Source: Liolophura sinensis (taxonomy: Eukaryota > Mollusca > Polyplacophora > Chitonida > Chitonidae). From it: 64,000 bases of DNA. Shown one piece after another: positions 1 to 64,000 of the stretch; within the stretch, counting starts at the first letter, position 1; each line of letters begins with the position of its first letter. The notes beneath the pieces are model-generated. The model worked only from the letters and a program-made list of their open reading frames with translations. It did no database searches and was not told the DNA's origin. Both the position numbers and the translations under genes were made by a program. Where the stretch lies: positions 55,539,187-55,603,186 of the forward strand of contig NC_088301.1 in NCBI RefSeq assembly GCF_032854445.1, given 5' to 3'.

Positions 1-199
1 ACCGACTAGAGTTCATGTATGTATCATTTCAAATGGTTAAAAACAACATTTATATTATATATACCCACCATATGGCGATTTCTGGATTGCCAGTACATGT
101 ATTATGTAGCTTAATTTTTATTACACTGTATACACGTTCCCACATTAAATATGTTATGACTATATTCCTGCATTCTTTAACCATTCTTCAACCACTTAC

Positions 200-853
200 C
201 AGGTTTGCTAGGTGGACTGTTGAATGATGAGTCTGAGTCTAGGCTGCTTTTCGTGACTGTGCTTTTAGCATGTGATGGTCTCCCTGGAATGTATGTGATG
301 GGTGAGTTATCTCCCATATGATGACTCTCCTGCATTTGAATTGCCATTGCTAAATCAATGTCTCTTTGAGCGTCTTCCACTGACACTGGTGATGCCTCAT
401 GCATAGAGTCCTGTCCACCAATTATGGACATTAAACTTTGGTTTGATGTCTGTGAAGTCACAGATGGTTCTGGTGACTTCAATACTTTGTGATGAATTAC
501 TGAGTAAAGTCCGTCTTCTCCTCTGTCCAACCCACTAGTATCTCTGGATCTCTTTCGAGTGTGGTTATAATTTGTCCTTTTGTGAGCATGTAAACCAGTT
601 GGAAAAATCTCCTGCCCTTCATCATCAGAGTCATTTTTGATCACAATAGTGGCTGGGTTTTGCAATTCAGCACCTGTACCAAGTCTTTCAGCAATGCTAT
701 CTTGCTCCAGGCTAGTTACATTGCTGTTGTGAGCCAAATGCCAGTGCACTGACGAGTTTTTGTGATGCTCTTCATTTGGGTAATCATCTGAAAATCCATC
801 AGTCTCTTTCATACCCTTCAGCCAGTCAGGATCAGGTTTGTCTCCTGAACAGT
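200..853 (-). CDS. Exon B1, linker exon of the A-B-C family
   Basis: This is an internal coding exon of 654 nt. It starts after an acceptor ending AATTCAAG and ends at a donor CCTG|GTAAGTGG, both phase 1, so it fits the A1 exon 298 nt upstream. The peptide opens with CSGDKPDPDWLKGMK, which matches the openings of B2 and B3. It continues through a polar, disordered-looking linker with VIKNDSDDE (an acidic site that lacks the glutamate of a full SUMO consensus), a short LHAHKR segment, a basic HTRKRSRD cluster (possible nuclear localisation signal) and the family motif NQSLMSIIG. An acidic helix DIDLAMAIQMQES follows. The downstream exons of this transcript lie beyond position 1. I do not recognise a named family. 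The role is inferred to be a regulatory linker in a nuclear protein. Confidence 0.72.
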
Positions 854-1151
854 CTTGAATTGAAAAACAGTACACAAATGTAAACATATCTGTTAAAACA
901 TCCAACTGTAATGTTACTTTTATTTCTAATCTCTATGTAAGCCCTTCAAAACCTTGAGAGAAGTCATGCATTGAATAAACTATATGAAGGATACAAAAAT
1001 GAAGCCTAAAGGAAACTGATCGAAGTGTTACAAAGTTATTGTTTTCAAGTCAAAAGTTAAATCTCTACAAACTGTAGACCATATAACATGTGATAAAAAT
1101 GAGCACCAAACAAGTAATCATCTGACGTTATAATACACATGAACTTCCTAC

Positions 1152-1318
1152 CTAATGAAATTGATCCTTTTAACTTGTACTCGGCCAATCGCAAGTCCAC
1201 CCATATGGCAAATTGGGAGAGGATCACTGGCTTGCTACATAACTCTCCAATGATTGATGCAAACTTGAACTGCACACGTTCCAAAGTCACATCCATGGTG
1301 AACTCCACTTTGGTGAAG
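1152..1318 (-). CDS. Exon A1, first coding exon of the A-B-C family
   Basis: The exon starts at an acceptor (GACTTTTTCAG) 22 nt before the ATG at 1296 and ends at donor ATTAG|GTAGGAAG, phase 1. The coding part is 145 nt, exactly as in A2 and A3. It encodes an N-terminal module beginning MDVTLERVQFKFASIIGEL, followed by LSQFAIWVDLRLAEYKLKG. Differences from A2 and A3 are small (for example CSKPVI in place of CSEPDI). The acceptor in front of the ATG means at least one non-coding 5' exon lies upstream, or a leader is added in trans. The module has no fold I can name; the alternating hydrophobic pattern suggests a small helical domain. It splices to B1. Confidence 0.72.
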
Positions 1319-1529
1319 CTGAAAAAGTCATACAGGTATAAGCTTCCTTTTAGTGTATCTTACAAACTGTTATCACCTATATTTCCTTTAAATACATGAT
1401 TAATTGGGTTCAGGTCAATCTGACCAAAAACAAAAGTAACTTATATATCTTGTTATTATTTATATAAATGTGAAATGTCAGGATTTCCTTCATGACACTG
1501 AAGCAACCAGTAATGTTTCCTTGCCCTCA

Positions 1530-1675
1530 CCTCTCAGAACTGAGCGCCAAGCAAGGCAGCCGGTACTTAGTGCCAATTTTAAAACCTTTGGTATGATCCG
1601 ATGTGGAACTGATCCTGAGGTCTCCCCACTTTGAGGTGCATGCTCTAACCATTAGGCCAATGAAGCGGTCCAAAG
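1530..1675 (-). repeat. tRNA-derived SINE (family B), head region
   Basis: Read on the minus strand, this carries a tRNA-like head with TTGGCCTAATGGTTAGAGCA (A-box-like) followed by CAGGATCAGTTCC (B-box-like). Its body, ending near TTGGCGCTCAGTTC, is shared with copies near 22.5 kb and 56.2 kb. It lies in the presumed first intron upstream of A1. Confidence 0.6.
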
Positions 1676-2317
1676 ACCTACAGCTAAAAACATTGCTTAA
1701 CCTTCCTCAAATACACAAAATCATGATACTGTCAAAATATCATTAATATAGAATGTTATTATCTCATGGGTTATTGTTTCTACCTCTCACTAGAAAAATA
1801 TTTATGGAATTCAACCTTCACTGAGTAATATCCTCTATTTCTTTCAGCGTATCGAAGATAAATAACCTTATCACTGATATCTCATAATCTATGTTTCTTT
1901 AATTGGGTTTTACATAGTGTTCATCTTGACTTCAGAGACGCCTATCTAGCATACAACTGAAGAGATGAAAACAACGCACTGGCAGGGGTCAGCTGGCTTT
2001 GTGCCAACTGTTGTGAATGAAATGTCTTTACCCTTACACTGCAGGGTGTTATATTTTATTTTATTTATTTTTTTAATTTGTTAACTTTATAATGTTTTTT
2101 CTTTATAAAACTTAACCTATTGTGTATTGTGTATTAACTTAGATCAGATTCTCCAATGCCTCTTTAAAGTCAAGCCATGTTAAATACATGAACAAGTGTA
2201 TCCTTCTTTTGATGAATGGGGCGTGAACAGATTGAAATAAGGCTCCGCCATATCTCTGGCATGAACAGGTGTGTATTTTGGTTATATCAGGATGTCTCTA
2301 TATAGCAGGCCAGTCCC

Positions 2318-2460
2318 TTTGCTAAGATTTATTTATTTTATTTGTGTTTTATGCCATACTCAAGAATATTTCACTTTTACATCAGCGACCAGCATTATGG
2401 TGAGAGGAAGCCAGACTGAATCTGCGGGAAATCACAACCATCCGCTGGAAAGAAAGTAGA
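2318..2460 (-). repeat. tRNA-derived SINE (family A), 3' half
   Basis: A diverged copy of the family whose plus-strand reading is TTTTATGCCATACTCAAG, then CAGCGACCAGCATTATGG. The tRNA-like head is missing. The same sequence recurs near 11.3, 17.6, 21.9 and 53.8 kb. Confidence 0.65.
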
Positions 2461-3242
2461 CTCAATCTGAATTTAGCTACGAATTGTGGTGTTCAGGATT
2501 CGACTTTTGGTAGTGATCTAGGTTAAAATTAACTGGTGATGAGGCGATGTTATGGCATGGATTTTACCAGAGGTAAGTTGAGTGCTTATTCACACTGCAA
2601 TGTGTCCCACATCACTTCAACTAAACGTTGAGCAGCTATGATTATGGCGTATTAAAATAATTCTCAACCTTACAATCAACTGGACTTGGACTATTCTTCG
2701 TCTGGTCTAAGATCTTTTTCAATAAAAAAATCTAACACAATATTTTGTATGATCATAACACAAAATAACCGAATCAAATGAGAAAACCCCTGCCTTTACC
2801 ATGTATTTGTCAGATACTCAGAATATGGGCCCAGGATGGCCTAGCTAAACACGGACTGGCTTAGCCTACTTTTTCAACTCAACAACAACATGATGATCAA
2901 ATCGCCGATTACTGAACTAGGTTAAAATTAACTGGTCTAAACCGACTTACAGAAATATGATATATGCCCTAATTCGTGCAAGTAAAGTCTGAAATCTTGA
3001 CTGAAAGCTTTTCTAAGTCAAATGTGTTAAAATACTATCACAATACCAGGAATTTCTGCCAGAAAATCGTCTCTCTTCGGATATCGTGGGCCGTGGTTTT
3101 CTTCTGTGAATTTTTTTACCTCACCGAAGGGAAGAGCTACACATTCATAACAAAGGCCTTCGTTTGTTGATTGGTTGGTGCTGCACACACTGCTTAGTAC
3201 TGGTCACTACATCACTTTGGTTTTCATTTCCAAACGTCTTAC

Positions 3243-3292
3243 CTTTGCTTGTTTAGCGAAATGATCTAGCTGAGACGTCGCCGTCGCATTCA
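3243..3292 (-). other. Candidate non-coding first exon for A1
   Basis: On the minus strand a CpG-containing stretch with GCGACGTCTCAG is followed by a good donor, AAAG|GTAAGACG, 1.9 kb upstream of the A1 acceptor. A1 needs an upstream exon, and this is the best donor I noticed. The start of the exon is unknown and there is no transcript evidence. Confidence 0.25.
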
Positions 3293-3299
3293 ACACTCT

Positions 3300-4031
3300 T
3301 TAATATGCCACGTAGGCCTAGGCTATAGACAGATCTATGAAAAGACAAGCAGTAGCAATGAGCCGTGTATTTACTATTATATGCAAGTTTCCGTCTAGAT
3401 ATCGGTGTAGATATGGATTCAGGTAATGAAGGTAACCATAATTGTTGCTAGGTTTCCAATCCTATCAGTCCATAGAAATGTGTGAATTAAAATTATTGAC
3501 ATTTAAAGTGCTGATATAGTTATTATATCATTTACACTTTAAAATACAATAAAAATAAAGTCTTTTGATCCTGTTTTGTATCCCCTTTAAAGAAAGCCAA
3601 TTTTATGAATCTTCAATGACAAACAAACAAAAAAAAAAAAAAAACATCGAAAGAAAGGACAAATATGCAGAACTTTCCGGATTCAAAACCTAATTTTAGT
3701 CACAAGACTAGTCGCCCGTGATATGATTAAATCCGTACTTTGAAAGCATTGGGAATGAATTTTAAAGCTTCAGAAATCATTTTTAAACTCCTGAATATCA
3801 TTTTTAAAATTTTAAGATTCTCTTTTAAAGCTTTATAAATATTTCCAGTACATAGTGTACAGCCGAGAAGATACTGGCATGTAGTTATTTTGACCTCTGG
3901 ATTTTTGTGATTCTGCTCGTCACCGTACTAATAGAAGCAAAATACGGAATGACATATTTTGACGGACATCAATCAAATTGATAGAAAACACATATGCATA
4001 AATTACCATGCACTAGCCTTTGACATACTCA

Positions 4032-4105
<74 letters not shown>

Positions 4106-5500
4106 CGCGCGTCGGCCCGATGCAGAATAAGTCAGTATATTTTAAAACATAAATTTGTCCTTAATGCAAGCATGTTGACAAAATGGTATTTCATTTGATG
4201 TTCGAATTTTTGCTGGTTTTAAGGCGTCTATTTCCCGTTTTTTCTCATTTTGGATGTTATTCATTCATTCATTCTAATTAGTTTTCAGCATACGATCAAA
4301 CTACGGAAAACTTCACCAACGGGTCAATGCGGACGCACAGACTAAAAATATCCACAAACCATCTTACATACACTCAGTATCTAAACTGTGAATTCCAGAA
4401 TACGCCTCTAGCTAGGCCAGGAGCCCTAAAAGACACCACATGAGCAAAAAACCTCCGACACATGCAGCTAAATTTCCACAATTCTCGATCGGTATCCGGA
4501 TCACCATCAAATGGAGTGGTCTTTGGCCCAAAGCCAACTCACGTCCAAAGCTTCATCCAATTCTACCAGTACATCCTCTTTTCTTTTCAGGGGTAAGAAA
4601 TGGTCACACGCAACGGATGAAATAGACCAATCTGTCTACTTAAGTACCAGTGCCTGTACCAGTATGTGAAAACATGCCTGTCAGAAATGTCCTACTAGAC
4701 AAAAGTGGCATTTCACTCTTGATTGAGCCTTTACTACTGTATAGGAGCCAGTTGTTCTAACCAGGCTTTTGGTCATCCTAGTGCAGTGTCTGTTTTGATG
4801 TCAGCATGAAGAGATTAATACGGTCTCTGGTTTTGAGCCCCAACTGAGTTTACTCTAACAATGTGGAGGCGTCATGGCGGAACACTTGCACATTATAGTT
4901 TTAATGACATCGTCTGGATATGAGCTTGCCTGAAACAAGTTACCATACAGAAAAAGATCCCGCACGCCTCTTTGGATCAGCTGTACTTTTTACTATTAGC
5001 CGGAATCGAAAAGTAGACAGGCAAGCCGGCAAGGGACACGCATGGTCTAGCTAAAGGGGTACTGTGCATATTCTTTTCGCCTTGGGAACCACTTTCGAAT
5101 TTTTAAATATTTTCATGTGTATACATATATGTAGACCAAAAAAATGAAAAGATTGTGTTTGCTTACTTGTATGTTAATCGGATGGTCAATTATGACAGGT
5201 CTTTATGACGGATTACAGAACACCATGACATCAGGTTCAACACCCATGTATTCTGTCAGGAGCCTGCCAGACACCACAGATACACATGGGTATCAATAGC
5301 ACATTAGTATTACTAAACTTGTACTTTGTGCACATTTAGAAGGCAGATCGTAAGTTGGTGCGCTGAGCCATTAGTCGTGGTTCCCAATATAAAGCCCCTT
5401 TCCCACTATTGTCACGACTATATTCCTGACTGTTTACAACCATCCCAAGTTGTCAGTTTCTATAGCAATCACTAAACAAACTAAACTGAATACGAGAGTT
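3300..5500. repeat. Non-coding stretch with a (TA)n microsatellite
   Basis: The only distinct element is a TA dinucleotide run of 33 units at 4037-4102. A poly-A tract sits near 3628-3643. I see no exon with splice sites and no recognisable transposon protein here. Confidence 0.7.
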
Positions 5501-5525
5501 CAAGAGTGTCTCAAGACATAAGCGG

Positions 5526-6050
5526 ATGGAAAGTTTTTGGCGCCTCGATGCCATTTCCATCTTCACTACCACATTGCGTGTTTGGCTGGACAACATGGAA
5601 TTTAAAGATGTCCCTCGGGATGTGGGGAAACTGGTTATCTGCAGTGCTGCTACATGTGTTGCAGTGGGGAGCAGCTACGGAAGTCTAAGGAAGCAGCACG
5701 GCTACGTAGGCCCACAGCAGCTCCAAGTACCACTACACCACATAGCGTTAGAGAAACGGAACCAATTACCGGCAGTCTTTGGGGCCAAAAAAAGTCACGA
5801 CATAACACGACTTAATGGCGACAAATCCAGACCAAATGCCGATCTTTGCCACCGAATTAAGATAATTGCACGATTAAATTACGACGCAAGCAGGACAATA
5901 TAACGACTGTCAAGTTGTGGCCTAGCTGTCGTGAAAGCTTGCCGAACATACAAGACTCAACAAGAACGACGCCGATATGCCAAAACACAAGCAGGACAAT
6001 TAAAAGATCGCATCAGGAGTCTGGAGTCGACTTTAGACGTGAAACATTCG
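5526..6050 (+). other. Weak coding-like segments, plus strand
   Basis: A 125-codon open frame (5526-5903) is followed, in another frame, by a possible exon at about 5924-6050. That exon has acceptor TTGTGGCCTAG and donor CATTCG|GTAAGCC. Its peptide contains QERRRYAKTQAGQLKDRI then RSLESTL, a basic stretch followed by a heptad-like segment. It could be an exon remnant of a basic coiled-coil protein or a transposon fragment. Nothing nearby supports a full plus-strand gene. Confidence 0.2.
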
Positions 6051-6572
6051 GTAAGCCAAGTCGTTTTTTCACTATGCAAAAAGTTTCGTAAATGAGCCTT
6101 ATGTGATCGATACAAAACAAAGAATTTAAAAAGTCTTAATATAATTTTGCATACCAGTACTTTTTTCATTTGTGAGTATCTAGCTCTACATTGCATAGTA
6201 GACAATATTGTGTATTTAGCCAGACGTAGTTACGGATAAGTAAGAATCAATCTTGTAGGCACTCTACAATATGCTAGATTAAGGGATGATGAGTGTTACC
6301 TAGTCTTTGTTGTTCATTTCAGTACAGAAAATATCAAAGGACAGAAATTTTAGAATTAGGACGAACAATTTATATTTGCATATCATCCTGGATCAAAATC
6401 TTGGGCAGGTAAAAAGTGGGGGCCCAAGCACACCTGGGTACCCATAACCCACAAGTGAGGGTGCCTTGGGCCCCTGCCCACCAATCCCACCCAGTTCTGA
6501 TACCACTGATGCACTAGAAGGGGTATAATGCCTTGATACCATCTCCAAAAAACAACAACAATCTTATGTGGT

Positions 6573-7354
6573 ATGGCTATATGGCTACTGTGTGGTAAAT
6601 TGACTAAACATACTGACGTCAACTTTAAAGAAGGTGGCTTCCTCATTGCGATATGTGCGGATGTATTTACCAAAAATCTTGGCAAGGAACTTGTGCGAAC
6701 AGGCATGTCGAAGATGGAGATCACTACTAAAGCTGTTTACTTCACAGGTATTGTACTGGAGATCATATTTGCCGGTTAAAGGTTTAGCATTGCACCTGTG
6801 GTGGTATTCTATTGGAATATTCCAGAAAAATGCTGTTGCCTTTTGCTATAACCAAAACTGAAACAGCTACCCAAAGAATTTTCAAGCCTCCTAGGATAAT
6901 TTTCTATAACATTTAATACACCACCAACATAACACTTATGTTGTGGTATCACAAAACAATTCTTTTACAATATTTACATCAGGGAATGAATTATCTGTTG
7001 TAGCAACGTTGTTTCAGTATTTTATCACAAAAATGAAAGGAAAGCAAATACAAATGTAGATACTACAATGGACCACTGCAAGATCACTGTGTGCCTATAA
7101 TAAAGACAAAACCAATGGTAACTGGGATGTTCTGTTGCTATCTCTTTGGTGAACTGTCAATCGTTCTAGACACTGATGCTGTTGTTCCTGGAATCTTTGC
7201 TCCTGAATCGGCAGGTAGGATAGGTCTGTACTTTGTGACAACTGTTCTCTTTTTCATTGGATACTTAAAGCTCACTTTCCGCCCTGGAAATAGAAATATT
7301 CAATATTCATCAGGTAACCGTTCAATGCCAAGTAAGTGTGGAAGTGAAATTTAA
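6573..7354 (+). other. Weak coding-like segments, unrecognised
   Basis: Two open frames (6573-6779 and 7091-7354) read smoothly. The second has a hydrophobic stretch, IGLYFVTTVLFFIGYLKL, that could be a membrane segment. Both run across possible donor sites (CACAG|GTATT, GGCAG|GTAGG). They may be exon-like remnants of an unrelated plus-strand gene or chance frames. I do not recognise the product. Confidence 0.2.
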
Positions 7355-7798
7355 CTGCACCTTAGGAAAAATTACATAAAAGTGTGCTAAAGGGATATGG
7401 CAGATATTGACTGTAACTGCAGTAAAGAATATTTCAGTTATACAATGGTGGCCAGCACATTATGATGAGATAAAATTGGGCAGAGCCCAGGGGAAACCCA
7501 GGACTATCAACAGCTGGTTGGTACACCTTCCCGCATACGTCCATCACCGTAACCAATCAGCCGCAGAGGCCCCATTGGGCATCTTCAAAATCATTTCTGT
7601 AAAGTCTGATGTTTTGAGTGATTAATCAATGAACAGTATATAGTCTGATAAAAACAAAATAATAGGATTTTGAGAAATTAAATTGTCCCTAAATTTTAGA
7701 TAAGAGCTTCACATCCTGAATGGAAGGATTCATAAAACACTGAACATTATTCAGATAATTTGGATCAATATTTTGGAAGTGTTAAAGTTTGGGTGTAC

Positions 7799-9088
7799 CT
7801 TGCGTTGGTGAAATATTTGGAGAGGACGTTGCCCCTTGATCCAATCCCAGAGAAACTTGATTAGGAGAAAGGTGAGGAACTACACACTGAATTCCTGACC
7901 AGACTGCCTGTGTTGCTGCCTGATTAGAAGGATTTATTGTAGGGTTGCCATTAGCTGCTGGGTGCTTTCCACTAGCTGCCAGGTGTTTTCCACTTGCTAC
8001 TGGCTCACAGCTAGAGGGTTTTTCAGTTGACAGTTTTGTCTTCTTAAAACGGTCTTGTTTGGTATTTGGAGTAGAGTTCGATATTGACTTCCTCTTCTTG
8101 TCCTCTGTTCCATTTACTGCTTCTTGACTACTGCTTGAATATTTGTGTGGCATTTTAAGAACAGACATTTGCCCCCCATTTAGATTAGTTATGGCTGGAT
8201 TACAGATCGGAATACGAGGGGCAAAAGGCAGTTTTACCTTCACAGGCACTGGTATTGAAGGCACACCACACTGACTTGCTGACTGGAGGGGTATGGAGCT
8301 AATATTTACTCCTGTCTGCCCTGAACTTAAGGCATTCACTAAACTTCCCTGGGTTTTAGCAACATTGACAGCTGTGATTGGAACTTGAAAAAGAATTGAA
8401 CTACTGAGAATTGGGTATCCACCGGAGGAACATGTGCCAACCTGGACATTTTGCGATGCACTTGAGATTTTGGTTTTCGTATTATTCTTCAAATTTACAG
8501 TGGCATCTGAAGGAAAGTCAGTATCAGGTAAAGTTTTACCAATAATAGACATCAGACTTTGGTGATTTGGTGAATCCCTTTCCTCAGAGTCACTTCTGGA
8601 GTCAGATTCAACTTTATCACGTACAGTAGTCTCATGAGAATGAAGAGATGTATGTATACAGCTGCTGTCCAACTGTGACTGGTTTCCTGGAGGTACAATA
8701 ACAACAAAATCTTCATCTTGGGATTCTTTCTTTACAACAACATAAAGTGATTCCTCTTCACAAGTTGCTTCCTGCTCATCTGGACTTGATAAATTTTTAT
8801 TGTTATCCTTGCTGCAACTTGGTGTTGGCTGATTACACTTGCTCTGGTTGCTGGAAGATGCCTTCTGTTCAAGCTTATCAGATGGACTACACCTGTCTTG
8901 TCCATGTTCATCAACACCTACAACAGACTTGGCATCTTGAAAAGAGTCACTCATATCATGGTGACAAGGACATTTGTGGGTACAATCAGGTGATTCGATA
9001 GCAACTTCCCTCTCTTTGGATTTCTTTTGTAGTAGAACACTCAGAATACCTTTCAGCCACACTGGATCAGGAGTATCACCATCGCATT
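7799..9088 (-). CDS. Exon B2, long linker exon of the A-B-C family
   Basis: An internal coding exon of 1290 nt, nearly twice the length of B1 and B3. It starts after acceptor TTTTGTTTGTAG and ends at donor CAAG|GTACACCC, both phase 1. The peptide opens CDGDTPDPVWLKGI, then carries VVVKKESQDED (a psi-K-x-E SUMO-type site followed by acids), SLHSHE and NHQSLMSIIG, all in the same order as in B1 and B3. The extra C-terminal part, about 240 residues, is rich in S, T, P and V. It contains KKRKSIS and RFKKTKL basic clusters (nuclear-localisation-like) and a short tandem repeat of the type ASGKHxA. It pairs with A2, 526 nt upstream. No C exon lies between this exon and A1, so its 3' partner must be left of the window or absent. 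Confidence 0.75.
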
Positions 9089-9614
9089 CTACAAACAAAA
9101 GGAACAGCTATTAGATATTTAATATTATACTACTCACAATATTCAGAGTAACAATCCAGTCACCTTGTCAGTGTGATTTTTAACTAAAATTGGTGACCTT
9201 TTTACTCTGTTCTTTCTTTAAAACAAAAAGCTCTCCTGACTGCACAAACAGCCAATCAGTACTATTACTATGGCACAAATACAATTTCATACCCCGATAA
9301 AACACATAGCTGTGATATTACACAGTGAATTAAGCTACTGGAAATTTATAAACTTTTGCCATATTTTCATGGACCAATTACATTTCCCCTCCACTTTCTC
9401 CAGCCCTCTTCACCACACCCACCCCATAAACAGCAATTATTATAATTCATAAATAAATATAATAACAATAATGTTAACACATAATCCAATAAGAGGATCT
9501 CAGCATGCCAACTAAAATTTTTAAACACAATTTTCTGATTTCCTAGGTCTCAAAGAATATCAAGATAGGGGTTTACCATTTGATCAAGATTTTCATATTG
9601 ATCAAGACACTTAC

Positions 9615-9763
9615 CCAGTGTAATATATCCTTTTAACTTATACTCTGCTAACCTGAGATCCACCCAGACAGCAAACTGTGAAAGGATATCTGGTTCACTG
9701 CAGAGTTCTCCGATGATGGAGGCAAATTTGAACTGAACTCGCTCCAATGTCACAACCATTGTT
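9615..9763 (-). CDS. Exon A2, first coding exon of the A-B-C family
   Basis: The acceptor GGTTTTTTCAG sits 4 nt before the ATG at 9759, and the donor is ACACTGG|GTAAGTG, phase 1. The 145-nt coding part encodes MVVTLERVQFKFASIIGEL then CSEPDILSQFAVWVDLRL and AEYKLKGYITL. An open frame continues upstream of the ATG, but that part is SINE sequence and is excluded. Splicing to B2 gives a continuous frame. An upstream non-coding exon is implied by the acceptor but was not found. Confidence 0.73.
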
Positions 9764-9825
9764 CTGAAAAAACCAAAAGGACTTTCATAAAAGTTCTGAT
9801 TAAAAGTAAACTTTTTCTTCACATC

Positions 9826-10140
9826 AGCTACTGGCCCCGATAGCACAGTTGGTAGAGCGTCCGCTCTGGGAGGGGTAGATCCAGGGTCAATCCTGGGTCG
9901 AGTCACACCAAAGACGAAGGGGACAGTAAAACGACTGGTTGACCCATATCAGTATAATGGCTTGGGCATGACGGTTTACTTGCCTTTGGTAAGGCGTCTC
10001 AGTGAAGCTCCACTAGGTAAAAGAACAGTGGAAATCCTGCAACAAGTGTGCACATTCCATGCACACTAACGATTCCTTTGTTGTCATATGAATGAAAAAT
10101 TGTTAAGTGCGACGTTAAACCCCAAGAACTCACTCACTCT
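9826..10140 (+). repeat. tRNA-derived SINE (family C), near full length
   Basis: The head holds GATAGCACAGTTGGTAGAGC (A-box-like) and GGGTCAATCCTGGG (B-box-like). The tail holds AAGTGCGACGTTAAACCCC and ends in ACTCACTCACTC. It lies about 60 nt upstream of the A2 acceptor, inside the presumed 5' intron. A decayed tail of the same type is near 22430-22470. Confidence 0.75.
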
Positions 10141-10149
10141 TCACATCAG

Positions 10150-11260
10150 CTTTATGTATTCTAGACAATTCTTTTCAGGGTGCTGGAAAGCGCCTAAAAT
10201 TAAAGGAAACATTTACTTATTTCATTCAAAAACAAGTTGATGGAATGAAGTTTTCCTTTGGTTTAAAAGAAAAAAGCCTGAAATTCCTGAGGAACCCACC
10301 TCATCTGGCCATGCACATGTACGTAGTTATCTCCCCTGACACCCTTGCTTTAAAGCTCTTTGGTGTAGGGCTGGTTGTGTACTAGCATAAGCAAGGGCCA
10401 AATTTCTTCTGGAAACATGCATTGCCCATATTACAGATTCAAACAGTGGCACAAAATATGCATACCGGTTCGTTTTGGTCCCATGAAGATATGTAATTTC
10501 ATTTAATAAACTGGTCTGTTACTGCAAATGATAATGGCCAGCACTCAGAACAATTGCCATGAACATAATACATAATGTGACATCAGTCTTCAGTATTTAT
10601 GCACTAGCAGAGAGTCATGAATGGCTGATGTTCTATAAAAAATAATCTGTCTCAGAACCTTCTACCAAATTGGTAGATAAGTTATCTTCATATCATTCTT
10701 GGTGAAGCAGGACCAGTAAACACAATCACTTATTTGATACAAGGGCATGAATGAGATCTGGGCAATAAACCTATTTGTTTTTATTATCATTTTTTGGAAC
10801 AGAGTCTTACTGGTGACCTTACAAAGTAATTGTTGCAAGTCGGTCACTTTAGAAGATATTCAAAATCAGAACAAATTAGCCTGATCAAATATATATATGT
10901 TTATTCTTTCCAAACGACATGGTTCCGTCGTACCACTAAAATACCCATGTATATTTCATAGGAGAATAAATTAACCTCTCATTATGACAGCGTGACGGAG
11001 TATTGTACAGTGTTGTAGTTACATGTACTTTATCATCAGATTTTAAGTTACTGTAAATCTTAACCCTTTTCTCCTACTGATGCAATTTTTTTCAGTGGAA
11101 TATATGCACACAATTAGTTCACTACACCCCATAGTTCTCTCAGAATGTTTCAAAGTATTGGTTGTAGAGGCAGCTGAAAAGGATGAAGGATTAGGGCAGG
11201 TGCTTTTATGGAGTATTGCATATATTCACTGTCAAGTTTTGAAATACGACTCCACGTCAC
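10150..11260. other. Non-coding, nothing recognised
   Basis: No exon with conserved splice sites, no repeat family and no transposon protein is visible on either strand. It is probably 5' flank or intron of the A2 unit. Confidence 0.5.
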
Positions 11261-11265
11261 AATAA

Positions 11266-11612
11266 CTGATTTTTTTTTTTGATTGGTGTTTTACGCCGTA
11301 CTCAAGAATATTTCACTTATACGACTCCACGTCACATTAACAATGATTTTTTTTTTTTGATTGGTGTTTTACGCCACACTCAAGAATATTTCACTTATAC
11401 CACAGCGGCCAGCATTATGGTGGGAGGAAACCGAGCAGAGCCCGGGTGAAACCCACGACCATCCGTAGGTTGCTGGCAGACCTTCCCACGTACGGCCGGA
11501 GGGGAAGCTAGCATGAGCTGGACTTGAGCTCACAGCGACCGCATTGGTGAGAAACTCCTGAGTCATTACGCTGTGCTAGCGCGCTAACCGACTGAGCCAC
11601 GGAGCCCCCCCA
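11266..11612 (-). repeat. SINE family A: one full and one partial copy
   Basis: The partial copy (about 11268-11330) holds only the tail GATTGGTGTTTTACGCCG. The full copy (about 11347-11612) reads on the minus strand from a tRNA-like head with GGCTCCGTGGCTCAGTCGG (A box) and GTGAGCTCAAGTCC (B-box-like) down to the same tail. Both copies are followed by the sequence ACGACTCCACGTCACA or its equivalent, which suggests a local duplication. Short CA repeats follow. Confidence 0.7.
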
Positions 11613-11639
11613 CCAACACACACACACACATTAACAATG

Positions 11640-14600
11640 AAAGTTCAGTTCAATACCTACATGGGCCATAGTTGGCAATGCTAAACATAAAATGTCGTAC
11701 ATACCAATTAATTAAATCAACACCATCTGAGTGGAAAAAACATTCATTTCCCGAGCAAAACTAGGAAAATACAGAACAACTGTTCACAACGCTCTCTTTC
11801 GTCACGAAGCGTTCCACCATGTCTTTTTGTACTTTCGAAACAGGAGAGCTCCATCATTAATCACCGGAAGTCATAGAACTTTTACTAAAGATGGACCGAG
11901 AGTTGAAAAAGGCCCTTGATTAGTTTTATTTATTTAGTCAAATGTGGTTTGGCGCTGTATTTAATGTATTTAAAATTTTTAGCAGGTTGAAACAAAATAC
12001 AGAAAAAAGGATAAAACGTATAAAAAGCTAGGCAGAACGTGTTGAATAGCATCAGTAGAGGACAGATGTGTGGGCGGCAGAATGCTAAATTTTGAGTCCA
12101 TTAAGCGTTTCCAACCTTTATCGGTACTTTTTATAAGGGCTGATAAGCACATACAGGCGATCTACTAATTTGATACATGGGCCTGTGTTTATGCCTACAT
12201 ACATGCCTATATATGTTCCAGCCGAGACAATTTTCTCATGCAAATGAAACCCAGTCCTTTTCATCTAATGGTGATTATTTTTAACTTGCGATAGCCCGGT
12301 AACGTGCTGAACATAATTATTGGATATACGGGTAATGTTCGGGCTGTTTAACTTTAATCTGTAGAGGCTTTCTCTTTTGTTTAAAAATTCAAAACAGTAT
12401 GAAAAGTGTAGGACCTATAGGCCTACGTTACGTAAGCTATAGGCTCAAAATGCTGGGTTGTCATCACATTTACAAGTCATATATAATCACATTAAAACAA
12501 TGCAAAGAGACTAGGCCTCCATCCACCACCAGAATACTGGCTTATGCAGGAATATAATGTAAACGACAGCATAGAAAGTATATTAGAGCAGTGACGACAG
12601 TGTGAATTAAAGTTGGCAACGTAACTAGTGAAATCTCGTTTCTTTTCAATATGCATTAGGGTTTTTTCCATGTGCATGTACTTAAAACAGCAACGTACAA
12701 GCCCCCTCCCACCATGGCATCAGCAAAATGGTGTAAAAAAAAAACAAACAACAACAACAACAACAAAAAACAACAACAAACAAATGAAATACAAAGTAAT
12801 GTTAGTTAAAATTTATTAGTAACCACTGGTATAGAATTAATCAAAATGCTGTGTTGTTGTCACATTTATTATCATTTCAATCCAGGTATTTAAATTGTTC
12901 AATATGTCAACATGCATATATCAGAACTAAAACTACATATAGTTGAACAATATCTTTTATCCTTTTATTGAGGAATGTTCTTTATGATGATCTGCAAAAT
13001 CGTGCATATCCAATTCTGATAAACACTGGGTGCGTGCATCTAATGCATGCTTAAATGTGAGCGTCCTAAGTGCGAAGAAGGAACGGCCACTTCAACAATA
13101 GTTCAGCCATATCGTAGCGAGAAATGTTAAGGAACGAAATGCCATCAGTTAAAGTACTGAAGCCCTACTGGAAGTTGTGCTTCTAGATGTACTTTCAAAT
13201 GTAGTTCCCCGTGCCGTGACAAGGAAGGGCTTTTGAGCTTTTGACTGAAGAATGATTCATGGGGAACAGCCGATTCCAGGCGTCCGTCGAGTCAGCGTAG
13301 AGCTGACTGTAGCGCAAAGCTATGAGTGGGTGGAGACAACTTCTTTTGCAAAGAAACTATCATATGAGACACACCTTACGCCACAAAGGTAGAATTGTAG
13401 ATATACAGTTGCTTTTTCATGAAGGTGCCTTTATTGACACTCAAATAGTATCCTGTGAACATCTTGTTTCACGACAGATTAACTTAGACTGATTTTGGCG
13501 TACATTATACTTTATTAGTTGGTGGTTTGTGATGAATGTGGTATTGGGAATTAGCTTCGAACCTCCATTTTGGTTGACCGCTTGTATACAGATGTCTGTT
13601 TTGACGTCTATAGATGCTAAACTGATGTAGGGTAAGTTCACACAATATATCTGTTGCTGAAAGTGAAGAGAAAATCATATAATGCTGAGCTGGCCAGCGC
13701 ACACAATATACACACACAATGTATGTTCACGCTCTGCAAACAGTATAAATAGCAGGCCTACGTTCCTTATCATTTGCCAAGAAAATGGAAGAAGTTTCCG
13801 AAAGCTTGGATATTACAATGTGCATCGTCCCTTTATCGTTATTTGTGCAATATTATAGACGCAGGAATGTGCACAAACTGTCATATTTGTTAACATTATT
13901 GAGTTTACTATTAAAACAAACAAACATCCGTGCAAATGGATGATCTCGAGATCATGTCGCACACATGTTACCAAGGTTTATTATTCCTCAGGTAGATGTT
14001 TGCATGTATACAATAGTTAAATATAAATCTAAGCGTCAAGTCCGACATTCGTAAACCACAAGTAAGCCACTTAGAGGCGTTTAAACTCTATACCCGTGTC
14101 CATTGCATTTTAAAAAATGCAGCTGAAAGCCGTATCTACCCGCCGATGACGTTGGGTTATGCAGCTTGCGGTGCTGCGGATATTTCTGCACTATCATTAT
14201 TATATTTTACAGAACCTATTTTTACAGGTAAACACTCTTTGCTGTCGTCATGCCATATCAAGACCCAGCGGAGGGTTAACAAAAGATCACAAAAGAAACC
14301 AATTTAACCCACGACAAAAAAAGATATGGCTACTATAAACGTACTCGTATTTCACGGCAATACACTCCAAGGGAATAAAATTAAATTTTGGCAATACTAC
14401 AGGCTATAAGTTTTGTCTTGCGAATGGAAATAAATACTCATTACTTATGATTTGATGGCAAAATTGAATCTTATGTGAAGGACATGTGTTCCTCTTTGCA
14501 TAAATTTTCATCATGAATGTAAAACTGCCCCCCGCCCCCAAATACTGGATCTTAGAGATAATTTCTCGAAGTCAACATGAGTGAAAACGAGTTCAGGGGA

Positions 14601-16590
14601 TGCCAACTTATTTCTGTGACCTTTCGTAACAAAACACTTTGTAATGCTTTCAACAATATGTAAAATTTTATTCCTGTCATCATTATAAAAGTTTGCAAGA
14701 ATTTTGCTATTGGATCTAAACGCTTGCATCATACAAAGCAGCCCAGCCCAATTCAGTTATATCGTTCAAGGCAGTAACACACACACGTTAAATATCCACG
14801 ATATTCGTACATGTATGGTTACTGGGGCTGGTTATCTTTAAAATGACATCGTCGCCCAAAATTTGGATTTTTAAACAAATTCTGATAGCAACGTCTTAAC
14901 GAAGTTTTAAAGTTCGTTCATAAACTAAGTCACTCGCGCTGAAACAAAAAATATTCATTGAGTATGCAGCTTGTACAAGCCTCATTAATGTCAGCCGAAA
15001 GGACCCGAAGCATATACGCGGCGTTCCGATCAAAACAAACATGTCGAGCGAGGTACGTCTGGGTGACAGAAACTGTGATAGTGTGATCTTGCTATCTTTC
15101 CTATTCAGTTGACATTGCTCCATCTAAGCAATATACCGAAGATGTACTTATTGTATCATAACTCGCATACAGAGGTAGCTTGGCTAAAAATGCTGCTTAT
15201 AACAGTTTTAATTCCGAGCGCGGTTATCCAGGAAGTAAGGTAAGTGGCAAGTTCAACAAGCACTAACCAGTAACTAAGCGAGATCCGCCGTTCAAATTAA
15301 CTACCAATTACAACTCTAGACTTGCTTGTCAACCTGCCGAGCTCTTTTCCCGCCTCTTTTTGGCCGATCCTGTCACGAGCGAGCCATAAGTCCTTCTTGC
15401 GTGTAATCAGCCAAGTTTGTTTACATATTAAGTTTACCGAACGATGTGAGCATGGTCCTTTTCCACTGGATTGACAAAACGTCATTTAAACATTTTGACA
15501 GACTTTCAGTTTTCATTTTTTTGTTATTTTTAAACATTCACTTAACGTACAATGCTGGGGTGGGATCAACGAAAAGCCTGTAACTTTTACTTCTTGAGAA
15601 AATACTCGATACTCATGTCATTCTATAATAACGCATAAATACTGTGATAATTAACCCAGTGGAGGCAATTTAGCAATCTACTTTACATTCCTCTACGCCC
15701 TAATTAACCTGTAATTCTACTTAGTTAAAACAGCCATTCGCCCTAACGATCACATTAAAACCTTTCCAGTATGAACTTTGTGTCTATAGGAACTTCCTCT
15801 GTTATTATGCTCACTATAACTATATAATTTGATTGAGTTGGGAAAGAACGACCAACAGAAATGCGTGTGACGGCAGATAAGTCTGTAACAATGACGAGTC
15901 GAGGATGTTACTTGCACATGTACTTTACCTCCTTCAACGAATGGGTTAAAATATTTGCAAAGAGTAAGCACGGTGCCTGTGTTAGGGGCTAAGAGGCGTT
16001 TCCAGTCTAGGTAGCTACCCTTGTAAGCGTGTCGATCCTATCCAGTGAGATAAGCCATTCCCTGGGGGGGGGGGGGGGGGGGGCTTGATAACCTTGTTAC
16101 CCACGCAGAACGATATGAGCCCAGTCAACAAACCCTAGAACTAGGGACGAGACCAGTCCTTCCTGATCAGACGTGGTGTTTCATCCGGAAGAATAGGGCG
16201 TGGCCAGCCATGAAAATTTCGTCTAACTGTTTGTAAATGCTGATACTTTCAGTTTCGTTTCATTGTACCTTTTTTATGCTAGTAAGCTGTTGAAGCTGAA
16301 TTTTTCTGACTTTGTTCAATTTTTCTCCGCTCTCCTAGAGCCCATATGGTAAAAGGGGAATCTTCTTATGTACGAATTCAGTCGTGGAGGTGTCATAGCC
16401 AGTTCCTAACCTAACACAACCTAATATTTGGGCGATGGTGTCGCTTTAACCATGCCCGTTTTTCTTCTGCTAACCATAGCCATGCATCTGTATTATAGAA
16501 AGCCTATAACTAATTAAAAGTTATTGGGCATCTGCTATCACTGAAGATCTTATTTTTAAGAATCACCCCTAGTACTTCATAATATCTATA
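11640..16590. repeat. Non-coding stretch with simple repeats
   Basis: Contains an AAC-rich run (about 12737-12783) and a run of 20 G (16064-16083). I found no C-type exon, splice-supported exon or transposon protein. It is the spacer between C1, the last terminal exon of the A3 unit, and the A2 unit, and probably includes the A2 promoter. Confidence 0.5.
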
Positions 16591-16593
16591 AAT

Positions 16594-17084
16594 CTAAAAG
16601 TCAAATTCAACTTGTGCATCGGAAGAGCTTATATGCTTTTTCTTGGCAGGTATCGCCTTTCTCACCGCAGGTCTTCTCGCTCGCCGTTTACATTTATCAA
16701 ACCAGGCCTTCTGGCTTCCTGCAAACAAGGGAGATAACACTATGGACTCTCCGTAACCACTTTCCTTCAGATACCGTTCCAGGCTACCTCTGATGGAGCT
16801 TAAAGAACTGTGGGTATACTCCTCCCCGGACAAAGTTTTCACTGACAAGAAGAAGTCAGTCAGGTACTGATCCAGTTCGAACGGCGGGATATCTTCAATT
16901 GCCCTGAGATCACTGTATGGCTCCGCCTGAAGCCAGCTCTCGAACACGTTGATGCGGCACCTCATTCGCCTGTCGATATGCTGCAGTCGGCCTTGATGCA
17001 GGTTGCGTCGCACAGGCTGGATTCCTCGGTGAGTCGTTTTCGCAGAGCGCCTTGGTAAAGCTTCCATGACGTCATCTCCCACAT
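16594..17084 (-). CDS. Terminal exon C1, Crypton-type core-binding-like domain
   Basis: Acceptor CGTTTCTTTGCAG, phase 1, then 163 codons to the stop. Domain at residues 40-125: FESWL (48-52), IEDIPPFELDQYL (63-75), KTLSGEEY (83-90) and SIRGSLERYL (97-106). The order and spacing match the N-terminal part of Crypton-derived tyrosine-recombinase proteins, a small helical DNA-binding fold. No catalytic Arg-His-Arg-Tyr domain follows. The tail is basic (KCKRRARRP, KKKH), which suits nuclear entry or DNA contact. It is the last of eight C exons after A3-B3. A MITE-like element begins about 50 nt upstream of the acceptor. I saw no AATAAA within 300 nt after the stop. Confidence 0.78.
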
Positions 17085-17134
17085 CTGCAAAGAAACGAAG
17101 AAGTGAGATCAAAACATCTGTAACACAGATTTAT

Positions 17135-17492
17135 ACCCCTTTAAGACGGCCAAAATTGAAACCGGATCAAATGTGAACCGGCGTTCACACGACCATGTGG
17201 AGAAGCCGGTGTAAAGCCAGTTTAGGGAATTCCATACGGTCACATTTAAGCCGGTTTAGTAATTACGATGTCATCCTGACCTCCACATATCCGGAGCATT
17301 TAATCCAGTTGCCGTTCACGCGACACAGATAAACCGGCTAAAGACCTGAAAATGGTTTAAAGCTACGTCGCTAGCAGGGACAAATAAACCGGATTAAATG
17401 CCCCCGCTTTGCGTTCACACGAGCGAAGTGAAAGTGGCTCAAAACTACTTTCGGATTTAAGCCAGCTTAACTTTGCCCGTGTGGACCGGGTA
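17135..17492 (-). mobile_element. MITE-like element, copy 1
   Basis: A non-coding element full of AAGCCGGTTTA and GTTCACAC words. It matches the reverse complement of the element at 24582-24878, for example GGATTAAATGCCCCCGC here against GGGGGTATTTAATCC there. No ORF. Its ends are eroded compared with copy 2. Confidence 0.6.
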
Positions 17493-17520
17493 TTAGGAAA
17501 AGTTATCTATAAAGCATACA

Positions 17521-17757
17521 AGGGCCGAGATGGTTAGCACGCCAGCACGGAGCTAAAACCCAGAAACCTCCCACCAATGCGGTGGCTGTGAGTCCAAGTC
17601 CAGCTTATGTTGGCTTCCTCTCAGGCAATACGTGGGAAGGTCTTCCAACAACCTGAGAATGGTTGTGGTTTTCACCCCGGGCTCTGCCCGGTTCCCTCTC
17701 ACCACAATACGGGGTCGTATAAGTGAGATATTCTTGAGTGTGGAGTAAAACATCAGT
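17521..17757 (+). repeat. SINE family A, full copy
   Basis: Read on the plus strand from a tRNA-like head (GGGCCGAGATGGTTAGCAC) through GGCTGTGAGTCCAAGTCC and a body with CGGGCTCTGCCCGG to the tail ATTCTTGAGTGTGGAGTAAAA. It is in opposite orientation to the other copies in this window. Confidence 0.68.
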
Positions 17758-19044
17758 GATGTGGAGGACACTGGGATACCGGGAGTATACCACCAACCTT
17801 TGATAGGTAACTGCATGCCGGATGTTTTCACGTGTGACATACTGGTGGAAGGCAGGCCTCTCCAGAAACTGCATATGTAAGACAACACAAGAGAGAGCTG
17901 TCGATCTTATATGTCCATGTCGGAGACAGGCATTAATCCAAGGTTTCACGTGATCTAACAATGGAATGGCTAATACCTTAACCACGTGGTACTAATGCTG
18001 ACTCCCAGACTACAGTTTATTAGCCACTGAAAGGAGTCCAAATAAAGAGATTAGGCTAAAATATCGTTTAACGTTATATCGATATATCCACGAATGTGAA
18101 TGGCTGAAATGAGAATACTGTTGCGGGATTTAAGGAAGTAGGATACAAGAAATAAATTTAACGTAGGGAAATTTCATACATTCATGTTTTAATGAATTTT
18201 CACCGAAGTTTTGTTAAGATCGTACCATACTAGTTAATTTACCAAGTCAATATTTTCCAGTTTATTTATTCTCGTAGGCAGTTTTAAGCTTACGTTTATC
18301 TGTTTCATGATGTTGTTGTTGTTGTATCGGCGTTCCTACATATTTGGGATAATTAATACATTGCTGAAAGTATTTTGATGATAAAGTAGAAATTACGAAA
18401 TTCTATGGCATTGTCTTATCTGGAAAATCTTTACCTTCTATTTTCGTTCTTGTTTCACAGAAAATATGACATTTATTGTCCTCAGTCTAACCTCGAAAGC
18501 AGAAGTTTGTGTTGCCGCCATTTTTGTAACATTTGTGGTAATTAGGGTGTCTACAGAACCCGCACTTACAGGCTTTTAGAAATCGGACCAAAAAAGAAAT
18601 TTATCATTTAATACCCTTGTGTAGAAAATGGTTATACTTTTTGAGTAATATGGATAAAAATATGAACCTTTCAGACATCGGCATTTACATTTTGGCTTCA
18701 AAGTAAAGCCATTATTTTGGAGTTCTTGGTTGCGATCGTGATGACATCATCGTGTCATCTGTGTTTACAAACCGTCAATAATTGCTCTTCTGACAAATCA
18801 GAGTCTCCTGATTTGGTTCATTGCCCCGCCCACACAATCTATAAATATGCTGATTTTTCAGCATCTGCAGATGGCCTTGGAATCTGCCGAGAGTTGACAC
18901 TAAATTGCTGGTAAGCATTCTCAGTAAGTAGTTATTTTATTAAGAGTGGGAAAATTCTTGTACCGTGAATTGGGAAACAGTCCCAGTACTGGGAATAGTG
19001 ATTTGTGATCCACCCACGAAGCCGGGAATACAATGTCAAAAATC

Positions 19045-19416
19045 TGGGAATTTTCCCAGTCCCAAAATTCTGGGACTCTTCAGTCTCAAGATACCTGAGA
19101 ATCCAGCTCCAGCTCCTTGTTTTGATATCTCAAACAAGTTCCACTTGTTTGAGATATCAAAAGTGGATCACAGAGACTATATACCAGAATAAATCACCTG
19201 AACTTTGGTACTATCATTTGAGACGAGTCTCATGATACTTTTCCCAGTTCCAAAACTCTGGAACTCTCCAGTCGCACGAAACCTGAGAATCCAGCTCCAG
19301 TGTCATGCAAGTAGAAATTATCTGAGATGTCAAAAGTGGACCACAGAGACTATATACCAGAATAAATCAACTGAACTTTGGTACCATAATATGATACAAG
19401 AGTCTCATGAGACTTT
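19045..19416. repeat. Tandem duplication of about 188 bp with an internal hairpin
   Basis: Unit 1 (about 19051-19238) and unit 2 (about 19239-19416) share CTGAGAATCCAGCTCCAG, GACTATATACCAGAATAAAT and GAGTCTCATGA. Unit 1 contains a perfect 20-bp inverted repeat, 19120-19139 against 19143-19162, with a 3-nt loop. Unit 2 keeps only one arm in diverged form. Confidence 0.8.
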
Positions 19417-19429
19417 CTGTCCAATATGA

Positions 19430-21820
19430 CACTCAACTGGGACTCTGTCCCATATGACACTTAGCTGTACTATATGACACTCAACTATTGGGTTCTTGTG
19501 TCAACTGCTAGTTCCTCCCTCGTCATAATAAATATTCATCATCTGATTCACTGAAAATCTCTTGTTGGAGAACTTTCATTTCGTATAAGAATTTTGAATC
19601 TCATGTACAAGTCATACTGGATAACAGCCCGAGTTCAGGAAATGTTATAAAATCGGATTCAAAGAGTAATAGCGTCGCCGAGTTCAGGGGAGAGAATCCT
19701 GATTGGTTTATTCCTTTAAGAAGCTTCGCTCGGCACGTTAAATATCAAACAGGATTAAAGTGATTGAATGGTGTCGAACTCATGGGTACCTGTGTACTTG
19801 AGGAGAAGACACCATAAGAAATGAAAGCACTTAAGACAAATATGTCGGCCCACGGAGTTCGCTAAATTCTTAAACTGTGTCATGTTTATTGGATTGTAAT
19901 TATAGTTTTAAGATTATTGATTCCTTGTATACTTATATAAGATCTGATATATTAGGGGTTTGATGTTGCAAAATTCTGAGTCGAATACGGTATACCGAAT
20001 CGGTTTTCACTTTTCCAGTCCATACAGGTCAAGACGCACCTTTTGCTTTGAATGGCTATAGCAGATAATATTCTGCTTCGTGGATCTAAGACGCCCATCT
20101 GAAATATGATTGCCCTCTCGAAGATCAAAACAATGCAGCTGGCAGTTTTAGTCGCAGATATTTGACATGTTTATGCCAAACAATTGGTTAAGATTGCAAA
20201 ATTATGCCTCCGAACGCCCTCGATACAATTAGCATATAGGTGCAGATATCGTTTAGGTCTACTTCGCATGGGATACAATATCAACAGCCCTGATAATAGC
20301 TTCGCTACTATGGGGACACCTGAACACTTACAATTAAACACTGACGTAAATTGGCTGCGTGAAACTACTTGGCCGACTATCACACCATCGTCGCTATAGG
20401 GTAATCCGATATTGTATTACTGCACAAACGAGGATTCTGCTGGTGGACTTCATTGTTCTCAAGTTACTCTTTATTAAATGTAATGACAGCAGCGTTTTGA
20501 GTAATTCTATAATAACGTCTAATAAATTGCATTTAACACAAACATTTTTCTTTTACCTAAGCCGTTGCTATGGAGTCTATGTTGCTACTTTATATGCGTT
20601 CACATTAACAGTTAGACTAAAAACCTATATAACTGAGATCAACTGACAAGAGGCCGGCTTTCACCGGTTAGGGCCTACTTGTGACTATGTGGCTAATTAT
20701 TTACACAGTGGTCGCTGTTCTGTTTTACTCCCTGTGCTGTAGTATTTTACATTGTATTCCTACCTGAGCCGGAATTCTGCTGGTGCATTAAGCGTCCCCG
20801 TAACCTGGTCCTTTTGCATTGTTTTATGTACATGTATACTGAATGTGATAAAAACACAACATATTGAGTAATTTTAGATCATTGACGTAAAAAATTGCAA
20901 TTAAGACATTCCAAATTTTGTGTTTAAGTCATAGTTAGAGAGGGCGTGTACGTTGCTACTATTGTAAGTTTTTACATGAAGCTATAGAATAATACCCTAA
21001 ATGAGGAAAATTGACAAGAGGCCAGATTTCACCGATTACATGTGACCATTTGTCAACCATAACTGTCGTTGCTGCTCCACATGGGTTTACTGTTCAAGCC
21101 TTTAGTCTTTAATATGTTCACAATAATATGGTAAATAAAAATTGACATAGCACTATACAGTTACAACATATGCTGTTTTTTTCCTTAAGTCAAGTGTGCC
21201 GAGTAGATGGCATTGGTAACTGTCGCAACATACACCCGCAAACAGTAAAATATCGATTGTGTAAATATGTATATACAATCAGCAGGTCAACAATATGGCC
21301 ATGGCATTTAAGTTTAATTACGGCATAAAACAGTTATATATACATGCACATCAATGTATCAACAATGGAATATTTTCCGCAATGACATATGGGTGCACTT
21401 GGGATTTCTACTAAACTTCATGAATGAAAATGAACAGAAATCTGTAAAATAACGTATTCATGTACAAGGAACGGGAACTGATTGAGCATGCCGCTTCCAT
21501 GTGCATAGTAATGTTGCCCCGAACACAAACGAGAGAAGTCCTGCATGCCTAGGTCGTGCAGAAACGCTGGAGCCTGGGCTTAATTATACAATCCATTATC
21601 CACTGAACAGGTTTTTGTATTCACGGCTTTCTAGAAAACAAAGACTACAATTTTTGACATATTAATAAAAACGTTAGGGTAAATTATGACCAGCCTATAT
21701 CTGAATAGTTGGTTTTCCGAAAAAAAAATATATAGCCTGTTATAATTTTTTAGAGGCGTATTTTAATCGTGCCTCAAAGCTTTTTCGTGCTTTTTTCAAA
21801 CATTCTAGTAGATTATGTAT
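19430..21820. other. Non-coding, nothing recognised
   Basis: Intron or spacer between C2 and C1. No domain-encoding exon, SINE or transposon protein was recognised. Confidence 0.5.
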
Positions 21821-21825
21821 TGATT

Positions 21826-21935
21826 TATTTCATTTATGTTTTACGCCGTACTCAAGAATGTTTCACTCATACAATGGCGGCTAGAGTTATAGTGGGATGA
21901 AACCGGGCAGAACCCGGGGGAAACAGAGACGTCAC
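21826..21935 (-). repeat. SINE family A, 3' fragment
   Basis: The plus strand reads TTTTACGCCGTACTCAAGAA then GGGATGAAACCGGGCAGAAC; the tRNA-like head is missing. Confidence 0.65.
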
Positions 21936-22309
21936 AATAACAGCTATGCATCTGAATAATAGTTATATAACTGAGTTAACAGTGTTAAACGGAACATAAT
22001 CTTTTTCCAAAACTGAAGAAACGGTACAATACTCGACTTTGACCTGTACAAGGTCCATAATATTGTGGAAAATGAACTAAACCGTCCAAAACTTAATCTG
22101 TAAATCGTCATGGTGGTATAATATTCAGCTCGAAATTGATCAGTAAATCGTCAAGGTGAAGCACTGTAGGAAGTTTCAACTTAATTTGATGAAACATTTT
22201 GAAAAGTCTGCCAAACTGTCAATGCCCAAAGAGGATAAAAACGGCAATAATTGTGTCGAAAATGAACGATATGTACGACCCAAAACTAGACATTGGTCTG
22301 TGTGTATAT

Positions 22310-22765
22310 ATGTATGTATTCTTGAGGTTTTACGTTGTACTTAACAGTTTTCCAGTCATATGAAGTCGAGAAGTCATTAGGTGTGTGTGGTATAAACATG
22401 TTCTCACCACAGCATGGCAGAAATATTGTGGATGTGTCGTTAAGCCATAATCATTCACTCATTCATTCACTAGGTGTGTGAGTGTATACAGTGTATATTG
22501 TGTCTTCTTTCTAAAGTGCTGCCGCCACTGAAGTATTACGCCGAAAACATAAAGTATGACACCCCACACATCTGTCACATTACACTGACACCGGGCCAGC
22601 CAATCCAACCAGTCCTGTTTCCCTGCTCTACCTTTTTTAGCGCTATACGAGGCAGAAAAAAGTACCATTTTTTAAAAATCTTTGTTACGACCCGACCCGG
22701 GTTTGATCCAAGTCTCCCGACTTTAGGCTTAACCATTAGACCACCGAAACGGTCCTGTGTCATAT
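22310..22765 (-). repeat. Composite of SINE relics (families B and C)
   Basis: A decayed tail with GATGTGTCGTTAAGCC and ATTCACTCATTCATTCACT (22430-22470) resembles family C. It is followed by a family B copy (about 22478-22760) whose minus-strand head reads GGTGGTCTAATGGTTAAG with a B-box-like GGATCAAACCCGGG. Confidence 0.55.
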
Positions 22766-23558
22766 AAACTGACATAGGATCGAGGGGAAAAACTGTATCC
22801 CTTCCTCTACCGGTAGAATAATAACTGAGTTTTGAAAGAGGCAAATATAGGTAAATCTGCAATCTATCGTATACTTGATAATACACATTCACAACGGTAA
22901 TACATCAGAAATATATAGCTGTAAGGCTGCGTGTAGCGGTGATTGGTTTTGGGAAGCTTGATTTTATATTACTTTACTCTTTAAATATCTAGGAATACAG
23001 TAGTCAATGAAAATCTTCATGAAGGGTATTCAGGACATCACCAAACACCGAAAAATGTAATCTTCACTGCTTTCGGGCTTGTGATTGTTCAGTCATATCA
23101 CATTACAAGTCTATGGCGAGTCAATGCAGGTGTTGTACAAGCTATTATACCCCTTTGGTCCAGACAGCCGTCAGTTTCCTTAAAAACATCTCGTTTTGGC
23201 CTCAGTTGTACTACCTTAATTGAGACAGGCAACTGTTGGGTGATTTGTGTTGGATAAATTTCATTATCACCGGCAAATACATAGCGAATGTGCAAAGCGT
23301 CCAGATATCTTCCTGTATTCCTTAGGCGACGTATAGGCTCACATGTGCTGGGAAAACGGAAGTCACCTGACGGTCCACGTGGCGTACATCTCGTCATTTG
23401 TACGAAGAGCGCACAGAGATGAAGGTTTAATGGTGAGTAAAATCAGTATGTGCACACGTCCTCGGTACAGGTTTATGCTTGCTCAGTTTACCTTCAACTG
23501 ACATTTTTATTTTTGGTGCACGCTACAGTTAGCCCTTTATAAAAGGTACAAAATGTTT

Positions 23559-24013
23559 CTAATCTAAAAACTGCGGTTTCTCCCTGGACCTTAATTTGAG
23601 CTTTTGTCTCTCGTTCACTTTACACACCTCTAGCTTCTTTAGCCAAGCTGCCCGACTTTCTTTGAACATGTGCGAGGTTGTGATTGAATATGGATATTCT
23701 TGATCTCGAAGGTATCGCTCCAGGCTTCCGCGCAGAGCACACAGTGTGTTGTAACTGAATTCCTCTCCTGACTGAGTTTTCACCGTCACGAAGAAGTCGG
23801 CCAGATACTTGTCCAATTCGGCCGGAGGGATGTCCTCTATTGCTCTGGAATCCTTGTGAGTGCTAGTCTGTAGCCAACTCTCGAACGTGTTAATGCGAGA
23901 CCGTATTCTCCTATCCACATATCGTAGCCGATCCGCCCTCACATTTTTTCGGGGGGCGTAGGTCGTCCTTGACCTCGAGGTCGATGGTATGCCGGTAAGA
24001 GTATACTGGTCTC
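23559..24013 (-). CDS. Terminal exon C2, Crypton-type core-binding-like domain
   Basis: Acceptor GGTTCGTTGTAG, phase 1, then 151 codons to the stop. The domain (about residues 34-120) is close to the family consensus: FESWLQ, IEDIPPAELDKYLADFF, KTQSGEEF and LRGSLERYL, then a C-terminal helix with the conserved S-R-A-A-W pattern. The tail is short and lysine/arginine-rich (KLKLRSREK). A canonical AATAAA lies on the minus strand at 23511-23506, 48 nt after the stop, supporting its use as a 3' terminal exon. No catalytic recombinase domain follows. Confidence 0.8.
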
Positions 24014-24581
24014 CTACAACGAACCGAGCACAATGCATGGGTATAGTACACACCTTTAGTTTAATAGTATTCATTTATATTCCCAATCATCATAGGCAGA
24101 GATTGATATATCTATATGTATAGTTAAAATAAAGAATAAAACAAATATGCAAGATGTAAGCACGGATCAATGCGGTGATCCGATATTGATCTTTGCGTCC
24201 ACAAAATGAATCTGCACACAAAAATTTATCCAAATTGCACATTATTATGACCAATCAAAAGTACAGTATTCATTAAATATTCAACATTTATGCATGATTA
24301 TCCTCTCATTAGTTTTCGAGATAAGAACAGAGAGCAAGAAATCTGTGCCACTGACCCACAGAAATAGGTCTTGAAACACGCATCTTTTTGTCCAAATAGG
24401 GAAATAGTACCATCATCTGAACATTGCTAAGTGAAAGAAACAACTTTCGCCCAAGAACATTCAGCGAACAAACAGACGGTGTATGTCAATGGGAACAATG
24501 GCTATCAGCACCAAAACATGGCGTCCTCTGATGGTAGGCATGATTGCAGTGCTCGGGGTGAATGGGTAAGGCGAACTGTTT

Positions 24582-24878
24582 CCGTTCACACCAGCAAAGT
24601 TAAGCTGGTTTAACTTGCCAAAGTGGATTTGCGCCAGTTTCACGCCGCCCGCGTCAACGCAAAGTGGGGGTATTTAATCCTCCCCAGCTAGCGACGTGGC
24701 TTTAAGCCAGTTTCAGGGCTTGAGCGGGTTTATATGTGACCATGTGAACGGGTAATTCCCTGAACTGGCTTAAAACCGACTTGGCCATATGGTTGTGTGA
24801 ACGCACGCATTGTTACAACTGGGTTCGATTTAAACCAGTTCAGATTTGATCCGGTTTAAATATTTGCGGTGTGAACGG
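24582..24878 (+). mobile_element. MITE-like element, copy 2
   Basis: Bounded by a perfect 10-bp terminal inverted repeat, CCGTTCACAC (24582-24591) and GTGTGAACGG (24869-24878). It has internal AAGCCAGTTT and CTGGCTTAAA words and no ORF. Related to the element near 17.3 kb in inverted orientation. Confidence 0.68.
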
Positions 24879-24879
24879 C

Positions 24880-26640
24880 GTAGAAATAACTATAACCTTG
24901 AGAAATGTGTAAGTGTTAATTATGAAACTGCCTCTAAAACATCTTTATTTATATTATAGGTCATAAACAGTGTCTGCATGACGCCTGCGGACAAAAGTGC
25001 TTTCTCGGGTTATAGAAATAACTCGCATCCGATAGGTTCAAATTGATAAAATTCCACTTTCGCCACGTGCGCAGTTTTACTTTGAAGTGCGATATGCAAC
25101 ATCAAAAAAATAAATTAAAAATGGTAGCAAGGCTACCAAACAACTCGCCTGTAGGAGGCACATGAATGCAAAACTTCAGATCAGTACATAAAGTAGTGAA
25201 ATCTCGAATTTGGCCATTTACGGTAATTAACAAGCACACGGAGCATCAGTAATGCTCATAATGTGTCATTGTGTTTTATAGGCATTTGAAGCTTCAGGTC
25301 AATACATGTTCTCCTTTTTGAGATACCACCTCTAACACTTTGTTTAACACTGGTCCTTATACACAATACACCGAGTCAGGAAAGCAGTAAGCTACGCTAT
25401 TCACACGTACACACCAAATTAACGACGGAACATCCCCCTGGCGTTATTGCCCTCTACATGTGTGCAAACCCTGATCTCAATGCCTGCTGTACCTTTTAAG
25501 ATACCACCCGTAACATTTTGTTTGCTTTTCCCCCGTCACTGGACGCCGAGGCTCATGGTACGACATAATCTACGCCTGTACATTGTATACAGACGAGCTA
25601 AAAATGTATGCTTTTTAAAACCTTTACATAGAATACTTAACCCATCTTTATATACATTTGTTTTACGCTTGTCTTTTCTTTTAAGCTTACCAAACAAATT
25701 CGCTAAAAAGCATCTGCGGTTGTCTGCAGACGGCTCCTATACCTCACCTATTGGGCTGCGACAGTTGGACCCCGCCTCAACACCTAACCCATACTACTCA
25801 AAGTACGGGTTTGATCAGTTTGATTGCATGGTGTTCTACGCCATACTCAATGTTTTTACCCATCCAGTGAGTACCTCAGAATGGTTATGAATAATATATC
25901 GACGACTACAAAGTCTCTCAAGACATAATATAAAAAAAAAATCCAAGCAATCCATAATATTAAGCATTATCCATTTGAAAATAACGTATCTAAGAGCTAA
26001 TCCATGTATGTTTACTATTCAAATGCTGTTATGATTTACCATACAGAATAACACGCAGTTTTTAATCTGTTCGACCCATAAATACAATCAAATCTTCTCT
26101 TCACTTTGGTAACCTAAACATGCAAGTAAGTATAAAGTAAGTTTCCTCGTTTATTAGTGGATATTCAACTGCGACATTTAGGCGGCTACAGTGTAATCTG
26201 AGGGATTTCTGCTCCAAATGACTCCGAGGGAGACAATGTAGACATCTCTACAGTCGCCCCGGACATTGTAGTTCTGAAGTCTTCATCCGACAGTAGATCT
26301 AAAAAGTCAATAAACAGTTACCTTTGTCCTGTTTCTTAGGTGGGATAATCAAGAAAACCAAGTAACGATCTTCCTTCAAAGAATATTAATTGAGGTAAAC
26401 ATTTGTCTCTTTGTGTGTCTTTGCTTAACTGCATAATGTGCCTGTTCTCTCTTTCGAAGAAACACAGGAATACAGCGTTACTTACAATGAGGATTCCATC
26501 AGTATTATACTTCGTACCTTCAGTTTTTGTAAAGCCACAAACGTCTGTGGATGTTTTGCAAGCGTATGTACATACGGAATTACATATTAATAAATTCATG
26601 ATGGGGACTGTCGCTACCGCCATGCTTTGTTGAAAATAAT
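24880..26640. other. Spacer between C3 and C2
   Basis: A 147-codon plus-strand frame (25447-25890) ends in a SINE family A fragment (TGGTGTTCTACGCCATACTC near 25830) and shows no domain, so it is not called a gene. An AATAAA at 26155-26150 on the minus strand could serve C3. Confidence 0.45.
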
Positions 26641-26641
26641 T

Positions 26642-27081
26642 TCAGGCGTCAAATTGAAGGTGAGTTAACTCGGATTCCTGTGCACATCTGGTGTTACCGA
26701 GTGAAGACAACTGTTTGATCTTTTGCCTGAAGGCTTGTTGGCTCTCATTAAATTCTGGTGCGGTGGTAATTGAAACAGGGTACCCATGGTCATCAAGAAA
26801 GCGCTTCAAGCTAGACCTTAAGCGGAAAAGCGATGTCTTGGTAAAGTCCTCGCCTGTTTGAGTTTTAATACTGGTGAAAAATCTCGCCAAATATCTGTCC
26901 AATACAGCAGGTTGGATGAGCTCAATTTTCACCATTTCAATAGGACTGTCTGCCTTAAGCCAGCGCTCGAAAACCCGGACGTGGTATCGTTGTACTCGCG
27001 GGAGATCTCTCAATCTGGCATCAGACACAGGAATCGACCAGTTGTAGTTCGTGGACGGAACATGTGTACACCCGGAAGAAA
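26642..27081 (-). CDS. Terminal exon C3, divergent domain copy
   Basis: The acceptor is most likely ATTTTCCTTGTAG, phase 1, giving 146 codons to the stop. The frame is open upstream of the first possible start, as expected of an exon. The domain is recognisable (FERWLK, LDRYLARFF, KTQTGEDF, LKRFL, YPVSIT), but the hallmark IEDIPPxEL is replaced by IELIQPAVL, the most divergent version in the array. A weak internal donor-like site (CTCG|GTAACA, also phase 1) lies after the domain, so read-on splicing cannot be excluded. AATAAA at 26155-26150, about 490 nt after the stop. Confidence 0.72.
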
Positions 27082-29123
27082 CTACAAGGAAAATATCAGA
27101 ACGACACGTGTCAAAAGCTTTCTGTTGAAGTCCGTGTTTCTTTCACATGAAAAATGTGTCAACAATCACTGTAGCCATATCTACTACGCCCATACAATAG
27201 TTGTCAAATTAACCAAACATTTCAAGTGAACATCCGAACCAATACTTTCATGTCTACAACATATTATGTCCCTGCTTATTTAGTTTAATATTTGGCTATG
27301 TGGTATGCTCCATAATCTACATGTATTTAGCGTTATGTATATATTGACAGCACAACGACACTTTTTCTGCGAAAATTTATCAAGATGTGTAAAAACTTAA
27401 AATTATTCCTAAATTTTCGGAAGCAATGTTCGGTAATGTACGACCTCTACTGAAAGAGCTCTATCAGGGCTAAATAGGGCTGGCTTACTTTTCACACCAT
27501 TTTCATAACGTTAATTTATCATTTAATTATTACTGCCTCACGCCAGATTAAAAGCTTGACCAAACATTGCTAGTTGCACATAACCATGCTTTGCCAGAGA
27601 AACAGGCAGTACTACATGAGTACCTGGATCTACATGTCCTCGTGACAGTTGCCATGGTGGTTGAAACTTCAATCAGAGATGTGCTCAAAAATAAGGATTG
27701 TTAGTAATGGAACTTTAATGGTGAATTTAAGGCCTTTCTATTTCAGTGTAGGAATAGGCATAGGTGTTACCCAATGGTGATTTTCCTTTTACATACTTTA
27801 CATAAAATGCCTGCCTCTTCGGAGTATAAACAGAAACCTTCATTTTGGGCGAGATTCCTACAGTTAACTGGTCACAACCATAAGTGATGACGTTTAGGGG
27901 TCTATCAAGTCGTATGCCAACAGAAGACGATTCGAAGACCATTAGTATCAAAGGAATCTTTTTATGTTAGAAATAAACCAAACGGACGTACCACCTAAAA
28001 TGAAGTTTGTCCACGCTTAAGTAATGCATACGTAGTAACCTCTAAAGAAACATGAAGAACCATTTCATGTGTAACAATGTGTTTATTTTTCCACGAATTG
28101 TTGTGCTGTATCATGAACAGGTCTTGACATGGACTAAAATATTTGTAAATTTTCTAAAAGCACACCAGATACAAGTCACGTAATTCCAAAAAATTACTTT
28201 TTTGATACGAAATACAAACCCAAGACTTATTGGCATGCATGCTTCATATTATATACATGACAGCATATGAACATGTGACATCTCATATACGTTAACTATA
28301 AATTATCATAGGATGTCTTTTTTTTTCTTTTTCATATGTGTTCACTGCATGGTGACAAAAAGCCCTTCTATGAAGGCACCTTTGCTTTTGAAAATTAATT
28401 TCACAGATGTCCTTTCATTATTGTTAGGCGTCAACATAGTACAGAAACAGCCAAACATTAATAGGCTGGATAACATGGACAAAGCTCACATCTGCCTCCT
28501 ATTTTAAGGGTAACCCCATACTTGAAGTATTGCCCATCCCTGCAGCATGGCAACCATCAAGTCTCCAGTTAACACAGTAATGTAGTATACAAAATAATAA
28601 ACTTTCACCATAATACTCTGAAATTCACAGTGCTGTAGGAAATGTGTGAAACAAAGTTGTAAGCATATATATAAATTAGAATACAAATAATAAAAAAAAT
28701 ATTTACAAGTGACCCATCCCAATACTGTCCTCTGTTATGTGCCCTTAATCCTGTTCACTCCAGAAAGGTTTCTGATGGAATTGCAAGTCTGAAAATTCTG
28801 ATGGCACTGTGAAGCAAGTCCAATTTGTCTTGCACCAATATACCAATGAATATAATATAAAACACAAATGCTACCACATAAAACAAAGACACTGCTTGGT
28901 CATCGATAATCATATTTTGGACTGCAGTCTGTGCTTTGAACTACTAGCTCCATATTTGTCAGCATATTTACACGTAATTGTTCATAAATATTCATACCTA
29001 AGTGATACACATCAAGACAATGGTGAATTACACTCCTCTGTTTTTGTGTCTTCTTGTTTTACACAATATTTTTCTACACATGTATTTATATTTTTAAACT
29101 GGTTAATTCTAAACCTTCAATAA
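27082..29123. other. Spacer between C4 and C3
   Basis: No further domain copy, SINE or transposon protein was seen. The C4 3' untranslated region probably occupies the right part; the nearest canonical AATAAA on the minus strand is near 28085. Confidence 0.5.
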
Positions 29124-29752
29124 TCAATTGTCTGGCTTAGACTGTTCTTGTTCTTTGACAGATTTTTCCCGTGTTGGGTCTGTGATGGACAAGTCAGTAG
29201 GTTCTGACTGTTCCTCTATTGTATCATCACAAGTCTGGTCAATGGTTGTAGAACTCGCTGCTTCAGATTGTGCTGGCAATGACAGAGCAGAATTTCGGTC
29301 TGTGGTCGACAAATTGGTTGGCTCAGTTTGGCCTTGGTCTCGTTCTTGCAATGACTGAGCGAGAAACAGTGATCGAAGCCTTGCCTTTAAAGCCCGTAAT
29401 GACGGGGCAAAGACAGGAGAATGCACAATAGAAGCTGGGTATCCTTGATCCTTCAAGTACCGTTCTAAACTATTTCTCATGCGCAAGAGAGATTTACGGC
29501 TAAAATCTAAACCACTCTGTGTCTTAGCACTTGAGTAATACTGTGTAAGATATGTATCCAACTCAGGTGATGGTATCTCCTCAATAGGTCTGCAATCTTG
29601 AAACATTTCTTGCAACCATCTTTCAAATCCTTTTACATGGCAGCGCACAGTTTTACCCAAATGTTCAAGCCTGGACTCCTTAGGCCACAATGGTGCAGCA
29701 TTGGTCCTTAAAGGGGCATCCATGTGCTTCATTCCTCCTGCACGCATCAACT
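29124..29752 (-). CDS. Terminal exon C4 with CtBP-type motifs in its tail
   Basis: Acceptor TTTCGGTTGCAG, phase 1, then 209 codons, the longest C exon. Domain at residues 35-130: FERWLQ, IEEIPSPELDTYL, KTQSGLDF, MRNSLERYLKDQGYP. The extra tail of about 75 residues is acidic and S/T/E/Q-rich. It contains a nine-residue motif twice: EPTNLSTTD (core at 145-149; 29307-29321) and EPTDLSITD (core at 185-189; 29187-29201). PTDLS fits the PxDLS consensus bound by the co-repressor CtBP, and PTNLS is a close variant. If they function, this isoform could recruit a repressor to DNA. That is inference from short motifs. Confidence 0.8.
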
Positions 29753-30450
29753 CTGCAACCGAAAGGAAGTAATCTTTAACTTGATAATTTTCTCCAGGAT
29801 GAACACACACTATTTTCTTTCTTCACCTTTGGTAGATGTGGTAAACACAGCACAGCTCAACATAAGTTTCTTTGTCTAACTAACCAGTGACAAATATATC
29901 AATTTATATATATAAATAAATATACAAACATGTACACATCAATAGTCAGCAAAAGTTTATTTAAAAATCACACAGCCATATGGATTAAAGAGAGACAAAA
30001 ACATATCTAAGATATAAATCATCGGAAAAATGTATGAAAACATTTATTGGCCATTTCATGAACATTTTAAAAATGTTTCTCGAGTTGAATATGTAAGGTA
30101 GTTTTTGGCACTTCACCCTCTGAAATCTGTTGTTAGGAATCATAGATGCCAAAGATATATAAAAATGATAAAATCATGATAAATTCATGATAACACCTAT
30201 AGATTAGTATAAATAGTCAAGGGCGCAAGTAAAATCAGGAAGAGGGGTAGAGGTCATCCCATCTGGAAAGTTAATAATGTACACCTATTCACACTATCTT
30301 CAAAAGGATTCTCCAAAATTAGAGTATTCACTTTGCACAGGATGCATACATTTCCATCAAGAATGCTTTAAAGAGCCTTAGCAGATTAAAGCAATGGGCG
30401 GCCCTTTAACAGTCAAGCATACACCATAAGGCCACATACAAGAAAAAAGG

Positions 30451-30872
30451 TTAGCACTTTTTCAGTCTTTCACGAAATGCATATGAACTCAGGGGGAACA
30501 CTTCTGTATTAGTTATTGACTCTGGATACCCCTTATCTTTCAGGTAACGTTGTAGTGTTGCTCGGCGTCGAAGCAAGGACTTTTTTGTGAAATCCTCCCC
30601 ATTTTTTGTCTTTACTGAACTAAAGAAGTCAGCAAAATAACGGTCTAATTCGGCGGGGGTAATAGTCTCCATAGACCTGTGGTCATTGTATGGGGGACCT
30701 TGTATCCACCCTTCAAAAGATCTAACGTGGTAACGCACAGTCCTTTCAAAAGTAGTATCAGCTTTGGATTTAAAGGACTCCATAAATGAGACTGGTTGGT
30801 CTCCTATAGAACGTGTTCCCTCCATTGCATGATGTCCATAAATTCCAGCAGCTTGATTGGTGCCGGTCCATT
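30451..30872 (-). CDS. Terminal exon C5, Crypton-type core-binding-like domain
   Basis: Acceptor GTTTTGGTTGCAG, phase 1, then 140 codons. Domain: VRSFEGWIQ, METITPAELDRYFADFF (proline of the IPP core replaced), KTKNGEDF and TLQRYLKDKGYPESIT. The peptide ends right after the last helix (RERLKKC), so it has almost no tail. AATAAA at 30048-30043 on the minus strand, about 400 nt after the stop. It is 700 nt upstream of C4 in the same orientation, consistent with tandem duplication of a single exon plus flank. Confidence 0.78.
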
Positions 30873-31689
30873 CTGCAACCAAAACAATGCCATTCAATCA
30901 GAAACTGGGAGGAGAAAAATTAGGCACACATTTGGTCACTATGTTATTCCACACATTTTGGCCAGATGAGTGGTTATCCAAGATCGTGACCATTGGCAAG
31001 GCCACAAGTGAAATATATTATACAGGACCAAGACATCCCGGAAACTGCAGGATGTGTATTAAAGTGACAACCTTCAGAGAAAAGATTTCAAATATGCAAT
31101 CGAATAAAGCTGAGCAAAGAGAAATAACCAATATGGTAAAAAACACACACACAAAAGTCAATGCTTCAAGCTCACTCCGTAATCTCTTTGGACATCACAT
31201 AAAATTGCCTGGATGTTCTTTAAAAAAAAGTCAAGTAACTGCTATATACATAAGCCTCTCTTTTTCAGACAATTTCCATTTCACACCTACTTTACCCTAT
31301 ACATATACTTGTACATGCAAAGTAAAAATAAAATGATCGCCACCAAACAAACACAATCAGATAACAGCCTTAAATCCCACTGTAATTATGCATTAATTGT
31401 GGTATCAAAGGAGATTGACTCTTATTTGAATATAACATAATGGCTGTTTTCCAGTAGTGTCGGCCACTTAATGACATAAAAGGTCAGCAACAATGCCTTG
31501 TTCTGACAATATGTGTATGCACTGTGCCACATGATGACAAAAAAATAAACTGAATTTGAAATACCCTTTTTTAACTACACAATACTCCAGTTATATATCT
31601 GGCAGGATATTTACTCAAACTTTGTGACTAATTTACGAATTAGCATGTGCCTGTATAGAAACATATAGTAAAGCCAGAATTCTTGTTAC

Positions 31690-32150
31690 TTAAGCCTTCT
31701 GCCCTGGAAAGAAAATGTCTTGTTCATCTGGGACTGTTTCTGTTGTCCCTAGTGCTATTGAGCGCAATCTTAGCCTGAAAGCCACTTGGCTTCTGAAGAA
31801 TTCACGAGAATGAGAAATGGACAATGGATAAGATATACTCTGAAGGTAGCGATCCAAACATGATCTTAACAAATAAAATGACTTTCTTGAAAAGTTTCCA
31901 CCAGTCTGTGTTTTAACAGCTGTGAAAAACTTTGCTAAATATTTGTCTAATTCAACAGGGGGGATATTCCCAATGTCTCTGAGCTCATTGAATGGTTTAG
32001 CCTGTATCCATCGCTGAAATGTCCGAATGCGACATCTTGTGCCACTGTCTATACTTTGGTTTTGTTGTGAAGAACCAGTAACCAGAGGAGACACCTGCCT
32101 TTGACTTGATTCGACAAGGATTGATTTCTTTGGCCAGTGCTCCCTGCTTT
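31690..32150 (-). CDS. Terminal exon C6, Crypton-type core-binding-like domain
   Basis: Acceptor TTTTGGTTTACAG, phase 1, then 153 codons. The coding start is upstream of the first in-frame valine codon at 32094, because the frame is open back to the acceptor. Domain: FQRWIQ, IGNIPPVELDKYLAKFF, KTQTGGNF, LRSCLDRYL, YPLSIS. The tail is acidic (PDEQDIFFPGQ). No canonical AATAAA was seen within 400 nt after the stop. Confidence 0.78.
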
Positions 32151-33563
32151 CTGTAAACCAAAATAACGTTGCAAAAATAAATCACCGCTAACCCATAAGT
32201 TATTACCAAAAAAGCATGTACAGTATCCGCATCATCAGCCACCAATTTAACTGAGTAATAACTAGCACCAGGCAGTCACAACTTCATGCGAGTTATGCCT
32301 TGAACACAGTTCATCTGTAACAGCTTTACCTTGAAATATCTTTAATATCCTACCCACAGAATAAACAATGACTCAAAGTCAGATGAAGGTAAAGTGGTGA
32401 TCCAGATTAAATCATTTAAAAAATTTAAGCCATGAGAAAGGCTCTCCAACAAAACTGCACTGACCAGCTAACCTTCCACCGTAGAATAGGTGAGTTTTTC
32501 ACATGGCACTTCTTCAGAGCCCATGTAGTACCTTTGTTAAAAACTGTGAATATCAAAATGGTGCTTAACTACATTTTCTGCAACTGTAATATTTTGCCCA
32601 AATGACAATGCTTGAGTTTTGGATTTAGAAAAAAAAACTGTGGAAAAAATATGACCATGCATTGACAAGAACCTGCCAAAAAGATGCACAAGTCCTCAGT
32701 GGTGAAGAGGGGATTGCTTTTGGACACGGACCAATCTTTTATGCAATACAGAGAACAAAAAGTAACTTATATGTAACCAATTACTTATTTCTGGCAAATT
32801 CTAATTTACATGTAACTACATCAGGTCATCCTTAAAAACTGTTGTTTTTTTTAAATTTAATATTCTGGCTCACAAAAAAGATATGTTACTGAAATTAATA
32901 TTTAAAAAGTTTTATAAAAATCTTGCGAAAAACACTGCTCTATGGCCCTTTTTTCGAGCCTAGGTCTAATCCTTTTCAAATCTCCCTAAATATCTTGATA
33001 GTCCAGTTCTTCATAAATCAAACATAAAAATCCAGTTTGTTCTTTCATCACTACTTTTTTATTTCATAGATGTTTTATTCTATTGTGAATAAAAAAACAA
33101 TAAACAATTTAAATGAGCAGATAGTTTACAATGTTGTAATTACATACAAATGACAAATGGCCTATCTAATCAACTGAAGAACTCCAATGAGATGCTGTGA
33201 AGTTATGTTTGTTGTTGCATTAATCTAATTAATACATGGTCATGATGCTTTACTGGCTACATAAAAACATCTTGTATCAAAATACTAACCAACAAGTTTC
33301 TTCTGGCCATTGAGAAGTGAAAATTCAACAACCATTGCCATTTGACAATTCTCTACTATCCCTCTGGGCCATAAAAGCAAACTGTAAATCTGCACATAAA
33401 TACTAAAACATCAAACCACCTCCTCGTGAGATATAACCATAACTTTGTGCAAAATAAAAAAGAATCCTGTTTTTAAACACGTACAGTACTTTCACAACTC
33501 ATAGATTCAAGTTCATATGGTACCAACATGGTTGAGTACATGTATTTGGAAAATTACTATCAT
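32151..33563. other. Spacer between C7 and C6
   Basis: Only AT-rich non-coding sequence. AATAAA words on the minus strand near 33079-33074 and 33062 may end C7 transcripts. No other exon was recognised. Confidence 0.5.
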
Positions 33564-34033
33564 TCAGTTAATGTGAGCAATTGTCTGAGTTTGTGGTTCT
33601 GCCTCAGATGTGACTGCATTTCCTGTATCCACCCTTCCCACAGTAGCAATATTGAGAAGAGCAGCATGTTCAAGGAGACTCATTTTTGTTTTGTAGGCAA
33701 GTTTACTAGAGAGAAAGACATCTGAGTGGGTTATTGACTCTGGATAGTTTTGGTCTCTAAGATATCTCTCCAGGCTTGATCTCAAGCGACACAGAGATTT
33801 AGGAGTGAACTCCTCACCACTCTGTGTTTTGACCATAGGAAAAAAGTCTGCCAAGTAATTGTTAAGTTCAGGTGGTGGGATATCTTCAATAGGCCTGAAA
33901 TCACAATAGGGTTCACATTGTAGCCACCTCTCAAACACTTTTACATGACTTCGTAATCGCCTATCAATGCAGCTCAGCCGACCTTCCCCTTGGGGAGCCT
34001 TATGCTCTGGAATGCCACGAGTGAAGCAGGATT
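33564..34033 (-). CDS. Terminal exon C7, near-consensus domain copy
   Basis: Acceptor TATTTTGGTTGCAG, phase 1, then 156 codons. This copy is nearest to the family consensus: VKVFERWLQ, IEDIPPPELNNYLADFF, KTQSGEEF, LRSSLERYLRDQNYP, then FLSSKLAYKTKMSLL for the last helix. The tail of about 35 residues is T/A/Q-rich and unremarkable. In position it is the second C exon after A3-B3. Catalytic recombinase residues are not encoded. Confidence 0.82.
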
Positions 34034-34238
34034 CTGCAACCAAAATAAACACTAAACTTAAGAGCTATCTGTGGCATGGAAGTATAAATTCTGATCTAAG
34101 CATTCCCACTTCCATCGGATATTAAATTTTATGAATTTTGCACTTTGTTCATAAAACGAAGTAAAAAGTCAGTGGTTATCATACACATGCAGCTACATGT
34201 AACTAGAAATGTACATGTCCATGCTTCAAAGAATATTC

Positions 34239-34290
34239 CAATGAGGAAGTGACTTCAATGAGGAAGTGACTTCAATGAGCAAGTGACTCC
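34239..34290. repeat. Short tandem repeat, 17-bp unit x 3
   Basis: Three copies of CAATGAGGAAGTGACTT, the last with two changes, in the intron upstream of C7. Confidence 0.75.
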
Positions 34291-34696
34291 AATATGTTTT
34301 TCCATATGTTTTTAGGCCACTAGAGCAAGACAACGCAAATGTTTCTTATTTAAATCCCATAGACCAAAGCTGTGAATAAAGCAGTCAAAATACATGTTTG
34401 GTTACATGTAAGGGTAAATAAACTTTGAATGCATAAAAATGGACAAGTAAACCATCCACAATTATTGGAAGGCTCCAGATAACCATAACTGCAAGGTCAA
34501 AGCAGATGCCTTAAAAAATACAAGCAGTAATCACCTGTCTTGCTCTTTGCAAATACATGCATTCTTTGTATCATCCTGTTTCTGCTGTCAGTTACCTAAG
34601 CTTTGTTTAACCATGGTTGATAGTGCTATGGCAAGCGGACAGACGATCAGAAGCAAGGAATGGCTCAAGTCCATGAGTAATGTAAGGAAGCATGGG

Positions 34697-35187
34697 CTAA
34701 CACTGGAGAGGCCTGTCAGATACTGCTACTCTGCTGCACTGTATCATCTGTTTCCTTCTTCTAAATGCAGTCTGACTTTTGGAGAAGACATTTGAGGATG
34801 TAATGGAGTGGGGATAGTTCTTTTCCCTGAGATGGCGCTCTAAACCAGATCGAAGGGCTCGAAGGGAATTATAGCCGTAATCTCCTTGATGATTTGACGT
34901 TACTGTGGAGAAGAATTGGGCAAGGTATAGATCCAACTCTGATGGGGGAATATCTTCTATTGGTCTGTTATCTGATGAGTAGTTAGTGCCAAGCCAACTT
35001 TCAAATTTTTTCACGTAACAGCGTGTTTGAATTTTTCGAAACTGAAGTCTTTTTTCCTCTTCATGTGATGTAAATCCAACTTCAAAATGTCCTTTTTCAG
35101 GGCGTATCAATGGGCTGTGTACAGGTGTGGGTTTATTGCTAAGCTCAACATGGCCCAGGACATCCCCGCAGCTCCCCAGCATCCTCC
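34697..35187 (-). CDS. Terminal exon C8, subgroup II domain
   Basis: Acceptor CCCATGACAACAG, weaker in pyrimidines than the others, phase 1, then 163 codons. It belongs to a second sequence subgroup with C9 and C12: FESWLG and IEDIPPSELDLYL are normal, but the KTQSGEEF segment becomes NHQGDYGYNSL and the helix reads GLERHL instead of SLERYL. The N-terminal third (about 55 residues) differs from all other C exons. It is the C exon nearest B3, 4.5 kb downstream of it. Confidence 0.78.
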
Positions 35188-38100
35188 CTGTTGTCATGGG
35201 AACAGAAAACAGGCCTCATCACCATTTGAAAACTGCCCTACACGTAACTTACAAATGTGTGCCAGGTTTAACATTACTACTGGACTGTGGCATCCCTACA
35301 TGTACATGTATTTACACGTAGATGAATTTGATATAGATCTCAAAGAGTGGTTTTACGATCATATGAGTATACAAGTACATGGGAGTACAATACAGAAGTT
35401 TTACATATATTGTACATGAACATGTGTTAAGTTAATATGCAGAGATGGAAAAATCACCAGACACAAAATGTCGGATAAACAGTGTGATACATGAACCACA
35501 TATGGCACAAAACTGACACACCTGTGAATATAAAATAAATGTAGGTATCAGGTTGGTAAGTTCAGTTTTTGGAGATGACAGCACACCAGTTTATCTTAAC
35601 AAAACACTTAGTTATTTGGAATTCTGCTCTTTCGAAAACCAGTTACATTCTTTGAGTAACATACAGTGTGGACAATTTATTTATAATACCTTTGAAACAT
35701 AACAATGAAGTAACTATATCATATACTTATAAAAAGAAAGTATAAAAATCAAGTCAAAATAAGGTGATTTCAGATAAAAATTTCCCACTCCAAAGCAAAA
35801 TTCTTCCAACCTCAAGTACATCATTGTAGCACTGATTTTCAACATCACCAGTGAGGATTTCCACTGTTATTGGGGATCAGTTTTCCATAATCCCAAAGCA
35901 TTATTAGCAAATTTTCTTTCAGAAGACTGGATGCTTATTAAACCTCTTGCACAAGACAAGGAATGGGACTTTCACACTTAAATTCATATTTCCCCAACTT
36001 CTTGATTATGCCAGATCTGAGGTGTATGTTATGAGCACATAAGGGTTTTGTTTCAGGAATGCAAAGAATGCAGTGTGAAAGAAGACCAGAAGTTCATGGG
36101 TCTGGATTTCGCTGAAACTTTGTGAAAACTTAAACTATCATCACAGAAAATCCTTAAATGTTCAATAAATGTGCATCAATATGTGAATATACAAATGAAA
36201 CAAGACTTCCAGTCAGTGCACAACATGCCCGTGTATCTAAGAAAGGGAGACTATTCATGGCAGAGTTAATATCTTTTCTGGGAAAGCTTTCCCTTGTGTT
36301 ACCGTATTTATTAAACACATGAAGCTTAATGTCCATTAGCCCTTAGCTGCTTGTAAGCATACTTCACATCCCTAAAACACACACTGTCATGACAGTTAAG
36401 GGTTATAACATGTTTGCTTTATGAAAATGGGTCCTGATTTGTACTACTAAATGTAGCACTTAATATGGGCCTTACTGCATGAACTCTGCCTAATTATAAT
36501 AAAGCCTCTGTAATAAGTTTGCGCTGCATGGATAAATGCAGAAGGTTTTCATTAAAATAAACCTAGTAAAACAAATGTTAGAATCTGATAATGTGTGCAC
36601 TTCACCAGGGTTTCAAGAAAAGTGAGTGGCCGGTTAGACACTGCTTCTTCTGCTCTCTCTGTAGTGGCCTTTTGGATACTCATTACTGTGACCATATAAC
36701 TCCATTAAATTATACTAGTACACTTCAATTCAGCTGTCTATGATTCAGTTCTGAAAACCTTCAGTCTTTCCCAATGATAACCCAACATATTATTCTTGTA
36801 GATATTTAGTATATGAAGATCTATACCATAAAATATACAAAAAAGTGAGAATGTCATCTGATTCCTCACTGTGTGGATGTCCAGCATTCTTGGATCAAGG
36901 AAACCCATTTGTAAGTATACACCATCTACCTTAATGCCTAACAAGATCTAGAAGTCAGAATGATCTCCAAAGGAAAAGCCAACAAAGTGACACGAACAAA
37001 GGAAGTACATGAACACTTGAGAGCATAATTTAAAAAATGACAGAAGTTATCCCAGGCTGGGTAATAAACAAATGATTTGTGAGCTTCTGACACAAGTAGG
37101 CAGCCATAAAACCCTTCAGGGCAACTCACTGTGTATCACGTGCACAGCAACAAGGATGAGATACAACCAACACTATGTTTATTATTTTTATGTCCAATCT
37201 CAGCAAAGCACATGAATTCATCTATGGAGTAACAGCGACATATGGTTTCAGATTATCATATATTTATCTAGGTCATGGTTTGGATCTGATTGCTTATGCA
37301 AACAGTAGTGTTCAGCAAGCCCAGTAACATTGCTACAGTGATCATGTATATGTAAAGAGTCACAAAACGCAAGCAAAGTGGTTATAAGCAAATTTATGTC
37401 TATATCCTGTCTGCTTCCCAAGTACTGTACCCTGCATGTAGGATTTTCATCAGAAGTTTGTGAAAATCCTGGCTCTCATGTCTGGAAAAATCTATGCCAA
37501 AACAAAATGCATAAAGTATTTAGAAGCAAACCAGCTTTTATTTTAAAAATAACTTCCAGTGTTGATCACATTTTCAACAGTGTCCACTGTTCATACTGGC
37601 AGTCAAAAATACTGAACTACATATTGAGTAGACTTCATTTTTTCGGTAAGGACAAAAATCATATCACTTACACAGTACACTTCCTACAACAAATACTGTA
37701 CCTATGTCTATTTAGTAAGCAAGGCTTTAGTGATGTTCATACACTGCATGTCACAATTCCTAAATAGCTTGCCTATGTCTAAAGTTTAAAATGCTTTCGG
37801 AATAATAGTCATAGTTGTACACTGTAGCTTCATATTTCAAATATAGCTGTTCTATGCAAGCCAAGGAACATGTACATGTAATTGATAAAACTATCTAAGT
37901 ACTATAATGGTCATACATGTACCACTGTCTGAAAAATAAATTGATGGGAAAATGTTCAATAAATAATTTTACATAACATTACTACATGACATGCTAAAAT
38001 TACACAAAACTGAACAACATCTATCAAAACTTGTATGGAATTTCAGCATTACACATGTAACAGCCACTCAGAACACTAAAGTCTTCAGTGATCAGGCTGA

Positions 38101-39655
38101 GATAACTTATATATAGTTATTTTGTGTCATTTTTTTCCACTTTCACATTTGAATGGTTTGATGTCAAGCTTTCAAGGACAAACCATGTCATTCAGTCCTA
38201 CAGTATTTCCATAATCAGCTCAACACTCTCACATATTTTTCAGTCCATGTCAAATTGCTTTACCTGTCACCGTCATATCAAGCAAACAAAGTAAAATTAA
38301 TTTTTTTTTACTTTCAGGATGTGCCACTGAATGCATCAAACGTTGCTATGAACTGGGATATTTCACCAATACAATACAGACATACTCTATGCAGAATATG
38401 GCCTAATATGAACAATTTTCATACACCGAAAATTCGTTGTGTCGTTTTAAACATTCTGCTGAGAAATTAGCTCAATATTTGCAATCAGAACTAATCTGAA
38501 CCTAATCCTGCAGCATACACATAGTTCCAGATATAATAGGTATACTGAATGTCTGCATACTTCTAACCAAATTCTTAAGAATAAAAACATCAATGCATGC
38601 TAACGTTTAAATTTATGTGGTAAGTCCTTATTTGCATATACAAGTAAAACTGACCACTATATTGTAAGGCATAGTAAAAGTTTGTTTCAAGCCAAACCTG
38701 GTTTCAAAATGTCTCTGATACAATCGCCATCAAAGAAGATTATTGAGTTTTAAAGAACAAAATCCTACACACACTATTAAAATTAGACATTATCCCACTC
38801 ACAGTCAAGGCCCATTCTGTAGTGCTTTAAAGTGTAATTATATATTACTTATCAGATTCATCCACAGTAGATATTAATATCATGCGAAAAAATTGAGTAA
38901 TAAGTAAAGCATGTTGGATATTTCAAGGCTTTGTTGATCTGCTGTGATGTAAAGCATAGCAATAAAACTTCAGTCAGACATAAATTAGATGTTCAAATAA
39001 AGCATATCAACCCTGACAAGAGAAACATAAATGCTGTAATTCTTGGCTTTTAACCAAATGCAGTAAAAATGTCAGCAGCCACCTTTGTCAGAGTATAAAT
39101 GTAGGAATGAGCAGTAATAAGTACTGTTCAGTACAACCCATGTTTATGGTTGTCACAAATCTTTGAGACATTTTATCATGAGGACAAATGTACTTGAAAC
39201 AAGATTGACCATGAATATATGGAATGTCAAGCACATAAAACAGTCATTCTTAAAGTATGCTCTTTGCATTTCAAACCAAAACTGTACATAGATGTATTAA
39301 ACATGTATGTATAATTTCTAAAATATTCTACTTTTTCACCTCAGTGACAAAAAAACATAAATGACAAACCAATTTCGTTGAAACTGCAATTTAGGACAAT
39401 TTTGTGTAAGATAATTTCTATCATGTTATACAACTTTAAATGTTAGAAATTTTTCTTACTTCTCATTAATTCCTTCATCACATTGTGTGCAGAGACACTG
39501 ATATTTACGCTGTCACACCTGTTCATTTGGCTGGCAATCTGGTATCACTCAAGCAGCTTAAATTCAGATGGTTGAGAAGAAACAATACATGGACACTTGA
39601 GAGCATAGTTTAAAAATGACAGAACAGGTAACTTGAAAGCCTGGCTTACACTTAC
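35188..39655. other. Long intron between B3 and C8
   Basis: No domain-encoding exon was found. A short direct repeat links 37007-37050 with 39588-39632, the latter starting about 24 nt past the B3 donor; both contain ACACTTGAGAGCATA and AAAATGACAGAA. The rest is AT-rich with no recognised element. Confidence 0.5.
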
Positions 39656-40309
39656 CATTTTGATTGTTTCCCTGTCCAAGCCTGCTAGACACAAGATTAG
39701 ACGATGTTGACAGTGATGAAAAAGATTGCTCTGTAATTTCTGCTGCGATAACATCTGCATCCTGTCTTGCCTTCTCAGACAATTCTTGAGCCATGAGCAA
39801 GTCTATTTCATTGGAAACACTGTCTTCCTGGGTCAGTACAGTGTCCGTTTTGTCCGCCGTATCATTTAACCCAATAATGGACATCAGACTTTCATTAGCT
39901 GGGGCATCTTCAGGAGATGTGTCCTCAAATCTTTTCCGTTTGGCTGACTGAGGCTGTTCAGTATCAGAGTCAACAGTATAGGGATGTTTGCGACTGTCTG
40001 GATTATGCACATGTAAGCTTATAGGATAAACATCATCAGGTTCTTCCTTTATAACAAGGGGAGATAATCTAGCTGAAGTGCTGGATCTATTGTTAATTGG
40101 GGTTGAGCTCAACACAGGATGAACCTCGTCACCACTGTCTCTTGTAACTGTGGCAGGTCGAGTTAATGGAGGCTTTAGTGGGTGTGGAGTGGCTTTACGA
40201 CGATTAAAACTAGGTGTTCTTGGCTGAGACTTTAAAGCAAGTTCTTTGGCCAGAAGAGCACTTTTTATTCCTTTCAGCCATACTGGATCTGGTGTTTCAC
40301 CGGAGCAAT
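39656..40309 (-). CDS. Exon B3, linker exon of the A-B-C family
   Basis: An internal coding exon of 654 nt (same length as B1). Acceptor TTTTTCTGTAACAG and donor AAAATG|GTAAGTG are both phase 1. The peptide opens CSGETPDPVWLKGIKSALL. It continues with LVIKEEPDDVY (consensus SUMO-type site with acidic flank), ISLHVHN, a basic AKRKRFED cluster and NESLMSIIG, then EIDLLMAQELSEK, which fits the ubiquitin-interacting-motif pattern. It follows A3 by 1098 nt and precedes eight C exons whose acceptors all keep its frame. Not a family I can name. Inferred to be the common regulatory region of a set of nuclear proteins. Confidence 0.78.
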
Positions 40310-41407
40310 CTGTTACAGAAAAATTCAAACAAAAAATTACTCATAGCTCATAATTATATATTTAATTGATATTTCACAAAAACCAATATGGTGATGATAA
40401 TCTGCATCTTTTATCAGTGGAAGAAAGTGCATTCTTGTACATTAGTTCCGTACACATGTACAATTCTATACATACTAGGTTTGCTGTATGTGCACAGATG
40501 CACAGACCAATCCTAAGAAATACTGTTGCTAGTAGGACAACCGGATGTCCCATACGAAGGTAAAAAATATTAATGTTTTCTGGGACGCCCTGACGGTTGC
40601 ATCAGACGGTTGTGGGACATTAGATGTGGTGGATCCATCCGTTGCCCCATCCACAGTCTGCATGTAAATATACACATGAATAAGTCCAAATTATATCTGC
40701 TTCCCCTCCGTTTAGCCACGCAGAAATCAAATGTCAGATAAGTAAAATTCTTTTCTTCATTTTAAGTGTACCCTGAGTCATTCTCAAATGTGATATTCAC
40801 CTCAGAGTAACATTTAGAATTTCTCAAAGCCCTGTCCGCTACAAATAAACAAAAGAAAAACGATCAGAATCAGATGCAGACAATGACCACCAAGATAGCC
40901 CTGCCATACAATAAAGCACAACAACATGGACCTTGAAAATTCACTGGGAACAATAGCCCACTGATACAAAAAAATGGTTAATTAAAAAAAAACACACAAC
41001 ATCTCAGAATTAATAGGCCTACACCTTCAAAACATGCTCATCATATTCATTAAGTTTCCAGAAGGTGTAGTGAAAGCTGTGAGGATATTTAACCCAATTA
41101 AGTCCAAACCCTGGAAACTAAAAAAAAAAAAATCATATATCTCAAAATTATGGGGGCTAAATCTTCAAAACACGTTCATCAAGAATATGTACTAAAAACT
41201 AAGCATAATCATAAAACGTTACTAGGGACTCCATGCAAATAGAATAGCTGACCTTAACAAGAAAGTTTGTCTCGCAATATCCCTGACTAGCTAAAAATTA
41301 ATCTAACAATTATTCATTTAAAGTACAGAAAATAAAACAAAATAAAAAATTAAAACAGATGCTCATAAACTTAAGCAAATGTATCCTGTCACAACTCGTG
41401 TTCTTAC

Positions 41408-41574
41408 CTAAAGAAATTGAGCCTTTTAATTTGTATTCTGCTATCCTAAGATCCACCCAGACAGCAAACTGTGATAGGATGTCTGGCTCACTGCAGAGTT
41501 CTCCAATGATAGAGGCAAATTTGAACTGCACTCTCTCTAATGTCACACCCATGTCGTCCTGTCATCAATAATTG
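41408..41574 (-). CDS. Exon A3, first coding exon of the A-B-C family
   Basis: Acceptor TTTATGTTTTCAG, 22 nt before the ATG at 41552, and donor TTTAG|GTAAGAAC, phase 1. The coding part is again 145 nt and begins MGVTLERVQFKFASIIGEL, followed by CSEPDILSQFAVWVDLRI. The three A exons are nearly identical in protein sequence, far more conserved than the C exons. Joined to B3 the frame reads SISL-D-CSGETPDPVW. A 5' exon further right is required; a candidate is described at about 45.4 kb. Confidence 0.77.
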
Positions 41575-44500
41575 CTGAAAACATAAATTTTCATATTTTT
41601 TTGTGTGACAAATTGCAGAAACAAATGTTTAAATAGATTTGATGTAAGTCACATGTGAATATTAAACCTATGTGGCTTGGAGTGATTCTCTGAGTAGTTT
41701 CACATACAACTTTATGAAAACCATATACAACATTAATATGAGTACATGTAACTTTTTTGACCCAGGACAACCAGATGATATGGTTTCATTTCTTTCATAA
41801 ACATTACTTATTAAAAAATAAGCAGGCTTTAAGATAGATTTGTCAGTCTATTTTTAGACTTAGTGCTGTATTACAGTTAAATCACTGACCTTTTTTGTTT
41901 AACATAAAGTCAAATACAAAATGTCAAAATGCAGATCTCTGTTGCAAATAGTCTAAATACAGAGTCAAGCTCCTAGCAGTGACATCACCAGAGTAGTCTC
42001 CCTTGTACCAGACAAATCACATTCTGGGATTGTAATTTCCAAAAGATGGGAGATGAAGCCTAAACAATAATTGCCAGAAATCATGTTTTGGTTTGAATAT
42101 TTTTACTGACAGGAGTCTCAACCATGTGCTTTCGGCTAAGTCTAGACATCAAGATTTGTGAATGGGATTTGTTACGACTTGAAATGGGAGTGAAAATACC
42201 GTAAATCAGTTTAGCAGTTGGTTTTAAAAAGTATATCCACGGATTCTTTGTGTCTAGTTGTGATTCATTGTAATAAACACGCTCACGCTTCACTGCACAT
42301 GCAACTGTTAGCTCCAGTAGAATCGCTACACAGCTACTGCCTGAATGCACATCTCATGTGTGGTGTGCCGATTGACAAATATGTGTTTAAAGTAAACAAA
42401 TACCCACATGCATTTTAAAGGCTAATTAACAAATATAAATACACTTCACTGCTCCCACTTAACACCATTCGGTTTAGCTTTACATGTTTGACCTTGTTGG
42501 CGTAAGAAAATTCATTTTCAACCAATTTACTTGTGATCACACCTTAGCAGCTAACAATAGCATTCATTGTTTGGAAAATTGGGTAGAAGAAGTGCCAAAC
42601 TACAGTATAACCTACATGTATAAACAGCTGAGTTGTATTGATATCAGAGCTAATCCCAACCTTCACAAAGCTCTGAGTACGGTCTTTAAAGTTTCAACAT
42701 TGCTTAGGAGACCTGTAAATCACAGCAAAGACCCAATCCAACCGCCTGATGTTTTGGCAGTTGTGCTTGGCAGTTGAGGTTTCTCATTCCAAGGGGCGGG
42801 TCAATCAGAATAAATGCATCTGATTGGTGAGTGCTGAAATCGGTAAGCTGTCAGTTACCTGTAGCCATTTATGCGTAAGTGAGTTCTCAGTCTATTGCAT
42901 GGCAATCGGCTATCACAACAATGTGAGAAAGAGGTTAGAACACATAGTATATTTAGTTTTGGAAACTTCACTGAAATGTGTTTTCTGTGTTGAACTGAAG
43001 GTACGAGGTTTGATAAAGTGGGGGAAAATAGAATTCTTCTGAAATAGGAGGAGAGTTTCACCACTGTTATTATATGAGAGACCTCCACGTAACCTGAAGA
43101 ATTAAGCATTCACCCATTTAATTGAGGCCAGCAAGTGTAATCTGCAAATTTAGTCTGATGACCCGAGAGGTAAGATGTCAAGTAGCCTGTTTAGCGTGGA
43201 CATTTTTAGAAATTACAGGTTGGTAGCATCTATCGCTTGATACTTTATTCACTTTGATTCATGAGTGAAAACAAAGGTGTGACTGGTCGGGAAGTCTTTA
43301 AGCCTCACTGTCAAGTACCGTAGTAATACTTAATGAAGTTTAATGGGGGTGGGGTAGGTTAATATCTAATATGTCATGCCGCCCCTAACTCAGACTGTGC
43401 GGAAGTAACCGACACAGAAATTTTAGATCATTTTCTGCAAGTTATTTCATTGGTAGAAAAAAAAAAACCCAACTCTACCCCATGTGGCGATGACCAGCAG
43501 CCAGATCGTCACTGGGGATTACTGCACAGCTGGGGGCTGATCACTCTCCCCCGTCACCTCCACTGGCAACTCAAATCGGCTAATCTTTATGGCCAGAAAT
43601 TTTCAGCATGATTTACGGTACTATGGACATCCAATAAGCAAGTTTGTTTCATCTGAATTAAGCCAGCAATGTCTCTGTGACTAATAATAATAGGCTTAAG
43701 ACATGAGCACTGCCACCACCAACAAGTTTTATGAAGAAATTTTGAATGGCACAAAGTGACATGAAAAAAAGACAAACAACCTTTCTTTCTAAAGCAAAAT
43801 CAGCACTTTAGGTGTCTCATGAGTTCATAAGGTTCATAAGGTGAGATAAGGTTGGGGCTCTTAGCTGACAGACCCAGGTATTCAAGATGTATATTCTAGC
43901 TAGCTCCTACAATAAAATCATGCAGAGTTACATGTAGCTTACATGAGCCCCCACCTTGGCTCATCCAAACCTGCATGAAATGGCGAGACCCCTAAAATTC
44001 TGATTTGGGATTACATTTGATATATTTGTATTTTCTTCAACTTAAGTACCATGTATGTACAAAATTATTCTAAGGGACACCTGAAGCGATTTTATTGGTG
44101 AGTGCTGATTGTAGGTCCGCATGATGACTTAAATCATGAGGCTATGCCAAAGGAAGCACACGTGTGACTGTGTTACATGGTGTCCAAAGGCCAAATTTGT
44201 CTAGTGGTGGTAGTGATATAAAAAAATGAAGGCAGCTGCATACTCTAAGGCCAAATTTGTCTAGTGGTGGCAGTGATATAAAAAAAAAATGTAGGGTGCT
44301 GCTTACTGTAACACACGATGTAACTCTCATCAAAGTAGTCCTGTTTTGATTCAAGAAAATTATGCAGACCACAGGAGAATCCTCACCTCACTAAGTACTG
44401 CCACATGTAGTATAGGCCTACTGTATTAAATATGGTACCTCATGGCTTTAATCTTTTCTTTTCAGCATTCTTAGGCTGTTGTAAAGTCCAGGGTTATATT

Positions 44501-45391
44501 TACATCTAACTTTCTATGTCACTACTTACGTCAATTCATCCTGGCTTCCCTGAATGAGGCTGGCCAAATTTGGAGGAGACCCTTTTCAGATGTAGTTCAC
44601 ATGACAAAGGCATGTGACACACGCACTTGCGCATTCAACCCTTACATAATGTTCACCTGTCTTAAAGGCGTCTAAAAACCACATTCCAGTACATCAACTT
44701 GAATGGTGTAGTGGAATAAGCAACCGGGTACAGACATACTGTCTGATGGATGTTCAAATCCAGTGCAATTCAGAACAAGTCAAGTCCATCCTTTCAAAAA
44801 AGTATAAATCGCGAAGCAATGTCATATAAACGACAGGGACACGTGACGAAACTAGAATGATAAACTTCTTATTTGTACTGTTTTTCTTTGTATGTAATTT
44901 GAATATATCTCCATTCATTTTTAACCAATGAAAAATCAGTAAAAGCATGTGACCATGGGAAGAAAATTATGCTGTAATGCACATACAAAACAACACGTAA
45001 ATATAACCCCAGTCCTTACAACTCCCCATTCTTATATGTTCACTTGTATATTTCATCCTTATTTAGTCTCGTACACACACAATAGAACTGTACTATACCC
45101 ACTTCAAAAGGTCAACAATCCTAACCTATGTCCTGAGCCACAGAAATACCAGGCGTTAGGTGTATAACCGGACATGAGGCTCGTAAAGACAGGAACTAGC
45201 TGCGGATGCCGCGGCTAAGAACCAAAATGCGTTAAATAGCACGGAATCACTTTTCGGAACTAAGAATTTAACTTACAAGGTGTTTTTGGTCAACATATTA
45301 AGACGTGGACATAGTGAGTGCCATTAAATTGCATTAAGCATTAATAAAATTGCTCAGTGTTTTCGGTCAGCCAGTCAGATTGGCTACTCAC
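41575..45391. repeat. Presumed 5' intron of the A3 unit; tandem duplication at 44.2 kb
   Basis: No coding exon recognised. A unit of about 61 bp is duplicated at 44186-44246 and 44247-44308, both containing GGCCAAATTTGTCTAGTGG. Confidence 0.55.
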
Positions 45392-45430
45392 GGACGCGCC
45401 GCCATGCTACTGTACTCTGTACTCATTAGC
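45392..45430 (-). promoter_or_regulatory. Candidate first exon and promoter of the A3 unit
   Basis: On the minus strand a CpG-rich stretch reads GCATGGCGGCGCGTCC and is followed directly by a full donor, GTGAGTAG. ATGGCGGC resembles the YY1-type element common at animal transcription starts. If spliced to A3, the ATG at 45405 would open a seven-codon upstream ORF ending in TGA just before the A3 start. The 5' limit of the exon is not known. Confidence 0.35.
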
Positions 45431-46234
45431 ACAAATGGGTCACGCCATTTCCATGGCCGATTTACCAATGGTGTTAGGGTAAGATCAGCCATATCAAGCA
45501 CTTATACAATTCTAATGTGGCAGATACCTGACGAATCCAGATGTCCACAACTTGGGCGATTCTAAGACGACTTTATAAAGCTTTGATCCTTCTGCAACAC
45601 CCACGGCGCGGCCTGCATACACGTCTTTCTAATAACATAAACACCTTTTGCACCTCCAGTCAAAAAGAGCTCACATGCGACTCACCGAATTAACATTCGT
45701 TACATTTCGTTCATTTTCGGACTCTGGGCTCGCCTGTAGTTGGGGTTTTCCTCACTTTTGTCAGTGGCCAGAAAACAGAATATTATCCCATTTAGAATTT
45801 AACACGAGGGAAAAATGAAGCCTGGCACATCTTTATTTATAAATCATACATAAGTAAAGTGACATGTAATCGAGAGAATTTCAGTAAAAGCGTCTGAGGT
45901 TATTCAGAATAACAATATGAATTTAGGCTCCATGGATCGACCACTGATTGCATGAAATAATGATGTCTCATCGGAAAGATATAGTCGGAAAAGAAATGTG
46001 ACGCTGACAGAGGCTCAGAAAATAAACAATGTGAACCAAACCAGCTGTCCGCCACAGACGATAGCCAAATGCTCAGCAGTCGTTGCCTCATTCAAAATTT
46101 CCAACATCCATTTATGAAACCTGACTTAACATTTATGTTACAGTACTATTGCAGTTTTATTGTGACGGAGTTGAACCATGATTAAAATTGTAATTTGCCG
46201 TAGGCGTAGGCCTACATTCGGAAGCGTATTAGTG

Positions 46235-46500
46235 CTAAGGTGAAAAATAAAATAAATTATCACCTCATTAGGTGAAAAATCTCCTAATTAGGAAAAATTG
46301 ATTTGAGAGAAATATTACATAATTAGGACATAGATTTTTCTCCTAATGAGGAGTTATTTTCACCCAGTTAGGAGTTATTTTCACATTTTTAGCAGAAAAT
46401 TTCTATCTCCCATATAGGAGATATGACTTTGTCATAATTAGAAGTTAACATACGATAACCGTATCTCCTAAATAGGAGTTAACATTACCTTCTAATTAGG
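46235..46500. repeat. Cluster of imperfect palindromes around TCCTAATTAGGA
   Basis: Repeated self-complementary words occur at irregular spacing: CCTAATTAGG (46283-46292), CTCCTAATGAGGAG (46340-46353), ATCTCCCATATAGGAGAT (about 46405-46422) and ATCTCCTAAATAGGAG (46463-46478). It ends next to the integrase relic, so it may be that element's end or a separate satellite. Confidence 0.6.
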
Positions 46501-46556
46501 ATATACCGATTATGTACCTGCTTTTGATTTCAAATATAGTCTCTTACACATTAATA

Positions 46557-48514
46557 AGTATGGAGATGGGCGATATCATTCGATTGTATTTCGATCTCGG
46601 GATTAGTTACAGGGAAATCCTGACTTGCTTGGCGCATCTTTATGGGCATGTGATAAACTTGCGAACACTCAAGCAGAGACTCTATTTAGGCAGAAAAAAC
46701 ACAGTGACGTTGTTAAGAATGCACTATTTCTACTGTCTGAAAACCAAAATCAGGACAAAATGTTGGGATACCAGATGATCTATTTTAAGTGTGTAGCCTA
46801 CAGAAAGGATTTGTCGTGAGCCAGGATGTTATTCGTAACTTGTTACGTGTGATAGAGCCAGATGAAGGCTGAAATAGGATGAAGCGTCTTGCATACTTTA
46901 ACGGAGATCCTAATTTCTTGTGGCACATAGACGGATACGACAACCTGAAACCATATGGTATATGTATGAGTGGATCGATTGATGACTTTTCTCGATATAT
47001 TTTATGGCTAGAGGCACACTCCACTAACAGTGATCCAAAACTAATCGCTGCTTACTTCGTGGATACTGTAACGCCACTGGGTGGATGTCCTGGCCAAATA
47101 AGAGCTGATAAAGGTAGCCTATTGAGAATTCCAGAATAATGCAGATGCAGTTGTGTTTGAGAAGTTCAGGAATAGATCGATGGGCAAACTCGTCTTATAT
47201 TTAAGGATCAAGTAATCACAAATCAGCGAATCTCATCGAGATAATTATTTCACAGTGCTTAAGATCCTAGTACTTTGCTTATTCACATGTTGAAGATAGT
47301 ATGCTGGAGGTCACATGAGACGATTTTTTTTAGACTTCATGTAGTCGTGGAATCGTGTCACCTGAAACTCCAAGATATCTAAACTAATTTAGCACGATAC
47401 CCGATAATGGGATGTTTACACTCTCTTGATTCACAAATATACTTACACGAAAAAGAAACGCAAGTCGAGTATCAAGTATATATGTTATTTATTTTCAACG
47501 GTAAAGACAAGAATTATCAATAAGGTAAGACTGATAAAAAATTGATTGAAGACATTTTAATGGATGGAAACACAGATGACATTATTTTTCCTGAAGATTA
47601 AGGGGTCACACTTTTGGTTGAATTCCCCAAATGTCAGTCAGTACCTGGTGTGACCACCATTAGCGGTGATTACTGCCCCACATCTCTTGTACACTGAGTG
47701 GATCAGACGATTTGTGAAGGCCTTTGGGATCCTCCTGCTCACATCCAGAGCAGCTGCGCGAACTTCATCGGCAGGTATAGTACAAGTGTTCGATGGGACT
47801 CAGATCAGGGCTGAGGTGTTGTGCTGTTGGAGAAAGGTCACGGTAGCTCTGACAACATGGGGACGAGTGTTGTCCTGCTGGAAAATGTGTTGTTGATGTT
47901 GTGCGAATAATGGAACAACGTGAGGTTTTATCACTCTGTCGATGTAACGCTGATCAGTGACGCCGTGTCCCCAACCTTGACCAACATTCTGGAAGCACAT
48001 GAGCCCATCATGAGCCCATCATATTAAGTCCAATCCCTGCCTATGTCATGACGCCAGGTACACCGTATGAATCCCTTTCCCGAATGTTTCTGTTGGCGAA
48101 ACGATCACCTCGATGCCGCCAAATTCTGACTCTTTCGACACAAAAGCAACTCTCTTCAGAGAAAATAAAACGTCTCTACTCACGATGACGCCAATTTTAA
48201 TGACCCTGAACCCACTGAAGTCGTGCTTGTCCTTAATTTTTTTTTTTTTTTTGCGTGTGAGTATAGATTTCACACTGGCCAGCTATTTCCTCTGTGTTTT
48301 TGTTCCTTTTTCAGAACGAGCTGAACGAAATATTGCATCTGTGGAACGACCATCGAATAGCAAGCGACCAAGCAGGAATAGCCAGATTCCAACAGGTCGT
48401 TCAAGTATCATGTACAGCTGTGGGAATTTGATGTTGGCAGATCTGAAACAGTTGGAAAGGGAGCGTTTCCCTGTGATGAAACAGGATGACCATCTCGACG
48501 AGCTGATGATTTAG
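46557..48514 (+). pseudogene. Decayed transposon integrase (DDE core), interrupted
   Basis: An N-terminal helix-turn-helix-like part (IIRLYFDLGISYREIL) is followed in another frame by VIEPDE, an in-frame TGA, and then the core: FLWHIDGYDNLKPYG (first Asp), WLEAHSTNSDPKLIAAYF and IRADKG (second Asp). Degenerate traces continue to about 47230. The C-terminal part reappears at 48310-48514 (LWNDHRI in one frame, PTGRSSIMY in another). This order matches the integrase-core genes common in invertebrate and fish transposons. Several frameshifts and a Tc1-like insertion show it is dead. Confidence 0.7.
47600..48290 (-). mobile_element. Tc1/mariner-like transposase relic
   Basis: Minus-strand frames carry ESEFGGIEVIV, GVTDQRYIDRVIKPHVVPLF, FQQDNTRPHV (conserved Asp), then in another frame LSPDLSPIEHLY (with the third acidic residue) and AVITANGGHTRY at the C-terminus. 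Frameshifts and a poly-A-type run break it. It sits inside the integrase relic of the opposite strand. Terminal repeats were not identified. Confidence 0.75.
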
Positions 48515-48519
48515 TACTA

Positions 48520-50780
48520 TGCTATGTCCATATGCTTTAGAATAAAGAAAAAAAATACTTTATGTTTATTGATCTTACAAGGGTAAAACTGCTAAATGTA
48601 TTTTCAAATTATATAATGTAGTATACTTTTGGAGAATACAACTAAAAACATGATACTCGGATATATTTGTTCATTGTGAGAGCTGTATTTACTTCCGATG
48701 CAAAGAAACACAAACACAAGAATTCAAAAAACAGAACATAATTATAGCACCTGCACTGTTACGGGGAAATTATAAATACCGAATGCATGAAAATGCATAA
48801 AATATGGCCTTGGCTCAGAGGTACAAAAAGTCTACTGTTTACTACTCAATGGGTTGTGCTATACTTCCTTTAAGAGCATGCAGTTTCTTTCCAGCCTCGC
48901 ACACTCTCGACCACTAAGTCACAAACACACATTGTTCTGGTCCTGTGGCGTCATGATGAGACAACAACAACCCGTCGGATGAACCCATGAAGGACAATCA
49001 TCGAAGCGGCCAACAACAGCTATGTAAAGCCCCCTATTGTCGCCTAGAATTTGTTTCTTTAAAATACGGCTATCTTGAAAACGTACAAGCGGCTTGTCAC
49101 AGATAATTCGATTCAATCGTCGCATGGATTGGTGTTTTTGAATAATGCTTAACGTCGTGATCAAGATTATTTCACTTAAATGACGGTGTGCCGTTATTAC
49201 TGGTATGGAAAACTCCGGGTAAAACCGCCGACCATGGTGAGTCACTGACAACTCCCCTCACCCCTCCACCACTTGAGTTAACTCACAGGTGAAGGGCAGC
49301 TGAACTTTAACAATTGCAGGTTGTATGGCGTCAGATGCACCTTTAATGCCCTGCTTATGCGTCCACCCCTAGCCAAGGTCCCATGAATAACCAAACATCC
49401 CTGCGGTGGAAATAGCTTCGATACACGAGCGGGACTCGATCTCGAGACGTTGTGGATAACTGGTTGATGGAATGGTGTTGTTTGGTTTTTATTTACATCC
49501 TGAAAATCGAACCGACCTGTCACCTCCTTGTGCAGGCTACATCAATTAGAGAGGTCATATATGTTTCATGACCACTTTTGCGACCTGCGATGGAACCTTG
49601 CCACCTAACAGATGCGGCAATGGCACGCATTCCCCCAACAGCTTATGAAATCTAGTTCTAGTATCCGAACTGTGAGGGTCTGCGTGCAAGGCCTAGTCCT
49701 AGCGGTTAAGTTCACGGACTGCTGTCCAAATTGCTCGGTTAGACGCCCAGTTTATAGGCCAGATAGAAATTTCACGTTCTGCCTCAGGCAGCTAAGTGGT
49801 GATTTTTTTCTAGGGGCATACAAAACCTACAAAAGCCTACATTCGTTAAGATCCTCTATACTTTGCACATCTGACTTTAAGTGAGGGAAGTTCTCAGTAC
49901 TTGCCAAGATGGGTGGTTTTCCTACGTTTTTGCTAACCTCACCACGATTCGAGCCCGCGGCGTGGAAGAATGGTTCGATAGGCCGGTGACTTTTCCACTG
50001 TGCCATGTCTTTCCAAAGCAAACGTAACCGCCGTGAAAGCCCACGATTCGAAAAAAAACACTTGCAATTAACTTTAACTGAAAAATAACATCCGATTCAT
50101 CAGAATAAAATAAAAATAAAACGCAATAAAATGAAAAATAAGATGAATCGCAAAAAATGAATGATACAGAAATATAAAATAATAAAAGTTGACATTCTTT
50201 TATCGCTAACTCAGCAACACACCTTGCAAATATGGCGATCGAAGATAATTTTTATCGCTCTTTCCTTCAGAAATACACCGTGAACAGATCACACGCAGCC
50301 CCCCCCCCCCCCCCCCCCACACCCACACACACGCAGACAGTTGCAATAATCGTTCTGTCAAGGCTAAAACTTTAAACCAAGCAATTACATGTACTTTATC
50401 CTCCCATTTGTTATTCTCCATTAGGGATATTCTTCAAAGAAACGATGACCACACCTGGTCAGTACAAGTTCCGAACAATCATGTGATGACTGTAGTCACA
50501 GGCCTATTAACACTTACAGCCTAAATTAAAAGATATATTAATTGTTTTTCCTAACCTTCAAGAAATTTCTTTCAGAATAAGCAAAGCTCTCGCAATGAGC
50601 GCTGGTAATCACACAAATTAAAAAATTCAATGTGCAAATAAAAAACTCAAAATATCTGTAGTCAGTATAGTGCGCTCACAGCACTATGGTCTTGTCAAAA
50701 TAAAATGAAAATGTTAAATTAACTTGAAAGCATATAAAGGCGTAGTTTATACATATAAGATTCCGTGATCCTTACACCTT
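48520..50780. repeat. Non-coding, possible SINE-like relic and poly-C tract
   Basis: The segment 49131-49280 (GGATTGGTGTTTTTGAATAA ... ATTATTTCACTTAAATGACG) resembles a strongly diverged SINE family A tail. A run of 20 C occurs at 50299-50318, followed by CA-rich sequence. No gene was recognised. Confidence 0.4.
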
Positions 50781-50784
50781 GTCA

Positions 50785-51345
50785 TTAACTTCTTTCAATG
50801 ACGTTCATACTTCCATACTCCTTGACAAGTTGTAAGATACAACCGCAAGTGTGCGCAACTAGTCGCCTTTCAAACCCCTTCATTTCTCCAAGATGTACTT
50901 CAACCTTTTGCACAGTAAGCAAGTCGGGGCCAGTACAAAATCTCAGAAACAGCTGCAGGTTTTCATCATCGAGCTCTTTCACATACCTTTTCGATAATTT
51001 AAAGACAGTTTCCTCTTGAAGTCCTCTTGATTCAGGAATTGTCAGAAGATCACAGACACCGGTATTCGTTAAGATGAACGACTGATAGGCTTCGTCAAGC
51101 TTTTCCTCGCTAATTTCCAGGTCTTCCAAGGCCTCCTTCCAACAATCTGCCACAAAACACGGTGATTGGATAATTACATTGCGGCCAATTTCTAGGACCA
51201 CAGCTGCTACGTTATCCGCGTTGATTTTTGTCCTATACTTGTAGGAATCGAGAGCCTCGAGAAGATCATCTTCATCTACCTTGCTCAAGTATTTCGTAGC
51301 GGTGTGAAACTTAGAAGAAAATTTATCTATTGTCTTTATTTCCAT
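50785..51345 (-). CDS. Intronless ORF with a HECT C-lobe-like end
   Basis: 186 codons from the ATG at 51345; the frame stays open for 8 codons further upstream. Residues 130-175 read LQLFLRFCTGPDLLTVQKV, then RRLVAHTCGCILQL, which matches the end of HECT-type ubiquitin ligases: F-x-T-G, then H-T-C with the thioester cysteine. The N-terminal 120 residues are helical in character and not recognised. It is far shorter than a complete HECT domain (about 350 residues), so it is a fragment, a transposon-captured gene, or a last exon whose upstream exons were not found. It sits among transposon relics. Whether it is expressed is unknown. Confidence 0.5.
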   Translation of the reverse strand: MEIKTIDKFSSKFHTATKYLSKVDEDDLLEALDSYKYRTKINADNVAAVVLEIGRNVIIQSPCFVADCWKEALEDLEISEEKLDEAYQSFILTNTGVCDLLTIPESRGLQEETVFKLSKRYVKELDDENLQLFLRFCTGPDLLTVQKVEVHLGEMKGFERRLVAHTCGCILQLVKEYGSMNVIERS

Positions 51346-51479
51346 AAGAAATTCATTCTTAATCTCCTTAAGTTAAATCATAGAAATGATATTTTATTGA
51401 TATTACAGAGCGTCAGTAATGTTTAGATGGGTGTTTAAAGGGTGGAGGGCCTTAAGCGGAGGTTTTCGAAGCTTTTGAC

Positions 51480-51975
51480 ACGAACAACACAACATCGAAC
51501 TATAGTTCCCTGGAGGAATTGTACCAAGTATCGGAAATATCTAACCTGAGTAAGTGTTTTGCCAAACTTCAGTCGTCGTTTAGCTCCCAGATGAAGTCAC
51601 TGACCGACACCGTTCATCAAGTCCGACGTCGTTGAAACAATGTTGAGAACTCTGTCGAGGCACTCAATCAAGAAATCGAGGAGCACGACATACCGGGATT
51701 AGAAAAGGTCTTAATGAAGGAAAGAAACGAGCGACTGAAACTGGACATATGGGGATGAAAATGAAATTTAATTGTCAAAAGAATCACAGGTGAACAATAT
51801 GAGGATACTTGCAAATCAGAAGAGCTTGTTCGTGCAGCATTTACTGAAAAACTCGAACAATCAACGAACATCATAACAGCAATGTTATTCCAAGCTATCC
51901 ATCGTTTGCCCGGGGGCCCAGAGGGTAAGAATAATATAATAGTTCGTTTTGCTCCTCTATACCACAGGGGATACT
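51480..51975 (+). pseudogene. LINE ORF1-like relic
   Basis: With stops and one frame, the segment reads a coiled-coil-like stretch (LTDTVHQVRRR, VENSVEALNQEIEE) followed by AIHRLPGGPEGKNNIIVRF. The latter resembles the RNA-binding region of L1-type ORF1 proteins (HRLP ... IIVRF). At least three stop codons interrupt it. Confidence 0.5.
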
Positions 51976-51979
51976 GTGC

Positions 51980-53720
51980 TCGTGGATGCCCGTGGCTCTG
52001 GGTTTAGTGCAGTTCCAGACCTATCCCCAGTAGTGGCCCAGAGACTTACGATCTAGTTAAGAAGCTGAATGCAATCTCTGAGCAAGAACAATCCAAAACC
52101 AAACTACATCCGAGATCCTCAAGCCTGGATTTTCTAACGTGGACACAATGTCCCTGACCCCCTGCTGACGACTCTCATATTGGTCGGAAGTAAGTGGAAT
52201 AATATTAATGATCTCAGTATCAATATGCAGTTAAAGGGCTATATTTTGTGAGATCAAATGCTAGCATTAAACAGTTTATGTTGAGATTCTGGAACATCCA
52301 AGAGAACAGTGAACAGTAGGAGTGGAAAGAAATGAAGAAATATGAATCGTATTACCCACAGCTATGTGCACTTGGAAGACTTAATTACACGAGATTGTTG
52401 TGTAGACAAACTGTTATGTCAACCTGTGTTCTGAAACATTGTTATTTACCCAGTATCTATTATGTGTCCCTGGAAGATATTTCTGCTTACTTTAAGATAT
52501 GCACGTGGGAAGGTCTGCGGGCAATCTACAGAGGTAGTAGTCAGGTTTACTACTCGACTTCCTACTTTAAGAATATCTCTTTAAAAAAAACCTGCCAATC
52601 AAATTTAATGTTGCATATATTTGCACCCATTTTGATCGCAATTCCTTGTGTAAACTGCCCTGGAAGGGCTCCCGCACACCCATCTGTCATATAACTGTGA
52701 ACATGGGTTTGTATTTACCTTGAACTGTTAAATGTTTTATATGGTCTGTCAGAATGTTGTAAACATATGGTCCTAATCTAGTTGTGTTTGTAAATATGTT
52801 CTTTCCTTAGTTTATACATCGTTATCTGTGCATCTCCCACATCCATATTATGTTCAGCTACTGTGCGAACTTTTTTTCAATTTACCAAATGACCGACCAC
52901 AATTGTGGTATTCCATTTCCGAGGCTAGAATCAGAATTGCCGTTTTATAATGGTGATTTTATAGCGGATCACCACCGCCCGGTCAAAACTACATTTCGAT
53001 CTTGAGATTCTTGATAACATGTGCTTCCTTCCAGTTGAACTTAATGACACAGACAAATGTTGAACAATTATTGATGATAACAAATATAAACTATCACACT
53101 GGAACAACATAAACTCTCACCTGTCTAATTATTTCTTCCAGTCATCATTTATAGATGAACCACATACTAATATTTCAGACATGCATCTTTCTTTCCTTCA
53201 TCTTAAAACGCTAGGAGTCTTAGAAAACATATTACCGAAATATCTGGATATATCCACGGTCTGTGTTATTCATTTTCAGAGTGCTGGTTTAACCCATCAA
53301 CCTCTGTGCTTTATGACATACCAGAATACAAATGTTATTCACTGTTATGATCTGAACGACGAAAGGGAGGCTCAGCTTTGTATATTAATGACTCTTATAA
53401 CTCTTGTAACGTGTGACGTCGTGAATTATGCTTGCTTGGACAACAATATAACGAAGGGTGCTCGTCTTGTAGCATTTGTTAGATCATGTGTGTTATGTGA
53501 CGATTTCAATCAAGGTCACAAGTTATTACTGCTAAAAAAGTGTATCAAGGTTATTCCATCGTACACCTTCACCCTAATTTTTTAAAGTTTTACAATGAGT
53601 ATAACTCTCTTGTAAGTAAATATGGATAGACCGTACAGAATCTCTGGTACTCAGCATCATAATTGTGTCTAATTCCGTTATGTTAAACGTCGTTTTGGAA
53701 ACTGGCCTTGCGATTATTGA
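51980..53720. other. Non-coding or decayed sequence
   Basis: May hold further decay products of the LINE, for example GDFIADHHRPVKTTF near 52975, reminiscent of an endonuclease SDHxPV motif. A 134-codon plus frame at 53181-53585 has no recognisable domain. Confidence 0.3.
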
Positions 53721-53726
53721 CCTGGA

Positions 53727-53935
53727 GCGTAAATATGTTTTACGCCGTACTCAAGGATATTTCACTTATACGACGGCCAATGGAGGGAGGAAACCGGTCA
53801 CAATCCGGGGAAAACCCACGACCGTCCGCAGTTTGTTGGCAGATCTTCTCACGTAGGGCCAGAGAGGAAGCCAGTATGAGGTGGACTTGAACTGACAGCG
53901 ATTTCATTAGTAAGAGGCTTCAGGGTCATTACCCA
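53727..53935 (-). repeat. SINE family A copy
   Basis: The plus strand reads TTTTACGCCGTACTCAAGGA, CACAATCCGGGGAAAACCC and GTGGACTTGAACTGACAGCG; the outermost tRNA-like head is lost. A 26-nt tail fragment of the same family is at 55294-55320. Confidence 0.7.
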
Positions 53936-53939
53936 AAAA

Positions 53940-55290
53940 TGTAAAAACCGCCATCATTTACTGGTCACGCACTGAAAGGCATGGAGAATGTTTAACATAT
54001 TCGCTTGACGGTATTTGTTTAAGGAGAAATAATATCCGTATCAGTCACATGCATATGGATCCATTTATATTATAGAGCCATTGAAACTGAAGTATCGCCT
54101 AATCTTTTAATAACTGCACCAAAAGAACCAAGCAATTTCATCATTTATTTACAATTATTCATAACTTATAACCTCTCGCAAATCGCATGGGGCCTTGAAG
54201 GTATATAAGCTATAGAAATAGGTATAGACGAGAAATACGACTTGCAAAGTTTTGTATAAATTACCGTCTATGTATACCGTTGTATAATGATGGTCAGCTT
54301 AAAAGCCTTGTAGAGCTTGTGGGAATCAACCACACCAACATGAAGTCGCGGTTGATTCTGCATTATAGTTGGATTTGAACTGACGATCTAATCGATCAAG
54401 AGCAAGCTGGAGCTCATCAGGCTGCCCCACTTGAGAGTGAAAGTCCTGATGTCACACAGTATATGCATGGTCTGGAGTTATCACGTTTATCAAATACTCG
54501 TAATACCAAAGAAAAGTGCACACACACTTATGTTATTATTTCAATGTGCATGAGTTTTTATTACCGTATGATGGAAAATAGTACAGTAAAACTTGTCCAA
54601 ATGGAAAAGTTTTGCTTGGGATGAGCATGCCACTTAACAGTGGCATTAAAATAGTAAGAATTGAGTGATAAAATGAGTATCCTACTAAATAATGACAACC
54701 TAACATGACGTGCACAAAAACCTAAGATCTGCTTAACATTTTACCAAACCTGAAAATGGAAATTTCTTGGTAACCCAGACAGAAATGACATATATAATAC
54801 ATACATATACATTCGTGAAGTTTAACAATAAGTAAACATAATTTAATTATTTTATAGCAACAAACACCATTCCATGCACGTTGGCAATTTTGAAAAATCT
54901 GGTTACAACATGTAACGAAATTTAAACTGACAATGTTCATAACAGAGATTATAAACTGTTACCTTCATTAAAAAAAGAAAACAGATCTATTCAGTCTCTA
55001 ACATAACGATCACTGGGGCCTCTCTGAAAAGGGCATAAGTAATAAAATGAGCATGTGTCCAACGGTAATAGAGGCGACATTCCTAACCTGCCGAGCACAT
55101 GCAACACCCTAATAAATTATTATAATGCATGTACACGATTTTTTGCAGGAAAAATATTGAGATTCAGCTTTTCATGTAAAAAATCCTGATTGTCATCAGG
55201 TATTCTGTGGCGAAAATTGTATATTTAGCTTCTTTTCTTATGCCCAGTTTATTGTTATATCAAATATTGCTCACAGAACCATAATGGATA
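53940..55290. other. Non-coding, nothing recognised
   Basis: Downstream flank of C9. An AATAAA on the minus strand at 55253-55248 probably ends C9 transcripts. Confidence 0.45.
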
Positions 55291-55399
55291 GATTGATTGA
55301 TTGGTGTTTTACGCCGTAACCATAGAAACCATAATGGAAAACACATTCGGGAGATTATGTGAACTGTATGTAAGGACTATAACCAAAAATCTCCATGTT

Positions 55400-55836
55400 T
55401 CATGAACTATTTCTGAGGGACTTCATTCGTTTTCTGTATGCCAGCTGACTCTTAGGAAAGCTCAAGGACAAAGTCAGAGATGCAGGGTAGTTTACTGCTC
55501 GTAAATGTCTCTCCAGGCTGTCTCGTAATGACCGAAAGGAATTATGACCATATGCTGCGCCATTCTGTCGTGTAAGGTTCGTGAAGAAAGACTCCAAAAA
55601 CGTGTCCAGCTCTTCTGGAGGGATGTCCTCCATCTTTCTGTCATCCTTAAACTGTGATGTCGACAACCAGCTCTGGAACAGTTTAACGTGTCCAGCTGTT
55701 TTCCTTGCAGTATCCAACCTTCTCTCCCAGTGTTCTCGTGATCGTCTGGACTGGAAATAAAGAGGCTTTGAGACACTGCCTTCACTCACTGTTTCAGGCT
55801 CAGGTTCAGGATTCTTTAAAAGGCTCCACTGCGCTC
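55400..55836 (-). CDS. Terminal exon C9, subgroup II domain
   Basis: Acceptor CATCTATATTTTCAG, phase 1, then 145 codons. The frame is open from the acceptor through a run of P-E pairs (NPEPEPETVSEG) ahead of the first possible start codon. Domain: VKLFQSWLS, MEDIPPEELDTFLESFF, the subgroup II segment RQNGAAYGHNSF, and LRDSLERHL. AATAAA lies 147 nt after the stop (55253-55248). It is the last C exon of the right-hand unit, and the next family exon in transcription order is A3, 13.8 kb away. Confidence 0.78.
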
Positions 55837-56009
55837 CTGAAAATATAGATGGTACAAAAGTTGCTTCTTAAGTAGATGTAGATAAGATCTCGTGACACCC
55901 CCCTTATATGAATTATGCCGTCGAAACAGAAATCTTTCTCATTGAGGCGCATTTTTAACAAAATTTAACTTTTAAAAAGTATATATGCTTGGGATTTGTA
56001 TGTAGTACT

Positions 56010-56420
56010 TCACAATTATTCATTCATGTGACGACGAGGGGACATTAGATGTGTGTACATATACTGTGCATTCTTGTGGCAGGGCGAGTCCATGCCGGCG
56101 AAGGGCTTATGAATCATGCCGAAGACACCAGACATGACACTCTTTACGTCGTACTGACGACGAGCAGCTATTAGGTGCGTGTACATGTACTGTGTCTTCT
56201 TGCGGCAGGGCGAGTCCATGCCGGCAAAGTGCTGCCGCTACTGACGTATCTTGTCGAGACATCAGAGATGACACATCCACCCAGTTCTGTTTCCTTACTC
56301 TCCCCTCTTTTCAGAGCGCCAGGCGAGGTAGTAACAAGTACCATTTTTCAAGTCTTTGATCAGAGGTTTCCCCAACTTCGAATCGGACGCCCTTACCATA
56401 ATTAAGGCACCAAAGCGGTT
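56010..56420 (-). repeat. SINE family B with an internal duplication
   Basis: GGCAGGGCGAGTCCATGCCG occurs twice (near 56080 and 56207) within a repeat of about 120 bp. The right part reads on the minus strand from a decayed tRNA-like head (GCTTTGGTGCCTTAATTATG) and shares AGTACCATTTTT with the copy at 22.6 kb. Confidence 0.6.
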
Positions 56421-56429
56421 AGTATTGCA

Positions 56430-58120
56430 TATGTAGCAAGGAGTATGCCAGAAGTAAGAACTATTATATTTGGTGTACTTAGTACATAAGTTTCATTCTG
56501 TACATGTATGTACACAAGTATAGGCCTACAAGTTATTTGTGCTACATGACTATTTTTCACTCCATTCTTTGATAATTTGACCAGGCAAATATCAACACAC
56601 CATTGATATGTCTTCTAATCTCACATAACACGTAATACTGTATTTCCCCAATGAGAAGTTGTGTGTGACTGTCTACGTATACATATCTCCAAATTTTGCC
56701 ATCCAATCGATACCATATCATGTATCACCTGAGCTTCAAAAGAAATGTACATGAAGATTCTTCCGTTACAATGAAAAATACCAGCAATCTCATACAGTGA
56801 ACGTCACAGCATTCCAGGTAATGTCCCTTTGAACAAAGACGAAAGCGGACAGTTTCTCCGTTTGGCAGCATATATATCTGCGAACTACAAATATTAAATT
56901 CTAATACCACAGTAAAACTTATTTGCAATTCTTAACTTGGCACATGCAACTGATTGTAGATGTATGTTTAAAAACGATTCTTCATTGGAACGGTGTTGTA
57001 ATTCCTGCATGGTAAAATCATATAATTTATAAAAGCGTTTTATGTGTGGCGTAAATTAGTGACATTCGGCAGGTTATTGGTGAACTTTGCGACGTAATTT
57101 GTTAGCAAACAAACATCTTCTATCACACTTATGTAAGTGCCACATGCCTCTATCCTCAAAATTACTAAGGAATCAGTGGAATCTGAAATTTTTTTGTCCC
57201 ATACTGGAATTCAGATTTTGTTGAATCAACGGTTGATAGGCAAATGCCTTAACCCACATTACCCGCTCTCAATCAGGATGATAACTCATAAATGTAATAT
57301 TCTAATGAAGCAATTTTAATGAAAGGCAAATTATGTTTTTTAACATGCACCTATTTACATATAACTGCATGCCCCAGCTGCAGTCTTTATAATGTTGCGG
57401 TAAACTAATCATTCAAAAAAATAAACGGCAAAGCTTTTCAAACTTTTATTTTTTTATTTATTTCTCTTAGGTCAATTGACCAGAGAATTCAATAAAATTA
57501 TATTCAATAATATTGGTTTCCAGTGAAACGATGCTGCTGCAGTCAATTAAGACTCATTCTTTCATTTACAAAAACCTTCCTTAGGAAATAAAGTTTTCGA
57601 GAACATTCACAAAACATCTAAAATATTTCAAATCTTTTCCCTCGCAAGAATGCTCAATTATAGTCGTTTGTTACAAAGAACACTATAAAGCTGTGTAAAC
57701 TCCTTCGAACCATTTTAACCCATAGTATTATGCAGAGCGCACATTCTTTGATGAAGGTATAGTTATTTTTTTTCAATACTGCAGAGTAACACCACAGATG
57801 ATACTGGCCTAGAAATAATAAATCTTTTCCGACAATAAAAAAAGAAGAAGAATTTCTAGAGCTGCTCTTTAAAAATTCACCACCCAACAGTATGGCTAAG
57901 TATGTCTATATATGACTTTTTACAGCGTGGCTAACTTATAGTGTTCCACAACTGTTCTTCCTAAGTAAAATGTACAAGGGTTATATGTGTACATGTGCGT
58001 TCTGTTCTAGCCAATGATTCAATTCTCAGTCAATCACAGGACGTCCCTGTTCCATTTCTTAATAATACAAAAGTTCTTTTGCTGTGATACGCAATATTTT
58101 CTATACACATTCTTTACTGC
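56430..58120. other. Spacer between C10 and C9
   Basis: No exon recognised. Overlapping AATAAA words on the minus strand at about 57445-57465 could end C10 transcripts. Confidence 0.45.
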
Positions 58121-58122
58121 CA

Positions 58123-58640
58123 TTAAATAGTATTAATGGCGTCCACAGCATCCTTGCTGCTATCCTCTGTGGATTTACTTCCAACAGCTGGTAGCCTACA
58201 TGGTGTCTGTCCTTTTAGCATTTGTAGCTTCTTTTTAAACGCAATTCTTGCCAATGTAAATTGTGGAGAGAGTGTTATTGAACAGGGATAATCATGCTCC
58301 TTCAAGTAGCGCTCCAAGCTAGTCCTAAGGCGGACAAGAGAAGCTTTACTAAATTCCCCACCAGACTGAGTCTTTACAGTCAAGAAGAACTCCGCCAGAT
58401 ATGAAGACAGTTCATCAGGTGGTATTGAAGATATCTCTCGGTAGTCTTTGTATGGTTTGGATCGGATGAAACGCTCAAAGTTATTTATTCTAGATCGTTC
58501 ACTGCGGTAAATAACATTGAGTTTTTCTTGCAACAGTCGATCCTCGCTACCTCCTACTGACACTGATTTGGAATAAGCCCCCAGAGGAAGCGATTTTCGG
58601 CTCAATGTTGGTTTTCCGTAAGGCCTCGGCACATCCATGC
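58123..58640 (-). CDS. Terminal exon C10, Crypton-type core-binding-like domain
   Basis: Acceptor GTTTGGTTCCAG, phase 1, then 172 codons. The open frame extends upstream of the acceptor but loses similarity there. Domain: INNFERFIR, ISSIPPDELSSYLAEFF, KTQSGGEF, LRTSLERYLKEHDYP, FTLARIAFKKKLQML. The first tryptophan of the usual FxxWL is phenylalanine-isoleucine here. The tail is polar with a short acidic stretch (STEDSSKDAVD). Confidence 0.8.
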
Positions 58641-61270
58641 CTGGAACCAAACAATGAGAAAATATTACACACTCCACAAGAATTCCCTGACCACAACTCC
58701 ACTGGCCGGAACTAAATGGAAAATAAAGCAATACACTCAACAGCAGACTGCATGGTTCTAAATAGAAATGCAAGTGAGTACACCAGCACTGCCATTATGT
58801 TCACTGAAACACGGTTCCTTACGACCCTGTATCCATCCATTTTGAAACAAAAATCACATTGTTCTTCTCATTCACAGAAGTTTAGAATATACACTTACAG
58901 TTATTTATTTTCTATTCTCGATTTGGGTCATTTCTCAAACTAACACTATGAAGAGAAGCATCACCTTTTCATTACAGGAATTTGTATTACCAAAACCTTG
59001 GTTGAGTTGTTCATTATAAATTGGTTCCCTAAATCATTAATCATATATACATGTAGATCTATTACACACCACTATCAGTGGATCTCATGACACATACATC
59101 TATCTGGCAGTCAAATCCGGTCTCAGACATCCTTTAGAAGGTTTATGTATTTAGTTTCATTAAATCTGGCTCCGTAGATCTGAGCAAGAACAGCCTGAAG
59201 AGGCCGAATTTCACCAGTTACGTGTCCCTTTATGATACGTCATTGAAAGTGGTTCAGTAATTTTGGCAAAAGGTGGAAGAGGGGTCATTTAAATGTTAGG
59301 TATGACTTTTCAGTAAAGCAATTGCATAGTAAACAGTCCAGGAAAGAGAGATTATATGTTAAAACATGTAGTACTTGTAGTTCAAGATCTTTCGTTTGCA
59401 CCATTGCATAGGATGTAGAAACCCATAATACAAGGTTAACCCTATGATATGAGCAGCGTCAATAATGTTTTGTCACACATACATGCCGCTAGCACGAGCA
59501 TTTGCATGAGGTAATTACGTATCAGTGCTCTACACTGCTAGAACAAGAAGTAGAACTGGGCATGTCTCTGTTTAAGCAAACGCAGTGATTTAAACCAAAT
59601 AAAATGGACACAGTTACATACAACACTGTCCCACTGCACAAATCACTATAGTCACAGTGTCTGACAAATTTTGTAGAGGTGGCTGGCTAGCACTATATAG
59701 AACAGACAACACTCTACTAATAACGTAATCATATGGGCAACATTACCGCTATGAACTTCACAAACCAAAACCTATATTCATGTCGTATAAACTGACACTG
59801 CTAGCAGGTTAATTTCAGAAAAGGAGCTTCCAATCTGCACAATCTGCAATGAATAAACAGCGAACGATTTGATGGAGAATTACTGATCACGCAACAATAT
59901 CTTTCTTACAAGATAAAATATACGGGTACACACAAAGCGCACGCAGAATCACATTGTACATGTAAATACATGTGCGCGCAGCACACTGGTAATCATGCAC
60001 ACCTATATAGCACCACTTCCTGCCAACAATTAAATCAGGATGCTGTGTATTTCGAAGTCCCCATCCTTTGGTATATTCAGTTAAACTGTTTTTTCAACCC
60101 TACACTTCAGAGCATCTGTTTTGCTTTCTGCTAAATTCTTGAAAATAGAAATTGAAAGGGAAGTTTTTTAGGTTAATACTTATTTTATTGTTATCTTGTT
60201 ACCAAGTATATTTATCATTATGGTGTTACCAAGTATATTTCAATTACAGTAGCAGAGGTCAGTTTTATGGAGGGTGGTGAGAGGGGATTGATGTGCCAAC
60301 CCTTCCTGACAGAGGCACGGTTAAAGCAAGTGGATCACACAAATGCACCCTTATTGGCCTTTGATGATAAAAGCATGTCCTTATAACTTTCCCATCTATA
60401 TTTGTAGGTAATAATATATGTATACTGAGAGTACAGTAAATCATCGTATGTTTACCTAACTATCCTCCAACTAATTACCTTGCAGTAAAACTGTTGCGCA
60501 GGAGAGTGGAAAATCATCTCAAGTAATAGTATATAGATTTCACTCGATATTCCACCAACTTAGTATAAACAGGTGATGATTTCTTTGTGGTAAATTCCAT
60601 AAATACTATTTACTGCTTCCATAATGTCTTGTTACCGATAATATAATCCTAGAGGAATGGTTTTGCATCCAAAATGTCTCAAAATACATTCCCTCTCTTC
60701 CAGGAGTTTTCCAATCAGTTTCCCAGGCTTTAAAAGATTACCACTGAGTCCCACATCAATGTTGTCAATGTTAAAATCGGTCCAGCACTTCCGTAAATAT
60801 CAAATGAACAATATCACTGCTTGATTAAGATCAACGAAAAAAATCTGTTCCATTCTAAAGGCACACAAATTTAATGTGAAGTGGGGGCAAGTAGGATCGT
60901 TGGGCTCTTGACAATCAAGTGCAAAGTCGATCGTCAAAAGCTGAATGTGTACCTCTCTTAAACTGGTGTATAATTTTTCTTTATACACAAGAGTCACCTT
61001 GGATTTATTTGGAAAATGTCTTGAAAGACTAAAGACACTTTGGGCCTTCCAAGAGTGAAATTAACTGTATGTGCCTGAAAACTGTTATATCTAACTTTCT
61101 TCTTAATGACAAATTTTTTCAAGACATACAACCAACACTACTACATGTCATGCACCCATCCCTTGTTCCATACAACTTTTAAATATGGGTATACATGTAT
61201 ATGTATATGATTTGCACAATAGAGCAAAACCCACACTTCAACTGTAATGCTATCTAACCAAGTTCGGATC
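58641..61270. other. Spacer between C11 and C10
   Basis: No exon or repeat family recognised. An AATAAA at 61009-61004 on the minus strand lies 262 nt after the C11 stop. Confidence 0.5.
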
Positions 61271-61707
61271 TCAGGCAACTTGGTTTTTTCTGATCTTCTG
61301 AATTTTGGCATCTTCCATCTTTCTGAGAAATGCAAACTGGCTTCGGCGAAATCTAGGTGAAGATGAAATGGCTTCAGTGTAGCCTTGTGAACGAAGGTGA
61401 CGGTCCAAACTGTTTCTAACGGCAGTTAATGAGCTCACCGAGAACTCACAACCTTTGTTTGTCTTCACAACTGAGAAAAAGTTTGCCAAATACGTATCCA
61501 TTTCCTCCAAGGGAATATTCACAAGTTCACGACATTCATTAATTGGTTGGGATCTTAGCCAACGAACAAACAACCGGACTCGGCAGGCATCACTCTTATT
61601 AACTTTCTGTTGACTAGTTAGGTTGATTGAAGATATATATGAAACTTTGGACTGGTCACCATAGCCTTCAGCTGACGTTGGATAACATGTTGGTCTGTGT
61701 TGAAAAC
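61271..61707 (-). CDS. Terminal exon C11, divergent domain copy
   Basis: Acceptor TTATTTTGGTTCCAG, phase 1, then 145 codons. Domain: RLFVRWLR, LVNIPLEEMDTYLANFF (IPP and EL both altered), KTNKGCEF and VRNSLDRHLRSQGY, then FRRSQFAFLRKM. The helix ending RHL is otherwise typical of subgroup II, while the KT-x-x-G segment is subgroup I, so it looks intermediate. The end is basic (KIQKIRKNQ). Confidence 0.78.
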
Positions 61708-62738
61708 CTGGAACCAAAATAAGCTTAGTGAATTGATGGAGACACTGATTCCTCCTGCTCACATTTTACAGACAGTCACATTTTCACAGAGGAATGATTA
61801 TGCGCACGACAAGCCAGAGCAGCATAATTTTCACAATCCCAAATGTTCCTTATTTCATGACATACATATTTCTGTGTGTTCCGTGTCTGTCTGAAAGCAT
61901 AACTGTATACATTCTAAAACCCCATCTAGCCATCACAATATGCCCTCATGAATTGAAAAGACCTGCATCTCAAATATGCAGTGTTACTTGCCTCATAATT
62001 ACCATTATCTGAGCTGAAATAATATTTTTTGCTCAAAATTTCCTCACCAGATATTCCTTCTTATGATTTTTATACATATTTCCAATACACACTATACCTA
62101 CCACAGGCTGGGAAAAGTTAGGTAATTCTCATAAGATTGTGAATGCTTAGAAAAGCATGATATATAAAAGCAGCATCTTATCACAGATTATGTAAGGCTA
62201 CATGAAAATGGGTTTATTCTACATCACAAATATACCAAATGCAAACCACTATCATGTAATTTTCTTATTTATACAAGTACACATTCACAACTATTTCTTA
62301 CTGACATTTTTTTATTACTTTTTCAATAAAAGCTACACTGCAATAGACGTAGTTACAGAGCCATTCTCTTTCAGCTTCATCAGCATTTCAAAAGTTTAAT
62401 AATAAAAGATGAAACAGTGAACTCAAGGATCAAGTTTGTCTGTTAAGTAAGATTCAGCATGTGCCAAGTTTCAAATGATGTCATCCAACAATCGAACTCT
62501 TGAAGTCTATCCAAAATCCTTTGTAATTCTGCTCAATAAAAATTGGATTTTTGATCCATTGCGAAGACAAGAAGAAAGTAAAATATTGCACAGTCATCAG
62601 CTCGTACACATGCTTAAAAAAGCATATTGCCTCAAATACCACAAATATGCTGAAGATACATAAGTACATGTACAATGTAGGTGTGTATGTATCAACTGCA
62701 GCGATATCTGTACTACAAGTTTTTTACAGTATGTCATA

Positions 62739-63154
62739 TCACCTCCTCTTTCGAAAATTAAATGCCACTTGGCTTCTATAAAATAATGGTGAAGAACGTA
62801 TTTTGTACTGGTATCCTCTGGACAGCAAGTGGCGCTCTAATCCTGACCTCAAAGTGACCAGGGAATCAAAGCCGTACTTTCCCCCATCTTGTTTTGTTAC
62901 TGTGTTCCAAAATTTACAAAGGTAGACGTCCAACTCTGCTGGTGGTATGTCCTCAATGTTACGAGTTTCAAAGAACAAAGATGACGCCCAACGTTCAAAT
63001 GTTTTGACACAAGATACTATTCTTCTGATACTCTTTTGTCTTTCTTTTTCCAGTTTTACATGTTCGTGAATCTGGAAGTTGTCATTTTGTCCCACACACA
63101 GAGAAGTGAAATTAGCCGGGTAGCAATTCAGGGTAGAACCTTCAGGCCCTCCAC
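62739..63154 (-). CDS. Terminal exon C12, subgroup II domain
   Basis: Acceptor CCATTGCTTGCAG, phase 1, then 138 codons, the shortest C exon. Domain: VKTFERWAS, IEDIPPAELDVYLCKFW, the subgroup II segment KQDGGKYGFDSL, LRSGLERHLLSRGY and FYRSQVAF. It ends abruptly with RKRR, leaving no tail. AATAAA at 62316-62311, about 425 nt after the stop. It is the first C exon seen of the right-hand unit, so its A and B exons should lie right of 64 kb. A subgroup II copy is also first in the A3 unit (C8). Confidence 0.78.
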
Positions 63155-63889
63155 CTGCAAGCAATGGCAAAATGATCCTGATGTTAGTGCTTGAACTATT
63201 CGATTCCATGTATGAATGTATATTCATCTAATACATGGGAATAGCATCCTACATTCAGAATAAAGTAAGGTAAAGTAAAACAAATATACATGTAAATGTA
63301 TTTAAATTTAGCATGTATACTCTCACATCTGTCAAAAAATGCTTTTGTCAAATAAAGAAATTAGCCAAGGTTTTGCACAAATTGCTGCACAAACACACAC
63401 ATTTTTGAATACAAAAGCTATTCATTACATATACATGTATATACACACTTGTAGGTAAATGTATGTTTACTTGTACATCCACCTACAACTTAATGGCATA
63501 AATAAAGCCACTAAGAGAAACGGATTTCATTTGAAACCTTACAAAAAGGGCATGGATATGAAAATTCAATTTTGCACAAACTAATTAAAAACTGTTTCAT
63601 ATACACTTTGGCAAGCAGGCCATAATTGAAGTAGAAAACTTCTTTAGTTTAATTCCTCAGTTTTGACTAAAGTCATTTGACACTGAACAGGAAAAAACAC
63701 GGCAAACTATCTCCTATTACAAAGATAATGTGCATAATCTTACAAGTTCTAACGAGGTTGTTAGTGGGGACAACTTAATTCTTTAGCAAACTAATTCTTG
63801 AGCTGATCTGAACAAATCTACATTCATAAGATGCAGATCTGCTTTTAGAAAAAAATACAGCAATGTATTCTGATGTAATTCATTCCAAC

Positions 63890-64000
63890 TTAGCCATACT
63901 TGCTTTGTTTGACAGCCAGCCACTGTATTTTGTCATCAATGTCTTGAACACTAGAGATGTTATGATCAGGCAGAAAGCAGTGGTTTTCTTTCCAGTGTAG
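63890..64000 (-). other. Partial ORF at the right edge, possible exon end
   Basis: Thirty-six codons open to the window edge and then a TAA. The peptide includes ENHCFLPDHNISSVQDID then KIQWLAVKQSKYG. It does not match the C domain core, but it could be the tail of another terminal exon or of an unrelated gene. It is cut by the edge. Confidence 0.2.

Follow-up and report, generated by a model that had tools for sequence, protein, structure and literature searches.

KIAA1958, lola, mod(mdg4), QRICH1/Zincore and ALOG each have one part of the gene arrangement that we describe here for the chiton Liolophura sinensis, the nearest precedents being KIAA1958 and lola/mod(mdg4). The vertebrate KIAA1958 gene is described as giving rise to two isoforms, a and b, whose Crypton-derived DUF3504 domains differ and are encoded by separate exons; in the passages cited from that paper, the alternative splicing had no experimental confirmation and no function of a DUF3504 domain was reported as of 2011 (PMC3212892). 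At lola, according to the cited sections, common 5´ exons are combined with many alternative 3´ exons, mostly encoding zinc fingers, to give at least 20 isoforms (PMC1947980), and the excerpts on mod(mdg4) describe shared 5´ exons that are combined with numerous alternative 3´ exons, more than 30 isoforms being generated by trans-splicing (PMC12692577). In plants, the N-terminal DNA-binding domain of a recombinase is described in the cited passages as having been recruited as the predicted transcription-factor domain of ALOG proteins (PMC3537659), and the link between QRICH1 and Zincore is taken from one sentence of PMC13383152, the title of a reference cited there and a PDB title. The main text of a metazoan survey of transposon-derived transcription factors that included molluscs mentions neither Crypton nor tyrosine recombinase (PMC10027918), and Crypton is likewise not mentioned in the main text of two chiton genome papers. 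No title describing such a locus was found among the literature matches listed (subscription journals and preprints were outside the scope of this search), and the chiton combination, at such scale, is absent from these matches and from the passages cited. A preliminary description of the locus stated that none of this type had been described, which needs the qualifier that KIAA1958, in the passages cited, has two alternative domain exons (PMC3212892).

Organization of the locus

The window, which is the complete 64-kb stretch of L. sinensis DNA analysed here, contains twelve exons with their own stop (C), three exons with an ATG (A) and three linker exons (B), all on the minus strand. Read along the gene strand, four C exons are followed by A3-B3, eight further C exons, A2-B2, A1-B1 and the end of the window. 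Only eight of the C exons are thus downstream of A3-B3; the other four (55400-63154) lie upstream of A3 and either depend on a different front part or are orphans. The central idea of the preliminary description, a common front part with alternative ends, is right; its count of twelve exons as one array behind A3-B3 needs correcting, as does its claim of novelty.

Each A exon extends from an ATG to a phase-1 donor after a G. The coding part of A3 (41408..41552) encodes a conserved A domain of 48 residues and equals the N-terminus of the NCBI LOC135471122 isoforms, and the corresponding exons of the other two units are A2 (9615..9759) and A1 (1152..1296). The A sequence is nearly invariant across the L. 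sinensis family, with A3 and A2 differing mainly by silent changes (dN 0.041, dS 0.88). B3 (39656..40309), found in NCBI isoforms X3-X5, runs from phase 1 to phase 1 and encodes a linker with VIKEEP and SLMSIIG motifs. B1 (200..853) also runs from phase 1 to phase 1, and its C exons are expected beyond the window. B2 (7799..9088), about twice the length of B1 and B3, has a phase-1 acceptor, but its phase-1 donor is weak (score 0.6) and closely followed by an in-frame stop. B2 is thus possibly a terminal exon too, and the A2-B2 protein may be without any C domain. Neither B1 nor B2 has a 20-residue stretch in common with any of the 117 NCBI proteins retrieved for the family (see below).

For A plus the start of B, no Pfam family was detected at E up to 5 in any of the three units; B3 had no Pfam match, B2 had a sub-threshold match to MipZ only, and the B1 scan covered its start. 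The common part therefore differs from that of lola, which is a BTB domain, and no BTB domain was found in these scans (A and the B start of all three units, B3 and B2). Structure prediction gave two helices for A at moderate confidence (block pLDDT 58-83), while the B linker is predicted to be disordered. A strict hydrophobic-K-x-E-P motif, which resembles a SUMO site, is present in 19 of the 30 front parts of the family.

Rfam and tRNA scans of the window gave no match. Among ten other frames of the window, nine were without a Pfam match and one, a 195-codon frame on the minus strand (50785-51372) located in the interval from the upstream C exons to A3, matched the HECT ubiquitin-ligase domain weakly and below threshold (E 0.0065). 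Dispersed repeats, 76-80% alike and in both orientations, were found between the exons (2328-2431, 11348-11451 and 21820-21923; 11417-11569 and 53780-53932; inverted, 17523-17680) and perhaps represent one or two mobile-element families. Two local direct repeats (19051-19400 and 56029-56233), each of two copies, are 84-89% alike.

Twelve C exons encode one domain family

In every C exon the acceptor is followed by a variable leader and then by a single domain of ~85-100 residues, and the frame closes with a stop. The four located upstream of A3, with no front part in the window, are at 62739..63154, 61271..61707, 58123..58640 and 55400..55836. Those downstream are at 34697..35187 (the first after B3), 33564..34033, 31690..32150, 30451..30872, 29124..29752 (with a long tail beyond the domain), 26642..27081, 23559..24013 and 16594..17084 (the last of the eight). 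As described from the sequence previously, all twelve are on one strand with a single domain copy and their own stop; all have intact frames (148-232 codons, counted from the preceding stop) and align as a single domain family. Phase-1 acceptors had likewise been proposed for each exon. When phase was ignored, the top-scoring acceptor upstream of the domain was in phase 1 for 11 of the twelve, and the phase-1 acceptor at 27081 of the remaining exon (26642..27081) ranks second; three of the acceptors are those used in NCBI proteins. The proposed lack of a clear donor past the domain held for 11 of the frames, in which no donor scored ≥2, and failed for 16594..17084, where position 16665 is a fair donor (score 4.6). 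The donor scan is a soft test because the donors of the A and B exons of the window score 0.6-6.7, and ≤6 nt were left to scan in two of the 11 donor-free frames. The spacing of AATAAA at the C exons gave no support for own 3´ ends (p 0.14).

Identities among the twelve C exons were 0.53, 0.60 and 0.33 at the first, second and third codon positions, the pattern expected for a selected protein. The proteins are 40-52% identical to the nearest copy in the window, and the exons are therefore old. Independent Crypton insertions were considered as the source of the exons and rejected because the C exons share both strand and phase.

Annotated isoforms join A3-B3 to different C exons

A splice model joining A3 and B3 to the C exon at 33564..34033 is identical to isoform X3 of the L. 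sinensis gene LOC135471122 across all residues (422/422). Isoforms X4 and X5 retain A3-B3, with the C exons at 31690..32150 and 23559..24013, respectively, swapped in as the last exon, and all three NCBI proteins have exactly the predicted phase-1 acceptor and stop. Alternative terminal exons are thus annotated for three of the eight C exons downstream of A3-B3, as had been predicted for a shared A3-B3 with single C ends, while the other five are absent from these isoforms. X3, X4 and X5 resemble the KIAA1958 isoforms, as far as the cited passages describe these, in that alternative exons of one gene each encode their own recombinase-derived domain (PMC3212892), and one chiton isoform is named "KIAA1958 homolog" by NCBI. 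Isoforms X1 and X2 were not among the proteins listed; the P0001 cluster holds four member sequences, which perhaps include them.

With exon anatomy, phase, annotated isoforms with three of the C exons and a single switch point throughout the family (see below) all observed or computed, we consider it quite probable that one gene of this family splices A-B to one of several C last exons, and cis splicing to one C exon with its own 3´ end would be the simplest reading. The strongest counter-evidence to such a cis array is that nine of the twelve C exons, namely five of the eight downstream (34697..35187, 30451..30872, 29124..29752, 26642..27081 and 16594..17084) and all four upstream, are missing from the models, having no 20-residue stretch in the 117 retrieved NCBI proteins, and that the isoforms are NCBI computed gene models, not reads. 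The missing exons, together with B1 and B2, would be expected if the array were mostly silent, with the three annotated C exons used and the others being unused relics of tandem duplication. The preliminary description had itself named silence of most C exons as evidence against its proposal, and the count of three annotated and nine absent leaves room for such silence. A mostly silent array nevertheless appears unlikely to us, given that the frames of all twelve exons are intact, their domains and acceptors are conserved, their differences are biased to the third position and the copies are old; in addition, use restricted to certain stages may escape a sampling of five tissues (PMC11068029).

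A family with a single switch point

A search with the A3-B3-C(33564) model retrieved 115 proteins at E 0.001 and, together with an A-domain search, 117 in all; the family counts that follow rest on these retrieved proteins. All are from L. sinensis, as are all 102 matches of the A-domain search, a result that depends on how many other chitons the database holds. By identical first 100 residues the proteins form 30 groups, four on the 60.36 Mb contig that also carries the window locus, the other 26 being located on a contig of 27.49 Mb. Some of the groups on the latter contig have zinc-finger, CENP-B-like or BEN-like ends instead of the C domain. About 30 related L. sinensis genes are annotated with the same swappable-end arrangement; lola has one front part in contrast to the 30 of the chiton.

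In each of the 18 groups with several members (105 proteins), the sequences match as far as one switch point, with a spread of ≤3 residues. In these models a common front part is joined to alternative ends, which is the logic of lola and mod(mdg4) that had been proposed for the locus. The residue at the switch is GNN-encoded in 98 of the 105 proteins (background 29%) and in every member of 16 groups; the misses fall in g04, where none of six members has such a residue, and g14, where one of two lacks it. The g04 misses (six of the seven) would perhaps be explained by a split codon common to the members. None of the 6786 pairs among the 117 proteins have tails sharing a 25-mer (the last 130 residues being taken as the tail in single-member groups), a figure that is partly made by the database because clustering at 90% identity drops near-identical tails. 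Isoform names run up to X31 at LOC135463552 and X19 at LOC135463632, compared to the two domains described in the cited passages for KIAA1958 (PMC3212892).

The domain was present in 104 of the 117 proteins and in two copies in none of these, and thus C exons joined in one mRNA, also named beforehand as evidence against the proposal, were not seen among them. Some of the other proteins have an end with C2H2 fingers, with a CENP-B-like HTH or with a weak match to BEN. The variable part in the chiton is accordingly mostly a recombinase-like domain, as opposed to mostly zinc fingers in the cited sections on lola (PMC1947980). Domain-free tails, such as the CENP-B-like tail of P0105, have their switch at the position used by the other proteins of the locus. 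Since the NCBI models are computed and the loci are tandem and similar, a gene predictor could have wrongly chained neighbouring genes or fragments to one front part. We regard such an artefact as hardly credible, however, given that the same kind of switch point with a split G-codon recurs, every member having GNN in 16 of the 18 groups, and that tails without the domain switch where their locus mates do.

On a tree of the C exons, 42 changes of locus label were counted compared to a mean of 85.5 after shuffling, with none of 200 shuffles giving a value as low, and C exons thus tend to cluster by locus. Few forks of this tree are resolved (12 of 110 starred), the eight downstream window exons were assigned to the window locus by hand, and three of these eight were present twice, via P0001-P0003. 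The grouping fits local exon duplication combined with duplication of whole A-B-C units, and the presence of three A-B units in 64 kb also points to unit duplication. The four upstream C exons do not form a common group; 61271..61707 and 58123..58640 are in a supported set with ten window-locus rows. The proximity of these two to window-locus exons would be in line with trans-splicing as at mod(mdg4), by which C exons with their own promoters would be joined in trans to A-B, and which would let A3-B3 use all four of the upstream exons that are front-less within the window. Trans-splicing strikes us as quite improbable, however, as all twelve C exons share the strand of A-B, none of the upstream four is found in the retrieved proteins, and the tandem A-B units suggest that these four are simply part of the adjacent unit. 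An adjacent front part located past position 64000 would equally explain them.

Nature of the C domain

The predicted structure of the C domain resembles QRICH1 (Zincore) and the core-binding domain of Cre, and the model has the four-helix core-binding fold of tyrosine recombinases. The best structural match after re-alignment of this model was chain H, residues 471-596, of PDB 9hjt, which is QRICH1. QRICH1 is one protein and is not known as an exon array. By this likeness, the C domain would be a domesticated tyrosine recombinase core-binding domain; the earlier assignment to a Crypton-like core-binding domain is borne out by the model as far as the core-binding fold is concerned, and descent from a Crypton in particular would be one possibility. 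In all twelve frames the R-H-R-Y catalytic domain is absent, the stop being ≤243 nt past the residue-90 point of the domain, which is too short for a recombinase catalytic domain. The window exons encode a core-binding-like part of ~100 residues, compared to ~287 for DUF3504 of KIAA1958b in the cited passages (PMC3212892).

Of all Pfam families, only PF25561 (QRICH1) reached E ≤0.01 among 40 family proteins, 11 of which matched it. For the window, 11 of the twelve exons matched at E up to 1, with 25.1 bits for the best and no match for 29124..29752; all are below the curated cut-off of 30.8 bits, a difference from QRICH1 itself. Among the paralogues, eight of 115 have a precomputed PF25561.2 match. 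Searching the PDB by sequence gave no match for one C exon and one match (E 0.36) for the family profile. A search for the C domain in other species (query P0029, residues 335-445) returned only the query itself, one of 77 candidates, with a word method that distant relatives may escape. By eye, the alignment of the twelve C exons contains no conserved Cys/His insert of the kind of the ALOG zinc ribbon (HxxxC, CxC), which sets the chiton domain apart from ALOG. P0101 (LOC135463632 isoform X1) has a 275-residue tail past the C domain, which may be what is left of the catalytic part of a recombinase. The idea that the P0101 end is a full recombinase-like domain, based on motifs judged by eye, was dropped when Pfam and PDB sequence searches gave no support.

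A model for alternative ends on one scaffold

In the reading that we prefer, A, with the start codon, and B, the linker, would be spliced in phase 1, following a G, to a single C terminal exon, and the choice of acceptor and polyadenylation site would determine which C end the protein receives. The A domain, predicted to be a short conserved helical hairpin, probably serves self-association or partner binding; B would be a linker that is disordered and bears a SUMO-like motif, VIKEEP; and the C end would direct each isoform to a DNA or protein target of its own. The proteins would accordingly function in the nucleus and recognize targets there, and use would extend to the five other C exons downstream of B3. 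Most likely, splicing together with 3´-end choice places many recognition ends on one scaffold.

The chiton family would offer a natural test bed for the roles of domesticated recombinase domains, because it has dozens of copies whose front ends are identical and which vary at the C end alone. More tentatively, at least 30 front parts spread over two contigs, one shared helical A scaffold and more than 100 different terminal exons, mostly encoding domesticated recombinase core-binding domains, could constitute a chiton recognition repertoire of combinatorial factors that bind DNA or zinc-finger proteins. If so, the repertoire would combine a lola-like logic with the scale of KRAB zinc-finger clusters, possibly in the silencing of mobile elements, and would represent a further route to a large set of recognition factors, beside zinc-finger clusters and BTB loci such as lola: one scaffold with many swappable last exons.
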